This document shows, piece by piece, positions 1 through 64,000 of a stretch of 64,000 bases of DNA. Each line of letters starts with the position of its first letter. Position 1 is the stretch's first letter. The notes under the pieces were generated by a model. It saw only the letters and a list, made by a program, of their open reading frames with translations. It had not been told where the DNA came from and did no database searches. Location: assembly GCF_030253575.1 (NCBI RefSeq), contig NC_080557.1:48281501-48345500 (forward strand), written 5' to 3'. This DNA comes from Rhododendron vialii. Lineage: Eukaryota; Streptophyta; Magnoliopsida; Ericales; Ericaceae. The translations under genes and the position numbers were made by a program.

Positions 1-927
1 ACGAAAGATATGACTTCAAGATGTCAACCAAGGTTTTAAATTTGTTATTGGTACATTCGAGTACCAGACCTATGTAACATGGATCTTTTTCTTGAGAAAA
101 CAATGGTTGGAGTACACAATCTTGCGATAGAGAGTTAACACGTTTGTTGCAAGTTAACTCTTGAATTTAAGTTTTATCGCTGAGTGCAGTTATTAGCATA
201 TCTTATTCAGAAGAAGACTATGGGTGATTCACATACTGTTATGCTTTCCGGAAACTAGAATAGTATGGCAAATTTGTGTTAACTCACAATTGTGAAAGTA
301 GTCTAACAATTTATTTGCGGAGAATTTCTAGGAAAAAAAAAAGCTGTTAAGGTCTTAAGTGTATTGAAGAAAGGTGGAAAAACTTCCAGCGACACCCTCA
401 ATAAACAAGGAAGCAGCCCTGCTGGGCTACTTAGGTTTGTATGAATTATGTAGGAACACAAGGTTATGTAACTGATTGAGCCGTAAACGTAACCCCGGTT
501 GCATATTTATGTGATTTCAAAGATAAGCGAAAGAGCTTCCACACACACACCCTAATTGCACACTCGTACCAAAGCAGCCTACATTTGCTTGTTCACACAT
601 AAGTAAAAACAGAAGGTTCCATATTACCTGTTATGTTTTCAAGTTTTGGTTAATAATGTGAACGTAATCTTCTTTCTGTCTGCATGTTTTGGTGATTGCT
701 CAGTGAGTAGTTGTGTCTTGATGCTTTGCTTTCAGTTAGCACGACTATTTTTATGTAAATTGATCGTTCTGAAATTAATACTTGGTTGCTAACTTGATTA
801 CTTCTGGGAACATTTGCATGCTACTTTTATGTTTTGCTTACAATCTACATGCAACTAGTTAAAGAGCTTACCTTTAGGTATTAAGTTTACGTGTATTTCC
901 AGATATTAAAATCCACTTGATTAGCAG
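1..927 (+). other. Intron of MHX (left window edge)
   Basis: No coding exon is visible here. The next exon starts at 928 after a CAG acceptor and continues a codon begun off the left edge. The exon that should carry the first exchanger repeat of MHX is not in this stretch, so all of it is read as intron. The sequence is AT-rich with no clear repeat. Confidence 0.6.
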
Positions 928-3900
928 GTTTGGGTCCTGGAACACTTGTGGGTTCTGCTGCATTCGACCTATTTCCCATCCATGCTGTTTGTGTGGTGGT
1001 ACCAAAAGCTGGAGAGTTGAAAAAGATATCGGATTTAGGAGTATGGCTAGTGGAGCTTTTTTGGTCCTTTTGGGCTTACATATGGTTATACATTATCATA
1101 GAGGTGATATTTCATATCTGTTCTCCCGAGTAAGCCATCTTAGTTTCACCCACTGTTTGTTTTTATTCTAGAATATTGTAGAACATTCCAGGTGCTCGAC
1201 ACTATATTTCGATTCAGTAACAACATGGTGCTTGACACTACATGTCCATTCAATAACCACCATATCACGACTCATGATAGAAATCAAGTCCCGACTTTGG
1301 GAGCTCTCCTTGGAAGAAAATATGGATAATGGAGTGCACTCCCATTGAGAGAACTGATGGACACAAATAACCAAAGGTTTCTGACTTTCTGTGAAGTGAG
1401 CTAACTCGTCGCTATATACATTTTCCAGCTCTACGATCTCGAAATGATCTTGCTAATGTCTTCCTTTAAACGCTTCTTAAATCATTACCAGAAGTCAATA
1501 TTTAGTTTCCCGTGTAGATTTTTCTCTGCATTCAACATATATGTGTATAGTATAACTGCAAATGGTTTTATCTTCTACAAATGTTGCATGAACTACCTAA
1601 TAGAAACAAGTTAATCAGTTCTTTTAATGGACTCATCTGCTATTGATATTTTCATTCCCTTGCACTCGCCATTTAAAGCCCAAAAATTTTGAACACAAAA
1701 TGAGGACACCCTAATTTTTCTTACTGTAGCTGCTCTATCAACAAGTTAGGAATGAAAAGGTTATCCTTGTTTTGCAGGTGTGGACTCCAAACATTGTTAC
1801 CTTGTGGGAATCCTTATTGACAGTGCTCCAGTTTGGGTTACTGCTGATGCATGCTTATGCTCAGGACAAGCGTTGGCCCTATTTGTCTCTTCCTATGTAT
1901 GATTTAAGTTGCTTGTGTTTATTTTTTTGCTTACGTGTGCATTGCACGCATATTTGTTCATGCATCACTGGCTAAGATTCTTGGTAAAAGAATTGATGTG
2001 CAATTTTTATTCCGTTTTGCATTCAGTGCAAGAACTGAGAGGCCGGAGGACTGGGTGCCAGAAGAGGTTGCTTCATGCAAACATGATAACAGTGTCTCCG
2101 TTGAACACTCTGATGATATACTAGAAGTTGCTGATGATGAACGGAAAGCCATTGTTGATATTTTCTCTATTCATTCAAGAGAAGGTAAACAGTTATTGAT
2201 AGCTGTCTATTTGTATACACTGTTTATCTCTGGAGGAAAAAGGGTTTGGAAACTGGAGGTGCGGAAAGTCAACTCCTTACCAGACTCCAGTAGAAGAGCC
2301 AGGGAAGGAGGGAAAAATCGTACCTTTTCTTATCAGACAGACACTAAATTTCCAAAACCTACTGCGCTATAGCTTCACAAAAAGTTTTCCTCCAAGCTAT
2401 CAAAACCCCAGAAATCGCTCCATTTGGTTTGCACATGGCAGAAGTATCGATAAATTTTTTTTATACCTTTGGTACGATTTGGATGAAGTCCTAGGAATGT
2501 TGAAAAACTCAGAACAATCTCTAAGCTATGTCCAAAGTTAATATATGCTATTTTATGCTTCATTAAGCTGTGAAAAACATGAAATGGAGTCAAGATAAGG
2601 TTGAAAACCAGATTCATGTTTATAGTGGCTAGTGGGTACAAGATGATTGAGAGGAAGCATAAAAAAAAAAATGTCGTGAGTTTGGTTCTAATGTGACACG
2701 CTCAACTCTGTTTGCTGTATGGCTCTTGTTTTTCATGCTACAGTCAAATCTAAATAGCCCTTCTCAAAGTATAACTTGCAGGACCTGTGTATCAGAGCGT
2801 GCCTGGTAATGATCTAGCTGAAGCCCCTGATGAACCTTTGAACAGAAAGATTGATGTCGTACAATCCCACTTGTTCTTAATTTGGAAGCAGCAATTTGTT
2901 GATGCGTTCACGGTACTGTATTGCATACCTTAGTTTTTGAAGTCTTCATTGAAAGCCTATAAACTGGAATTAGATGTCTCATCTTCACTTGGACGTTTTG
3001 GTTGCTCTATTTGCCTAGATTATATTGATAAACACTGCCTGCCATATATGATAAATTGATAGTAGTGGGAGGAAGACATGAATGTTTAGATTAAGTAAAA
3101 GAGAATTCCACAGGGTTGCAAATCAAGGGCAACTCTATGTGAGCTCTTGTTCCAAAAAAAAAAAAAAAACCCTCTATGTGAGCAAATGCATCATTAACAC
3201 GCTTTTGTTTATTCACCTTATCATGGAACAAAGTTTGTAGATGACTCGCCAAACTTCACTGGGTATTGTACTATACTACTATTCTATTCTAGCTGTTGAA
3301 AGTAGTCATAATTTCTTATTTCTTTTAACAGGTGGATAGCACAGAAGGGAGAAAATTGAACAATATCTACCTGAGGCTTGCGAGAATTTTCTGGCAGACA
3401 CTCCTTGCACCATGGAGAATTTTGTTTGCCTTTGTACCTCCACATCAAATAGCTCATGGCTGGATTGCCTTCATTTGCTCTCTAATTTTCATCAGTGGGA
3501 TAGCATACATTGTTACCCAACTCACAGATCTAATTACGTGTGTCACAGGTTGCTCCTAAATGGAGATAAATCCCCCAAGCTTTCTTTGTTCACCATGAAT
3601 ATTACTTCCATCATGTAGCTATCGCACTTAAGTGCTTCATTTGCAATTTTTTCCCGGGTTTTTCAGGAATAAATGCCTACGTGATAGCATTTACTGTATT
3701 GGCGAGTGGAACCTCGTGGCCAGATTTAGTGGCAAGCAAGATTGCTGCTGAACGGCAGACAACAGCAGACTCTGCTATAGCAAACATCACTTGCAGGTTC
3801 ATTTTTTACTTCCACTACAGTTATCCTTGCTACACTGGTAAAAACTTAGGCCCACTTTGAAATTCACTTCTTGTAGTCATTGGAGCGTGGTGTTCATCTT

Positions 3901-4717
3901 AAAATCTCATTAAGTGACATTTATATTGAACCCAAAGTTGTTTTCATACCGAACCCATTACCAGCAGTCACTAGCTTGAGTATCATCATCTACTGTCCTG
4001 GAAGGGTGTGTTGCAGGGTTCAAGTCCCAGTAAACTCGAAACAAAAGGTTAAGGTGCAAGTCTAAGGATTGAATGCTATTTTCAGAGTCGGACTAACAAA
4101 TGTCGTTATTTAGAAGTAGAGGGGGAGCTTTTTCCCCTTTTCAGATCCGTCTTAAGTGAGGAAATACTCCTGGTTTGTTTTTTGAACAGCAAAGAAGGAT
4201 AAATTTATTAATCAAAGTAAAATTACAATGATTAAAAACATAGAAAGTACAAAACATCATAACGAATGAAATGCATCACAATCGACTCCCAACCTGCCCG
4301 GAAATCACATGCCGCTAACTACCCCAAGAGCAGACCACATTAAACGAATCAAAACAGCAGTAAATACTCCTAGTTAAGAACTTTGAATTGATATTGTTGC
4401 CTCATTTCTCCTTTTGTAGCAATTCGGTGAACATTTATGTGGGCATAGGCATTCCATGGCTCATTGACACAGCATACAACTACATAGCCTATAAGGAACC
4501 GTTGAGGATCAAGAATGCCGAGGGGCTCAGCTTCTGTTTGCTTGTTTTCTTTGCTACTTCTGCCGGCTGCATTGTTGTTCTGGTATTTAGGCGAATAACA
4601 TTGGGTGCTGAGCTTGGAGGGCCAAGGCTATGGGCCTGGGTAACTTTTGTGTACTTCATGTTGCTTTGGATGATTTTCGTTGTGCTGTCCTCCCTTAAAG
4701 TTTCAGGCATCATCTGA
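928..4717 (+). CDS. MHX: Vacuolar magnesium(zinc)/proton exchanger MHX, 3' part
   Basis: MHX is a tonoplast antiporter of the NCX/CaCA family that exchanges protons for Mg2+ and Zn2+. Seven exons are supported by GT-AG sites and matching phases: 928-1103, 1778-1896, 2027-2184, 2782-2912, 3332-3548, 3667-3796 and 4420-4717 (stop TGA). Together they encode about 409 residues of a protein usually near 540 long. Visible parts are the [14 protein letters not shown] membrane segment, an acidic cytosolic loop (ARTERPEDW to about FVDAFT), the [16 protein letters not shown] segment, the second exchanger repeat [17 protein letters not shown] followed by [14 protein letters not shown], and a final membrane hairpin ending SSLKVSGII. 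The N-terminal exons with the first repeat lie off the left edge. The gene converges on PHR2, the same neighbour as in Arabidopsis. Family assignment is very secure. The exact 1896/2027 junction (giving LPIARTE) is inferred from phase. Confidence 0.92.
3133..3183 (+). repeat. Tiny poly(A) insertion with 12-bp direct repeats in an MHX intron
   Basis: The 12-mer CTCTATGTGAGC occurs at 3133-3144 and again at 3172-3183. Between the copies lie 27 bases: TCTTGTTCC, a run of 16 A, then CC. This has the shape of a severely 5'-truncated retroposon with a target-site duplication. Similar objects occur at 24696, 29162, 41440 and 53411. Confidence 0.6.
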
Positions 4718-5531
4718 GGAGTTCAATTTTCCCCTGAAATATTATTTGTTTCACTTCCCCTACTTTTCATTGATAGTGCTTTGTTGTAAAGCTTTCTAGG
4801 ATTCAAATATAAAATCCATACAAGGGTTTGGTCATCCATTGTGATAGAATTAGTAAATGAATAGAAAAAGAGAACGTTGACTGGTTTCATGGTATTCAAG
4901 GACATGTATTGCTAGACCAAGCTTCTTTAATAGTGCAAGTAGTATTACAATGGTCCTTGTCCGTGTTCTTGCTTCTCAAATATCTTTAATTTACTTGTGG
5001 GTATTGTATTGAGTCGTGATGTATCCTATCCCTTTTCGTCTCTTATATAAACCTTGAAGCACTTGTTATGCAACAAGATTGCGAACCACACGCACACACA
5101 ACGAATTGGAGCAATCACAGAGAAACAGACAAGAATTTTTCGTGGTTCTTCAAAATGGGGTACATCCACGAGGGCCACTGATTTCAATATATGCAGTAGG
5201 ATTACAATCGCTCAACTCACACAGATTGTACAAGGCAAGGAAAGTAAGTTGAGCAACGGCTGGGAGATGATAAGGCACACTAGCAAAGGCTCTTCTTTAA
5301 TGCTCCTGAAACCTCAACTGCAGCTTCTTCTGTGTGATTGGTGTATGTGTGAGTTTATGGGAAAACTTGGGGGACAATTGGATCCTACTAGTTTGGAAAT
5401 ATTCAGTGTATTCAATCTCCTTCATTATCATTCTTAATCGCTTCCATCGGTTTCCTTAAGTGATCATCAATTTATATTTTCGGGATCCAATATATATTGT
5501 TATGTACATATAATTTAATATGTTCTACACA

Positions 5532-5792
5532 CTCCCTTTGTCCCCATTTGTTGGTCTCAAGTAACACTTTTTGTTGTTTTAAAAAGATTGTCCCTCTTCA
5601 ACAGTAAATGGGCACTATTAAATAAATTTTTACTTTTGCCTGCCCTTTTATAAATGAGAAGTACTAACAAAGTAAGAAAATAGAATGATTGGAGAGTAAA
5701 AATGAAAAATAAGATGATAAGAGATGCAATGATTGTGTCCTCTTATTAAGTTGGAATCTCTTAAAGAAGCCAACAAATGAGGACGAAGAGAA
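5532..5792. mobile_element. Stowaway/mariner-like MITE, degraded
   Basis: The left end CTCCCTTTGTCCCCATTTG is the imperfect reverse complement of the right end CAAATGAGGACGAAGAG at about 5773-5790. The CTCCCT-start and GTCC motif are typical of mariner-class MITEs in plants. The TA target duplication is not clean, so the exact ends are uncertain. Confidence 0.55.
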
Positions 5793-6354
5793 TAATAATG
5801 TTTGGTTTGTAGTTTTTGAGATAAAAAAGTTCTATAGGTTCGTGTATTTTTTTGTCTTTAGTAAATTTTTTTAACATTTTAACAAACTCTTTTACTTTTT
5901 GAAGAGAGGTATGTTATGTACATGCAAAAAGTAAAAAAAAAAGTAAACAATTAGACAAAAAATTACTAAAGACGAAAAAACACGGATGACGAAACAGTCA
6001 AATTTTGGAGAAATTATTTCTGAGAGGAGAACCAAACAAAATTGTTGGTCCCACAAAACTTGAATATTTATATGCTAACTAAATGAAGTGAGTCTCGGTA
6101 TTTGTTATACTCATTTCTAAATTTGTTGATGCGGATCCCACTTAGCCTATCTCATCTGACGAGGAAAAGAGGCAAAACAATATTATGGGTCCCACAAAGA
6201 TTGAATATTTATATCCTAGCTTAATGCGGTGGGTCCTATTTGATGGTTTGCTCTCTCGAAAAGATTTAATGATATCTTGGTCGATTTTGGATTCCACAAG
6301 CGATGATGGAAAAACGCATTCCTACTTTTATTTTATAGGTTGTTTACGTTAGTG

Positions 6355-6720
6355 ATTAACTTATGCAAAATAATTTTTTGATTGTCTTTATTCAAAATTT
6401 TTTTTTTTTTGCATTTGTTAGTTTTACGGCAAACTTTTATGTGATATGGGTGAGTAAAGATGAGAGGAACCTGAAAAGTAAAAAATTATGACTTTTACAC
6501 AAGTATTTTGGAAAATATCCAAATAAAAACTCGAAAAGTCAGTTTTTGACCTTTTCTTGGATATTTCACAAAATACTAGTGTAAAAGTCATAATTTTTTA
6601 TTTTTCCGGTTCCTCTCATCCTTACTCGCCCGTATCACATAAAAATTTGGCGTAAAACTAACAAATGTAAATTTTTTTTGAATAAGGACAAAACCAAAAA
6701 ATTGTGGTGAATAAATTAGC
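6355..6720. repeat. Fold-back repeat, family A
   Basis: Two long arms of about 170 bases are inverted relative to each other around a centre near 6540. The left arm carries GCATTTGTTAGTTTTACGG and GAGAGGAACCTGAAAAGTAA; the right arm carries their inverted counterparts (GGTTCCTCTCATCC, AACTAACAAATG). The same modules recur at about 35155-35340, 35870-36200 and 56425-56740. It has no coding capacity and is probably a hairpin-forming MITE. Confidence 0.7.
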
Positions 6721-7496
6721 ATGAACAGGGTTAGTATACAGGTTTGGTTGCCGATCAAATGAAAACACAGGGCCAAAGTTAGCAAACGTGAGCTACTTGT
6801 ACCCAAGACTTGGATGGGAGGTTTGAGCTCACTGCTTTTCTATACTTGTAGCACCCCACTCCCTCTGCTGTTCCTACCCGTTCCCTCTTCCTTCCCGCCC
6901 CCGGAGAGCATTGAGCAGTTAGCATTCGAGGAAGATGTCTTTCCGGCTAATGTAAAAGCCTAGAACGCATACCATAACATGGGTCAAACACAAGAGATAT
7001 GGGTGGAGACGTGGCTGATACTAGAGTGGAATTTAGTGCCTTTTATGTTCACTGTTTTCCTATTTTACACATAACCGAGTTTCAAATTAAGATTCTTGCA
7101 TGAGCCATTTAAAGGTTGAGAAAGCGTTTAGATCATATGCACTCCCAGCTATTGGCTTTACCACAATTGAAGCTGATAAAAAGGGAAAAAGGCATTAAAC
7201 AAATCGTCGCAATACATAAGACCATAACAAAGCAATGGAAAGCAGAACCACACGGATCTGTTATTCACGAGGAGATAAATTAACATCCGAAATGTTTTAA
7301 GGGGCGAAGCGACCATAACGACCTTCTCAAGAACACCAAAGCTTCCTTCCATGTGCAACAAATTATTTGACAGTGATGCAGCTCACTTTTTAAGAAAGAA
7401 CCGTAATCCAAAACCTAAATGGCTACAGGCTGAAATATCATTAGCAAACGGAATACACCCCCACCAAGAGTCTGATTTTTGTTTTCAAGTTTCTGC

Positions 7497-10400
7497 TTAA
7501 GCAGTGGCACCTGCATAAGCCGTGACTGGAGTGGTACTCTGTTGTCTACCTGCGCTGTATTTCTTGGTGATGAATCTGCAAAAGCCAACACAAGAATCAC
7601 TAGCACCAGCAGTTTCACTAAAGAAGACTTATATTCTGGAGCAGAAGTGTTCAATTGGAATTTTTTTATACAAAATTAAAAAAATCACTAGCCAATAAAT
7701 AATTGGAGCAGGAATAGGCAAGGTTCATATGGTGATACAGATTATGGGGAAAATCTTAGTTATATTGGCGTATGAGTTAAGAATGGTATGTGGAGATACC
7801 TGAAGAAATCCCTCCATAACAACTCATACATCAACCAGTGCATCCCAGTATCAGAAGGCCCACTGCCACCATCTTTCTGGTTTGAGGCAGCAGAAATTGT
7901 CCTGCCAATGACACGAATCAGCTGAATCTCAGAAAATGTTGGACAATCTTGTTAACAAGTACATATTTTCTCAACCTGTAGACCTGAGCACATTAAACTA
8001 AGCCCTACCTGGAAATGGATTTCTTCAAATCATCAAACATTGAGCGGGGGGAGAGGCATCCCATAGAGAGCCATGGAGAGATTTTGCAGGAAAAGTTTGC
8101 ACCATAAATGCTGTCATTGTTGCCATTCTTGGTTCCATTGTTTGGTTGCGCTCGGCATTCAGCTGCGAATTTTGTAAGCCTCTGCAATGCTTCAGTTTCT
8201 CCTCCCACCAGAGAAGCATTGGCAGCCGGCTTGCCATCCTGCATAAGGACAATGACGACACTGTCACTTTTTAGAAGCAGAACAAAGATGTCTGTTAGTT
8301 TTACTCAGGTTTACCAATGACTGTTGAAATATTGGTCACATAATAGGTCAGAAAGAAATTGGGGTAAACTCTGCAGGCAGCATTGAAATGGGTGACTCAC
8401 TGCAAGAGATCTGTTAGAACTTTGTAGACCAGTTGACAATAGGTAGCGCAGCCTCTAGATTATACAGACCATCAAGCTTGGGTGGCTTAGAGATGCCATG
8501 TGGGACAAGTCCAAAGTTCCAAACAATATCAATTCAAAGGAATGCTACAATGTCTAGGACTCATGACATCTTCAACAATTCTTACAGCATCTCAACCATT
8601 AGTATTGAGCTTTACTGGAAAAGGATGGAAATAATTACTAACTAACCCAAGATAAACACCGAATATGGCGAAATGACTATGCACTATTACATCCTTGATC
8701 GATAAAGTGTGCTTCTGACAAAAGCGGCATGACTAGCGGATTCACGAAATCTAAACACAATCTTTCATTCATCAGGCAGATTCACAGCCATCGAGAAGGA
8801 ACCTCGTGGATGACATCGAAAGGATACACAGCCCACATAGATGGGAGATCACTGAAAGCACTAATGCTAAAGAGGTACGTATGGGCTACAGCTACAAGCA
8901 GCATAAATGGACATCAAAAGACTGGCAATTGGAAGAAACTACACTGAACAAACCATACTACCGCAACATAAAGACACCTTATAGGCTTATACCATGTTTT
9001 TTCTCAGTCAAGGGCAGCATAGTAATTCCATTTTCTATCAATATTGTCCAAGTAAAGCAACAAAGGCTTGGAATTAGGCAAAGATGGCAAATCATGAGCA
9101 TAATTCAACTCGAAGAAAAAGAATGAAGGCAAAGAAAGCGGTAAGAATGAAATAGAATGACGTAATTAGAGCATCCTCAATGTAATAATAAAAACCAAAA
9201 GGTTGCTAAAGTTAGCAATGTGTGCTCAAAAAAGTGCTCACATTGTAATAATCAAACTTAGCAACCTCTTAACCAATAATCAAATTTGGGCATTTGGATA
9301 ATCAAAACTAGCAACTTTTTGCCAATAACCCAATTTATTGTATCCCACAGCTTCTCAATCAAGTACAAGTGTACAACCATCATGGGAAAGTGGAACTCAC
9401 TCTCCATAAAGCAAATGCTTTATTGGTAGGTGAAACTCACTCTCCACTTTGGCAAGTGGTTGTGCATTTAACAATATTGATCACTTTATGGATAACAAAT
9501 GCTCTTCACTTTCACTTATCTTACTAGAATGACATTTAACGTAGACCATTAGATTGAGAAGAAAAAAACTTACCATTAGATTTGAATTTTTGCCAACTCA
9601 TTTTGATTATGGGCAAAAAATAAACAATGTGGGACTTGACATTACTAACTTTAACAACCTCTAAATGGATAATCAAAATCTGATGTGGCAAGGCTTGATT
9701 ATTCACTTTTGATCTATGTAACACGGACACGGATATGGACACGGGACACAACAATTCTAAAAAAATGGGGATACGGACTCGGCAAGGGACACGCCATGTG
9801 TATAAATAAATAAAAAATAAATATATGTACATATATAAAAAAAAATTATGAACCATTGTATATGAATAATTTCACAAATTGTATAAAAAAATTTCAAAGG
9901 CATAATTACAGTTTAACCCAAATGTTTTAAATAATTTCATATTAACCCCCAAAATTTTAAAAATATTACATTTTGACCCCTAGCCATGTCCCCGGCGTGT
10001 CCTCAGCCGTGTCCCATATCAAAAAATAATAAAAATTATTGGACACGCCATGTGGCGTGTCCAATACGTGTCCCCGAGTCCAATACGTGAACACGGCGCC
10101 CTTTTGGAGTGTCGGTGCTACATAGCTTTTGATTATTACATTGAGGATGCTCTTAGTTTCACTTCAATCATCCTCTTAATAAGTTTCACCACTCACGTAT
10201 AGAACTTCACGCATATAGATTGTAACTGTATTCTACTAATCAAACCTGTGTCAAACCATTCAACAGTACTCATACTGCAAACACACTTTGAATGTTGGAA
10301 AAAAAGGAAAGATGAAAACAATTACTGTACTTAGAAGCTTAAACTTCAAACAGATACAAAACCTCTCATGTCAGGTCACATGATCTGTCACAAACACAAA

Positions 10401-12025
10401 CACATTCGCAGTGCCACCCAGCCACTGAGCTACATAAATGTTAATCACTTGCCTGATTTTCCCGTACAATACCAACAGCTTAAAGGCAACATACTAGAAG
10501 TGCTCTTACAGAACCAACAAGAAACAAAATACAAGAACACAGAAATATCTGAAACTATGACTAGTTTTCTTTGTAATTGAACGGTATGCCTTCCTGGTTT
10601 TTCTCTGACATGATGTGTTCTTTCAAAAAAGTTTGGATTACCACAAACAAGTAAACAAGACAAATAACGTAGTAAAGAATAAGGGACGGCATAACTCAAA
10701 AGACTATTTTTGCATTACTAGAATATTAGTGCTATGGTTTCCGAATGAAGGAAGCAAGGTAATAAGCACAACAATTGAATTGGGTCTCTAGGCATGCCCG
10801 TTCTGGTGCTTCCCACTTTGACTTGGGTGTATGGTTTCACGGCATAAGTTCCCTTGATTTTCCTGATTCTTGGAGGTACAAGGGGGTTGCTATTCAGTGG
10901 CAGAACATATTGCGAGCAGCTACTTAGTCTATATATTTCCAAAGTTTAAGTCTATCTCACATCCTCCCCTCTCATACCCCATCGATTAGGATTACATGGA
11001 TACCGAGGACATAAAAAAACTGAACCAAACAAAGCACATACCTGACCCAATGTAGCACTTGGGTTGAGACCCAAATCAACCAACGACGGAATCTCCCCAA
11101 CTTCAGTATCCCCCATAGACGGCAACCCCTTCAACTGATCCAACGCCTCGATAGTTTTCCTAATCTCTAACCCCTGCACTTTCTCCTTGAACCCACCATA
11201 ATTCGTTGGCATTTCCTCCAACTTAAACGGCAAATCATCCATATGGTACAAAGTACTCCCCCAAAAGTACTTCACCTCAACTCCCTCATCCTTCAACGCC
11301 TCCTCAATCTTCTCCTCAGCCTTAACCTCCTCATGTGACACCTCTCTATGCGCAAACACCGCATCCGCCCCGGTTTCTTTAACCAACTCAACCAATACAC
11401 TCTCAGGCTTCCCAATCCTAACAATTAGGTCAGACCCACGTTCTCTAAGGTTCTTCCTAAGGTCCGAAACGGATTCAATCAAGAACGTGGCCCGGTAGGG
11501 TCCGGTCTTATCGAACCCGGTTGAGGACTTCCCGTAATCCCTTGGGTCGAAGCAGTAGACGGGCAGGACGGACCCGGATTCGTTGTTGGCGGAGTTTAGG
11601 GTTTCGTTGTCGTGAACACGGAGGTCGTTTCGGAACCATACGATGGAGCATCGACGAATGCCGGCGGGGTTGGTGGGGTCGGATGGGCGGCGGGGGTTTA
11701 GAGAGAGAGGGGCTTGGAGAGGGTTGGATGAGATGGTGGATTTGTGGGAGGGTTTCGGAGGGGAGAAGGTGGAGGAGAGAGAGAGGGAGGAGAGAGAGGA
11801 GATTTGGGTGGGGATTTTGACACTTTTGGGGTTAATGAAAAGAAGGGAGGTGATTTTGGGAGGGATGAGGAAGTTTGGTGTGGGTAGGAGGAGGGTTGGG
11901 GAGAGAGAGAGGGAGAGTGAAGCGGTTGGGAGAGGGTTGAAGGGTAAGATGGGAAGAAGCTCGGTTTGGTCATCTGATGGTGTTTGGGGTTCTGGTTTTT
12001 CCAGGGTTTGGTTCTTGGAGTCCAT
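7497..12025 (-). CDS. PHR2: Photolyase/cryptochrome-like protein PHR2
   Basis: Four exons on the minus strand join in phase: 12025-11042, 8238-8009, 7901-7800 and 7575-7497, giving about 464 residues (Arabidopsis PHR2 is of similar length). Residues 1 to about 125 are Ser/Pro-rich and may be a plastid-targeting or linker region. The photolyase N-terminal (antenna-type, Rossmann) domain starts at CSIVWFRNDLRVHDNETL and includes VLPVYCFDPRDYGKS, GADAVFAHREVSHEEVKAE and KYFWGSTLYHMDDLPF. A later exon gives YGANFSCKISPWLSMGCLSP and WLMYELLWRDFFRFITKKYS, then the protein ends. It therefore stops early in the FAD-binding region of normal photolyases, as in known PHR2 proteins, whose role (blue-light sensing or repair) is unsettled. 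The start ATG at 12025 is followed by a continuously open frame. Intron 1 is 2.8 kb and holds nested MITEs. Confidence 0.93.
9169..10152. mobile_element. PIF/Harbinger (Tourist-type) MITE in PHR2 intron 1
   Basis: Terminal inverted repeats GAGCATCCTCAATGTAATAA (left) and the reverse complement of ATTATTACATTGAGGATGCTC (right) are flanked by a 3-bp TTA duplication at 9166-9168 and 10153-10155, as expected for Harbinger elements. The length is 984 bp, of which 412 bp is a nested hAT element plus its 8-bp duplication. No transposase is encoded. A related terminus is seen at about 33165. Confidence 0.85.
9714..10125. mobile_element. hAT-type MITE nested in the Harbinger MITE
   Basis: Ends CTATGTAACACGGACAC and (reverse complement of right end) CTATGTAGCACCGACAC form the terminal inverted repeats. 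An exact 8-bp direct repeat CTTTTGAT lies at 9706-9713 and 10126-10133, the diagnostic length for hAT insertion. The interior is rich in GACACG/CGTGTC motifs and does not code. Confidence 0.85.
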
Positions 12026-15000
12026 TTTCAGGTTGAAGATAAGCTCTTGTGTATCTCCTCCTCCTCTGCTTCTCTCTCTCTCTGTCTCTCTCTAACTTGC
12101 TGTGTTTATGTTGTGAAGGTGAAGGTGAGTTTGGTGGCAAATGCGAGGGGATATGAAGCCGTTGTCTGTATTACTTATGATGGCCCACTTTTCCTCTTCC
12201 ACCAAACTTTTTTTCCCACTAACCTTCAAACTCAATAACAAGGAAAAATATTAGTATTTGCTCCTCAGCACCGCCACGTGAAAGACGTCTACCACCGCAA
12301 TTCATGCGAAGCTCGGGACTAAAAACCAATGTTCACTTCACAACTCTACTCAAAAAATAATTTTTAATTAAATTATTACTCTTATTTTTTTTTCTAACTT
12401 TTTAATCATTACTCTTATTTTTCACTCTATCTCTCTTCACTTTTTTTTTCCTCTCAAATCATTATTTTCATTTCTTTCTCCACTCATTACCCAAAAATAC
12501 TATTCAAATCACAAACCAAATAAAGCATAAATGTATAGACCCACATTAAAGTGTGATGGTAGATTTCTCTATAGCATCACGTGACAATGTTTCAGAGGCA
12601 CTTAATAATCACTCCAATCATAGTCTCAGTTTAATAATAGAGGCGGTGATTGTTCGGAATTTTAGTTTAGTTTGGGTTGCAAGTAAAGTTGAATGCAATT
12701 AGTGCCTCTCTTATACTTCCATGTATATAAATAGTATTCGATTCCCGTAAATACTGATCCCCTCTCCAAGTTCCCTGGGAAAAAAATAAGTTGTTTAGTT
12801 TGGGTTGGTAGAACAGGAGTAGGCAGATTGCGTGGACTTTGATCATACAAAACCAAGAATTAGTTAATTAAATCGTCAACAAAAATTCTGAATAATGAAA
12901 GAGTAGAAGCTTCTTTCTGTTGTCTGGGCTTAAGTTTGTTTAATTAGAGAACAACTAAACTCCCGGTTTACCTTCCATGCAATTGGGCATTTTCAAACAA
13001 AATCACAGGGAAATATCGATCAGATTTTTCCTGGGATTCCATGAAGAGACGCATTGTCAAGGCAAAACCATCTCTCCGTCTCCCCCTGGCTCATGAAATT
13101 TTAGCTGTACCATTTTCTCTTTTTATCGAACAGGTTAGTTAGCACATTAATACTTTATGTCATCAGCACATTGCCCAGAACTGAATCAATGTCATTAAAC
13201 ATCTGTTTTCCAGAATATAGTCAAGTCGTATTGAAAATTATATCCCAATGTCCTTGAATCATAAAGCACCATCTTAGAGTAGTTGAGATGCTCCATCTGG
13301 TGACCCCAGTAATGGGAATTAGAGCAACCTGAACTCACCAGCCCGGCAGAGGCTTCATCCACACCGCTTCCAAACAAGGCGGCACAAACACAAAAGATAA
13401 AACATCTTTAAATGAACTCTCTGAAAAAAATGCAAAGATAATAACTGGGACACACCAATTAAATGCCATTAAAGAAACCCAACAACCCTATGATATGAAC
13501 ACGAGCAGACCTTAAAATGTTCGAGCCGATCCTGATCCATTTACTAAACAAGCCGAGCCTACACAAACGTGTCGTGCTGAGCTTTAGAGTGTTGAGCTCT
13601 ACATGAGCCCAGAACTCAAACTCAAGCTCGAGCTCAGCTCGATTACTAAACGAGCCAAACCAAACCCTTAGCGAGCCAAGCCTCAAGCTGCTCGGTTGTT
13701 TGCAGCCCTGCTCACATTTAAATCAGTTAACAAGAAGCACCACCTAACTGCCAAGGGATAGTCAACAAACAAGAAGCAGATATTGACAAGGTGGCACCTA
13801 AATTGGAGTACCACCAAACTGCCAAAGAGATAACAGAAAATCAGCAAGCAAAGACTCAAACTCCACCCTCCATGAGTCAACTAAATTTCAGCAGAGAGAA
13901 TCCGCATCTGAAGTTCTGGACTATCATTTCTTTGACCGATTCTACAGGAGGCCCACCATGACCAGTTGGGTTTCGTTCTGTAAATAAGGCTCACTAGCCC
14001 ACCCCCAACTAACAATATAAGCATCGATTGCACCAACACATGTATCAAAGGAAATTATTTCAGGGCAAATATATCCAGACAGATAAGTGTCTGAAGCCGT
14101 TTAATGTGTGGGTCCCACACATGCAAGTAAAATGAGACATCCCAAATTGGTTCAAAAGCCAGCTGCCTCAGTATTTTGGAAACAAATAAAATGAGCCACG
14201 GAGCGGACAATCGTATCAATCAGCCCTACCATGCCTAAAAGGTTCCCATTTTTCTTAATATTTCAGAACCCAGATATCACACTAAGGGGGAAAAGTTGCA
14301 TTGAAGAAGAGATTTCATGAACCTAGGTTCTTCAGCATTATAGCAAAAGATTTGAGAATGAATTATATACACCAGATCACAGCTGGGAGTCGCATTAGAA
14401 AGAGGACCAGACCATTTGTGTCACACATCAATGCTATGTTCAATCTGGGATATGTGAAGCAAACATCCAAACGGTTTTTACGAGCATCTCTTATTCTTCT
14501 AACTCCTCCCAAAAAAGGTAACTAATCTTCTATTTCATTGTCCTTTGGCTTTGCACCATACCCTTTTTCTTTTTCCTCCAAAAATCGAAGATTAAAAAAC
14601 ACTAAAACAGCAAAAGTTCGTAAATTTCCCACCTGAGTTAAAAACAAGAGAGAAAAACATTGTGAATAATCTTTCAATCTCTTTTATAGCTTGTTACCTG
14701 TGGTGTTTATGAAGGCCCAAGCATCTTCCGTAATCGATTCTAATTCTGTTGGGAATTCTGGTCTACTTTCAGCATCTTGTTTCTGACATTTTTATGATCT
14801 GTGTACCAAGATAACTCCACTTAAAACAATGAGCTGATCGCAGGGGAAAAAACATAATTAGATAGGCGTACTGTAACGAAAAGCAAATATGGTTACAGAG
14901 ATATACTACCGCTAAGGTACGTGAAAGCTCTTTTACTGCTCCTATCTTGCAGAATTTTCCTAATTTCAACTCCACAAAGCCTCAAAAACAGAACAAAGTT

Positions 15001-15112
15001 TGCTTATAACATAATGGTCCATAGTTAAAACATCTTAAGCAAAACTTCCATTTTGATTCTTCCATATTCCTTGTATAACAAAACTAAAATGTCTCCACAA
15101 AACTGGTTTCAT
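12026..15112. other. Spacer upstream of PHR2 and downstream of UTP14
   Basis: The first 60 bases above the PHR2 start are CT/GA-rich, a common plant 5' leader. The rest is AT-rich with no convincing coding frame. A degraded hAT-type repeat lies at 13455-13715 (listed separately). Confidence 0.55.
13455..13715. mobile_element. Degraded hAT-like repeat with GAGCCGAGCTCG-type motifs
   Basis: The stretch is dense in GAGCCGA/GCTCGA/ACGAGCC motifs and ends in GGTTGTTTGCAGCCCTG, resembling a common plant hAT MITE terminus (AGGGCTGCAAAC when reversed). A related piece is at 53495-53768. The left end and target duplication are not visible. Confidence 0.5.
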
Positions 15113-18100
15113 TTAAACTTTAATCCCCTTGGCATTCATGCTTTTTATAGACCTGCCACTACTTTTCTTCTTCTGCTTCTGTCCACTCTTCTTGTGCTGC
15201 TCCGTTCTTTCATGGGGATTCACATCTTCAAATTTAATTGGTTTTATGATCACACCGGGTTTCTTAACCACCTGCAACAAATGAAACAATGGATACAATA
15301 CTTAGAAGTGCTGCTTGGGGATCCACTCTTCCTTTCCCATTCACACTAAGAAAAAAAATGGGCATATAGAAATGGGATGTCATTTCGCCAATAATAAATG
15401 CTACACTAAGGAATGCCGTAACCAACATACTTGTGGCCGATTAAGAGCTCCAATTGTCGACATTGGGTGGTATTCAGGTCCAATAGGCATTCTGATGCTC
15501 TGTTCAAACACCTCCAGTGATGTATATGGGTAGGGCAATGTCTTTGGATGTAGTTTTTCTGCCTGCCAAATCCAAAAACATGGAAAGATGAACCCATTGC
15601 TCGACTCAACCATAATAAAGAGCTTCTATATAGGATCAGTAGGATACAACATCCTTAATCCAATATGTTTTCCTGAGAATTCGTAACACAACATTTTTTA
15701 CAACACCTGCAAAATGTCAAAAATGATGACACATTTATCTTATTACTTCCCTATTGACTTTTTGACTAAAAATTGGCGAATTCTTAACTGCGCTTACTGC
15801 TTGTCTGATCCAATGGTCAAGTTTCCTATTTTTCCCCTACTTAGGAATAGGGATAACCATGCAAGAATTTGTTCCCCTTAGGCTTCTACCATGTAATATT
15901 CCCGAGTAAAAATTCCATCCTACATGTATTGCACAAATAGAAAATTCAAGATGTGTTGTGAAACCAAATATCAAGATTTCTCACCTTCTTATCCACTTTC
16001 TCAGAAATGATCACATGCTTAAGATGCGCGTCCTTCCTCTTCTTAAGAACTTCTTCCCTCTTCTTTTTGGCGTTCTCATGCTCTTCCAGCATCCAAGAGG
16101 GTAAGCCCTTCTTTTGCTGTATATGAGTCCACTGGCCCCAGCCAGGGAGCAAAATAGGCTTCTCCGGTTCAGGATTTTCTTCATTCAATACCTCCTGCTT
16201 ATTCCTCTCAAAATCATCTTCCACGTCATCTCCAGCAAAAGCACGCCGTATTAAGTCTTCTTGAGATGGAAGTTCATAAGTAGCCATTGTGCCAGAGGAC
16301 AAAATTCCATCTACCATCTGCCCCTCACTATCCGAATCATTTTCATAGCCTATTTCCTTCATGGATGCAATCAGAGACAGAAAGCTGAAGTCATGGAGCT
16401 GATCAAACATATTAATGGTACCAATCAACAGCGTCAAAGAGTTATACCTCTAAATCTTGATCATTCAAAGTAGGTTCCAAAACCTTTGAAGAGTTCTTGA
16501 CATTGACATCTACTTCTTTTCCACTTTTGATCTGCTTATTATCATTTGCCGAAGTTTTTTTCATCTGTTAATTACATGAACAAGAGTCAGTATGAAAACT
16601 ATCAATTTTTCTGTTTGAAAAAAAAGGAATAAATGCTGAAAAAAGAAACGAGCCTTCTTCCATGTGTCTGATGTGAAAATAGCCACTTCATACGTTGTCT
16701 TGGACCCAGGGTCTTTGACAATATCGTCAAAATTCTACAAACAGCAACAATGTTATTCTTGCCACACTCCAGAGGGAGAAAGAAAACAATCAGAGTCAAG
16801 GTTACCAAACCAATAATCCAATCACCTTAAACACAGGATCGTGTCCGATCTCAGACTCTTCACGAAGTAAATCAGGATCAACATTAACACCCTTCTGAAA
16901 ATTACTACTGCCATCTTGTCCAGCATCAATATCTTCTTTGGCCTCCAAGTTGTCTTCACTATCACTGTTCCCATAATAATTATCAACTTTGACTTTCTTA
17001 CTTGATTCTTCAACCTTCTTTTTAGGAGCACCAAAAACCCGTCTGCCAGTTGTAGTTCCAGATTTCACCTTTTCTTGTACCGTCTTATCCCCCAACTGCT
17101 TCAACGTTGATTCATATTCTTCAAGAGCAAGCTTAGCTTCTTCATCAGCCGCCTCTTTTCTCTTTTTCAACCCACGGACCTGCGCCAATGTACAAGCAGA
17201 AAACATTACACGAATGGACGAAAGATAAACAGCTTAATGCCCAGGGGAATATTCAAGTATTTATACTCGGCCAAACAAGAAGCATGAGGTAGTATGTTCT
17301 TTTCGCACACGGATTCCTTTTCTTATAGACATGAAGAGAACCAAGGGAGGACAAGTACAAGCATTGTTTAAGACAACAATTAGGAATACCATGAAAGGCA
17401 ACGAAAGCACTCCAGATTTAGGTACTTCATCTTCCTCTTCTATTACTTCAAGTGTCTTCTCTTTCGCTTTCTCCAACAATTTTGGTGCATGTCCCTCATC
17501 TGATATATCTGAGATATCAATATCATCATCCTCGTCACTGCTGTCATCACTGCTGGTGCTTTCCTTCATTGAGTTCATTTTTCTAGTCAAGAGAGCATGT
17601 TGATGGAGCTGTTCTGAAATAGCAGCCCGGGTTCCTTCATCTTGGATATCCAATCCACGCCTCAAAATCCGCTTTGCCCATTTGGAGCTATTTTTGTGCT
17701 TCTGTGTCATGCGCTCCTGTACAAATATCATAAGGAAAAATGGACAAACATTGAGCAGCTAGTCTTTTAACTAATAGAAAAAATAACAAATTATTCACAC
17801 TGGTCCCAAACAATGTCAACATAATTGGCAATAAGTACCTCAGCTCGTTCGAACTCTTGCTTCATGGCAAGATCTTTAGCGGCTTCTGGGTTCATTTCCA
17901 TTTCAGCAGCTACAGCTTTCAATCTATCCTTCTTCAATACACGATGAAATGTTTTGGACTTGATCTTCTTTATGCGTTTGGCCTTCAATTCGTGACGGAA
18001 AAGAAGGCTACGCATTTTAGCAAGATGGTCCTTGCGGTCCTTCACATCTTCAACAGATATCTGCCGATCATCACATGCAATGGTGTCATGAAAGAAGTGC

Positions 18101-21100
18101 CAAAATTAAAAACAGAAAAAACATGTGCACAATCTAGAAAGATCTCTGATAAATTTAGGGACCCTAAGCAAAACAGTCTATCTGATGAATCTGCCCGCAG
18201 AAGTTTTCCCTTCATATCTACAGGTTCTTATTAACCTAATAATTCATCTAAATAGAACTTAGCTATGCAGGTCTCCAAAGCAAGTCTGTGGAGTTCAGAA
18301 GGATTTCCTTTCTTATTATGCGTGCAGATTTTAGTTGATTGTATGGACCTTTATCAGATCAAGAATTTCTGAAGATAGCAAGGAGAAAAGTCTTTTTGTA
18401 CTAGGTAAATACAAGAGATAAGAAGTGAGAGGCAGCTGACCCCAACCTCTGTAATTCAGGGGTATCAAAACCAAGACAAGAAGGTATCAACAGAGGCACG
18501 TTGTCACACAATGATAGGAAAGAGGAACAACTCCCAAAACCACCCCACTTAGAGACTCAATTTCAAAATAAAAGAAATGTACAAGGCTTTTCAAACTCAA
18601 CAAGTGTGTCATGTGAGTGGTAATGACACCAGTCTTGGAAGGAAATGCTCTAGGAAATCAGGTGAGGAACCAGGTATGGTCAACTACAATTCTCGAACAC
18701 CTTTAACTTCCAAAGTGCTTACTGCATAATACATTCCAACTACCAATTTCTGCTGAAAAAGTCTTTGATTAAAAAGTACTTAAACTGCCACTCAAGCTAT
18801 AAAAATTGCACAAACAAGTTCTAGAAATCATGCACCACCGAATCCCTTGCTTGGTCTGTTGTGGCTCCTCTTCCAGTTCGAGTGGGGATTACAACTTATC
18901 GGAGAAAGCTGAATGGTTTTAAAACAAAAACTCCACTTTTTGATAGGTATGTAATACAAATACTTACATCCTGAATTTGTCCCTTTACTTCAGGGAATTA
19001 TAGAATTATCCCAATAAACTTACAAGGATTGATACATCAGCACTTAAAAAAAAAAAAGACAACTACAACAGATGCTACACCATATTTGTGTGATTAACAA
19101 AGGTGTAGAACCTCCATACCTTGTTCAGTTCTAAAAGCCTTGCTCCATCTTTGCTGTGAGCTTCCGCAACTCCATTATCATTAACCAAGGAAGCAATTTT
19201 CTTCTCAAACTCACTTCTAGGTTCAAATTCAGAAGCTATTGCACCTACAGTGGAATATCCCAGGTTTCTGTCTTCATCAAAATAAAGAGTTGGCGCCTCT
19301 CTATTCTTCTTGACCAAAGGCTCCCACTTTGTAATATCCTTCTTTGATTGTTCATAAGCTACTTTCCTCTCCACCTTCTCCCGATCTACTTTTGGAAGAG
19401 GTGCTTGAATGGGCATGGATTTCTTCTCCATTCGTTGCATGCTCGCTCTAACTTTGCTAAAGCCAAGCTTTCCATGGAGAGGGTCCAGAAGGTCCTGAAT
19501 GCTAATGCGGCCATCACCATCAAGAACACTACGACTGGGATTATATTCAGACTCTGGGTATGCCTCAGATATGACAAGATCATTTTTCCTCCTATTACCT
19601 GGCAAGTTATAAAAACTTGGGCAGTTAGGTTATTATTGCAATCAGCGCAATAGAAGGGTGACTTTCAGACACCACATAAAACCTACTTGAGACATGTTCA
19701 AAGTAGGATTCTACTTGAAGCAGTCATGTGACCATTTTTTTTCATTTTTCTCATCACGATTCAATGGCAACTCGTACATTGCTCATGATATAATTGCCAA
19801 AAACGCACAGAAATGTCCTGCATTGATGGTAACACCGGTGTTGCTCGCAACCTTCCTCAACAAAGGCATAATTAAGTCCAAAAACAAGGTGGACATGAAT
19901 AAATAACTTCTACACTTGAAGTATAAATATCTCCCAAGGTCTGAACTAGTTTACGTCATTCCAAAAGCAGGTAAGAGTCCTAAGACTATTTAGCGGTGAT
20001 GCCTGTTGCCTAATCATATGACAACTTAATCAATTAGGACTATTATGAAACACACTCCACACACAAACGAAGGTTCCCGAATACAGGAAATCTTACCTTC
20101 AAAAGCCTCAACTGGAAGCCCAGTGATTTGTTGCAACATCCTTGAATGCCTGCCTTCGTCTTCCTCAATCTCATCTCCATTTTGGTCATCCCTACTACCA
20201 TTGGCATCACTACCATCTTCATCATCATCTGATGCTACATTCTCATCCTACACAAAGGAACACAAGCAAGAACAATATAGACAGCAAAAGGAAAAGCAAT
20301 TTATACATGTGGTATTCCGGGATGCAAGAGCAAGATTGTGGGATGATGCAGCTCATAAGTGCCGCAATTTGGTACAGCACAATGATGAAAACAATCTTCT
20401 GCAAACAAGTCTTTTCCATCATAATTTCAGATCACATAAGAAAAGGTAGGGAACACAGCCTGGTTCTACACAACTCTCCCTCCTCCCTCCCTCCCTCCCT
20501 CCCTCCCCCTTGTGTGTGCAGGTGTGCATGGTGTTCGCGCTCCACATATCAATGGGATAGATGAAACCAGAAATTGTTGTCCGTCTGATATATCTATCTG
20601 ATAAGTGCCGAAATATTGATATTTTGGCTCTCCAAATTACACTTGTTAATTATTTATATTTGTTATCTGATATTTATTTTGCTTTTATTGTATTTATAGG
20701 TTGATCAAGCTCGTTGCCCAAAATATTGGATAAAAAGAAGAGTTTAATGAAGTTTGGGGTTAAAGCGCAGAATGCTTCAAAGTTGAATTGTTAATTTATT
20801 AACGCATGAAGTCCAAGGGGCTAAATGTAATTAATGCTTGAAATCCTATATAAACAATGGAAACCTACTGACTTGAGGGTTAGCAGCTGGTAGGCGTGGA
20901 CTTGCCGTGGAGCTACGAAGGTACGAAGCCAACAGTGAACGAACAAAGAGGTTGCTGTCATGGAGGCTAAATCAAGATTAAGTTGTCTCTTCCCCATGAG
21001 CGGCTAAACCCCCTTCTAGGGTTTAGATGAAGCTCAAATTCTGAGTAATACTATCTATGTTTTGATTTGGGTTTTATTATTCGAATCGTGGTTGTATGAC

Positions 21101-22694
21101 TATTTAGGATTTATTACTATTATTCTTTCCACCAAATTGTGTGCATGAATTTCTAGATTTTATGCACGTTCGTACAATGGTTTTAATTATTTTGTGATAA
21201 CTGGTTATATGGATTATACTATGTAAGACGAGTCGTGCTGATGAGACGATCTGTGCTTGATTAGAGACGGTTCGTGCTAATAAGACGATTCGTGCTAGGC
21301 AGAGATAGTCCATACCGATTGGTGATTCATAAATTATTTTTAGGAGATATCGCTAGGGCTTGCAATCCTACGGTATCCGAATTGATTCGAGTAGTTAACC
21401 TGTAATCGAAACATATTTAGGTTACGAGGGAAAAGAGTGGATTCGAAACCCTAGAGCTTTTTTCCCATCAACTATTTTCTGCTTTTCCGTCGTCTTTAAT
21501 TTTAGTTCATAGTTTTTAGAAATCAAACAATCAAATCTCTTTTCGAATTAAGTTAGAAATCAATTGAAACAATCGCAATTTAGCCTTCGTAATCCCTGAG
21601 GACGATACTCGGAGTACTTAACGCTATCTTTTAGGTAGTAGTAATTATTCTATTTTATTAATTATTTTTGATACGGAAACGAAGCGATCACTATCCGTAA
21701 ACAAATCAACGCGATTTTAATCGAAACTGTAAGTGTATAGACTGGTAGATGTCAACGAGAACTTCAGGGTTATGTCCAGTCACGAACATGACATGAAACA
21801 AAAAATCGCAAATGTAATAGAAACTAAACAATACGATCCAGCGAAACAACATAAGCTAAAATAAGGATAAAAAATAAAGACTTGGAAATATGAATTGGTA
21901 ATCAGTAATTACTCGAGACCAAACAAAACAAAGCAATCAACGAGATTAGAGATAAACACTTTTCATTTGGGTTTTTTTTTCTTCGTCCTTCTCGACGACC
22001 AAATAGACAACTGTAGCTCCAAAAACTTCTGGTAGCGTATTCATTGAACTAGATTATAGTTAAACTCAATATTTTATCTTTCAGAATGCATATGAATGCA
22101 CACGATTGCATGCATCAACAACACTACAATTACATATGACTAAAACTTCATAAATGTATAGGCTGATTGAAACTATACACCACAATTTAGTTGATACTTG
22201 ATACTATTTCTGTGATATATATTGTTAGAAATGGATATCCAACAAAACAAAAATGTTCACCCACCTAATATTAGACTCAGGTACTCAAGTGAATAAACAG
22301 ATTCAAAGAAGGTCAAAATTAAAGCAGGGGGACCAACCTTAAATTGCTCTGGGAGCTCGTACTCGAAATTCTCGACAGGATCGTACCGGCGATTCTTTCC
22401 GGATTCTTCCTCGGGAATCGCTTCCTCGTACTCGTACACGTCGTTGGCGTCATCGGAATCGATCTCTTCCTCGTCGTCGCTGTTTCTAGGTTTAGCTTGG
22501 TTCATGAGCTCGATCTCCTTCCGCAAGGAATTCGGCAAGTGCGGCCCAGTCCTTTTCCTCCTCTCTCCGCCTTCCTTCTTCTTGTTGTTCTTCTTCTTCT
22601 TCGAGTGATCTAGGGTTTTGGAATTCGAAAACTTTCTCTTCTTCATGACTTGTCTGTCGTTGTTGTCTCTGGTCTTTCTCTTCGTCTCCGCCAT
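15113..22694 (-). CDS. UTP14: U3 snoRNA-associated protein 14 (SSU processome)
   Basis: UTP14 acts in the nucleolar small-subunit processome in 18S rRNA maturation. Eleven exons (22694-22338, 20247-20097, 19598-19120, 18060-17839, 17716-17390, 17179-16826, 16734-16654, 16564-16448, 16398-15985, 15562-15431, 15271-15113) join in phase to about 930 residues. The N-terminus is Lys/Arg-rich (probable nucleolar signal) followed by acidic Asp/Glu stretches. Conserved blocks are DLLDPLHGKLGFSKVRASM, KWAKRILRRGLDIQDEGTRA, DLIRRAFAGDDVEDDFE, PGWGQWTHIQQKKGLPSWM, HVIISEKVDKKAEKLHPKT and PYTSLEVFEQSIRMPIGPEY, then a basic tail. The intron after 16654 reads as GC-AG rather than GT-AG. The 5' edge of exon 9 (16398) is chosen by phase. 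Intron 1 contains a solo LTR. A truncated copy of exons 1-3 lies at 26813-29544. Confidence 0.93.
20478..20507 (+). repeat. CCCT microsatellite
   Basis: A run of CTCC/CCCT units lies in UTP14 intron 1, followed by a short TGTGTGTG stretch. Confidence 0.8.
20599..21690. mobile_element. Solo LTR (1,092 bp) in UTP14 intron 1
   Basis: The segment begins TGATAAGTGCC and ends GAAGCGATCA, so it has the TG...CA ends of an LTR. An exact 5-bp direct repeat CTATC flanks it at 20594-20598 and 21691-21695. No internal domain or second LTR is present, so it is a recombined remnant of a full element. The interior carries CTGAGGACGATACTCGG, a motif I have seen near the ends of plant Ty3-type elements, but class assignment is tentative. 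Confidence 0.8.
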
Positions 22695-22780
22695 CTCTGT
22701 GAAGAAGGAAAGTGGGAACAGGCGGCGATTGAACCTTGCCCTGCGAAGTGTGTGTCGCTTTTTTTTTTGTGCGCTATTCA

Positions 22781-22880
22781 GTTAACGGGTTCAGATCCAG
22801 TCCAGTCTTCAAAAGACCAGTTTGGTCCAGTTAACGGCTAAGATTAATTGTACAAAATCCAATGCTTCACATGCTGCCAC
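22781..22880 (+). repeat. Left arm of a long inverted repeat
   Basis: About 100 bases starting GTTAACGGGTTCAGATCC and ending at GCTTCACATGCTGCCAC are closely matched, inverted, at 24750-24853. The arms are about 1.87 kb apart and enclose plastid-derived DNA. The left arm sits less than 100 bp upstream of the UTP14 start codon. Confidence 0.8.
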
Positions 22881-23439
22881 GTCAAGTCTTACTTTTGGCT
22901 CTCAAAAAAGGCACGGAACGGAAGTTATGCCAAAAAAAAAAAAACTCTGAAAATGCAAAACTGCACCCAAGTCACGTGTGACCTCACACACGTGCTCGCC
23001 ACCTCGATAAATGACCGTAAATCTGACCCTAAATGCAAGTTTGATTATTCAGCACATGCGTAATTTTTGTTTTAGCCCAGGTTAGTTCGGTTGGTTGGTT
23101 GATTTGCTCGATTAGACTATTTATCACAAACCTTTGTCGTTGGACTCTTCCGAAAAGACGTTTCATTTTGAGATTAAAAAATAAAGTACTTTCGGATATA
23201 ATTTTTGAATTTTTTGGCACCATATTAAAGAGATCATGAAGTATTTTAATTTGGTATAAAGGAACTTAAAAAATGATGATCGAAAGTATTTTATTTTTTA
23301 ATCCAAAAACTACACAATTTTTCATAGAGAGTGGGCAATTTGGGATGGGAGGAGTATTTTTTATTTTTTTGTTAAATAGCCAGCGGTGTCTGGGTAAGCT
23401 TATATTCACCTCAACTAATTTCCCTTCAAAGGCAGGTCA

Positions 23440-23570
23440 TCCACGCCGAAACAAGAAAATTCACAAAAGATTGCAAATTTGTGTGCAGTCTGACCTCAAG
23501 AATCGAACTCTCGTCAGGCAAACCCACCAACTAACCGGACTAACTTTGGAGCTAAAATAAAAATTATGTG
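23440..23570 (-). repeat. Possible tRNA-derived SINE remnant
   Basis: On the minus strand the stretch reads GTTAGTTGGTGGG, then GAGAGTTCGATTCTTG, spaced like the A and B boxes of a tRNA-derived SINE head. No tail or target duplication was found, so the call is weak. Confidence 0.35.
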
Positions 23571-23950
23571 TTGCATAATCAAACTTGCATTTAAAAATAG
23601 CATTTAAAAACATTAAATTTTGCACTAATGAGTCTCAGTATCATATGTAAGCTGACACTGGCCTGGGTGGAGTTTTGCATTTTGGAGAGTTAACTCTGGC
23701 ATGACTTCCGTCCCGTGTCTTTTTTAGAGCAAAAAGTAAGACTAATGAGTCTAAAGCCCGCAATGCTCAATGCCAGATAGTCAAAGTCAAGTTTTTTCAT
23801 ACTCCAAATGAAATTTTGTTTCCTTTTTTTTACATAATATGATGGTTTAGATCTATCTTAACCGTATGATTATGTCATCATTTTAACATCAAAATAGTTG
23901 ACACACGACTAGAAAATGAAGGAAATTATCAACGGCAAATAGTTCCCTAA

Positions 23951-24289
<339 letters not shown>

Positions 24290-24376
24290 TGATGATTAGA
24301 AGATCCTCGATGGTATAGATCTTTTCTTCCATGAGGAAACTCGTTATTCGGGTAGATAACCTCAATTCTGAAATAA

Positions 24377-24464
24377 AGAGAGATGGTTGAGTGGACTAAA
24401 GCGACGGATTGCTAATCCGTTGTACGAATTATTTGTACTGAGGGTTCGAATCCATCTCTTTCCC
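24377..24464 (+). pseudogene. trnS-GCU: Plastid-type tRNA-Ser(GCU) relic
   Basis: The sequence has the D-arm GATGGTTGAGTGGACTAAAG, an anticodon arm GGATTGCTAATCC with anticodon GCT, a long variable arm and a T-arm GGGTTCGAATCC. This is the plastid trnS-GCU. The first base reads A where the plastid gene has G, weakening the acceptor stem. The sequence after it (TTTGCTTTTATGACTTGAT) resembles the plastid trnS-psbI spacer. In plastomes psbH and trnS-GCU are far apart, so the insert is a mosaic. Expression as a nuclear tRNA is doubtful. Confidence 0.85.
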
Positions 24465-24695
24465 TTTGCTTTTATGACTTGATATTTAATTTATCTTTCA
24501 AATTTTGCAAACCCCCTTTCTTTTTTCGTAGTTAAACGTGTGAAATATATAAAATTGTAAGAAATTTTAAAAATCAAACAAGAGTTCCTCTAATTCTATG
24601 AATTTTTCTAAAATATCATTTTCTTGAATATCATTCAAAAAAATTTCGGATTGACCGGTATTCCATCAATTAATAACTCATGATTCCAGACATTT

Positions 24696-24760
24696 GTGGC
24701 AGCATGCGGCCCTGAGGGCCTTTTTGTCTGATAAAAAAAAAAAAAAAAAGTGGCAGCATG
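24696..24760 (+). repeat. Tiny poly(A) insertion with 11-bp direct repeats
   Basis: GTGGCAGCATG occurs at 24696-24706 and 24750-24760. The 43 bases between begin CGGCCCTGAGGGCC, continue TTTTTGTCTGAT and end in about 17 A. It looks like a 5'-truncated retroposon inserted into the right arm of the inverted repeat. Confidence 0.65.
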
Positions 24761-24853
24761 TGAAGCATTAGATTTTGTACAATTAATCCTAGCCGTTAAC
24801 TGGACCAAACTGGTTTTTTGAAGATTGGACTGGATTTGAACCCACGGTTAACA
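24750..24853 (-). repeat. Right arm of the long inverted repeat
   Basis: This is the inverted partner of 22781-22880. The reversed arm starts GTTAACCGTGGGTTCAAATC and runs to GCTTCACATGCTGCCAC, differing by scattered substitutions and a few indels. Confidence 0.8.
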
Positions 24854-25815
24854 GGACTGTTTGGATGGAGAAGCAGCAGTTATGGTTTTCACCTGGTTTT
24901 CAAAATATTAGGGCCGAAGATGGGCTTAGGGCCTGAAGTGGCCCAAAACATCTTGAACTGAATTTTTTTTTTAGTGGGCTTGAGGGCTTTTGACCCAATA
25001 CCAACTTCGAGTTGGGCTTCAACATCGGGTTTGGATCTTTCAAAAAACTCTGCGCTCCCGCTCTTAATCTTCGCACTGCACTCGAGCTCTCAATCCTCCT
25101 CGTAGATTCCAGTAGTTTAGGTCGTGTTTCATAAACGCTTTCACGCTCGCGCTCTCGCACTCGCACGCAAATTATGTGATCTACAATGCGAAACTAGTGG
25201 ATAAACTGTTACATATAATCATCAAAGCACATCGTCCCCAACTACAAACAACCATCAGAACGCCAACTAGCCTTGCAGTCGTAGTTAAAGAATAGAAAAT
25301 TAGTTTTATGTCCATTATGTGAACTTTATAAGCTTATAAGTCCACATATTAATTTTGTAAGGTTTCAAGTCCACTTTAGGATACCTTAAGATTTAAGCAC
25401 TAAAATAAGATTTTAGAGTGCACTATTTTATTATAGGATAGGGTACCCTAGGATTTAGACACTTTTATAGGATTTTAGAGTGCACATATTATAGAGTTTT
25501 AATAGTTTACGGTTTTAGACATTTTCATAGGATTTAGAATTTTAGGCACTTTTATAGAGTACCCTAGGATTTAGGGTAAATCTATCACCATTCCACAATA
25601 ATGGGCCAATGGCACTTGTCACCCACTTGACCAAGCATGCTTTTAACTTTTAAGCTAGTAGTATTTCATATCAAGCTCGATCACTTCCACCCACCCTTCG
25701 CATATTTTTCTATCAGAAAATAGGCTTTTAGATCGCCTAACTGGAAAGAGGGCATAAAATTCAACGTTACAAAGAAGAGGATTATGAAACAAAGAAAAAA
25801 AGGTAGTTTACAATT

Positions 25816-26361
25816 TTACTTCAAGTTTACAAAAGAGGAGGGCCTTTTACTAGTTGAAGCCTCCGACCCTGGGCCAGATGGTTTATTCACCATCTCCTCC
25901 ATCATTGCCCGAATCAGTTCAACTTCATTTGATCCCAAAGCTTCAGTAGGCGCATTCCCTTCGGCAACTGCCAACACCTTGTCCAAGATCTGGCCGCATT
26001 TCCTCTCTTTTTCTAACCTAACCAGAGCCTCTGCGTACTTGTCTTTAATCTCTTTCACCGGTTCGTTGTTGTAACGCTCATTAGCTGTAGTTTCCGCGAC
26101 TGAGGTTTCAGTTAAGTAACGATCAATGACGGTGTTGACTGCGGGGTTGCCAAAGACATATGCGTTTTGGGCCTCACTCAAGGTGAGAACGGCGCCCTGG
26201 ACGCCACATATTGAACAGAGCGCTTGCATCTTGCTGAAGAGCCCGTCACGGCGCTTGACGAAAGTGACCAATCGCTTGGATTTATCCTCTAATCTTTTGA
26301 TTTCGATTTTTCTACGGCCCTTGCCTGGATGTCTTGGTTTTTTCCTCTTTAACGGCTGCCA
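25816..26361 (-). CDS. Type I (M-alpha, AGL62-like) MADS-box protein, start unresolved
   Basis: The frame encodes a type I MADS transcription factor. The DNA-binding domain reads GKGRRKIEIKRLEDKSKRL, VTFVKRRDGLFSKMQALCSI, CGVQGAVLTLSEAQNAYVFG, with the NPAVNTVIDRYL segment typical of the M-alpha group. It is followed by an acidic, helical C-terminal region and a Ser/Pro-rich end (stop at 25816-25818). No ATG lies between an upstream in-frame TAG at 26362-26364 and the MADS domain. A CAG acceptor-like site ends at 26356, so a small 5' exon is possible, but I could not identify it. Alternatively the gene has lost its start and is a pseudogene. Relatives act mostly in female gametophyte and endosperm development. 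It interrupts an otherwise conserved gene order, so it probably arrived later. Confidence 0.8.
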   Translation of the reverse strand, partial: WQPLKRKKPRHPGKGRRKIEIKRLEDKSKRLVTFVKRRDGLFSKMQALCSICGVQGAVLTLSEAQNAYVFGNPAVNTVIDRYLTETSVAETTANERYNNEPVKEIKDKYAEALVRLEKERKCGQILDKVLAVAEGNAPTEALGSNEVELIRAMMEEMVNKPSGPGSEASTSKRPSSFVNLK

Positions 26362-27793
26362 CTAACACAAAGCAAATACAAAATTAATGGTGTCAAACAT
26401 GCACCTACTCCTACTTCCTGAAAGTTCCTACTCTCTCAAGAGCAACCTTAGCTCTCAAGGCCATCTCCAACCCTTACCCACACACAAAAGTTCAAGTAAA
26501 AGCTTTATGTGATATGAAGCACCCTACGGGAAAACTCAAGTCTAGGCATAAATTTTGAGTAAACACTTAACTAGTGGAATAATCGGGCAAACATTTGGGT
26601 CATCTTTAATTTCCGTATGACTTTGAATAAAACGGTATAAATTAAAGTAAAAAATTGGAGAGGGTTTTAAGAGTTTGTACTCAAATATTGAGTTCGAAAA
26701 AAAAGAGGTAAGGCTTCGAGATGGTCGTTGCAGTGGGAATACTAGCCTATGCACAACATGACAGATACTAGATCAAATTTTTTGATTTTCCATAAGCATA
26801 GGACCGCCATACCTGGTTCGGTTCTAAAAGCCTTGCATCATCTTTCTTTTGAGCTTCCACAACTCTATTATCATTAACCAAAGGAGAAGTTTCTTTCTCA
26901 AACTCCCTTCTCGTTTCAAATTCAGAAGCTATAGGACTTGCAGTGGATGATCCCAGGAAATGAGTTGGTACCAGATCTTCCCTCTCCTTCTCCCAATCTG
27001 CTTTTTGAAGTGGAGCCTTAATGGACATGCACTTCTCCACCGGGTGCATTTTTTTGCTGAAACCAAGCTTCCCATGGAGAGGGCTCTGAAAGCTAATGCC
27101 TCCATGGCCATCAAGAACATCACCACGGGGATAATATGCGGACACTGGGTAAGCCTCAGTTATGATAACATCATGTTTCCTCTTTCTACCTGGCAAAATA
27201 GAATCAATGCCAGCTAGGTTATTTAATGCTACAAAAGCAATAGAAGGATGTGACTTCCAAACACGTAGTAAAGCCTACACGAGCCACATGTCCTCCAAAC
27301 TAAGATTTTCTGCAATGTGATCAATAATAGACAATCAAACCAGTCACCTCACAGCCAATGGTGACTCCAGAAATTTAAATCATGGTGCCATAATTTTAAT
27401 AATGGTCTGATACGTACAATGTCTACATTGAAAGAAGACTAGAAAATACTAGTAAAAGAATGCTAACACCATAAAAGTAGCACCACAAATATGCACTATG
27501 CATGCCTGCAATATATGTTAAATATCTCTGAAACTATGTTTTGTATGTATAAATGCATATGGTCAATACTAAAAAACAAAAATGTGTATTGTCTTGTAAA
27601 GGTGCTGGTAAATGCATCCAATAAATTTCTCCTTGCACCAATTTTGTTTTTATGAAGTGCTAAAGTTTTTGATGTACAATATCAGGATCAGACAATCAGT
27701 ACATAAGTCATGAAGTTAGTATGAATATCTGTTCAAGGGGTTTTTGGCATCCAATTTGGCAGTCCACATGCACATAATTACCATTCACCCAAT

Positions 27794-27865
27794 GGGTTCA
27801 AAGCCATTTTAAGTGGGTTCAAAGCCATTTTAAGTGGGTTCCAAGCCATTTTCACTCAATCAAAG
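27794..27865 (+). repeat. Short tandem repeat, about 22-bp unit
   Basis: Three consecutive copies of GGGTTCAAAGCCATTTTAAGT (the third diverged) lie in intron 2 of the truncated UTP14 copy. Confidence 0.75.
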
Positions 27866-29161
27866 GGGTAAAAACTTAAAGGGGTAGTCTAAGAATTTTT
27901 CGTCCCATGGGGTCACTTGACCCACTATCCCCTTAATAGCATCGCCACTGCTAGTCACAGTTGTTCAATCATAACTCATAAGTTTTTACCATAAGAACTC
28001 AACGGCAATCTAATTAAAAGTACATAGCTTATTTTATAATGGCAAATACCGTGCAGGGAGACCGTTGATTGGTATATTGCCCCGGCTTTTCACAAACTTC
28101 CTCATCAAAGGCATTAATCAAGTCAAAAGAAAACGAAAAGTAGATATAACCTGTTACCCATATAATAATAATCTCTCGGGAGGTCTGTATTAGATCCTTT
28201 AACTGACTTTCTAGATCCTTTAACTGACTTTCTAGAGGCAGGTAGGAATCAGTTTAACAGTGATGCCTATTCATGTTGAGCCCTACACTGGTGTGACATT
28301 AACAAAATGTATTGCATGACCACATTTCCCCCTACAGGCCGCAAATCATGTACTGTGGCCAAACAAGCCCAAATTTAACTAATTTGAGAAAGTTTGACAA
28401 CTAATCTTACTATTGGAAGTCTCATGCGACATCCTTGCATGGCTGCCTTCATCTTCGTCTTCAAACTCATCTCCTTCTTCATTTTCCCTGTTACCATTGG
28501 GATCATCATCATCCTCATCACAATGCGATCCTACATTTTCATCCTACAGAAACGGAACACAAGCAAATTTTACAGTTTCACATTAAAAGTGATGAGCGGA
28601 TATGTGGCATTTCAATAATATGGGATCTTGCACAATGCAGCTCATAAGTGCTACATGTGTTAGTCTGTTGCATATAAATAAATAGATTAAAACAGATAAA
28701 CTGGAAATAATCAACAAGACAACAACCAATCCTTTTGACAAGCATATCTCAATAGGTTAGTGGAGATGCTTTGGGTTTGGAATTCAAGGGCTACGTATGC
28801 AAAATACTGATTGGTTGTGTCTTGAGAGAAACTAGGTTTCCCAATTAAGAGACAACATTGACGGGCGGGCATGTTCGGCTTTTGCTTCACCAAGACACCC
28901 CTTGCGTAGTTTCGGTGTCATCTCCTTACATTATGGCTTGATATGTTTTTTATGACTCGACCTCATCCAAACTTACCCCATTGTAGATTGGGAATCAAAA
29001 TATCAGTCCCTTACTGAATCCATCAACAGAATAGGCATGATATATCTAACCTAAAATCAAGACAACAATCTTGGGTGATGCTTTTCGGTTGTTCTTCGTT
29101 GGGCAAAGTTAAGACAATAATCTTTTCAATTAACAAAACAATCTTGCAAACAAAATAACTA

Positions 29162-29217
29162 CTACTACGCAAATAAGTTTTTTTTTTTTTTTTGATCCGC
29201 TACTACGCAAATAAGTT
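29162..29217 (-). repeat. Tiny poly(A) insertion with 18-bp direct repeats
   Basis: CTACTACGCAAATAAGTT occurs at 29162-29179 and 29200-29217. The 20 bases between read, on the minus strand, CGGATC followed by 14 A. The same CGGATC-A(n) tail is seen at 53424-53436. Confidence 0.7.
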
Positions 29218-29544
29218 CGACATGAAATTTTCCTTTTGTTTCTTCTTTATCTATCTAAACCACCAATCATCAGAAGTAAAGAACTATAAAAACAGATCGA
29301 GACCAACCTCGAATTGCTCCGAAAACTCCCACTCGGAGTTGTAAATAGGATCAAACCGACGGCTCTTTCTCGATTCTTTACAAATACCGTTGGAGTCATC
29401 GGACTCGGTCTCTTCGCTGTCCGAAAGAACAGCCAGGTTCAGATCAAAGTCCCGCAACACGCGAGGGCCAGGACTTCCGCTCCTATTGCCTTCATTGGTC
29501 TTGTTTAGGGTTCCCAAATTCGAAAGCTCTCTGTTGTCATTCAT

Positions 29545-30372
29545 GGTTTTTTTTGTATTCTCTCTCTGGATCCTCTCTCTCTCTCTCTCTCATGTCAGAG
29601 TTACACTCGTGGGGATTATGTTTATGTCAGGGCTTATGGCGCAAGCGGCAAATTTCCGTTTTCTTGAATTTGTATCAGGTTCGGATTCTTTTAGGGTTAT
29701 TTCCGTACTTTCACGCCTTTTGGATACAATCAGTTTTAATTTGTTTTTATATTTGATCTATATAGTGATACTTTTGAAATTAAAAACGAGAAGTGTCCAA
29801 AATTAAGAATTTTGTTAGAAGGACATGAAAATTAAGTCTTCTCGTTTATATGATGTTTTACGAGTACATTGTACTTTTTCACGGAAATGTTAATTTGATT
29901 AGCATGAGGCTATAATGATCTTATTTGAATATTATAGGCTTTTCATTGCATACGAAAAATAATGCAATAATTATCATGTAATTAAGCTAGATGAATCAAG
30001 CATTTGATCGAAAGTCCGTTAGAGTTACAGTAATTGATCGTGTCCAACCATCTAACTTATTTAGTGTATGTTGTCATTGAACTTGTGATAAAACATAAGC
30101 GACAACAAACACATTGAAACATTGCGCATATTTTCCTAATGCTTTTGAGAAGGTTTTTGTTACCATAACAAACAATCCAAAGGCGTAGAAGGATCATGAC
30201 CACTTTGGAATTAGCCTCCATTCTTCCCCCTCAAAAAAAAAAAAAAAAAAACTCAACTGCAAATAAACATTTACTTTCGAAGTGCAAGAGAAACAATTTC
30301 ACAAAAAAAGCCCAATTGTAGTAGTAGTGATAAACTTGTGGAAGGATGGTGAAGGTGATCAGGAGAGGTGAA
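29545..30372. other. Spacer upstream of the UTP14 copy
   Basis: A short CT-rich leader (about 29560-29590) lies just above the start of the UTP14 copy. The rest is AT-rich with no gene visible. Confidence 0.5.
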
Positions 30373-30831
30373 TGTTAGGACCGTGAGGGACACCATGCAC
30401 ACAAACAACGCAGTGATTTCAGAGAAAAACTCCCTTTGATTATATATTCACACAATATACAATAAAGATGAAAAAACTCTCCGGAAACCACACGTCGGTT
30501 CCTCTCCGGGAGGCCACAGACCGGCCCCCCATGCTCGCCTCACCCTCTCCCTCACATTATGTCACACATAAATCTCAAATACGCCTCGGTATTTATAGAG
30601 TATCAAGCCTTGACCTCCAAGGCTTCCTACTGCCTTATAATTCCTTTTCCTACTCGGACTAGGAAATACACCAAGAAGGAAACTCTTCCATAGTAATACC
30701 GCCAAGTATGGAACTCCTCCAACTTGCCATAGGATTTGATTCTCTAACCAAAACCGAATATAATATAACTACACGCGAATAATTATCAAGCACCCCCTCG
30801 ATAAATTATCACACGTGGGTGAAGCCCAACA
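30373..30831 (-). repeat. LTR (3' LTR in element orientation)
   Basis: 459 bp, matching 31643-32101. It contains a CACGTG G-box core near 30812-30817 and a TATTTATAGAG-type box near 30591. Confidence 0.92.
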
Positions 30832-31628
30832 ATCACCCCCTCGCCCATGTGGGATGATTTTGCACCCCCTCACCTAGGTGCACTAGAGTGCTCGCATCCT
30901 TACCAGGATGTAATCCGTGACTTCATCTCTCCTTCTCATGCGGCCGCATACTATAGAAAGAATCCAATCACAAAATCCACAAAGGAAGAGATCCCAGCGA
31001 TGCATCTTCTGGTCTCCATCTCAATCCCTCTGTTCGGAGCTTCCGTGAACATCTCTCAACAACCAGTTGCCCGCTGTCTGCAGACTATTCCATACACAAT
31101 TTGATTCGGTAACCGACACTCCTGTACATCTCAGGTCATGACTCCTCGTACTCCAATGCCCTTCCTGTGTGTCTCCGCAACTGTTGCTTCACACGTTCAC
31201 TGTCACAAAAACTCATACTGCTTGTCTAGTACCAAACATCAGCTCCATCTGTTTGTACTCTCCACAAGCATGTATCGGTTGCCCATCATCATCCTCGTGC
31301 AGCCCAAATCACAACTGCAACTCCTGACGATAGGTCTTCAAACCCGATTGAACCAGACTGCCTCTGATCACTGTTAATCATCTCCGCAAACCTTCGCTCT
31401 AGTAAGTGCCTGTGTCACTACCAACCCGAGTGTATCCTTGCTCACTAGTTTCGCGCATGTTTGCACTGATCAACCTCTGATCCTTGCAAGTTTGCTCCGT
31501 CAATCGTCCTTTCCGCCACTTCCAATCGCTTGTGCAACCTCCTCGGGTGACAAAAACGAGGTTGGTGAGCACCTTTTTTTTCAGAAATCGAACCCGTGGT
31601 TTTTCTGATGACCCTCTTCTTCAACCCT

Positions 31629-31640
31629 GCTCTGATACCA
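31629..31640 (-). promoter_or_regulatory. Primer-binding site for initiator tRNA-Met
   Basis: On the minus strand TGGTATCAGAGC lies two bases inside the LTR boundary and is complementary to the 3' end of plant initiator tRNA-Met. It fixes the element's orientation. Confidence 0.85.
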
Positions 31641-31642
31641 AT

Positions 31643-32101
31643 TGTTAGGACCGTGAGGGACACCATGCACACAAACAACGCAGTGATTTCAGAGAAAAAC
31701 TCCCTTTGATTATATATTCACACAATATACAATAAAGATGAAAAAACTCTCCGGAAACCACACGTCGGTTCCTCTCCGGGAGGCCACAGACCGGCCCCCC
31801 ATGCTCGCCTCACCCTCTCCCTCACATTATGTCACACATAAATCTCAAATACGCCTCGGTATTTATAGAGTATCAAGCCTTGACCTCCAAGGCTTCCTAC
31901 TGCCTTATAATTCCTTTTCCTACTCGGACTAGGAAATACACCAAGAAGGAAACTCTTCCATAGTAATACCGCCAAGTATGGAACTCCTCCAACTTGCCAT
32001 AGGATTTGATTCTCTAACCAAAACCGAATATAATATAACTACACGCGAATAATTATCAAGCACCCCCTCGATAAATTATCACACGTGGGTGAAGCCCAAC
32101 A
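31643..32101 (-). repeat. LTR (5' LTR in element orientation)
   Basis: 459 bp, matching the copy at 30373-30831. The primer-binding site lies directly next to it. Confidence 0.92.
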
Positions 32102-32359
32102 GTGAATTGAATACCATATCTGCAATGTTTACATGCACGTCGATCCAGCTGAGTTGGGGGAGAGAGAGAGAGGTGAGGAACCCATGTTGGAGAAGGGGAG
32201 CACGTGCATAAGATTTCACAGGCATGTTAAGACACCAAGGCCTTTGCACGTGCCCTGCTTCTCCATCAAGGAGCTACTCACCAAATAATATTGATCAGTG
32301 GCCAGCGCTTCTTATTAAAATCAGTCCTGAGATATACCCATATTTATAGGTGATATATG

Positions 32360-32361
<2 letters not shown>

Positions 32362-32408
<47 letters not shown>
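32362..32408 (+). repeat. (GA)n microsatellite
   Basis: About 23 uninterrupted GA units. Confidence 0.95.
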
Positions 32409-32409
<1 letters not shown>

Positions 32410-33164
32410 AATGGAGGCATGGGGACCAGCAATTGAGTGAGTTGCAGAAGCAGTACTACTGTACTACAACTACTACTGGAGGAGTGGAGATAAAAATAAA
32501 TAAATAAAGATAAAATACGAATTGCCATTCCATTCCGTATCCATGATCATCTTCGTTTTTTGATATTTATGTGTTCAGTTCAGCTTACGCGTATCTTAAC
32601 TAAACTTAGAAACCAATCTCCGCTGCCCACTTGCTAACCTCTAGGTCACAGATGTATGAATTGGTCCGGATAAGTCAATAACACCTGAAAAATTTCAAAT
32701 CTGAAAAATTCAGAATGAGCAAACCTCCGAATCTCAAGTCTTAATTACTAGGTGAACCCCATAGGTTCAATCATCATCTTCGTTGGCACACACGCTAAGA
32801 TAAATAAAATTCATCAACCCTTGCTTCCCTTTGAGGATTCATCAATGCAAATAGGGAGACAGAGAAGACATGAGAACAAGTGACCCATATTGGAGGCGTT
32901 TTATTGGCTCCAAATGTCCCATCGATTTTAATTGCAGCATTGAGGAATTTTAGACATATAATGATCACCTATCAAGTATGGACACGTCTTACATGTGTTG
33001 GAAATATACACGACACTATCGGATAATGTCGAACGCACTTAAGTACACGTTTGAGATACTCTTGGGATACGTTAAGGACACATTAAGAGATTAGAAGGTA
33101 ATCTCTTAAAGTTGTTTCGGAGTTAAAACTTTCACCGATGGATAGTTCACATGAATTCCTAAGA

Positions 33165-33260
33165 GCATCCACAATGGTAATAATCAAAATCAATAACAAA
33201 AATGTGACACATCAGCATTTGATTATCCATTTAGTCCATAATCAAACTTAATAATATTTA
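33165..33260. mobile_element. Fragment related to the Harbinger MITE at 9169
   Basis: AAGAGCATCCACAATGGTAA and the following AATCAAAATC-rich sequence match the left end of the 9169-10152 element. No matching right end was found, so it is truncated. Confidence 0.5.
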
Positions 33261-34953
33261 CCTCCATATTGGTTATTTTTGCATCTATAACAAACAAAAA
33301 AATTCCACAACACACAATGCACATTTGTCCAATCGCAAACGAGTTCCAATCACGCATCCGACCAAACCAAATTATTCGTCTCGATGAGAAGATTCCAATG
33401 TGGAGTGTTTTTGAATTATTGAATTTTAAGTTTGGTTATTGAGTTTATTGAACGAGACATGCAATGGGCATCCAAGGCGATTATGGTGAATGTTTAAATT
33501 GGAGCGAGTGTATTACAATCGGAAGTTCAAAAATTTTAACCGTCGTTAAGAAATCGGCTAAACCAATAAACACATAAAACGCGGAGAACGATCAAGTAAA
33601 AAAAAAAAAAGACGCACAGATGGTGCACCCCATGAGGAAATAGGCCATAATTATTAGATCAAAAGATGGGTGCACGGGACAATCCCAAGAATAGAAGGGG
33701 TATAATAACTTTCAGGAAATTTAGGTTAGCTTTGCGTGTTGTGCTCAAGTTTTTGATTGTTTGGTTTGTTGTTTTTTCTCCCTTGTCCAGACGTATGGAG
33801 CTGCTGGGTGCTAGCTTCTGTGATAGGTATGCATAATTCCACTATATGTTAGCTATAGGCACCAGCTTTTCCTCCCACATCTCTATTTTTTTTTAGTTCG
33901 ACAGTAAAAAAAGAGTGTTCGGACTAATTTACATGCACCTTGATTAATACTATTTCTGAGCTGATCAAAGACAAGCCATCTACTCAGAGATTATGGAATT
34001 CACAAGAAATTACTCTCTTTCCTCCGACATCTCTGGTGAATTTTAGTTTCCGCGAATCAAGAGTTGAGGATTACCCTTCTGCTAATACTTGAAGTTATTA
34101 CAGAACAAAAAGACTACTAGGTACGTAATTTGATAGCTAGTTATTCAAGATTAGGGATTTTAATAAGCTAGTTCTTCCGAAACATCCAGCAGTAAATGGT
34201 TAAAATCTGGAATCATTCATTTCAGTTATACCTAAAAAAAAAAGAAGAAATTGTTCGGAATCAAGTAGTAAATCTTTTGTGATTGGAATGACCTTTTCAT
34301 TTAGCATCGTGCAATGACGATGGAAGAAATCAAGGTGTCACTGGAGCGCCTAGAGCTCGACACAACAAATCAATTTTAATTGTTCGGTCGTAAACTCTAA
34401 CTTTGAAACTGATCGAAGTGCACATAAACTGAATAAATACCCAATTATCAACACGGAGATGTCCACAAAAACAGAGCAATTATAGAACACAAGTGGCCCA
34501 TACTTAAAAATGGGACGGACCTGTTGTCACTCTTGAATCACCCTCTGTGTTTTTTGTCTTGTGGGAGAAGAAGATAGATTTGGGATGAAGTCATGAAACA
34601 AAATCTAGAGACATAAATGCGTGGATATATAGCGTGTGAAGCTAGACTTTGGGTTAGATTTAAATGCCTTATTTGGTCACACACTCATGTATCTCTGCTT
34701 CTTCACTGTCAACACCCTCAATTATGCCCTTTAGGACCCAAATTCCACTCTACTTGATTCACTCTCTTGACTTCGTCTGAGGAAAGAAACAACGCCAGCG
34801 AAACAAAAGCAAAAGCTGGGATGACGTCCAGATTTCTGTACTCTCTTTTTTTTTTCCCACTTTTTTAGGAAATGTATATTCAAAAGATGGAAATCTTGTC
34901 CATTGGTTAGGAGAAATAGGGTTATTTCAGAAGAACTACTGTATTATTTTGTT

Positions 34954-36398
34954 GGGAAAAAAACTGTAATAGTCCTTGTAGTTAAGTGTTCGTGTCAATT
35001 TGGTCCATGTAGTTATAATTGGTTCGATTTACACTCTGTACTTTCCATTTTGTTTCAATTCGGTCCAATTACGAACTTCCGTTAGTCCGCCGTTAGTCCT
35101 TTAAATTGCAAAATCATATGGCCCCCTTTTTTGGGGTTAAAACAGATCCGTTCAACTAAATAAGCCAACTTCCTTATTTTTTGTCCTTATTCATTATTTT
35201 TTCATATTTGTTAGTTTTTCGTCAATTTTTTGGGGGTTATTGCATCGTCATGACGAGAAGAATCTAAAAAGTAAAAAATTATTATCGAAATTCAATTTTT
35301 TTTAATAAAGACGAAAAAATTGGCTTAGGTTTATTTTTCAACATTCCTAGTCAGGAATCAGTACATCTGTACATGGGCCAAGTGTAGGAAAATGAATGGA
35401 ATGACAGGGCACTATTTTTTGTAACCACTTGGGCTGTTAAGTTAGGTTTATTGTAACCTAGTTGAGTGGTTTGTTATGTCTATGTATTAGGTTATGACAT
35501 GGTAAATTTGGAACTGAGTTTATATAATATTCTGACTTTTGGACATGGTTATTTATCATGTTGTGACTTTTGGATCTATATTATGTTGTGACTTTTGGAC
35601 ATGGTTCTATGTGCATTTTCAGTACTATGCAAAAAAAATAAAGGCATCTCAGTATTTGTCCACAAGTTGAACATGTAGACAATATCAGTGGTTATGATGC
35701 CTCATGGCTGATCATGAAAATGCTGAATTCGATTGCAACTTTTTGTAGAAAATTATAATCAAATTTCTTCCCAAGTGCCTCCTTATCAATGGAGAATGGA
35801 AGAATGAGTTGTGTTTTGGTTCAGAGGTATATTAGGGCAAGAGGGGAATGAGTAACCCTATTCAGCTAAATAAGCCAACTGGTTTATTTTTTTGTCCTTA
35901 TTCAATTTTTTTCGTATTTGTTAGTTTTTTGTCATTTTTTTTGGAAATTATTGCATCGTCATAACGAGAGGAGTCTAAAAAGTAAAAAATTACAACCGAA
36001 ACCTAATTTTTTTGAATAAAGACAAAAATAAGTCAATAAGCCAATTTTTTGGTCTCTATTAAAAAAAAATGGATTTCGATCATAATTTTTACTTTTTAGA
36101 TTTCTCTCATTATGACGATGCAATAACCCCAAAAAAATTGACGAAAAACTAACAAATACGAAAAAAATTTCAATAAGGATAAAAATAAGCCAGTTGGCTT
36201 ATTTAGCCTAACTAGTCTATTTTAACCCCAAAAAAAGGGGGCCATATGATTTTGTTGTTTAAAGGACTAACGGAAGTTAGTAATTGGACCAAATTGAAAC
36301 AAAATGAAAAGTACAGAGTGTAAATCGAGCTAATTACAACTACAAGGACCAAATTGACACAAATACTTAACTACAAGGACTATTTCAGTTTTTTTCCC
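34954..36398. mobile_element. Non-autonomous Mutator-like element (MULE-MITE)
   Basis: Long terminal inverted repeats start GGGAAAAAAACTG and continue AATAGTCCTTGTAGTTAAGT on both ends; similarity runs for over 200 bases. An exact 9-bp direct repeat TATTTTGTT flanks the element at 34945-34953 and 36399-36407, the length typical of Mutator transposition. The 1,445-bp element has no transposase. Its arms and interior carry several copies of the fold-back modules (family A) also seen at 6355 and 56425. Confidence 0.9.
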
Positions 36399-36407
36399 TA
36401 TTTTGTT

Positions 36408-37200
36408 TCAATCATCAAACCTGGAACCCTTCTGAACCAGGAGCTTCAACTATTAACAAAATTATCTGCCTGAACCATGATGCTGCTGCTTTCGTCTTTT
36501 TAAACGGTTCCCTGAATTCCCCGAGTTTCTAGCATGTCGCTTCAAGCACTTGTTACGAGCTATGATGTGAATCGCTAGGATTGTTGACGGTTATTCAAAT
36601 CCTATGGGACGAACTCTTGCACACCCTCATTATGAAGAAGACAATTATGATAATCCACAAGCGACATGATTAATTGACTAAACAAGCGAGCTCTATTACT
36701 TTGAGCGGACCCATGTCACTGTCTTGCGCAATTATGTTGTGTTCGTCTTTGCCTGTTTGGTACTTGTACAAATAGAAGTACTGCCAATAAAATGGAAAGT
36801 TTATGTAGACTAAAACAAACATATGCTAGTCGAACTAACCTGATTTCAAGATATGCTAATAAAAAAAAGTAGATATACAGGGAAAACTAAGGTTTAATAC
36901 ACTACAATAAGTAAATAAGTATACTAACAGCCAAAGCAAGATGGAAATAGGTACTACACAACATCTTTCCAGATTAACGACGGTCCAGAGCTAATCCTTC
37001 TTAAGTGCATCCACTCTCACTATTGTCAGCCCAATGAGCTGACAATAATGAGAGTGTAAATGTGTATTAAAGGGTATAAAAAGTACACAGAAATGCGTGT
37101 TTTCTTGTCTTATAGTGTGTTTATCGTCAGCTCATTGGGCTGACAATAGCAAGACCGTTTACCAAAAAACAAAAATGGCAGTTTCAAAAGCTCATCTAAT
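36408..37200. other. Spacer downstream of the U1A gene copy
   Basis: No gene is seen. At 37005-37150 an imperfect palindrome carries GTCAGCCCAATGAGCTGAC and, inverted, GTCAGCTCATTGGGCTGAC, probably a small MITE in the former 3' region of the U1A gene. Confidence 0.5.
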
Positions 37201-40200
37201 CTATTTCTTTGCGTAGGTAAACAACATTGGGTTCTCAGGTGATATCTTGAAACCCTGGAGTCCCTGCATTGCGTATGTGGATTGCATCTCATTCTCATAC
37301 TCAACAAAGGCAATTCCCGGTTTCGCTTCCACCATTCTTACTTCCTTAAAGCCAGGGTATTGGCAGAAGAGCACTTGCAGCATCATTGGAATGGTCTGAT
37401 GCGGAAGATTCTGAACAAATAATATGTTAATTTGGCAGAGCTGGAGCTTCTGGGACGGCAGATTTTGCACCACCAATATATGGTATTTGTGATAACTGCA
37501 CCAAATTGTGGAAGGAGACAGAAAAGGTGAGGTCCTTCCAAAACACACACCAACATTATCCATAAATATTAAAAAAATTACAAGGAATGAACAAAAGCTA
37601 CCACATAATATTCTAAGGAGAAACCTATTGCATCCATTCCATTCCATGCAAGTAGAGTACTGAACAGCAGTTAGTATATCAACTTCATAAAGTGGAGTCT
37701 AAAATCAAGCACTGAGTCAAAAATCCGTATGAGGTGTAGTCGTAGTCAATAAAATATTAAGCCAAATTATTAAGTGCCCAATAACTATACTGTCTAATAT
37801 ATCGCATTGATTCCTATTTCCTTTCTCGAAGTCCGCACGGTGTCACTGTCACAGAAAGCTCCTGTGTGACAGGACACACCAACCGTAGGGGAAAAAGGAC
37901 TATACCTTGAATTTCCAAACAAATGAAGTAGCACGGAGAACATATAGATATCTAAAGGATAAATATAGTAGTGACAACGAGAATACCTGATTTACTCTCA
38001 GAATAATCCTTATAAAACATATGCATGCAAACTCAATAAAACTAATTCCAAACCATTCTCTGAAAAATGACTCCAAAAGTAATTTGAACTTCTAAGGTAA
38101 CAGGAAACATGCTTACATGAGGAGCTGCACCATAGGTACCGCCATAAGCAGGATTCTGACCCATTCCAGCTAGATTTGCATCGTGTTGGTCTTTTCGCTT
38201 CCTCCCTGTTGAAAGAAAGAGGCATGAAAACTCATATAACTAAAAAGATAGCTTACCATCATCCTTTTTCGATATGTCTACTTGTATTTGAGTAGTCTTA
38301 ACTCGAACGACATAAAGTGGCATCAATCTTTACTTGTCAATTACTCCCCTTTACCTTTTTATAAAATGGCGAGTGAAGTACATAATATAACTATAACAAG
38401 ATACCGGAATGAAACCCATGTTAACATTCAGAAAACTCCGCAAAGTTTCTCGACCCATCGAGAACTCAGACCATCGTAGAAATTGAAGGAAGAGACGCGT
38501 ATTCCATGCATGTGTGCAATAATGTCTCACCTTTTTCCTCATGCCTCTTTTTTCTCTCTCTCGGAACAAAAGTACCATCAGCTTTTGCTATTACATCTGA
38601 TTTTGTCTTTGCATATTGTATCCTCTGCAATTTAAAAAAATTACTATTAGTCATTCGTCTATATGAGAGAGCAAAACAAACACAAACACACACACGCACA
38701 CCTACACATCATGACTACAAGTCAACAACTAGTCAACTGGCATGAAAGTGCAACATAAGCAACATAGGGCTCAGAATTACCCGTTGACTTCCATAGGAGT
38801 CTAAACTCAACATCTACTATCGGAACACAAATGTAATGCATATTTGTAGCTTAGTGAGCTAAAGTTTGCAATAACTTTAACTTGACATAAATACAACTAA
38901 GTTTCTCTTCAGAATTTACTATTTCAGTTCTCAGACATAATGATGAACCTTAGTTGGGGGAGAACCCTATATATTGTATTAGTAAAGCCTAATGGCCATG
39001 CCAAATATTAGATGACCTTGAAATGGAAATGATCTTTTATAACAAGCTCACACCCAAAATTTCTTATTCCAATAACCCACAATGTGGGACCTTATTACCT
39101 CTTTTCTTTTAATAGGCCAGTCCAAACACAAAATCTGTGCGTCAGTTGGTTACCTTACCGGAAACCTGGTGTCCCTGTCTTGAGTATTTGGTCCTATAGA
39201 GCCAAGTAGGCAACAAAACAGGGGCAAAGAAAACAACCATACGAGAGAACACAATAAGCTAGTTGAGCACTGTAGCAAAAAAATGACCTGGGCAAGACGT
39301 CAACAAAGTGAACTAAACAACATTGCAACCGCAATCATAAAGTATCTGTTCCACCAAGGAGACAGATTTCTTAGCTCCCATTGAGTCTCCTCGAATGTAA
39401 ACATTTCTCAAACGGAGCCGGCAGGAGGGAAAAAATCAAAAAATAAGGAGCTCCAGCTCTAATACATAGCTAGGCCACCATTCAAAGGACCACTCACAGG
39501 TCCACTATCAGCCATTAACAGCACAAAGTCAAACTTGTATAGAGCCTGGTACTTGCAAAAGTGCTCGGAATTGCTAATGACTATGAAAAGCAAGCTGCCC
39601 GACCACAGGTTACTGGTTATGGACTGTCACCTCAAACCTTAGATAAGAGTTATATAAACAATCCTAGACCAGTAGCGCTTGGTATTGCTTGTGATATTGA
39701 AAAGCAAGCTGTCCAAATTCAAGTTATTGCGTATGGCAACCAATCAAGGTCACTGTCTGAAAGGCACACACGCCTAACTCTTAACATCTTCAGTGGGTTC
39801 AATTCTTGCCTGGGAACAAGACTAACTATGGTCCATGGGGCTCAATCATCGACCACATGGCTCATCATACGAGACCCTTACATAGTTAAAATGAGAATTA
39901 TACGATGAAAATGAAATTTGATTTGTCTGATGGTGTTATTGTCATCAAAGGGAGATATTTTTTATATCATGAACCCCATATTTATCGTCGTAGATGCTAA
40001 TGGTCGACACTAACGTCATATGCTCTCATTCAAATAAACTAACAATGTCATGGTAAAAGAAGAATATAACTTGCATTGATCTGTTTTGCCTGCATAATTA
40101 AGTTATCCTAACCGTATAAAAGCACAACTGTCCATGATATAACAGAAATTGGCCGCGGTAGAGAATTTACACAAAGAAATCAAACTCAGACTTAAACACC

Positions 40201-40362
40201 TCCGTTCGAGAGAGAAACTGGAACTAGGGCAAAACAAAAAGTCCAAAAAAAGACGATAGGGAAAGGGAAATGAGTACCTTCGAACTTGATCTTCTCGTTG
40301 AGGTTGTTGATGTATATAGTCATGTTCGTAGGAACGTCGCCGCCGGTAGCCATCTCCGCCAT
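37201..40362 (-). pseudogene. U1A: U1 snRNP protein A (U1A) copy lacking the first-RRM exon
   Basis: U1A binds U1 snRNA through its first RRM. Recognised exons are 40362-40278 (MAEMATGGDVPTNMTIYINN...KIKFE), 38624-38531 ([20 protein letters not shown]...HEEK), 38205-38117 (GRKRKDQHDANLAGMG... YGAAPH) and 37495-37201 (LSQIPYIGG..., then the second RRM with ILFVQNLP and PGIAFVEYE, ending YAKK). The exon that should follow the first one, with the body of RRM1 including its RNP1 motif, was not found in the 1.65 kb gap. Joining exon 1 directly to the next exon breaks the frame. In the last exon one extra base near 37428-37433 puts a stop after EAPALPN, just before NILFVQNLP. The copy is therefore probably non-functional, or the assembly is faulty here. 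Position between SAG21 and PHR2/UTP14 fits conserved gene order. Confidence 0.82.
39561..39790 (+). repeat. Tandem 115-bp repeat with an open frame inside the U1A gap
   Basis: Two related units begin near 39561 and 39676. Both encode a similar peptide on the plus strand (LGIANDYEKQAARPQVTGYG and LGIACDIEKQAVQIQVIAYG). The open frame continues to 39908. I do not recognise the protein. It lies in the gap where the U1A RRM1 exon is missing, so it may be part of an insertion. Confidence 0.45.
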
Positions 40363-41439
40363 GGGTCTCTAGCTCTGAAATTCTAATAAACCCTACTACC
40401 TTTGAACTCCGACGAAGCAGCGAGAAGTTTTCCAGTGATTTGTTCCGAGTGGCCTAACAGGTGAGGAAATTCTTCTCTCTCGACTTTGGATAGGCTAAAC
40501 GGGCCAACTGTTGGTTTGGGCCACCAGTTATGTAATGGCTTTCGTGCTGGAAATAAAAACCCAAATCGCATGAGGATTATTCTAACCTCTGTAGAATAAT
40601 AGGTAAAATATGCTATATGAGAAAGTCGTATGGATATTCGTGAAAATCTTTAATTTTTGTGATATCTGAACTTATTTGAAATTATTAGCATATTATCCTC
40701 CTCTCACTAGACAGAAGTTATCAAAATCGATCTCATTAACGTAGTCCAATAGAGCATCTCACTTGACGAGGCCTTCTAAAATGTTTTAGAAGGTTAGAGA
40801 AATGAACTTGCAAAGGAACTCATAGAGAATGAATGCGCAACTCAAGTGTTTGGGCTTGGCCCGATTTTTTGGGCTTTGGCCCTCAGGTGTTTTGGCCTCA
40901 ACCCATTTTTCAACCTTTGATTGGATTCCTTCCCCTCTCCTCTCCTTAATGTACTCCTATTAAGTTTCTTAATAAATTTTTGCCATTTCGAAAAAAGAGA
41001 GGAGAGAACTCGTAAAGAATGAATGCACAACTCTCATTATGTGTCGAGAATTAATTTGTAAGGCTTGCATTTGTGAAGTTTTGTTCTTAGTGGGTCCCTC
41101 CGGAATTCTAAAAGTGTGTTAATTTGTTTAGGTCTATAGATTCCACGCACGCTTTGTAGGTGGAAACCTAATGAAAGAGGAAGAGACGAAACCCGTTAAA
41201 CTTGTAAATTTTTGTTGTGATGTTGCATCGTGGAATTATTGTTCGGTGAATCGCTTACAATATTGCTTTATACAGTATGTTTATTTAGCTATCGAATTAG
41301 CATGCAAATTATTTAATGCAAACTCCTGAATTATTGTGACTTTGTCGCAGTAAATGGCACGCATATTCTTGAATTGGCATATCTTTGTTGCAAATAACGA
41401 CAATAAATTATTAGTAATAAAGAGGGAGATTATAACTCT

Positions 41440-41487
41440 ATTTCTCGCTCTCTTTTTTTTTTTTTTTTTAACGGCCCATTTCTCGCT
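41440..41487 (-). repeat. Tiny poly(A) insertion with 10-bp direct repeats
   Basis: ATTTCTCGCT occurs at 41440-41449 and 41478-41487. The 28 bases between read on the minus strand GGGCCGTT, a run of A, then GAG. Confidence 0.6.
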
Positions 41488-42539
41488 TATTATATAGGTG
41501 ACATGTTTACATATTAATGATGCCCCTTTACCCTATCCAATCTGATGGATTTTTGCTTAGGTTACGAGGGGTTCATTGAATTCCCCTTCTAATGTTTTTT
41601 CCTGAAAGTCAAACGTCGGAAAAATAAATTGTTTAGCAATTGAACTTTTTATCAAAGTGCCCAATGAAAAGTTATTTTTGAAACATAAAACCAAAGCTTT
41701 ACGACATTTACTACCATCTACTGATTTGGTAAACATTCATCTAGAAGCAAGAAGATAGGCATGAATGATTAAAAAAAAAAAAAAGATAAGCACAAAAGCA
41801 AGAAACCAACCAACTGTTCGGCCTTTGGCTTGCTTTGATGGAGATGCGATGACCTTATCCTTGGCCTTTCTTTTAGTCTGACATTCGAGAATCTTCTTTA
41901 AAAACGGTCCGCGGCGCGCGTATCTTCCTTTTTTTTTCTTTCCTTTTTATAATAATAATAATAATAATATAATTTATCTAATAAAACACAAAGGTGTGAG
42001 GATCACACAAACACAAATTGAAAGAATAGCTGAGATTTATTTGATCCAATGGTTGACAAAGAACTTTGCAAATGTAATGTAAGTGCTCACATTTTTTTTG
42101 TAGTAATTGCACAAATGTCACCGATCTTCCAATTTCAAAACCCTATACGCAAATTGATAGTTCTTTATAGCCAGCTTAAAAGTTTAGTTGGGGAGTGCCG
42201 TAAGCATGAGTAATTCTCTTTCGTACCACCAAGAAGAGGATCACATACTACACACTAATAAATCGATTTAGTGTTTGAGCTACTAGCTAGCAAGTGCTTT
42301 AGGCACGGACAATTCCAACCGGGGTGCGTAATGCCGTAGGTACGGGCAAACACTAGTACTCTTATAATACAATATGTTTCATGTCAGTTTGTGCTCATTT
42401 TGTACAAACTTTCATGAGGGTAAAGTGGCCCAGGTTTAACACGTTTATGCGCGAGGTTAAGGTGGCTGGCTGAAGTGTTACTTGTAAAAAGGATCGAATC
42501 TTGAATTATTAAGAGTGAGCAAATCCGGAGGCTGTGCTA

Positions 42540-42668
42540 AGGACAAAGAAAATGGGCAAAGAAAATACCCTTAAAGTGTATATGAACGGTCCAGATGCAC
42601 AGTAAATCTGGACCGTTCATATACACTTTAAAGATTTTTTCTTTGTCTATTTTCTTTGCACTTAACAT
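42540..42668. repeat. Short palindromic MITE-like repeat
   Basis: The arms contain AAAGTGTATATGAACGGTCC and its inverse around a short centre, with GGGCAAAGAAAAT / ATTTTCTTTGC at the flanks. It does not code. Confidence 0.7.
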
Positions 42669-43084
42669 TTCTCAAACCCGTAAGTGTTAAACAAAACAAT
42701 TTCGCCAATCCCTCGGGTGCCTCCGGCCTTGTTTGTAAAGCACGAGGACAAAGTGGACGGACGCCAGTGATGTCATGATATTAGTGGGAGGCAGGGAGAA
42801 ACAGTCCGACGGCTGAGAGAGGAGAATTCATCGCCCATTTGAAAGATTCGGCCAGCTCACCCCATTGTTGCTATCATCGAAGCTTCTTCGCACTGTTTAC
42901 AAAAATGACACGTTAATACCGATTGGTAGTGGAAAAGTAGTGAGTAGCTCAACCGTCCGATTGTGTTCATTTTACATGTGATTATTAAAATTAGTTGCAA
43001 TCATGAAAGTGTAATCAAGAAGACCTTTGACTGAGAAATTCACGGGTAAAATTAGTATTTGGGGCATTTCTGGCTTCAAGGGCC

Positions 43085-43207
43085 CCACGAATTTTACCAC
43101 CACATATTTTAATGGGGCGGCTTCACGAATTTTGCCCCACGGATTTTACCACCACATATTTTAATGGGATTGGCCCCACGATTTTATCACTACATATTTT
43201 AATGGGG
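43085..43207 (+). repeat. Tandem repeat, about 50-bp unit
   Basis: Three imperfect units contain ATTTTACCACCACATATTTT followed by AATGGGG and a CCCCACG-type link. Confidence 0.75.
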
Positions 43208-44029
43208 TTATTTATTTTATATGATCGAAGGAACTTACAATCATCTCGATTAATTTTGAGATCTTAAAATTAATGATCTAACAAATCATGCAGTGAATCC
43301 AAGATTAGTTAAAATGATTGGTTTTCGATAAATTTGAACAGTAAAGGGAGTTTATTAAAGTAGACGCACATAAAACTTTTGGTTTGTTTTGGGTATTTGT
43401 GAATGAGATTCTACACAACGTTGGAGGAAGGTCTTGGAACAAATACCGCGAGTAATGAATAATCTATCCAGAAGGTATGTATGGAATGTTTTAGCAATAT
43501 TAGTTTTTGGTGAAGTCTTTCATTCCAAGTCAAATTCTTTATTTTTGCAGAGTTCATCTCACGTGAACGGATTGTGAAGGTAGTAACAAATTTGAAAAGA
43601 ATAACTTCTTGGTAAACTTTATCCAGAAAAAAACAATCAATTTAACATAGAAGCTAAAAACATTTAAAAAAAGACTTACAGTATATTACTCCTATGAAAA
43701 AATACGGAGTAATAATTTACGGAGCTTTTTGTAAATAGTTGTTTATAGAGGCGAATTTCAAACATCTAAAGTATTTTGGACGATCCATTCAAAGCTGAAA
43801 TTGATGGGCAAAATGCATGGCCGAAATCACGCAAATTTGAGAAAAGCTGGTTTAAAAAGGCTCCGTGCATAAGTGTATCTCTACTGCTGTATTCTAGAAA
43901 AGAAGTGGAAGCCGTTAGCCTCCACGACTTTGCGTCAACCAGTGACACACAACTTTACGCGATTAGATGCCGAGTTTGACGGGGCCCCATTGGAAAACCA
44001 CGCGTTGGAAATTTCTCTCTCTCCCCCCC

Positions 44030-44036
44030 TATATAA
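44030..44036 (+). promoter_or_regulatory. TATA box of the LEA gene
   Basis: TATATAA lies 233 bases before the ATG, followed by a leader with a long GA repeat. A CACGCG element (coupling-element-like) lies at about 43999-44004. These fit an ABA/stress-responsive promoter, but function is inferred only from motif. Confidence 0.6.
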
Positions 44037-44105
44037 ACTCTGCAATCGCCTCTGACTCTCCCTCATATTATAACGATCTCTTCATAACACGAGAGGTACC
44101 CTTCT

Positions 44106-44109
<4 letters not shown>

Positions 44110-44143
<34 letters not shown>
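44110..44143 (+). repeat. (GA)n microsatellite in the LEA gene leader
   Basis: About 16 GA units lie between the TATA box and the start codon. Confidence 0.9.
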
Positions 44144-44147
<4 letters not shown>

Positions 44148-44268
44148 CATTAGCTGCTGCGAAAGGTTTTTCCATAGAAGAAGAATCCACAAGCCTTTTC
44201 GCAGTAGCCTTCAATTTTCTTTTCTCCAATTCGCATAAACATATTATTATACTCCTACACAAGCAGAA

Positions 44269-44857
44269 ATGGCTCGATCTCTCTCGAACGCCAAGCTGCT
44301 CTCCGCTTTCGTGGTTGACAGAATCTCCGTCGCCGTTAGCAGGTAGCTACCGCATATTCCTCAATCTTCTCTCTTTGATGTTACCCGTTTTTTGCTCTCT
44401 GTTTCTACAATACGGAGAAAAAGGAAACGAAAAAACAGAGGAAACCGGAAGATAACAACAATTACAGTACTAAATCAGCATATGGAGTATTTTCCATTTT
44501 CTACGAATATTGCACGTACAAGTATATTCTGGAAAAGTCAATAATTTCCATGCTTTATTGCATTTTTAGGTAGGATTAATAAGATATATTCAATATTGTG
44601 TATTGAATATTGAATTTAAAATCCAATTTTGTGTGTACAGGCGGGGATACGCAGCGGCATCACAAGGTGTTGCATCGGCTTCCGTGAGGGGAGGCAGCGT
44701 GATGGCGAAGAAAGGAGGGGAAGAAACAACCAAGAAGACATCTTCGTGGGTACCGGACCCGGTGACGGGATACTACAGGCCAGAGTCCCATGCCGACACG
44801 ATTGACGTTGCTGACTTACGGGAGATGCTCTTGAAGAACAACGTTAGACGAAACTGA
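44269..44857 (+). CDS. SAG21: Mitochondrial LEA_3-family protein (SAG21/LEA5-like)
   Basis: Two exons, 44269-44342 and 44641-44857, join as AG|G to a 96-residue protein, the usual size for this family. The N-terminus MARSLSNAKLLSAFVVDRIS is a basic amphipathic mitochondrial presequence and is followed by the conserved RRGYAAASQG motif. The C-terminal half has the family signature SSWVPDPVTGYYRPES and the IDVADLREMLL end. Relatives (Arabidopsis SAG21/LEA5) respond to senescence, oxidative stress and ABA and act in mitochondria. The intron position after the presequence fits the family. The AATAAA at about 45026 is a plausible poly(A) signal. Confidence 0.93.
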
Positions 44858-45703
44858 ATAGGAAAGATGGTGATCGCTCGGAAATCATATTCATTCCGTT
44901 TCTTCGCTTTCGAAGAGATGGATTAATGTTATAGTAGACTCCTCCTCTGTGCCTTGTCGTGAGGGATTGTTATGGTTTCTGGGGTCTTTTGTTCTTTCCA
45001 TTGCCCGAAATTGGTTTACCATTTGAATAAAATTTACCAATTGCGATGTTGGTTTTCTGGATACCTTTCAGTCATTTTTTTAATATAACTGTATGTATTG
45101 CGCGCATCTCGACTTTCTCTCATCTTTTCAATTTTAGCTGTTTCAATCAGAGTCGAAAATCACATGTGCTCTAATAAATAAGATGGTGGTGAGCAAATTG
45201 AAATTGAGATACTCAAAAGCTTCAGCTCCAAAAAAAAATATAGTGAAAAATTGAAATTAGGTTGTCCTGTAGAATAAAGCAATCGATTGATAGCAAACTG
45301 ACATACACAATTTATCTTCCGGTAAAGGACTAAAGTCAAGCTTGGAGAGGAAATTAAAACAAAAAGATAGTAGTCCGGATTACCTAAAGGTAATATATTG
45401 GTAATATAAATTTGAGCGATTAGTGTCAGCCCGGTACATGCATGCACCTACACCTTACATGGTCAAACACGAGAAGTCATTATGGTGATTGAATGAACCG
45501 CCCCAAAGGGGTCCTAGGAGTACAAGGTGTCTCTTGTAACGGCTTCCTACAACTACGGGGATAAGCTTATCTCTACGGGAATAAGGATTAAACATTCCAA
45601 GTTTTACGGGAATTCCTAGGAAAGCTATGCAATTGGACCAGATAAGTGCCATCCTAATTCACACCTCAAAGATCCAAGGATTCTAATCCTAATGGTCACT
45701 CTT

Positions 45704-46332
45704 GAGCAAAGTTTACTTCCACCACTTGTGGTTTTGGCCATGTGCAGATACACCCCATGTGATTTAAAAGTGTGCACATAATTTCCTGTAGTTTTAAAAT
45801 TGTGTGGATAGACCCCCTGCCGTCATGTTTTCTATCCATATTAACGGAGATATATCTCACACGTCTCTAGAATGTAATCTTAGTCGTTCATAATAAATTA
45901 AATAAAGAATATAGTATCTCTATAAAAATTCATCCCGATCAGGCATCAATAACCCAGTGATCTAATTTGTGGTAAATTCAAATTGAAAATTTTAATTTCA
46001 TAACAAAATTGATTCAACCATGAGATTTTCGTTTTTTGATTGACTTGAATTTTGGCATAGATGTAGTAAACTCTACAATATCAACGATTTGGATTCAATT
46101 TTTGGTATAGGGGATGGTGGGGTTAGATTTAAAAAAGAAGAAGAATCAAGGGAGATGATGAGGATATATCGGTCTTTTAATATTGTGTCCGTTAATATGG
46201 ATAAAAAATATGATGGCAAGGGGTCTATCCGCACATTTTCAAAATCGCAAAAGATTATGTGCACACTTTTAAACCATAAGAGGTGTATCCGCACATAGCC
46301 CATATCACAGGGGGTCAAAATAAACTTTGCCC
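45704..46332. mobile_element. Non-autonomous TIR element, possibly Mutator-like
   Basis: Inverted ends share GCAAAGTTTA and then about 150 bases of similarity (for example TTTAAAAGTGTGCACATAAT and TATCCATATTAACGG in both arms). The long arms suggest the Mutator group. I could not find a convincing 9-bp duplication, so ends and class are provisional. Confidence 0.6.
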
Positions 46333-46369
46333 TTTCAAATATTACTATACATACTTCGAAGATGGAAAA

Positions 46370-46578
46370 GTCGATAGAAGAAGCAATCCACCTAATGCAT
46401 TTTCCCACTGAAAGCAACTTCAAACTGTATTTACTTGTCGATGGAAGAAGCAATCCACCTAATGCATTTTCACCTAATGCATTTTCCCACTGCAAGCAAC
46501 TTCAAACTTGTCGATAGAAGAAGCAATCCACCTAATGCATTTTCCCACTAAAAGCAACTTCAAACTGTATTTACTTGG
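46370..46578 (+). repeat. Tandem repeat, about 70-bp unit, three copies
   Basis: Each unit carries GAAGCAATCCACCTAATGCA, TTTTCCCACT and AAGCAACTTCAAACT. The middle copy has a small internal duplication of CACCTAATGCATTTTC. Confidence 0.85.
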
Positions 46579-46814
46579 ATAACATTTTCCTGAAAGAAAA
46601 AAAACTTATTTCATTGAACACGTAAGCGTTTTCGTCAAAATATCTTTACCATATAGCATACACGTTGATACTACTCGGCCTACATAAACCTGCTCAAAAA
46701 CGGTAGGAAAACAACAAACAGTGCAATTCCCGACCCGTCTAGCCAGAGATCTTTTTTGACCCACGCAAACACTTGGCTTAAAAGATACTACTATATCTAT
46801 ATATTAGTAGAAAG

Positions 46815-47550
46815 TAGGGGTGCTCGTGGTCCGGTCCGGTTCGATTCGGATTTTTAAGAATCCGAGGACCGAACCGCTAGTCACGGTTTTTTGAAAATGA
46901 AATCCGTTTCCGGACCGAAAGTCTACGGTTCAGTTCCAATCCAATCCGTGACTTGCGGATCGGTTACGGTTTTGTCCACAAATTTTGGTACATAAGTAAG
47001 CAAAAATTAAACACTAGCATATATTATCTCGCAGACTAAAGCATTACACCAAATGAAAGCAAACACCAAATGAAAACAATACGTGCAGTTCTAGTCTTCC
47101 AAACGTTCATTAAAACCAAACAACAAAGTGGAACAAAAAAAAAAACACCAAAGATCTTTCATCAAAATGCAAGGCACGGCAACCGGCAAGAGTGTTACTC
47201 TAGAATTGGATGAAGTGAAACATTTTGTAGAGCTGCAAATAATGAATGAAGCGAAATTAGATTACAGTAAAATGAAACTCTAGCATACAAATTAACTAAG
47301 TTATAACAGAAATATAAACATTTTATTTATGTGTAGACATATATATATAATTATTTATAATAAATTCTCAAGGTCCGGTTCGGTTAATTCACGATTTCGT
47401 AATGAAAATCCGTGGACTGAATCGCGAGTCACGGTTTTTTAATTTTTCAATCCATGTCCGGACCATTAATCCACGGACAAAATTCAAAAGGTACGGATCG
47501 GTTCGGTCCGATCCGATTTCACGGTTCACCGGATTTTTTGAGCAACCCTA
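46815..47550. mobile_element. Non-autonomous hAT element
   Basis: Ends TAGGGGTGCTCG and (reverse of right end) TAGGGTTGCTC form short terminal inverted repeats. Flanking 8-mers GTAGAAAG (46807-46814) and GTAAAAAG (47551-47558) differ at one position, consistent with an old hAT target duplication. Subterminal regions are rich in GGTCCGGTTCGG and CACGGTTTTTT motifs. It encodes no transposase. Confidence 0.8.
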
Positions 47551-47877
47551 GTAAAAAGGTGTCAACAAACTAGGGTGGGCATTAAATATTCCAACTGAGG
47601 CTCTAGTTCTCAGTCAAATGTGGGAATAAGCACTCACAACACCAGTCGATCGGCCCCTCAAGACTGAGCTACCGCTCCCCCAAATCTGGGGATTACAAAC
47701 AGGGCACCAAATTGAAATTCAAGCTAAACATGCTTCCCAATCAATTCAAGTAACAATCAATAATAGTTCAACATGCTTCTGCATTCCAATCAGCCAAAAT
47801 AAAGTACAACCAACATAAATTAGATCCAGAAGTAACAGCAGTACGTAGTAGAATTTAGTCAATATCCATGTGGAAGT

Positions 47878-48039
47878 TTAAGATGTTTGATCCTCGACAT
47901 CTTTCTTGCAAAAACCCCCCATCGACGCTGCTCGGTTTTTGGCACTCTTCGTCAAGAATGCCTTTCTCTCATTATTATTTTTGACTAAACAGTCAAATGC
48001 CCTCAGCAGTGTCTGTTCATCGAAATACTTCACCTTCAT
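47878..48039 (-). pseudogene. Unrecognised C-terminal coding remnant
   Basis: A 53-residue frame starts at an ATG at 48039 and reads MKVKYFDEQTLLRAFDCLVK ... RKAFLTKSAKNR ... GGFCKKDVEDQTS. Upstream in frame is KCEEV, then a stop, so it looks like the end of a longer gene. A diverged inverted copy is at 48734-48955. I do not recognise the family. Confidence 0.4.
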
Positions 48040-48733
48040 AACTTCCTCGCATTTTTAAGGCACTTTTAGAGGATTATAATAGAATAGTCTCTTCGTGTAA
48101 AAGGGAATCTAATAAATGCGTGAATTTGATTGCCTGCAAAGCTAAGGAGGGCCTTCTTCCTCCTCCTCCCCTTTCCCCTTGCCCTATATGTTAGATTTAT
48201 TCCAATTTTGTGGACTAGCATATTGATTTATGTTAAAATGTTCTGGATTAGTTCGACTATCAAATATATCGGAGTATTTGTTTAGACCCATTTGGTTAGT
48301 GATCACCATTTTTATAGTGGGTTATTTTGATGCGCCTAATTTTGTAAGTATGTATTTTGTTAAGTGTGGGCCTGGTGCTATATGGTTAATTTGGACTCAT
48401 AATGGGCTGGGCCATTTTATAAGCACAAGAGGAGATCCTACTCTCATCTTCATATATATGTGTGTCTAGCCCATTGAGATACACACGGTTGTTGAGAAGA
48501 AGAGGAAAAGGGAGTAGCTACTCCTCTCAGGGAAATACCTGGTGCCTTTAAGAGGCTTGATCTTCTTCGGCCATCTAGAGATCAAAATCACTCATCTATG
48601 GCGTCTTCGTCTTTCACAGGTATGAGCTTAGGTTTTAAGTTTATTTCACATGCCATGGATTGGAGCAAGAAATTAGGGCTTGTAACTCTGCAAATTTCTA
48701 ACACTATAGAGTTGAGTACCCTTTTGGACACTG

Positions 48734-48955
48734 ATCATGTTGCTAAATGAAACATTCTTGCACCACAAAAATTGCAAGGAAGTTATGAAGGAGAAGGATT
48801 GCGACGGACAGACGCTGCTGAGGGCATTTGACTATTTAGTCAAAACACGAGAATGAAGGAAAGCCATTCTTGACGAATAGTGTCATACACCAATCAATGT
48901 CGGTAGAAGGTTTTTGTAAGAAAGTTGTCGAGGATGAATCATCTTCTTAAACTCG
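48734..48955 (+). pseudogene. Inverted, broken copy of the 47878 remnant
   Basis: It reads LLNETFLHHKNCKEVMKEKD, CDGQTLLRAFDYLVKTRE, then a stop, with recognisable further homology to about 48950 interrupted by more stops. Together with 47878-48039 it forms an inverted pair about 0.7 kb apart. Confidence 0.4.
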
Positions 48956-49936
48956 TTCCTTCCATAGTGAGGTGACGTTCAGTCGGTTCTCCGTAATTTC
49001 TTTAATTCTAAGAGCAAAGCAAATTCTCCAAGTTGTGCAGATAACTTGGAGAAATGAACATGCATATCTTAATTGGACGGAAAATTCCTCGTGACGTCGA
49101 AACTTCACTCGCGGGACCGGTTGGTTTCTCTTGTAATACCGTACCTCTTTCGGAGCAGTGATCATCTTTTCTTCTACATTGAAGACTTTGCAAAAGTCCT
49201 AATTGACATGTCTTTCCCCACTACGTGACAATTCTAACCCAAAGCCTATAACCTCGTTTTTTTCTCACCCATCCAAAGATGGACTTCACTGGCGAACATA
49301 ACTGGTGGGTATGATCACCCGTTATGTTCTCTTTAAACTTGGATATATATGCATCCGCTGTGAAACTGCACTGTCCTTTTCAGTAAACTGAAAATTGGCG
49401 GGTGACCTGTGATCTGTGTTGGAAGAAGACCCACGGGGTACTCGTATGTGCAACGAGTACCTCGTAGGTGTCGGTGTCAGCAGTGATTGGTGGTGGAAAA
49501 TTCGTGAGTAGAGATGCATATAAGAGGGAGAGTGAGAACTGAAAACAAAATGACTCTTAATTTCTCCGAGCTGAATGGGATTGATTGGAATTAGAAATTC
49601 AAAGAATTTTTGATAAGGATGAAAATGTTACTATAAACAAAACGTGTGGGATCTGGTTAAGTCTTTGGTTGTGAATCAAAGTAGGGGCGAGTAAATAGCG
49701 GAATTTTTTTTTTTTTTAGTGGTTCTTAGTTATTGTTAATATAAAAAAATACTAGGCAAAAAGACCAATTCAACCTCTGTTGAGGCTCATCTTGTCTTGA
49801 CTGTTAGATGAAACTAACAGAATTGACCAACAAACAGTCGTACCACTTGTGGAAAAAAGGCATATTCCGATCGAACAGCACAAATTTCAGTTCCAAAACA
49901 CATGCAGGTTACAGCATTGTCAGCATAGATAAGAAA

Positions 49937-50470
49937 TCAGTTCAACAAATCAGATAAAACACGATACAAATTGAAAATAGTCGCTCTCCTAGATCTCATT
50001 CTTCCTCCACTGACGTCGTCACAATCAAATCCACAGCCACACTGCGGGCACTCGTCAAAGCCATCGACGGAGAAATCGGCGGAGGTGATTCCGACGGAGA
50101 ATTCGAGCTCGTCCCCATCGCGAATGACCTCAGCAATGTTGAGCCAGAAGAAGAGTACTTTGACGCTGATTCCGCTCAGCTTGTACAGCTTGTCCGTGGT
50201 TATGACGCCCGTGATTGTGGACTTGTACTTGAGCTTGTAGCTGCTGATGGTGAATGTGCAGCTGCTGTTCAAGTAAGCCGAGAATTTTCCTGTTGACGTG
50301 TCCAGTTCGTAGCCGGTGACGCCTTGTGGGAGAAGACCGATGGGGAAATCGTATTCCTCTAGGACTTCGTACGCCGTGAGCGTGTCATTGACGGCGGCGG
50401 CGGAGGAGGATGAGGTTGAGAGAGTGAGTACAAGGAGTAGGAAGAGGCAATGAGCAAACTGTGAAGACAT
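49937..50470 (-). CDS. DUF538 family secreted protein (copy 1)
   Basis: A single-exon gene of 177 residues. The N-terminus MSSQFAHCLFLLLVLTLSTS is a signal peptide likely cut after the Ala-rich stretch. The DUF538 core follows: TAYEVLEEYDFPIGLLPQGV, TGYELDTSTGKF, LKYKSTITGVITTDKLYKLS, GISVKVLFFWLNIAEV and ELEFSVGITSADF. A Cys motif CPQCGCGFDC ends the domain. The family is plant-specific and fused in the literature to trichome, stress and pathogen phenotypes; the biochemical role is not settled. A CT microsatellite lies just above the ATG. The paralogue at 54220-54708 shares strand and architecture. Confidence 0.92.
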   Translation of the reverse strand: MSSQFAHCLFLLLVLTLSTSSSSAAAVNDTLTAYEVLEEYDFPIGLLPQGVTGYELDTSTGKFSAYLNSSCTFTISSYKLKYKSTITGVITTDKLYKLSGISVKVLFFWLNIAEVIRDGDELEFSVGITSADFSVDGFDECPQCGCGFDCDDVSGGRMRSRRATIFNLYRVLSDLLN

Positions 50471-50486
50471 CGGTGGAGGATCGCCT

Positions 50487-50489
<3 letters not shown>

Positions 50490-50525
<36 letters not shown>
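50490..50525 (+). repeat. (TC)n microsatellite in the DUF538 leader
   Basis: About 18 TC units lie 20 bases upstream of the copy-1 start codon (GA on the coding strand). Confidence 0.9.
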
Positions 50526-50529
<4 letters not shown>

Positions 50530-52993
50530 CAAGATGGAGAAATTATGGTTTGTTGGGAGTGGGAGTGGGAGTGAAGGGGGGTTGGAAAATTGGATTTGTC
50601 GGTCAATTTGATGCAGTTCCAATGCTAAATAGCAAAAAATGGTCATTTAATAAGTTAAAAGTGTCGTGAGTGTTTACGTCATATTTAACTAACCGCCTAT
50701 CGATTATCAACTAAAAAGCGACAATTATGAGAATGCTTCATATTTTATTAATAATATAACTAATTTTTATTTCTTTTATTTGTTTCTATTTTAATGAAAT
50801 GCAGGACACTTGGCTTGTTCCTTCACATGTGGAAGTTAAAAAAACATTTGTCGTGTTCCTACACATTTGAAAGGAAGTGGGAAGTTATTTCGACTAGTGG
50901 AAGCAAATGATTGAATGAAGACTAGTGGAGAAGTTAAGAAGTTATTTCCTACGTTTTTGTTTTCTATAAATAGTCTTTTAAGACTTCATTGTAATTCCTC
51001 TCCAACAAATCAAAGTCTATATTTATTTGTCTTAATTTTTGGCACTACTAACCCATTCGGGTTATAATTAGGAGTAGGAGTAGAATTTCATATTCTAAGT
51101 TTAACTTAGGATCTTCAATGTGTCGCTCACAGCGATAGATCAATCGTTGAAGATTAATGGAAGTTTCTTCCATTCGTCTTCTTTCTTATCACCAATCTCA
51201 CATTTGACTCGACTGTCATTTCTCTTCCGGTGAAGTCCTGAAATACGGCGTGGAACCACGGATCCGTCTAGGGGAGACATGGTCAAATTCACCCTTATTT
51301 TTGTTGTTGGCTTTGTTTCCCGAAATGTCTGTCGATTTCGATCGACGGAAAAATTGGTAAACAGTGAGTCATGCTACACGTGATGAAATATTGAGATGTT
51401 ATGCATAATATTTTATCGATTATTTTATTTTAAGTTACGCTATTCCGTTATGAGGTGTCAAAAAAAATCTACAACAATTATGTGAAGAAAATATTGGGAT
51501 GTTATGCATAATATTTTGTCGATATTTTTTTTTAATTTACCCCATTCCGTTATGAGATGTCAAAAAAAAAAAAAATCTACAACAATTGGCCTTTTCAAAT
51601 GCCAAACAATGGCTTTAAGTCAAATTTAGCACAAAAATAACAAAACTATTTTCAATTTCACATCAAATGTCAGACAATGATTTAACCGTCACGAGCAAGT
51701 AAAATGAAAAGAAAGAGAGAATTTTAGAAAGACACCCTGAACTCACACATCAATATCTCATAAATACCTGAACTTCATGGTATTTTGATGCAGCAGGCAG
51801 TTGAGTTTGTTGTCGCAGGGATGGATGTTGTAGCAGGGAGCTTGATGATTCTATGCTCAGTCGCATAATCTGTTAAAATGACATTCGCTCCTGCACTCAA
51901 TCATCAGTCTGCGCTCACATTCTCAATTCTCGCATTCATGTATTCTAGTTTGGTGGAGTTTTTCAAAAATGCTTAAACATTTTCGTTCGCGCTTCTGTAC
52001 CCGCATCCGTATGCGCGTTATGTGACCACTGGATGAGCTCTATCTAATCAGCTACCCAACCACGTGGTTTCACGTTTCTCGTGGCAGTCTGCCAGATGAG
52101 TTCTAAAAAGTACTCAACGCCTTTATTTTTATTTTTCCACTAGTAGGAGTATAAAATTTGTCTGCCCACTTCATGAATTCAAGCAATAAATTTACCCAAA
52201 GCAAGCACGTAAATTAAGAAGCAACAGGCTTGTCTGCAGTCCAAACGTGGACGGCAGAAGTGTGGTTAGAGTGTTCGCAACCGTCGGATGAAATTTTTAA
52301 CAGTCGAGATTTAAAAAAAATTTTAAAAAGTTTGGACTGTTAGATGTAAAGATGAACGGCTGTAATTGAACTGCAGGACTTTCTGCAGTTAGACGGCAGA
52401 GAATCCGCCTCCATTAAGAAGCTAGGAGTAGCTAAGATAAAAACAAAGATAAACGCGTGGTCCTGCAAGTGAATGTGTACGAAAAAGCTGTCGTAAAGTT
52501 TCGTTGTTCGTTCCGTCGTCGACCCTATCTATGTTTCTACGATGGCCCAAGAACACGCTCATTCTTCAGCCGTAGAGAGACTTTTGAATTGCGAGGTACC
52601 ATTACGAGCTCAATATATACGAACAGGTCCAGACTCATGGACGCGCGGATCAGAGTTTTCGAAACACCGCTATGTGGTGTTTTATATATATATATGTATT
52701 AGGATACACCTATGTATCGTAGAATACGTTACCGTATCGTGAAAATTCTATAAAAAAGAATACAGGATAGAATACGAACGGTTTTTCAGAGGAGACGATA
52801 AGATATGTGTGCGGTATCGTAGTTTTTGAACAAAGAAGCGGCGGTGGTACGGATTTTTCTCTCTGAGCTCATGAGCTTATATTATGATTTATGAGAGAAC
52901 CTTTTATGTTTTCCTCAAAATATGACGTTTGAGCTACAATTATCCGTATAATAAAGCATGCATGTAATCACGCCCTACTCAAATGTAGAGAGG
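50526..52993. other. Spacer between the DUF538 genes, left part
   Basis: No gene is supported. The stretch 50930-51290 has a TATAAATAG box, a TCATTGTAATTCC leader and a CGTGGAACCACGG palindrome, resembling LTR sequence without definable ends. A tandem duplication at 51383-51597 is listed separately. A possible MITE lies around 52225-52410. Confidence 0.45.
51383..51597 (+). repeat. Tandem duplication, about 110-bp unit
   Basis: Two adjacent units share ATTGAGATGTTATGCATAAT (second unit with G for A), TATTCCGTTATGAG and TCTACAACAATT. The second has a longer A run. Confidence 0.8.
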
Positions 52994-53293
52994 GCCATCA
53001 TGGTGGTAGCCCAGTTGGCACAGGTGATGGGCTTAAGTGCCTCTCCTTCCATGTGCACTCGGGTTCGAGCCCCTCCAGTTGCAAAAAAATATATGAGCTG
53101 GAGGGACGCATGGAGGGTTCTGTGCCAGCTGTGCGCCTAGGTGATGCTGTGGTGACGGTCTGTCCTCTCGGACAGTAGCTATGGCTCTAACCGGACATTC
53201 CACAGCAGGTTGGGAGCCCCTATGGTCACGACCAAGGGGGTTGCTACGCCGTTCGCCCCCTCCTACCCTTTTGTTATTCAAAAAAAAAAAAAA
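52994..53293 (+). mobile_element. tRNA-derived SINE with intact target duplication
   Basis: A 300-bp element begins GCCATCATGGTGGTAGCCCA (A-box region, GTGGTAGCCCAGTTGG) and has a B box GGGTTCGAGCCCC about 50 bases on, together an internal RNA polymerase III promoter. It ends TTTTGTTATTC plus a poly(A) tail. An exact 13-bp direct repeat AAATGTAGAGAGG flanks it at 52981-52993 and 53294-53306. The intact duplication and long A tail suggest a fairly recent insertion. The open frame at 53033-53281 (-) is only a shadow of it. Confidence 0.92.
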
Positions 53294-53410
53294 AAATGTA
53301 GAGAGGCGTATTCATAAACTAGAGTTGAATTAAAGTTACTGGAAGATGTCACAAGAGCATCCACACAAAAGAATGCTATTTTTTCATTGTCATTCGCATT
53401 TGTGGGTAAT

Positions 53411-53449
53411 GAAAAGTATCATTGCGGATCAAAAAAGAAAAGTATCATT
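53411..53449 (+). repeat. Tiny poly(A) insertion with 13-bp direct repeats
   Basis: GAAAAGTATCATT occurs at 53411-53423 and 53437-53449. The 13 bases between are GCGGATC plus six A, sharing CGGATC-A(n) with the insertion at 29180-29199. Confidence 0.65.
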
Positions 53450-53494
53450 TGGCAAAAAAAAAACATAGAAAGGGTGCTTCTCCTTGGGCTCCAA

Positions 53495-53768
53495 ACGAAC
53501 TGAGATGCTTGCGAGCAATTCATGACTCGGCTCAACTCTTTTAGTAATTGAGCCGACCTCAAACTTGAGTTTTGGGCCCATTAACTAAACGAGCCGAGCT
53601 CGACAGTCAGAAGTTCGGCTCGGCTCACAAAAACTCGGCTCGTTTGTATAAGTTCGGCTCGTTAAGTAAATTAGCTTAGCTCCGCTCGTTTACAACCGAG
53701 CCAAATTCGAGTTTTAAGCTCGTTTAGTGAGCTTCAATACTGTAAAGCTCGACTCATTTACACCCCTA
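53495..53768. mobile_element. Degraded hAT-like repeat related to 13455-13715
   Basis: It is dense in CGGCTCG, GAGCCGA and AAGCTCG motifs and ends in CATTTACACCCCTAGC, a common plant hAT-type terminus. Exact ends were not resolved. Confidence 0.5.
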
Positions 53769-54219
53769 GCTACACCCATGTATGCCAATTTGTCTTTTGC
53801 CATTCTCATTTCACCCTCCCTCTCTCACAATAAAAAAATGACAACTTTGCCAAATATTTTGCCAAAATTTGAGAAAAGAAATGGCAACAAATTGTGGCAA
53901 ATTTAGCGACCGGTGTGTTTCCTATAACAAAGTCCATTCATTCTATCTCAAATCGTAGGTTGATAAGGGAAACAAGAAAGGGAACAAAGAAGATCGAACA
54001 CGAACAGATATAAAGTTGAAGGGATTGTCGATCTGGAACTTTTTTCAAATGTCAAAGGATGTCCGTTATTTTCACCCAAAGCTATGAGTAAGACTTGATT
54101 TCCTCATTTGTGTTTCTCGTAAATAAAGTACTAGTACGTAGGACGTTACAGCGACAGTAGAGATTCATAAAACAAGAACATGAGAACCAAAAAACTTGTA
54201 AGAAATTAAGAGAAAACAA

Positions 54220-54708
54220 CTAAGAAGAAGCCACAAACCGATTCAACTTGACATTCCTCCTCCCTTGCTGATTAACACAGTTCAATCCGCAACCGCACTG
54301 CGGGCACTCCAAGAAATTCTCCATCCCGAAACTCGCCGACAAAATCCCCACCGAAAACTCCAGCTCCTCCCCTCTCCTTCTCACCTCCACAATATCGAAC
54401 CAGAACAACAGAACCTTCACACTAACACCGGAAAGTTTCGTAAGTTTGTCTTTGGAAATCTTACCTTTGATCCTGGATTTGTATTTGAGGTCGTACGAAC
54501 CCTCCAGCGAGAAGCTACACGTCCCTTCCCCCAAGTACGCCTTGAAATCCCCGGTCGAGTTGTTCAGTTCGTACCCCGTCGCGCCTTTCGGGAGTAGGCC
54601 AATTGGGAAATCGAACTGCTGGAGAACTTCGTACGCCGACAGAGTCTCCTCGGCGGCGGCAGCAGAAACAAATAGGAGGAACAGGGCAATAAAAGTTGTG
54701 CAATCCAT
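54220..54708 (-). CDS. DUF538 family secreted protein (copy 2)
   Basis: A single-exon gene of 162 residues, starting at the ATG at 54708 (MDCTTFIALFLLFVSAAAAE), which begins a clear signal peptide. An in-frame ATG at 54756 would add a Glu/Arg-rich stretch made from a CT repeat and destroy the signal peptide, so it is rejected. The DUF538 core reads SAYEVLQQFDFPIGLLPKGA, YELNNSTGDFKAYL, LKYKSRIKGKISKDKLTKLS, GVSVKVLLFWFDIVEV and ELEFSVGILSASF, ending with CPQCGCGLNC as in copy 1. A TATATAAAA-like box lies at about 54770-54777. The pair matches the adjacent DUF538 genes At4g02360 and At4g02370. Confidence 0.93.
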   Translation of the reverse strand: MDCTTFIALFLLFVSAAAAEETLSAYEVLQQFDFPIGLLPKGATGYELNNSTGDFKAYLGEGTCSFSLEGSYDLKYKSRIKGKISKDKLTKLSGVSVKVLLFWFDIVEVRRRGEELEFSVGILSASFGMENFLECPQCGCGLNCVNQQGRRNVKLNRFVASS

Positions 54709-54769
54709 TTCTCTCTCTCTCTCTCTAGAAATCTGATCGCCGACTATCGGATTCATGGGTTTGGTTTTG

Positions 54770-54777
54770 TTTTATAT
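54770..54777 (-). promoter_or_regulatory. TATA box of DUF538 copy 2
   Basis: On the minus strand GCATATAAAAC lies about 65 bases upstream of the chosen start, a normal distance for a short leader. Confidence 0.55.
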
Positions 54778-55412
54778 GCATAAAGATTAAAGAGGGGGTG
54801 GGGTGGGGTGGAAAGTTGGTGCATAAACAAGTGGAGACCTAACAGTGACGGGTGACAGCACGTATGTTTTTTCATGAGAAAATTTTCAGTAAGGGATGGG
54901 TATCACGTAATCACGTGGTGTCTGCTCAGAGCATCTAAATCGTCCATTGCATTTTTGAATGGCTTGAATTTGAAGAGAGAAAAAAGATAGGGAAAACGTT
55001 GGGGTAAGAGGGGAAATAAAGTTTTAATCCGAGTCGTCAAAAAATGTAATGGACAACCCAAATGTACTAAGCAGGTATCACGTGGGCTATATCACCGGGC
55101 ACCGGAAAATTTCTCTGTTTCAGGCAATTTATCCCATTCACGCTAATTTTTTTTATTAATTTGTGTGAAAATTGCATGTTCACATTAATCAAATAAAATT
55201 TGACATTTTAGCATCTAGTTCACATTAATTAACAACTTATTCACATAATTTCACTCACAATCAACAACTAAAATTGCATCTCGTTCACACTAATTTAACA
55301 ACTTATTATTGATTAGGGTGAATAACTAACAATTCATAATCAACAACTTCTTCACGCTAACTTATTCATTAGTGTAAACGGTTTCATTTCACAATTTAAA
55401 AGTGACCGTTCT

Positions 55413-55482
55413 AGAAGGGGGTTTCCTGTAATGCAAAGCCACACTTAAGAAGGGGGTTTTCTGTAATGCAAAGCCACACTTA
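55413..55482 (+). repeat. Direct duplication of a 35-bp unit
   Basis: AGAAGGGGGTTTCCTGTAAT and the following GCAAAGCCACACTTA occur twice in succession with one base change (TTTTCTG in the second). Confidence 0.85.
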
Positions 55483-56424
55483 AGGGTTGTAATGTGCATC
55501 CAAGCCGTCCATCTAGCAATCGATGATCTAGATTTCATCTCAGCCTTTGTATATCGGAATCATCCATTGCCAAGATGAAATTAAAACCATTGATTGTCAC
55601 GACTCGGATGCCGCACTATAACTTTGTAGTGTAGCTGTGCACTATAAGACCCTGTGTCCCTTTGTGGCTTCACCTACCAACGGGTACATGGGGTCTACTC
55701 CGGGTCCTGCGCGGATTATCGGAGCTGTTCAATAATGTTTTAAAAACCGAGTGGACCCATGTAAAATTAGCTCAATCTGATATGCGCATGTGCTTGATCC
55801 AATCTTCCATTTTTCATTCAGATTTTATGATCCTGAAATCTTTTTCAATCCACCATATATTCATTTTTATCATCGTTTTTGGCAAAAAGTTATAGTAGTT
55901 TCGTATATCCTTTAATCGCTCTTTAAATATTTTTCCCTTTGTTCTCCTTATTAGGGCATTAGTGTTGGAACAGAATTAGACTTCGAAACGAAGAATTATT
56001 TTCTCATTATCTTTCATTATGCACTAGTAAAAAAATAGAAGACAAATAACTTTATCTTGTTGGAAAATTAATATACAGTATAAAAGGTCAGTATATTTAT
56101 ATGGTGGATTAGGTATCTACATGTGCATGTCTTTCAAATGGAAAATACATGTTGAAGAGAAAACAATGGACACTGACTATCAAAATCAAAATACTATGAC
56201 CCCGTTCGATTAAGAGTTTTGGGTTGCTCTCATTTTTCTCTCTATCTCTCTCCAATCATTATCTTATTTCCAATCATTACTCTATTTCTCTTTAAACTTA
56301 TTACCTATAAATCTAAATTCAAAATCCCGAAAGGGTCATAAGATACATAAGTAAACAAAAGTAGGTATAACTAAGTCTAATTTTACATTAAAATAATAAT
56401 AGTTAAAAACTTAACTTTAACTTA

Positions 56425-56740
56425 ACTTAAATCTAAATTTTTTGTCTTTATTTAAATTTTTTTCGCATTTGTTAGTTTTGCGCCAAATTTTGTGGGTTAT
56501 TGATTCGTCTCGACGAGAGGAATCGAAAAAGTAATTTTGTTTACTTTTACCCAAGTATTTTGAGAAATAACCACTTTTTAGCAAAAAAAAAAATTTACTT
56601 TTTAGGCTAAAAATTGGTTATTTCTCAAAATATTTGGATAAAAGTAAAAAAAATTACTTTTCCGATTTAAGTAAAAAAATTTGGTGCAAAAAAAATTTAA
56701 ATAAGGACAAAATTTTCAAATTTAAATTAAGTTAATAAAA
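56425..56740. repeat. Fold-back repeat, family A
   Basis: Inverted arms carry GCATTTGTTAGTTTTGCGCC, CGACGAGAGGAATCGAAAAA and, nearer the centre, a TATTTTGAGAAATAACCA palindrome. The modules match those at 6355-6720 and inside the Mutator-like element at 34954. Confidence 0.7.
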
Positions 56741-58253
56741 AACGCAGCCTTATTTTTGTTGATTGTTGTGCAATCTGGCAATTTGCACCAATTACATTTC
56801 AAGAGTCGATTCTCAGACCGGTTCTGTGAATATTTTTCAAGGAATCTAGTAAAAAAAATGTTGCTGATTCTGATTTCGTGCACCTATCTATGTATTTTCT
56901 TGATCTCGGGTGTCCGAACTAGCTTACGTGTACCTATCTGTGTTTGAAACACATTGCTAACAATATCAGTAGCTAAAGTGAAAATGCAACTCAATAGTCA
57001 AAGACCAAAAAATTTCCAAGAACCCAAGAACCAAGCTCAACAGATAAAGCAATGAAATACCACCCCTGCTTTTGTACAATGAAATTCCAATGAACTCGAG
57101 TTATCACTTACCACGGAAGGAAAACGAAAGAAGGGGAGAGAAGTCTGTGATCTCAAGTATTTACCTGATACGGCGGAATCAACTCTTTGGTGAAAATATA
57201 ATTGTGGGATTTTGCAGGCATATCATCCTCATTTGATCTTCTCTCCACCCTCAAATAAACACATCCAATCAAGCTTGAAGCAAGAAGTGAAATGTTTAGA
57301 GGCTTATCAAGGTTATGTGAGAGAGTTGGTAAAAGCTCAAGAGATGTCAAATATACAATGAACAGATAGCAACTTTCCAACCAGGGAATGTGTTAATAAG
57401 CCTTTTAAGTTTTAACTTAAGGGCTCGTTTGGATGCGGGATTAGATTTGGAGGTGTTATGTAAGAAGGGGGGATTGGATAGTAAAGGGTATTGGTTAATA
57501 ATGGATAACCCACATTGATGTGATATTTATAAAGGGGATATTAAATAGTATGATGTTTGGATGAGGTATTAGAGAAGGGAGATAAAATAAGCCTTTGTTT
57601 GGATGGAGGATTAGTAGGGGTATAAGGGAGGGGGATTGATGTAAAAAGCTATTAAATGACTTTTTTGCCCTTATGCAGTGTTTTTTGACAAAATTTGTTA
57701 GTTTCATTATAATTAGAATAAATACGTATTTACCATTAATTTTTGATAAAATGAATTCAGTTAAGCTAAAAAATGTTTAGGCCTTAAAATTTTCGAATAT
57801 TTTTTTTTTAAAAAACGAAATTCATAAAATTAGTTTTGTTAGATGCTGTAAACTTTAATTTTTTGTTATGATTTTTTTTTAAAAATCAGAGTTATATGGT
57901 TTATTAGTTTGAAAGTAATTTAATTATGGTGGTAGTTGAAGCATATGGTTAGTAGGTTGAACAACTTTGTTTGGCAAATTTTTTCTATAAATAAATTTCA
58001 TTTTTTGTTCATATCATCATTCTAATTTGTGTTTTCATATTCTCCCTATTTTTTTGATCAATTGAATGGCACGCCGGACTTGAAGCGAGAAGAAGGAGTT
58101 GCTCGAAAATCTTATGAGTAGTTGCTTTGTACCATTGTAATGTAATGTATCTTCATTTCCAAAATCTTGAAAATAAATATACAAACTTCATTCAGAATGA
58201 AATATAAGTGCCAACAATTGCATTTACATTACCAAATATTTTATCAGAAATCC

Positions 58254-58644
58254 TATTGGTACCGACGGTACCCATAGGGAAAATGCACCGACGGCCACCG
58301 GACGGCCGTCTCCGGTCACCGGACGGCCGATCCGAGCCGTCCAAAAATTTTAAAAAATAAAACCGAGGGGCCCTACGCGAGAATCAATGACATCCGAGGT
58401 GTGTAGGGTACTTGATCCGAGTACCCCTTTTTCGTGTATATACACGTATATACAAATATACACGAAAAATGGGTGCTCGGATCAAGTACCCTACACACCT
58501 CGGATGCCATTGATTCTCGCGTAAGGCCCCTCGGTTTTATTTTTTAAAATTTTTGGACGGCTCGGATCGGCCGTCCGGTGACCGGAGACGGCCGTCCGGT
58601 GGCCGTCGGTGCATTTTCCCTATGGGTACCGTCGGTACCCATAG
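58254..58644. repeat. Near-perfect palindrome of 391 bp
   Basis: Two arms of roughly 170-190 bases are almost exact inverted copies: GGTACCGACGGTACCCATAG, GCACCGACGGCCACCGGACG, and the CCTACACACCTCGGAT stretch reappear inverted. The centre near 58440-58465 is CGTGTATATACACG-rich. Transcribed, it would fold into a long hairpin. It lies within the Harbinger-like element. No clean target duplication was found. Confidence 0.9.
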
Positions 58645-61184
58645 CAGTACTCATATTTTATGGAGGGCTCAATCTTCAATGCCCATTCAACCGCTCGTTC
58701 ACATCTTTCCTCCAGATGTAACACTGCAACTCGCTGCAACAAGTTTTCATGGTTCATGGGCGGAAAAATCAAGTAAAAATATAGGAGCTATTATGATTGA
58801 TATAGTTTATGATGCACATAGGCATGCATCAAAGGAATATTATTACCTGGAAAGAGGCGGCATGAAAAGGTGGCACCAAAAAAATTGAGACAACTGAATG
58901 AGAGAAAGTGGAGGAGGAGAAGTGACAAGAATGATCAATGTATTCTAGTTCAAGAGGACAAAATGCGTTGTGACCGATATGTTGCATATTAAATAAGAAA
59001 ACCAAGTGGAGACAGAGAAGTAGATCTCTTAATAGATAGTTTCACATACACATTTCTAAATTCAATTGCCCAACGAAGCCTAATGAAAATATAAAATATG
59101 GTGAAAATCAACAAGTTTTTTACACGATAGAAGCTACCTAATCAACCCTCCTCCTTTTCTCCGAGCTTGGGACCGGCTGTGTACTAAGAATTGCACAGGC
59201 GGAGTTAAAAACTTGTTTGTGGCAGAGAGATTTGTTCCATTGGCACACAATGCACCACTTGGATGGACCTTATGTTGCCGAACGGTCATTAACCCGTTGA
59301 CCCTCCAAGTGTCCTACCAAGTTTAGTGCTAGCCTTGAAATGTGTGTACATATCATCATAGCCAAAAAAACAAAAAAAATGGGATTGCGCAGATTTTGGA
59401 ACTGCAAATGACTTGCATTAACAGTCAAGAAGCCAAGCCAACAATGCATCAGAAGCACAAAACGCAGCAATGCTGCACAAAACAATGCAGCAGCAACACC
59501 AACCAAAACAGCTACAAACATCACAGATTTCCAAAAATCTGCATTTTTTGCACCAGTTTTTGCTCACACACCCCCACCAGGTGTATCTACTTTGGACACA
59601 AATGTGCCTCAGATTTTGAAAACCAAAACCTGCATTTTGAACCTGCAGAACAATAACAGAGACCAAATAACATCCTGAATCCTGCAGTGAACCTGAACAA
59701 CAGAGACCATGCCCCACCCCCCCCCCCCCCCACACCTGCTGCAACTGAGGTACAAAATTGGAACATAATTCTAAAACACACAGAAAATCAGCACCAAAAC
59801 CCAACTCTCACACAACAGAACCAATGGGTAACAACAGCCTAGAAAGCTTAGACATAGGATAGGGCTCGATTGGATGTGGCACACATACACACACCATCCC
59901 TCTCCAACCATCATATTGGGCTCAGAAAGTACTACGAAATGCACGAGGGTACTCATGGCTGCAACCAAAAGTTGCCCCGCCAAGGCACTACCTTTATTTA
60001 CATTGTAATTGTGTCATCATTGCCCTATTAGGGGTACCAAAAACTGCAGAAAATTGTCTCGTTATCATCATGGCCTACATATAACCGACAAAACAATGCA
60101 GTAAAACAGCCTCCAATATCCATGAAAACTGCAGTTCTAACTCAGCCTTCATTTATGACATTATGGCTCAAAAAAATTTCATCATTGCCACAACTTAACA
60201 ACTTGAAAAAAACAGCCCAGAAATCACATGGAGACAGCCCACAAAGCAGTCAACACACTGCCCAGCTAACACATGAAAACATGCCACTTAGCAATCAAAA
60301 AACATGCAACTTAGCACTACATGAGTACACAAATTAACCAGCCCTGAAAAAGCACAAAACATCACACCAGATTCAAATTCTATCCCAAGCACATACTTAA
60401 AAAGAAGCTTACTTATGTCAACAATTCCAAAGCAGGTCCAAATGGTGAAAAGTCCCACCTCCAAAAGTCCAGGAACACACCTTTAACAAACAACTCAGGA
60501 AGCAACTATGACCGCAACCGTTAGATGTGTGGATATTCTATTGGATCAAATCTTGGTCTCAACCTCGTATATTTCTTTGTTGTGTTTAGAAATTAATAAT
60601 GACTTAGAACTTAAGAAGAGAAGTTCAAAGTTTTGAATGGAAAATAACTTGACAGTTATTCTTCTTAAATGTTGAACTAGCGAATTGTTAGCAAAGGATA
60701 GAAAATTGTCCTTTCTTAGTTATCTTCTGAGTGAGTGAAAACTGCCGATGAATGAACCCATGTGGGAAATGATTCGAATGGTTGTACAAGACTCCCAAGT
60801 GTCCCTCAAAATTCCAATGGTCAAGAAGCCCTGCAATGGAGGTTGATCCTTAAAAAATTTTATGCAGTGGTTAAGCTATAGTGGTCAGAAATTAAGCTTA
60901 ACCAACAAAATGTGAAGTTTTCAACACAATACGTACGAGCCACTAATTTCGATTGAACATGTTTTTTTCTAGGAGAATAGGAAACATGTGAATGTAAAGG
61001 AGGTAATGTAGTTTTTATTTTTCTGTGTACAAGTAAACAGAAATTTATGTATGAAAGGCTGAACACCATCCTCATGGTGTCGGTTCTACCTGATATCTGC
61101 CAGGATATTTCTACCTGATATCTGCCAAATTATTATCTACACCAAAAAATCAAGATCTCGAGTTTGGGTTTCATATTCTTCACC

Positions 61185-61470
61185 CAAAAAAATCTGAAAC
61201 AAAATCAAAACCCATGGAATCGAAACCCCATGCATACCAGTCGAAACCCACAAAACCCTAGCATACAAAATTGAATCTACACTGCCATGGAATAATCTGA
61301 AACAAAATCGAAACCCATGCATACCAGTCGAAACCCACAAAACCCTAACATACAAAATCGAATCTACACTGCCATGGAATAATCAGAAACAAAATCAAAA
61401 ACCCATGCATACCAGTCGAAACCAACAAAACCCTAGGCATAAAATCGAACCTAAAAGACTGCCATGGAAT
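61185..61470 (+). repeat. Tandem repeat, about 97-bp unit, three copies
   Basis: Each unit carries CCCATGCATACCAGTCGAAA, CCCACAAAACCCTA and CTGCCATGGAATA. The units lie near the right end of the Harbinger-like element. Confidence 0.85.
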
Positions 61471-61897
61471 AGAAACAGCAACAGAGACAGTGCGGGAAGA
61501 GAAGCAACACAAAAAGCACAAAGAAATTGACCCATACCTCACTGAATTGAACTGAAATCGAACAGCACCCAAAATCGCCACAAACCTCTTGTCTCTTCGA
61601 ACAACGAGTGAGGCGAAGAGATGCGACAGAAATGGGGTACCTTGGGGTGGAAAAGGGGGATTAGGAGGGGTAGAATCGTCCGAAAAAGAGGAAGATTCGG
61701 GGGGATTCCACAGCAACTGGTTGAACCCTACCCATGGCTAACCCCCCCTCAGCCGGTATTAGCTGGTGTAGTGGAAGACGGGGAAAGAGAATACCCCCGA
61801 CATTTTTAACTGCCAAACGGGGTATTAGAGTGGGTCCCAGGTATTAGAAAGGGGGAGAACGTAACACCCCTTTACAATACCCCATCCAAACAGGGGC

Positions 61898-63487
61898 TAA
61901 ACTCGATGCTGTAACAAGAGTTACTATACGTACTTGTATAATGTTTGAGGATAAACTGAGCAGGCTGTCATTGCTTCCTCAACAATACTATCAATGTAAT
62001 ATGCATCAGTCTTTTGTGTCCAAGAAATATTCACCTAGTTTAGTGAAAATAATGGTTAACTACGCAAACAGACATTCCCCTCTACCTAAAATGCAAAAAA
62101 TTGTGAGCACCGTAAGGTTTTCCAAGTCATCAAACTTGATGAATTGTCCATCCTGACATCTAAGTTTAAGATTTTCTCAAGGTAATTTGATCCATCTTAC
62201 GTATCTCTCAACTACTAAGGGGGCTCCAATCACTTATTAACACCATCAATGAAAGCCACATAATTTTAACTGTTTGTAAAAAGGACCATAATCTCAGCAT
62301 AAAAGTCAGAACATGGAACGGGGATCAGAATCGTAGGACAAATCTTTCTATCAGCCAAAATAAGATATAGGCTCTTGTTTTAATCCACCAAACAAGGGCT
62401 AAGTCAATTCCTTCCTTCAACTTCAAATGATGTGTTAGATTCTAGAGTCTATGTCTAAGCTTCTATGGGCCAATACAATCAAATGGTTGGAACATGAACA
62501 TTTACTGGGTTAGAATCTTGATTGCAGGGTCCGGAATATGTGTAGCATTTCCTATTAGCATGGAGACTAGGATTTCATGTGCCCCCTCATTGTAGGAATA
62601 TATTTGAGATTCTAGTGACTAGTGAGTGAGTATGATGGGGATGGCTTATAGAGAGAACGAAGTGGGTTGGTATTCATGGCCATAGGCAGGCTTGTGCTGA
62701 ATGGCATAATTATCCGTAACTTTCCTTCTTTGGTGCACATGGATGTGCTTCCTTCGTGACATAAGGTAGTATCAACTAAAACTGCACTACAACATACAAA
62801 CACAACTCGAAGAGAAAAAATTCCAAAGTAAGAAGGTAAAATAGAATGAGCTAAAGGGCAAATATCAGCAAACAAACGCATCACCGAAATGCAATGAATA
62901 TACTCCCTCCGTCCCGATTTGTTTGTCCCTTTTCACTATTTGGAACCTCTTATAAAATTGTCTATATGTTTCAATTTATATTGTTTTTTATATGCAATAT
63001 GGATCTTATTTGATAGATCTCAATTAGATCTAAAATATGATGTTTTTGAAATTATGTAAAACATTATAGATTGTGAGATATAGACAATTTTTTAAAAGGC
63101 ACGTATGTCGAAATTGGACAAACAAACTGGGACGGGAGTAGTACTTAAGCTGTGTCCCACTACCCACTTACACTAAGCATGTAAGTTGTGGACATTGGGA
63201 CAGCATCACACTAAGCCTGTAGGATTTGGCCAACAATTTAAGAAGGTTGGAGCAGCAGAATATCTACAGAACTTAGAAAAATAAATAATACAAACAATAC
63301 ACGGTGAGGCAGTACATACAGAATGAAATTTGTGTTTCTCAAGACACTATCAAAAGATGAACAATTTGCAAGACTTGAGGGCAAGATAATCAAATTTGGA
63401 ATGAAACGCTACAAGGTAATGCTAATCACAATCAACAGAAATTATGAGGAAAGTAGTACAAAGACATACGTACAGGAATGTATAAAA
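61898..63487. other. Spacer downstream of the SEC15 gene
   Basis: Apart from the mariner-type MITE at 62901-63140, I see no gene or repeat. The small open frames here have no recognisable motif. Confidence 0.5.
62901..63140. mobile_element. Stowaway (Tc1/mariner) MITE
   Basis: Terminal inverted repeats CTCCCTCCGTCCCGATTTG and (reversed) CTCCCGTCCCAGTTTG are flanked by TA on both sides (62901-62902 and 63139-63140). At about 236 bp, with AT-rich non-coding interior, it is a typical Stowaway element. Confidence 0.93.
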
Positions 63488-64000
63488 TCAGTTCACATCC
63501 TTGAGTCTTTTTATCAATGCATCAAGAGACTTCTTCTTTGGGTTCGCCTTGTATCCCCTTGTTCCAAAGGTCCCGAATAGCCGATCTGATTGATCCTTTA
63601 ATTTCTCTGAAATGATCACAACTTTCCGGTAGTCCAAAGCATTATAACTTCTTTCCCTGATTACTGGATTCAGGAAATTCTCTGGGTGATTGCTCAAGAG
63701 TAAATTACTCAGTTGCCTAGCCTCAATAAGTGCAGCTTTCAACTGATTTGCATCAGCTTCTGACAAAAGTGGAGCCTGATTCTCTGCAAATGATTCCAGC
63801 AACCGAACATCTACATCAATCCCCATGATAGCATTTATGTTAAACCTCTTTACCGGTTCCCCAAGTAAAGCCCCTACAATCATCTCGGATATGTGCGAAA
63901 GAACATCTTGTAGAACTCTTTTAAGAACTTGAACTGGCAATATCTGCTGAGCAGTAGAAACCAGAGTTTCCAAATAAATAATCACCTCATTTGCATATTC
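63488..64000 (-). CDS. SEC15B: Exocyst complex subunit SEC15 (SEC15B-like), 3' part
   Basis: The frame is open from the right edge (EYANEVIIYLETLVSTAQQI) to the stop at 63488 and gives about 170 C-terminal residues. Recognised segments are LPVQVLKRVLQDVLSHISEM, VKRFNINAIMGIDVDVRLLE, LLLSNHPENFLNPVIRERSY, NALDYRKVVIISEKL and KKKSLDALIKRLKDVN. They match the end of plant SEC15, the exocyst subunit that links RAB GTPases to vesicle tethering at the plasma membrane. The 5' part is off the right edge (plant SEC15 is near 800 residues and usually intronless). Choice of SEC15B over SEC15A rests on the neighbouring genes. Confidence 0.85.
   Translation of the reverse strand, partial: EYANEVIIYLETLVSTAQQILPVQVLKRVLQDVLSHISEMIVGALLGEPVKRFNINAIMGIDVDVRLLESFAENQAPLLSEADANQLKAALIEARQLSNLLLSNHPENFLNPVIRERSYNALDYRKVVIISEKLKDQSDRLFGTFGTRGYKANPKKKSLDALIKRLKDVN

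Follow-up and report, generated by a model that had tools for sequence, protein, structure and literature searches.

INTRODUCTION

The usual evidence for target-primed reverse transcription comes from retroposon copies that are long enough to be recognised. In the sections of Ohshima (2013, PMC3747384) that deal with them, plant L1-clade LINEs of the ME1 lineage are described as having a 3'-terminal hairpin whose 3' side carries conserved bases, along with stringent recognition and SINE partners. For the stringent LINEs UnaL2, ZfL2-1 and ZfL2-2, the relevant part of PMC4176376 reports that the LINE protein binds a stem-loop within the RNA of the 3' tail.

The inserts described here from Rhododendron vialii, termed stubs, mostly consist of 7 nt and an A tail. 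They share the L1-type duplication and the poly(A) end with the ME1 lineage. In contrast, the LINE family members covered in the same sections are truncated at various positions (100–1,000 bp), whereas most stubs share one stopping point at a distance of 7 nt from the A tail; the conserved 3' flank given there is CGAG, not GCGGATC or TCTGATC (PMC3747384). The stem-loop binding of UnaL2, ZfL2-1 and ZfL2-2 is the kind of anchor proposed below; however, these are animal LINEs, and fixed-point abortive insertions do not feature in that part of their description (PMC4176376). In human NF1, L1/Alu insertions that are severely truncated or reduced to poly(T) likewise consist almost purely of an A/T tail and involve the L1 machinery, but in the portion of PMC3219598 that treats them they are single events of unclear origin, with neither a shared 7-nt body nor a fixed boundary. 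Truncated small-RNA retroposons, tailless retropseudogenes among them, are likewise very short retroposed RNAs with a duplication; as outlined in PMC3747384, the tailless retropseudogenes are tRNA-derived and lack an A tail, whereas an A tail was a condition of the search that yielded the stubs. The literature searched contained no report of LINE stubs with a fixed length of 7 nt; most subscription journals lay outside this search, so one may have been published.

RESULTS

Five A-tailed inserts in the window

The window is the whole analysed stretch of 64,000 nt. A preliminary description had listed five sites in it where exact direct repeats enclose a short A-tailed body, and all five were recovered at the coordinates first noted. 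The repeats of sites 1–5 are 12, 11, 18, 10 and 13 bp long and enclose 27, 43, 20, 28 and 13 bases, respectively. The A run lies on the plus strand at sites 1, 2 and 5 and on the minus strand at sites 3 and 4.

Sites 3 and 5 have (G)CGGATC ahead of the A run in common. At site 5 (plus strand), the window sequence contains the left copy of a 13-bp target-site duplication (53411–53423), an insert (53424–53436) composed of the body GCGGATC (53424–53430) and A6 (53431–53436), and the right copy of the duplication (53437–53449). The 7-nt body is that of the genome-wide family described below; with its A6 run, the site falls outside the GCGGATC-A10 counts. Site 3 is read on the minus strand, where the 5' copy of the 18-bp duplication (29200–29217, in the orientation of the insert) is followed by GCGGATC-A(n) (29180–29200) and the 3' copy (29162–29179). 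The first G of this body (29200) is also part of the duplication.

Site 2 (24696–24760, plus strand) is a longer copy of a TCTGATC-type 3' end. Its 11-bp repeats (24696–24706 and 24750–24760) enclose a 26-nt body (24707–24732) with the hairpin GCCCTGAGGGC, followed by A17. Its two flanks derive from different repeats whose junction coincides with the duplication, which is therefore a more doubtful target-site duplication than those of the other sites. Sites 1 and 4 belong to neither the GCGGATC nor the TCTGATC family. Site 1 (3133–3183, plus strand) has another 3' end, with 12-bp repeats enclosing TCTTGTTCC-A16-CC; a relative with a 15-nt body, TGATCTTGTTCGTCC, was found in locus L027. At site 4 (41440–41487, minus strand), 10-bp repeats enclose GGGCCGTT-A17-GAG. 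Only three exact copies of GGGCCGTT-A10 are present in the genome, which rules out GGGCCGTT as a third large family; thus, not all of the window sites belong to a large family.

The window was scanned for repeats of at least 10 bp enclosing an A run of at least 6, with a T-run end as the mirror control and 60 run-preserving dinucleotide shuffles. Eight A-end matches were obtained, compared to none for the mirror and a mean of 0.3 (maximum 2) in the shuffles, which bears out the expectation that such structures are commoner than in shuffled sequence. With repeats of at least 8 bp, the counts were 9 A-end and 3 mirror matches, and a looser scan returned 10 and 2, with all five sites among the former. 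The first of these scans, applied to 200 kb from elsewhere in the genome, gave 12 A-end and 4 T-end matches, several of which were tandem duplications; the plain structure is therefore much less enriched there.

A genome-wide family with a fixed boundary

GCGGATC-A10 occurs 934 times (458 + 476) in the 532.6 Mb genome, compared to one occurrence (0 + 1) of the reversed control pattern. The two CGGATC sites of the window had been ascribed to one source family, which fits the genome-wide occurrence of this end. Among 63 GCGGATC-A10 sites, a duplication abutted the body in 54 and was free of mismatches in 48 of these 54, compared to 4 of 1237 when the flanks were swapped between sites. The duplications, which are of variable sequence, are mostly 15–17 bp long and start with AA (A at position 1 in 50/54 and at position 2 in 47/54), so that the target start is A-rich on the insert strand. 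The A tail adjoins the 3' copy; its presence is given by construction, a run of at least ten A's having been built into the pattern searched. The target differs in nearly all copies.

The 5' boundary was determined for 100 sites among the 934 matches, taken from contigs of chromosome size (C1 and a portion of C2). In 84 of the 100 sites listed, exactly the seven bases GCGGATC separate the duplication from the A run; with flanks swapped between sites, a duplication was found in 3/395. Three pairs of segmental duplicates (L049/L050, L059/L061 and L060/L062) are included, and the independent count is therefore 82/97. Apart from segmental duplicates and a small number of shared repeat flanks, no upstream sequence was seen to be common to different sites. 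Sixteen sites lack the exact 7-nt edge. One extra nucleotide is present in two (L042, L088), two in four (L050, L053, L095, L116), six in the second site of L054, whose right flank is incomplete in the retrieved slice, and 17 in L127. For the remaining eight (L029, L046, the second site of L056, L063, L090, L091, L102, L106), the rule applied detects no duplication, although that of L029 lies ~914 bp upstream and the right flank of L056 is incomplete in its slice.

The GCGGATC inserts are thus not a spread of truncations: the broad range of 5' truncation points typical of L1-type retroposons is replaced by a single point in 84 of the 100 listed sites. The same 7-nt bodies lack the SINE features of a Pol III promoter head and a body of ~80–500 bp. 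The body had been described as almost nil; it is indeed short, yet not by chance but with a fixed length of 7 nt, and a second 3' end that behaves alike had been missed. This second end, TCTGATC, was meant to serve as a control family of the ordinary kind, with truncations spread out; it was rejected in this role because it behaves like GCGGATC. The 7-nt boundary was found in 9 of 17 TCTGATC sites and an 8-nt boundary in one, in a sample that is biased by having been picked with TG in front and that contains two likely duplicate pairs (L138/L139 and L140/L141).

An empty target was identified for one insert. When 89 joined-flank queries were compared with the retrieved loci, one paralogous site was found, that for the 7-nt insert of L107 (C2:14898429). 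In the alignment across the junction (window positions 20622–20736, minus strand), 87 of 115 positions are identical, the target is present as a single copy without insert, and the only gap, of 1 nt, lies off the junction. Together with the abutting duplications, this site upholds the initial proposal of target-primed retroposition.

Longer copies and the 3' hairpin

L029 is a retroposon copy of ~914 bp that ends in GCGGATC-A(n) and is flanked by a 16-bp duplication; a diverged relative lies in L015. Further longer copies are L127, L128, L109, L111 and L112. As read from their sequences, these rare copies are longer retroposons that have one of the two 7-mers at their 3' end. The suggestion that a full-length LINE or SINE ends in CGGATC-A(n) holds insofar as longer retroposon copies exist, but no full-length coding LINE with this end was found among the loci read. 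No long LINE reading frame was found in the ~914 bp of L029, and the LINE reverse-transcriptase fragments in L015 are parts of copies that have different 3' ends. The possibility that GCGGATC marks the start of an RNA on which priming took place at an internal A run was rejected, as L029 starts with other bases after the duplication and ends in GCGGATC.

The 3' part of the longer copies consists of a short hairpin, a U-rich linker, the 7-mer and A(n), with the hairpin 6–8 nt upstream of the 7-mer. The hairpin was recognised by eye in L109, L111, L112, L127 and L029. In L029, its distance to the 7-mer is ~25 nt, much longer than in L127, and the spacing is therefore not constant across copies ending in GCGGATC. 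The position of the 7-nt boundary coincides with the edge of the U-rich linker (GTGTTT/GCGGATC in L127 and CTTTTTG/TCTGATC in L109). The longer stops are not random either; bodies that end beside the hairpin measure 15 nt (L143), 24 nt (L110 and L127) and 26 nt (window site 2). Four 3' ends were folded as RNA, with z-scores of -0.97, 0.34, 0.38 and -0.75, no better than shuffles; for two of these ends, the minimum-energy fold contained the hairpin. A GATCCGC...GCGGATC hairpin around the body was looked for and not seen in L029 or L127.

DISCUSSION

A target-primed origin of the stubs is strongly supported. Their duplication of ~15–17 bp starting with AA, the A tail beside its 3' copy and the identity of the body with the last 7 nt of longer retroposons are established or nearly so. 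For the cause of the fixed stop, we infer the following. The enzyme would nick the target, use the A tail of a LINE-type RNA for priming and copy the A's together with a further 7 nucleotides, after which synthesis would stop and the end would be joined to the target. The likely cause of the stop would be that the reverse transcriptase stays anchored to the hairpin 6–8 nt upstream of the 7-mer and so runs out of slack, and longer products would end beside the hairpin (15, 24 or 26 nt). We give an even chance to the reading that the stubs arise by L1-type target-primed reverse transcription that mostly stops 7 nt into the RNA, perhaps with the enzyme anchored on the 3' hairpin. The hairpin-anchor step comes from inspection of a few copies. 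More tentatively, the stop may represent a checkpoint: past the A tail and exactly 7 nt, an L1-type enzyme would have to release its own 3' hairpin and would mostly fail, leaving 7-nt stubs in at least two LINE families.

Among the alternatives, a short template survives best, although we consider it rather unlikely. A longer LINE or SINE transcript would be cut at a fixed place that leaves 7 nt ahead of the A tail, and L1-type machinery would copy this stub RNA to its end. A boundary as sharp as that in 84 of the 100 listed sites would be expected if synthesis ran off at the 5' end of an RNA, and the 7-nt boundary is common to two 3' ends and lies at the U-rich linker border (L127, L109). The discrete products of 15 and 24 nt, however, would need further fixed cuts.

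It is improbable that a modified or bound RNA base just upstream of the 7-mer blocks the reverse transcriptase, as m1A58 in the tRNA T loop does. L029 does contain TTCAA-GC-GGATC, in which two loop bases and a five-base stem arm add up to 7 nt, but this loop is absent from L127 (GTGTTT before the 7-mer) and from the TCTGATC family (TTTTTG).

Two further explanations are very improbable. The 7-mer could be a self-standing micro-element that amplifies when GCGGATC-A(n) is transcribed within host RNAs and re-copied, in keeping with 934 copies and very few longer ones (L029, L127) among the 100 listed sites. Such a 7-nt element would be without a promoter, however, and re-copying would carry along host sequence from upstream, none of which is common to the sites except in segmental duplicates and a few repeat flanks. 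The stubs could also be ordinary LINE copies that were truncated at random, and very strongly, from the 5' end, as other inserts with a target-site duplication and an A run (264 kb scanned) have plausible bodies spread over 9, 15, 17, 26, 76, 82 and 286 nt; for GCGGATC, this is contradicted by the one boundary of 84/100 listed sites. Chance, replication slippage or assembly artefact, to which the 12 matches against 4 mirror matches and several tandem duplications in the 200 kb outside the window might point, has a negligible probability given 934 copies against 1 for the control, swapped-flank rates of 4/1237 and 3/395, and targets that differ in nearly all copies.

If target priming with a fixed stop accounts for the stubs, about a thousand of them with one boundary would read out directly the step where elongation fails, and they would allow target choice to be studied free of selection on insert length. 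The stubs escape repeat finders, and each adds an A run and a duplication, which would make them an unseen source of poly(A) microsatellites. They also offer a natural test of how a LINE protein grips and releases its 3' hairpin. If the checkpoint is true, the stubs would be a genome-wide fossil record of abortive initiation, in which the places and the frequency of target priming could be read independently of element length.

Short A-tailed inserts in the window

The preliminary description had placed an A-run insert between direct repeats at five sites of the window (sites 1–5: 3133–3183, 24696–24760, 29162–29217, 41440–41487 and 53411–53449), and inspection of these coordinates confirmed all five as described. 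Scanning the window for a short body that ends in an A run and lies between exact repeats of at least 10 bp returned 8 such structures, compared to none in the mirror T-run control and a mean of 0.3 in 60 run-keeping shuffles. The identical scan of 200 kb outside the window (20 places, two adjoining it) gave 12 A-end versus 4 T-end matches, several of them tandem duplications, and the bare structure is therefore a weak marker there. When 264 kb were scanned (duplication at least 11, run at least 7), bodies of up to 100 nt yielded 10 inserts versus 2 in the mirror control, and bodies of >100 nt yielded 12 versus 9.

Other repeats were also observed. A repeat of roughly 95 bp is present in two inverted copies, at 22790–22880 (−) and 24750–24845 (+); the same arrangement recurs on contig C5 (loci L004 and L008, about 1.4 kb apart), suggesting the terminal parts of a DNA transposon. 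The left flank of site 2 belongs to a different repeat that terminates exactly at the duplication. At 51464–51590 (+), an insert of 82 nt plus A14, ending GAGATGTC, lies between 15–16-bp repeats and is a probable truncated LINE-type copy. An 87-bp unit forms a tandem array of 2.9 copies at 61218–61471.

The GCGGATC family ends at a fixed 7-nt boundary

GCGGATC followed by at least 10 A's occurs 934 times in the genome (532.6 Mb, 13 contigs), whereas the reversed GCGGATC-A10 pattern occurs once. We examined the first 100 of the 934, which come from C1 and, within C2, from its first 16 Mb. Window site 3 is among these 100; site 5, with six A's, is an additional copy outside the 934. An initial analysis covered 63 sites and accepted duplications at a score of at least 8; the duplication ended exactly before GCGGATC in 54, compared to 4/1237 when right flanks were exchanged between sites. 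These 54 duplications were 10–18 bp long (mode 15–17) and mismatch-free in 48 cases, with A as the first base in 50 and an AA-like second in 47. The A runs measured 10–19, the search having required at least 10.

With indel-tolerant alignment, the boundary was at 7 nt in 84/100 sites (64 exact and 20 with 1–3 extra shared bases, scored as 7-nt bodies), and swapped flanks gave a duplication in 3/395. Other boundaries were at 8 nt (2 sites), 9 nt (4), 13 nt (1) and 24 nt (1), and the alignment rule found no duplication at 8/100. Three pairs were segmental duplicates, leaving an independent count of 82/97. This 7-nt boundary departs sharply from the usual LINE truncation. A possible variant of the 7-nt stub is the GAGGATC-A14 insert in L021 (about 1068–1110, +), whose flanking repeats differ by a one-base indel.

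Two long forms, L029 and L127, were found among the 100 sites. The L029 retroposon (C1:1398043–1398970, with L089) spans about 914 bp between 16-bp duplications and ends GATGCCGTATGGCATTTTTAATTATGAATGATTTTCAAGCGGATC-A13. It is non-coding, carries a G20 run near its start, showed no long LINE reading frame over the about 914 bp examined, and is perhaps an internally deleted LINE. L015 holds a diverged relative ending CGTGTTCGGATC-A11. The 24-nt L127 body, GCCTTTAAGGC-GTGTTT-GCGGATC, is flanked by imperfect duplications and shares its last 22 nt with L128. Only 7 occurrences of TGTTTGCGGATC-A6 were found, four of which (L129–L132) are 7-nt stubs whose target by chance ends in TGTTT; long forms are therefore rare.

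Another LINE 3′ end, TTTTGCCGnnC-A(n), was observed in L015 (7844–8033), downstream of a coding LINE fragment, and in L010 and L019 (− strand), where repeats enclose inserts of 17 and 76 nt.

A second end, TCTGATC

TGTCTGATC-A10 occurs 17 times, compared to 0 for its control. The boundary was at 7 nt in 9/17 sites and at 8 nt in 1/17; with nine sites sharing the TCTGATC 7-nt boundary, this set was dropped as an ordinary-truncation control. L143 stops at 15 nt, immediately 3′ of the hairpin GCCCTGAGGGC, and the L110 stop, at 24 nt, coincides with the 5′ base of this hairpin. L109 and L111 are long copies, and the longer form of this end is also seen in L112. No clear duplication was seen at L140, L141 and L148 (3/17). 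The copy at window site 2 is 26 nt long. Since the search pattern required TG before the 7-mer, which favors targets ending in TG, the full family is probably larger than the 17 sampled.

An empty site

When 89 joined-flank queries were run against the retrieved loci, a single one (L107) matched: its joined flanks align across the junction with window 20622–20736 (−), 87/115 identical, where one target copy is present and the insert is absent. As both loci represent copies of the same repeat, the empty site is a paralogous one.

Possible origin of the boundary

Target priming with an L1-type enzyme explains how long the duplications are, why they start with AA and why an A tail is present; the fixed stop calls for a further explanation. 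Because the copied A tail varies (10–19), the stop lies at a fixed place in the RNA and not at a constant distance from where synthesis begins. In L127 and L109, the 7-mer sits 3′ of a U-rich 6–8-nt linker, itself preceded by a short hairpin, and an enzyme remaining bound to this hairpin would stall at the 7-mer boundary. Hairpin-bound enzyme was shown for animal stringent LINEs (PMC4176376). Two observations count against the anchoring step: in RNA folding, hairpin-end stability was not above expectation, and the hairpin-to-7-mer spacing is longer in L029 than in L127 and L109. The main rival to a hairpin-stalled enzyme is an RNA cut at a fixed place, which would itself set the 7-nt boundary. 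The target base preceding the body is T in 30/64 exact-boundary sites, which could reflect weak pairing with the copied U; the boundary was kept without this T in the other 34.

Ohshima (PMC3747384) reported a 3′ hairpin in plant L1 lineages, and LINE copies whose truncation occurs at various positions. A poly(T) insertion was discussed as a possibly severely truncated element in an NF1 study (PMC3219598). A fixed 7-nt stub is not described in the available portions of these two papers or of PMC4176376, and we would class the fixed 7-nt stubs as a variant form of LINE retroposition.
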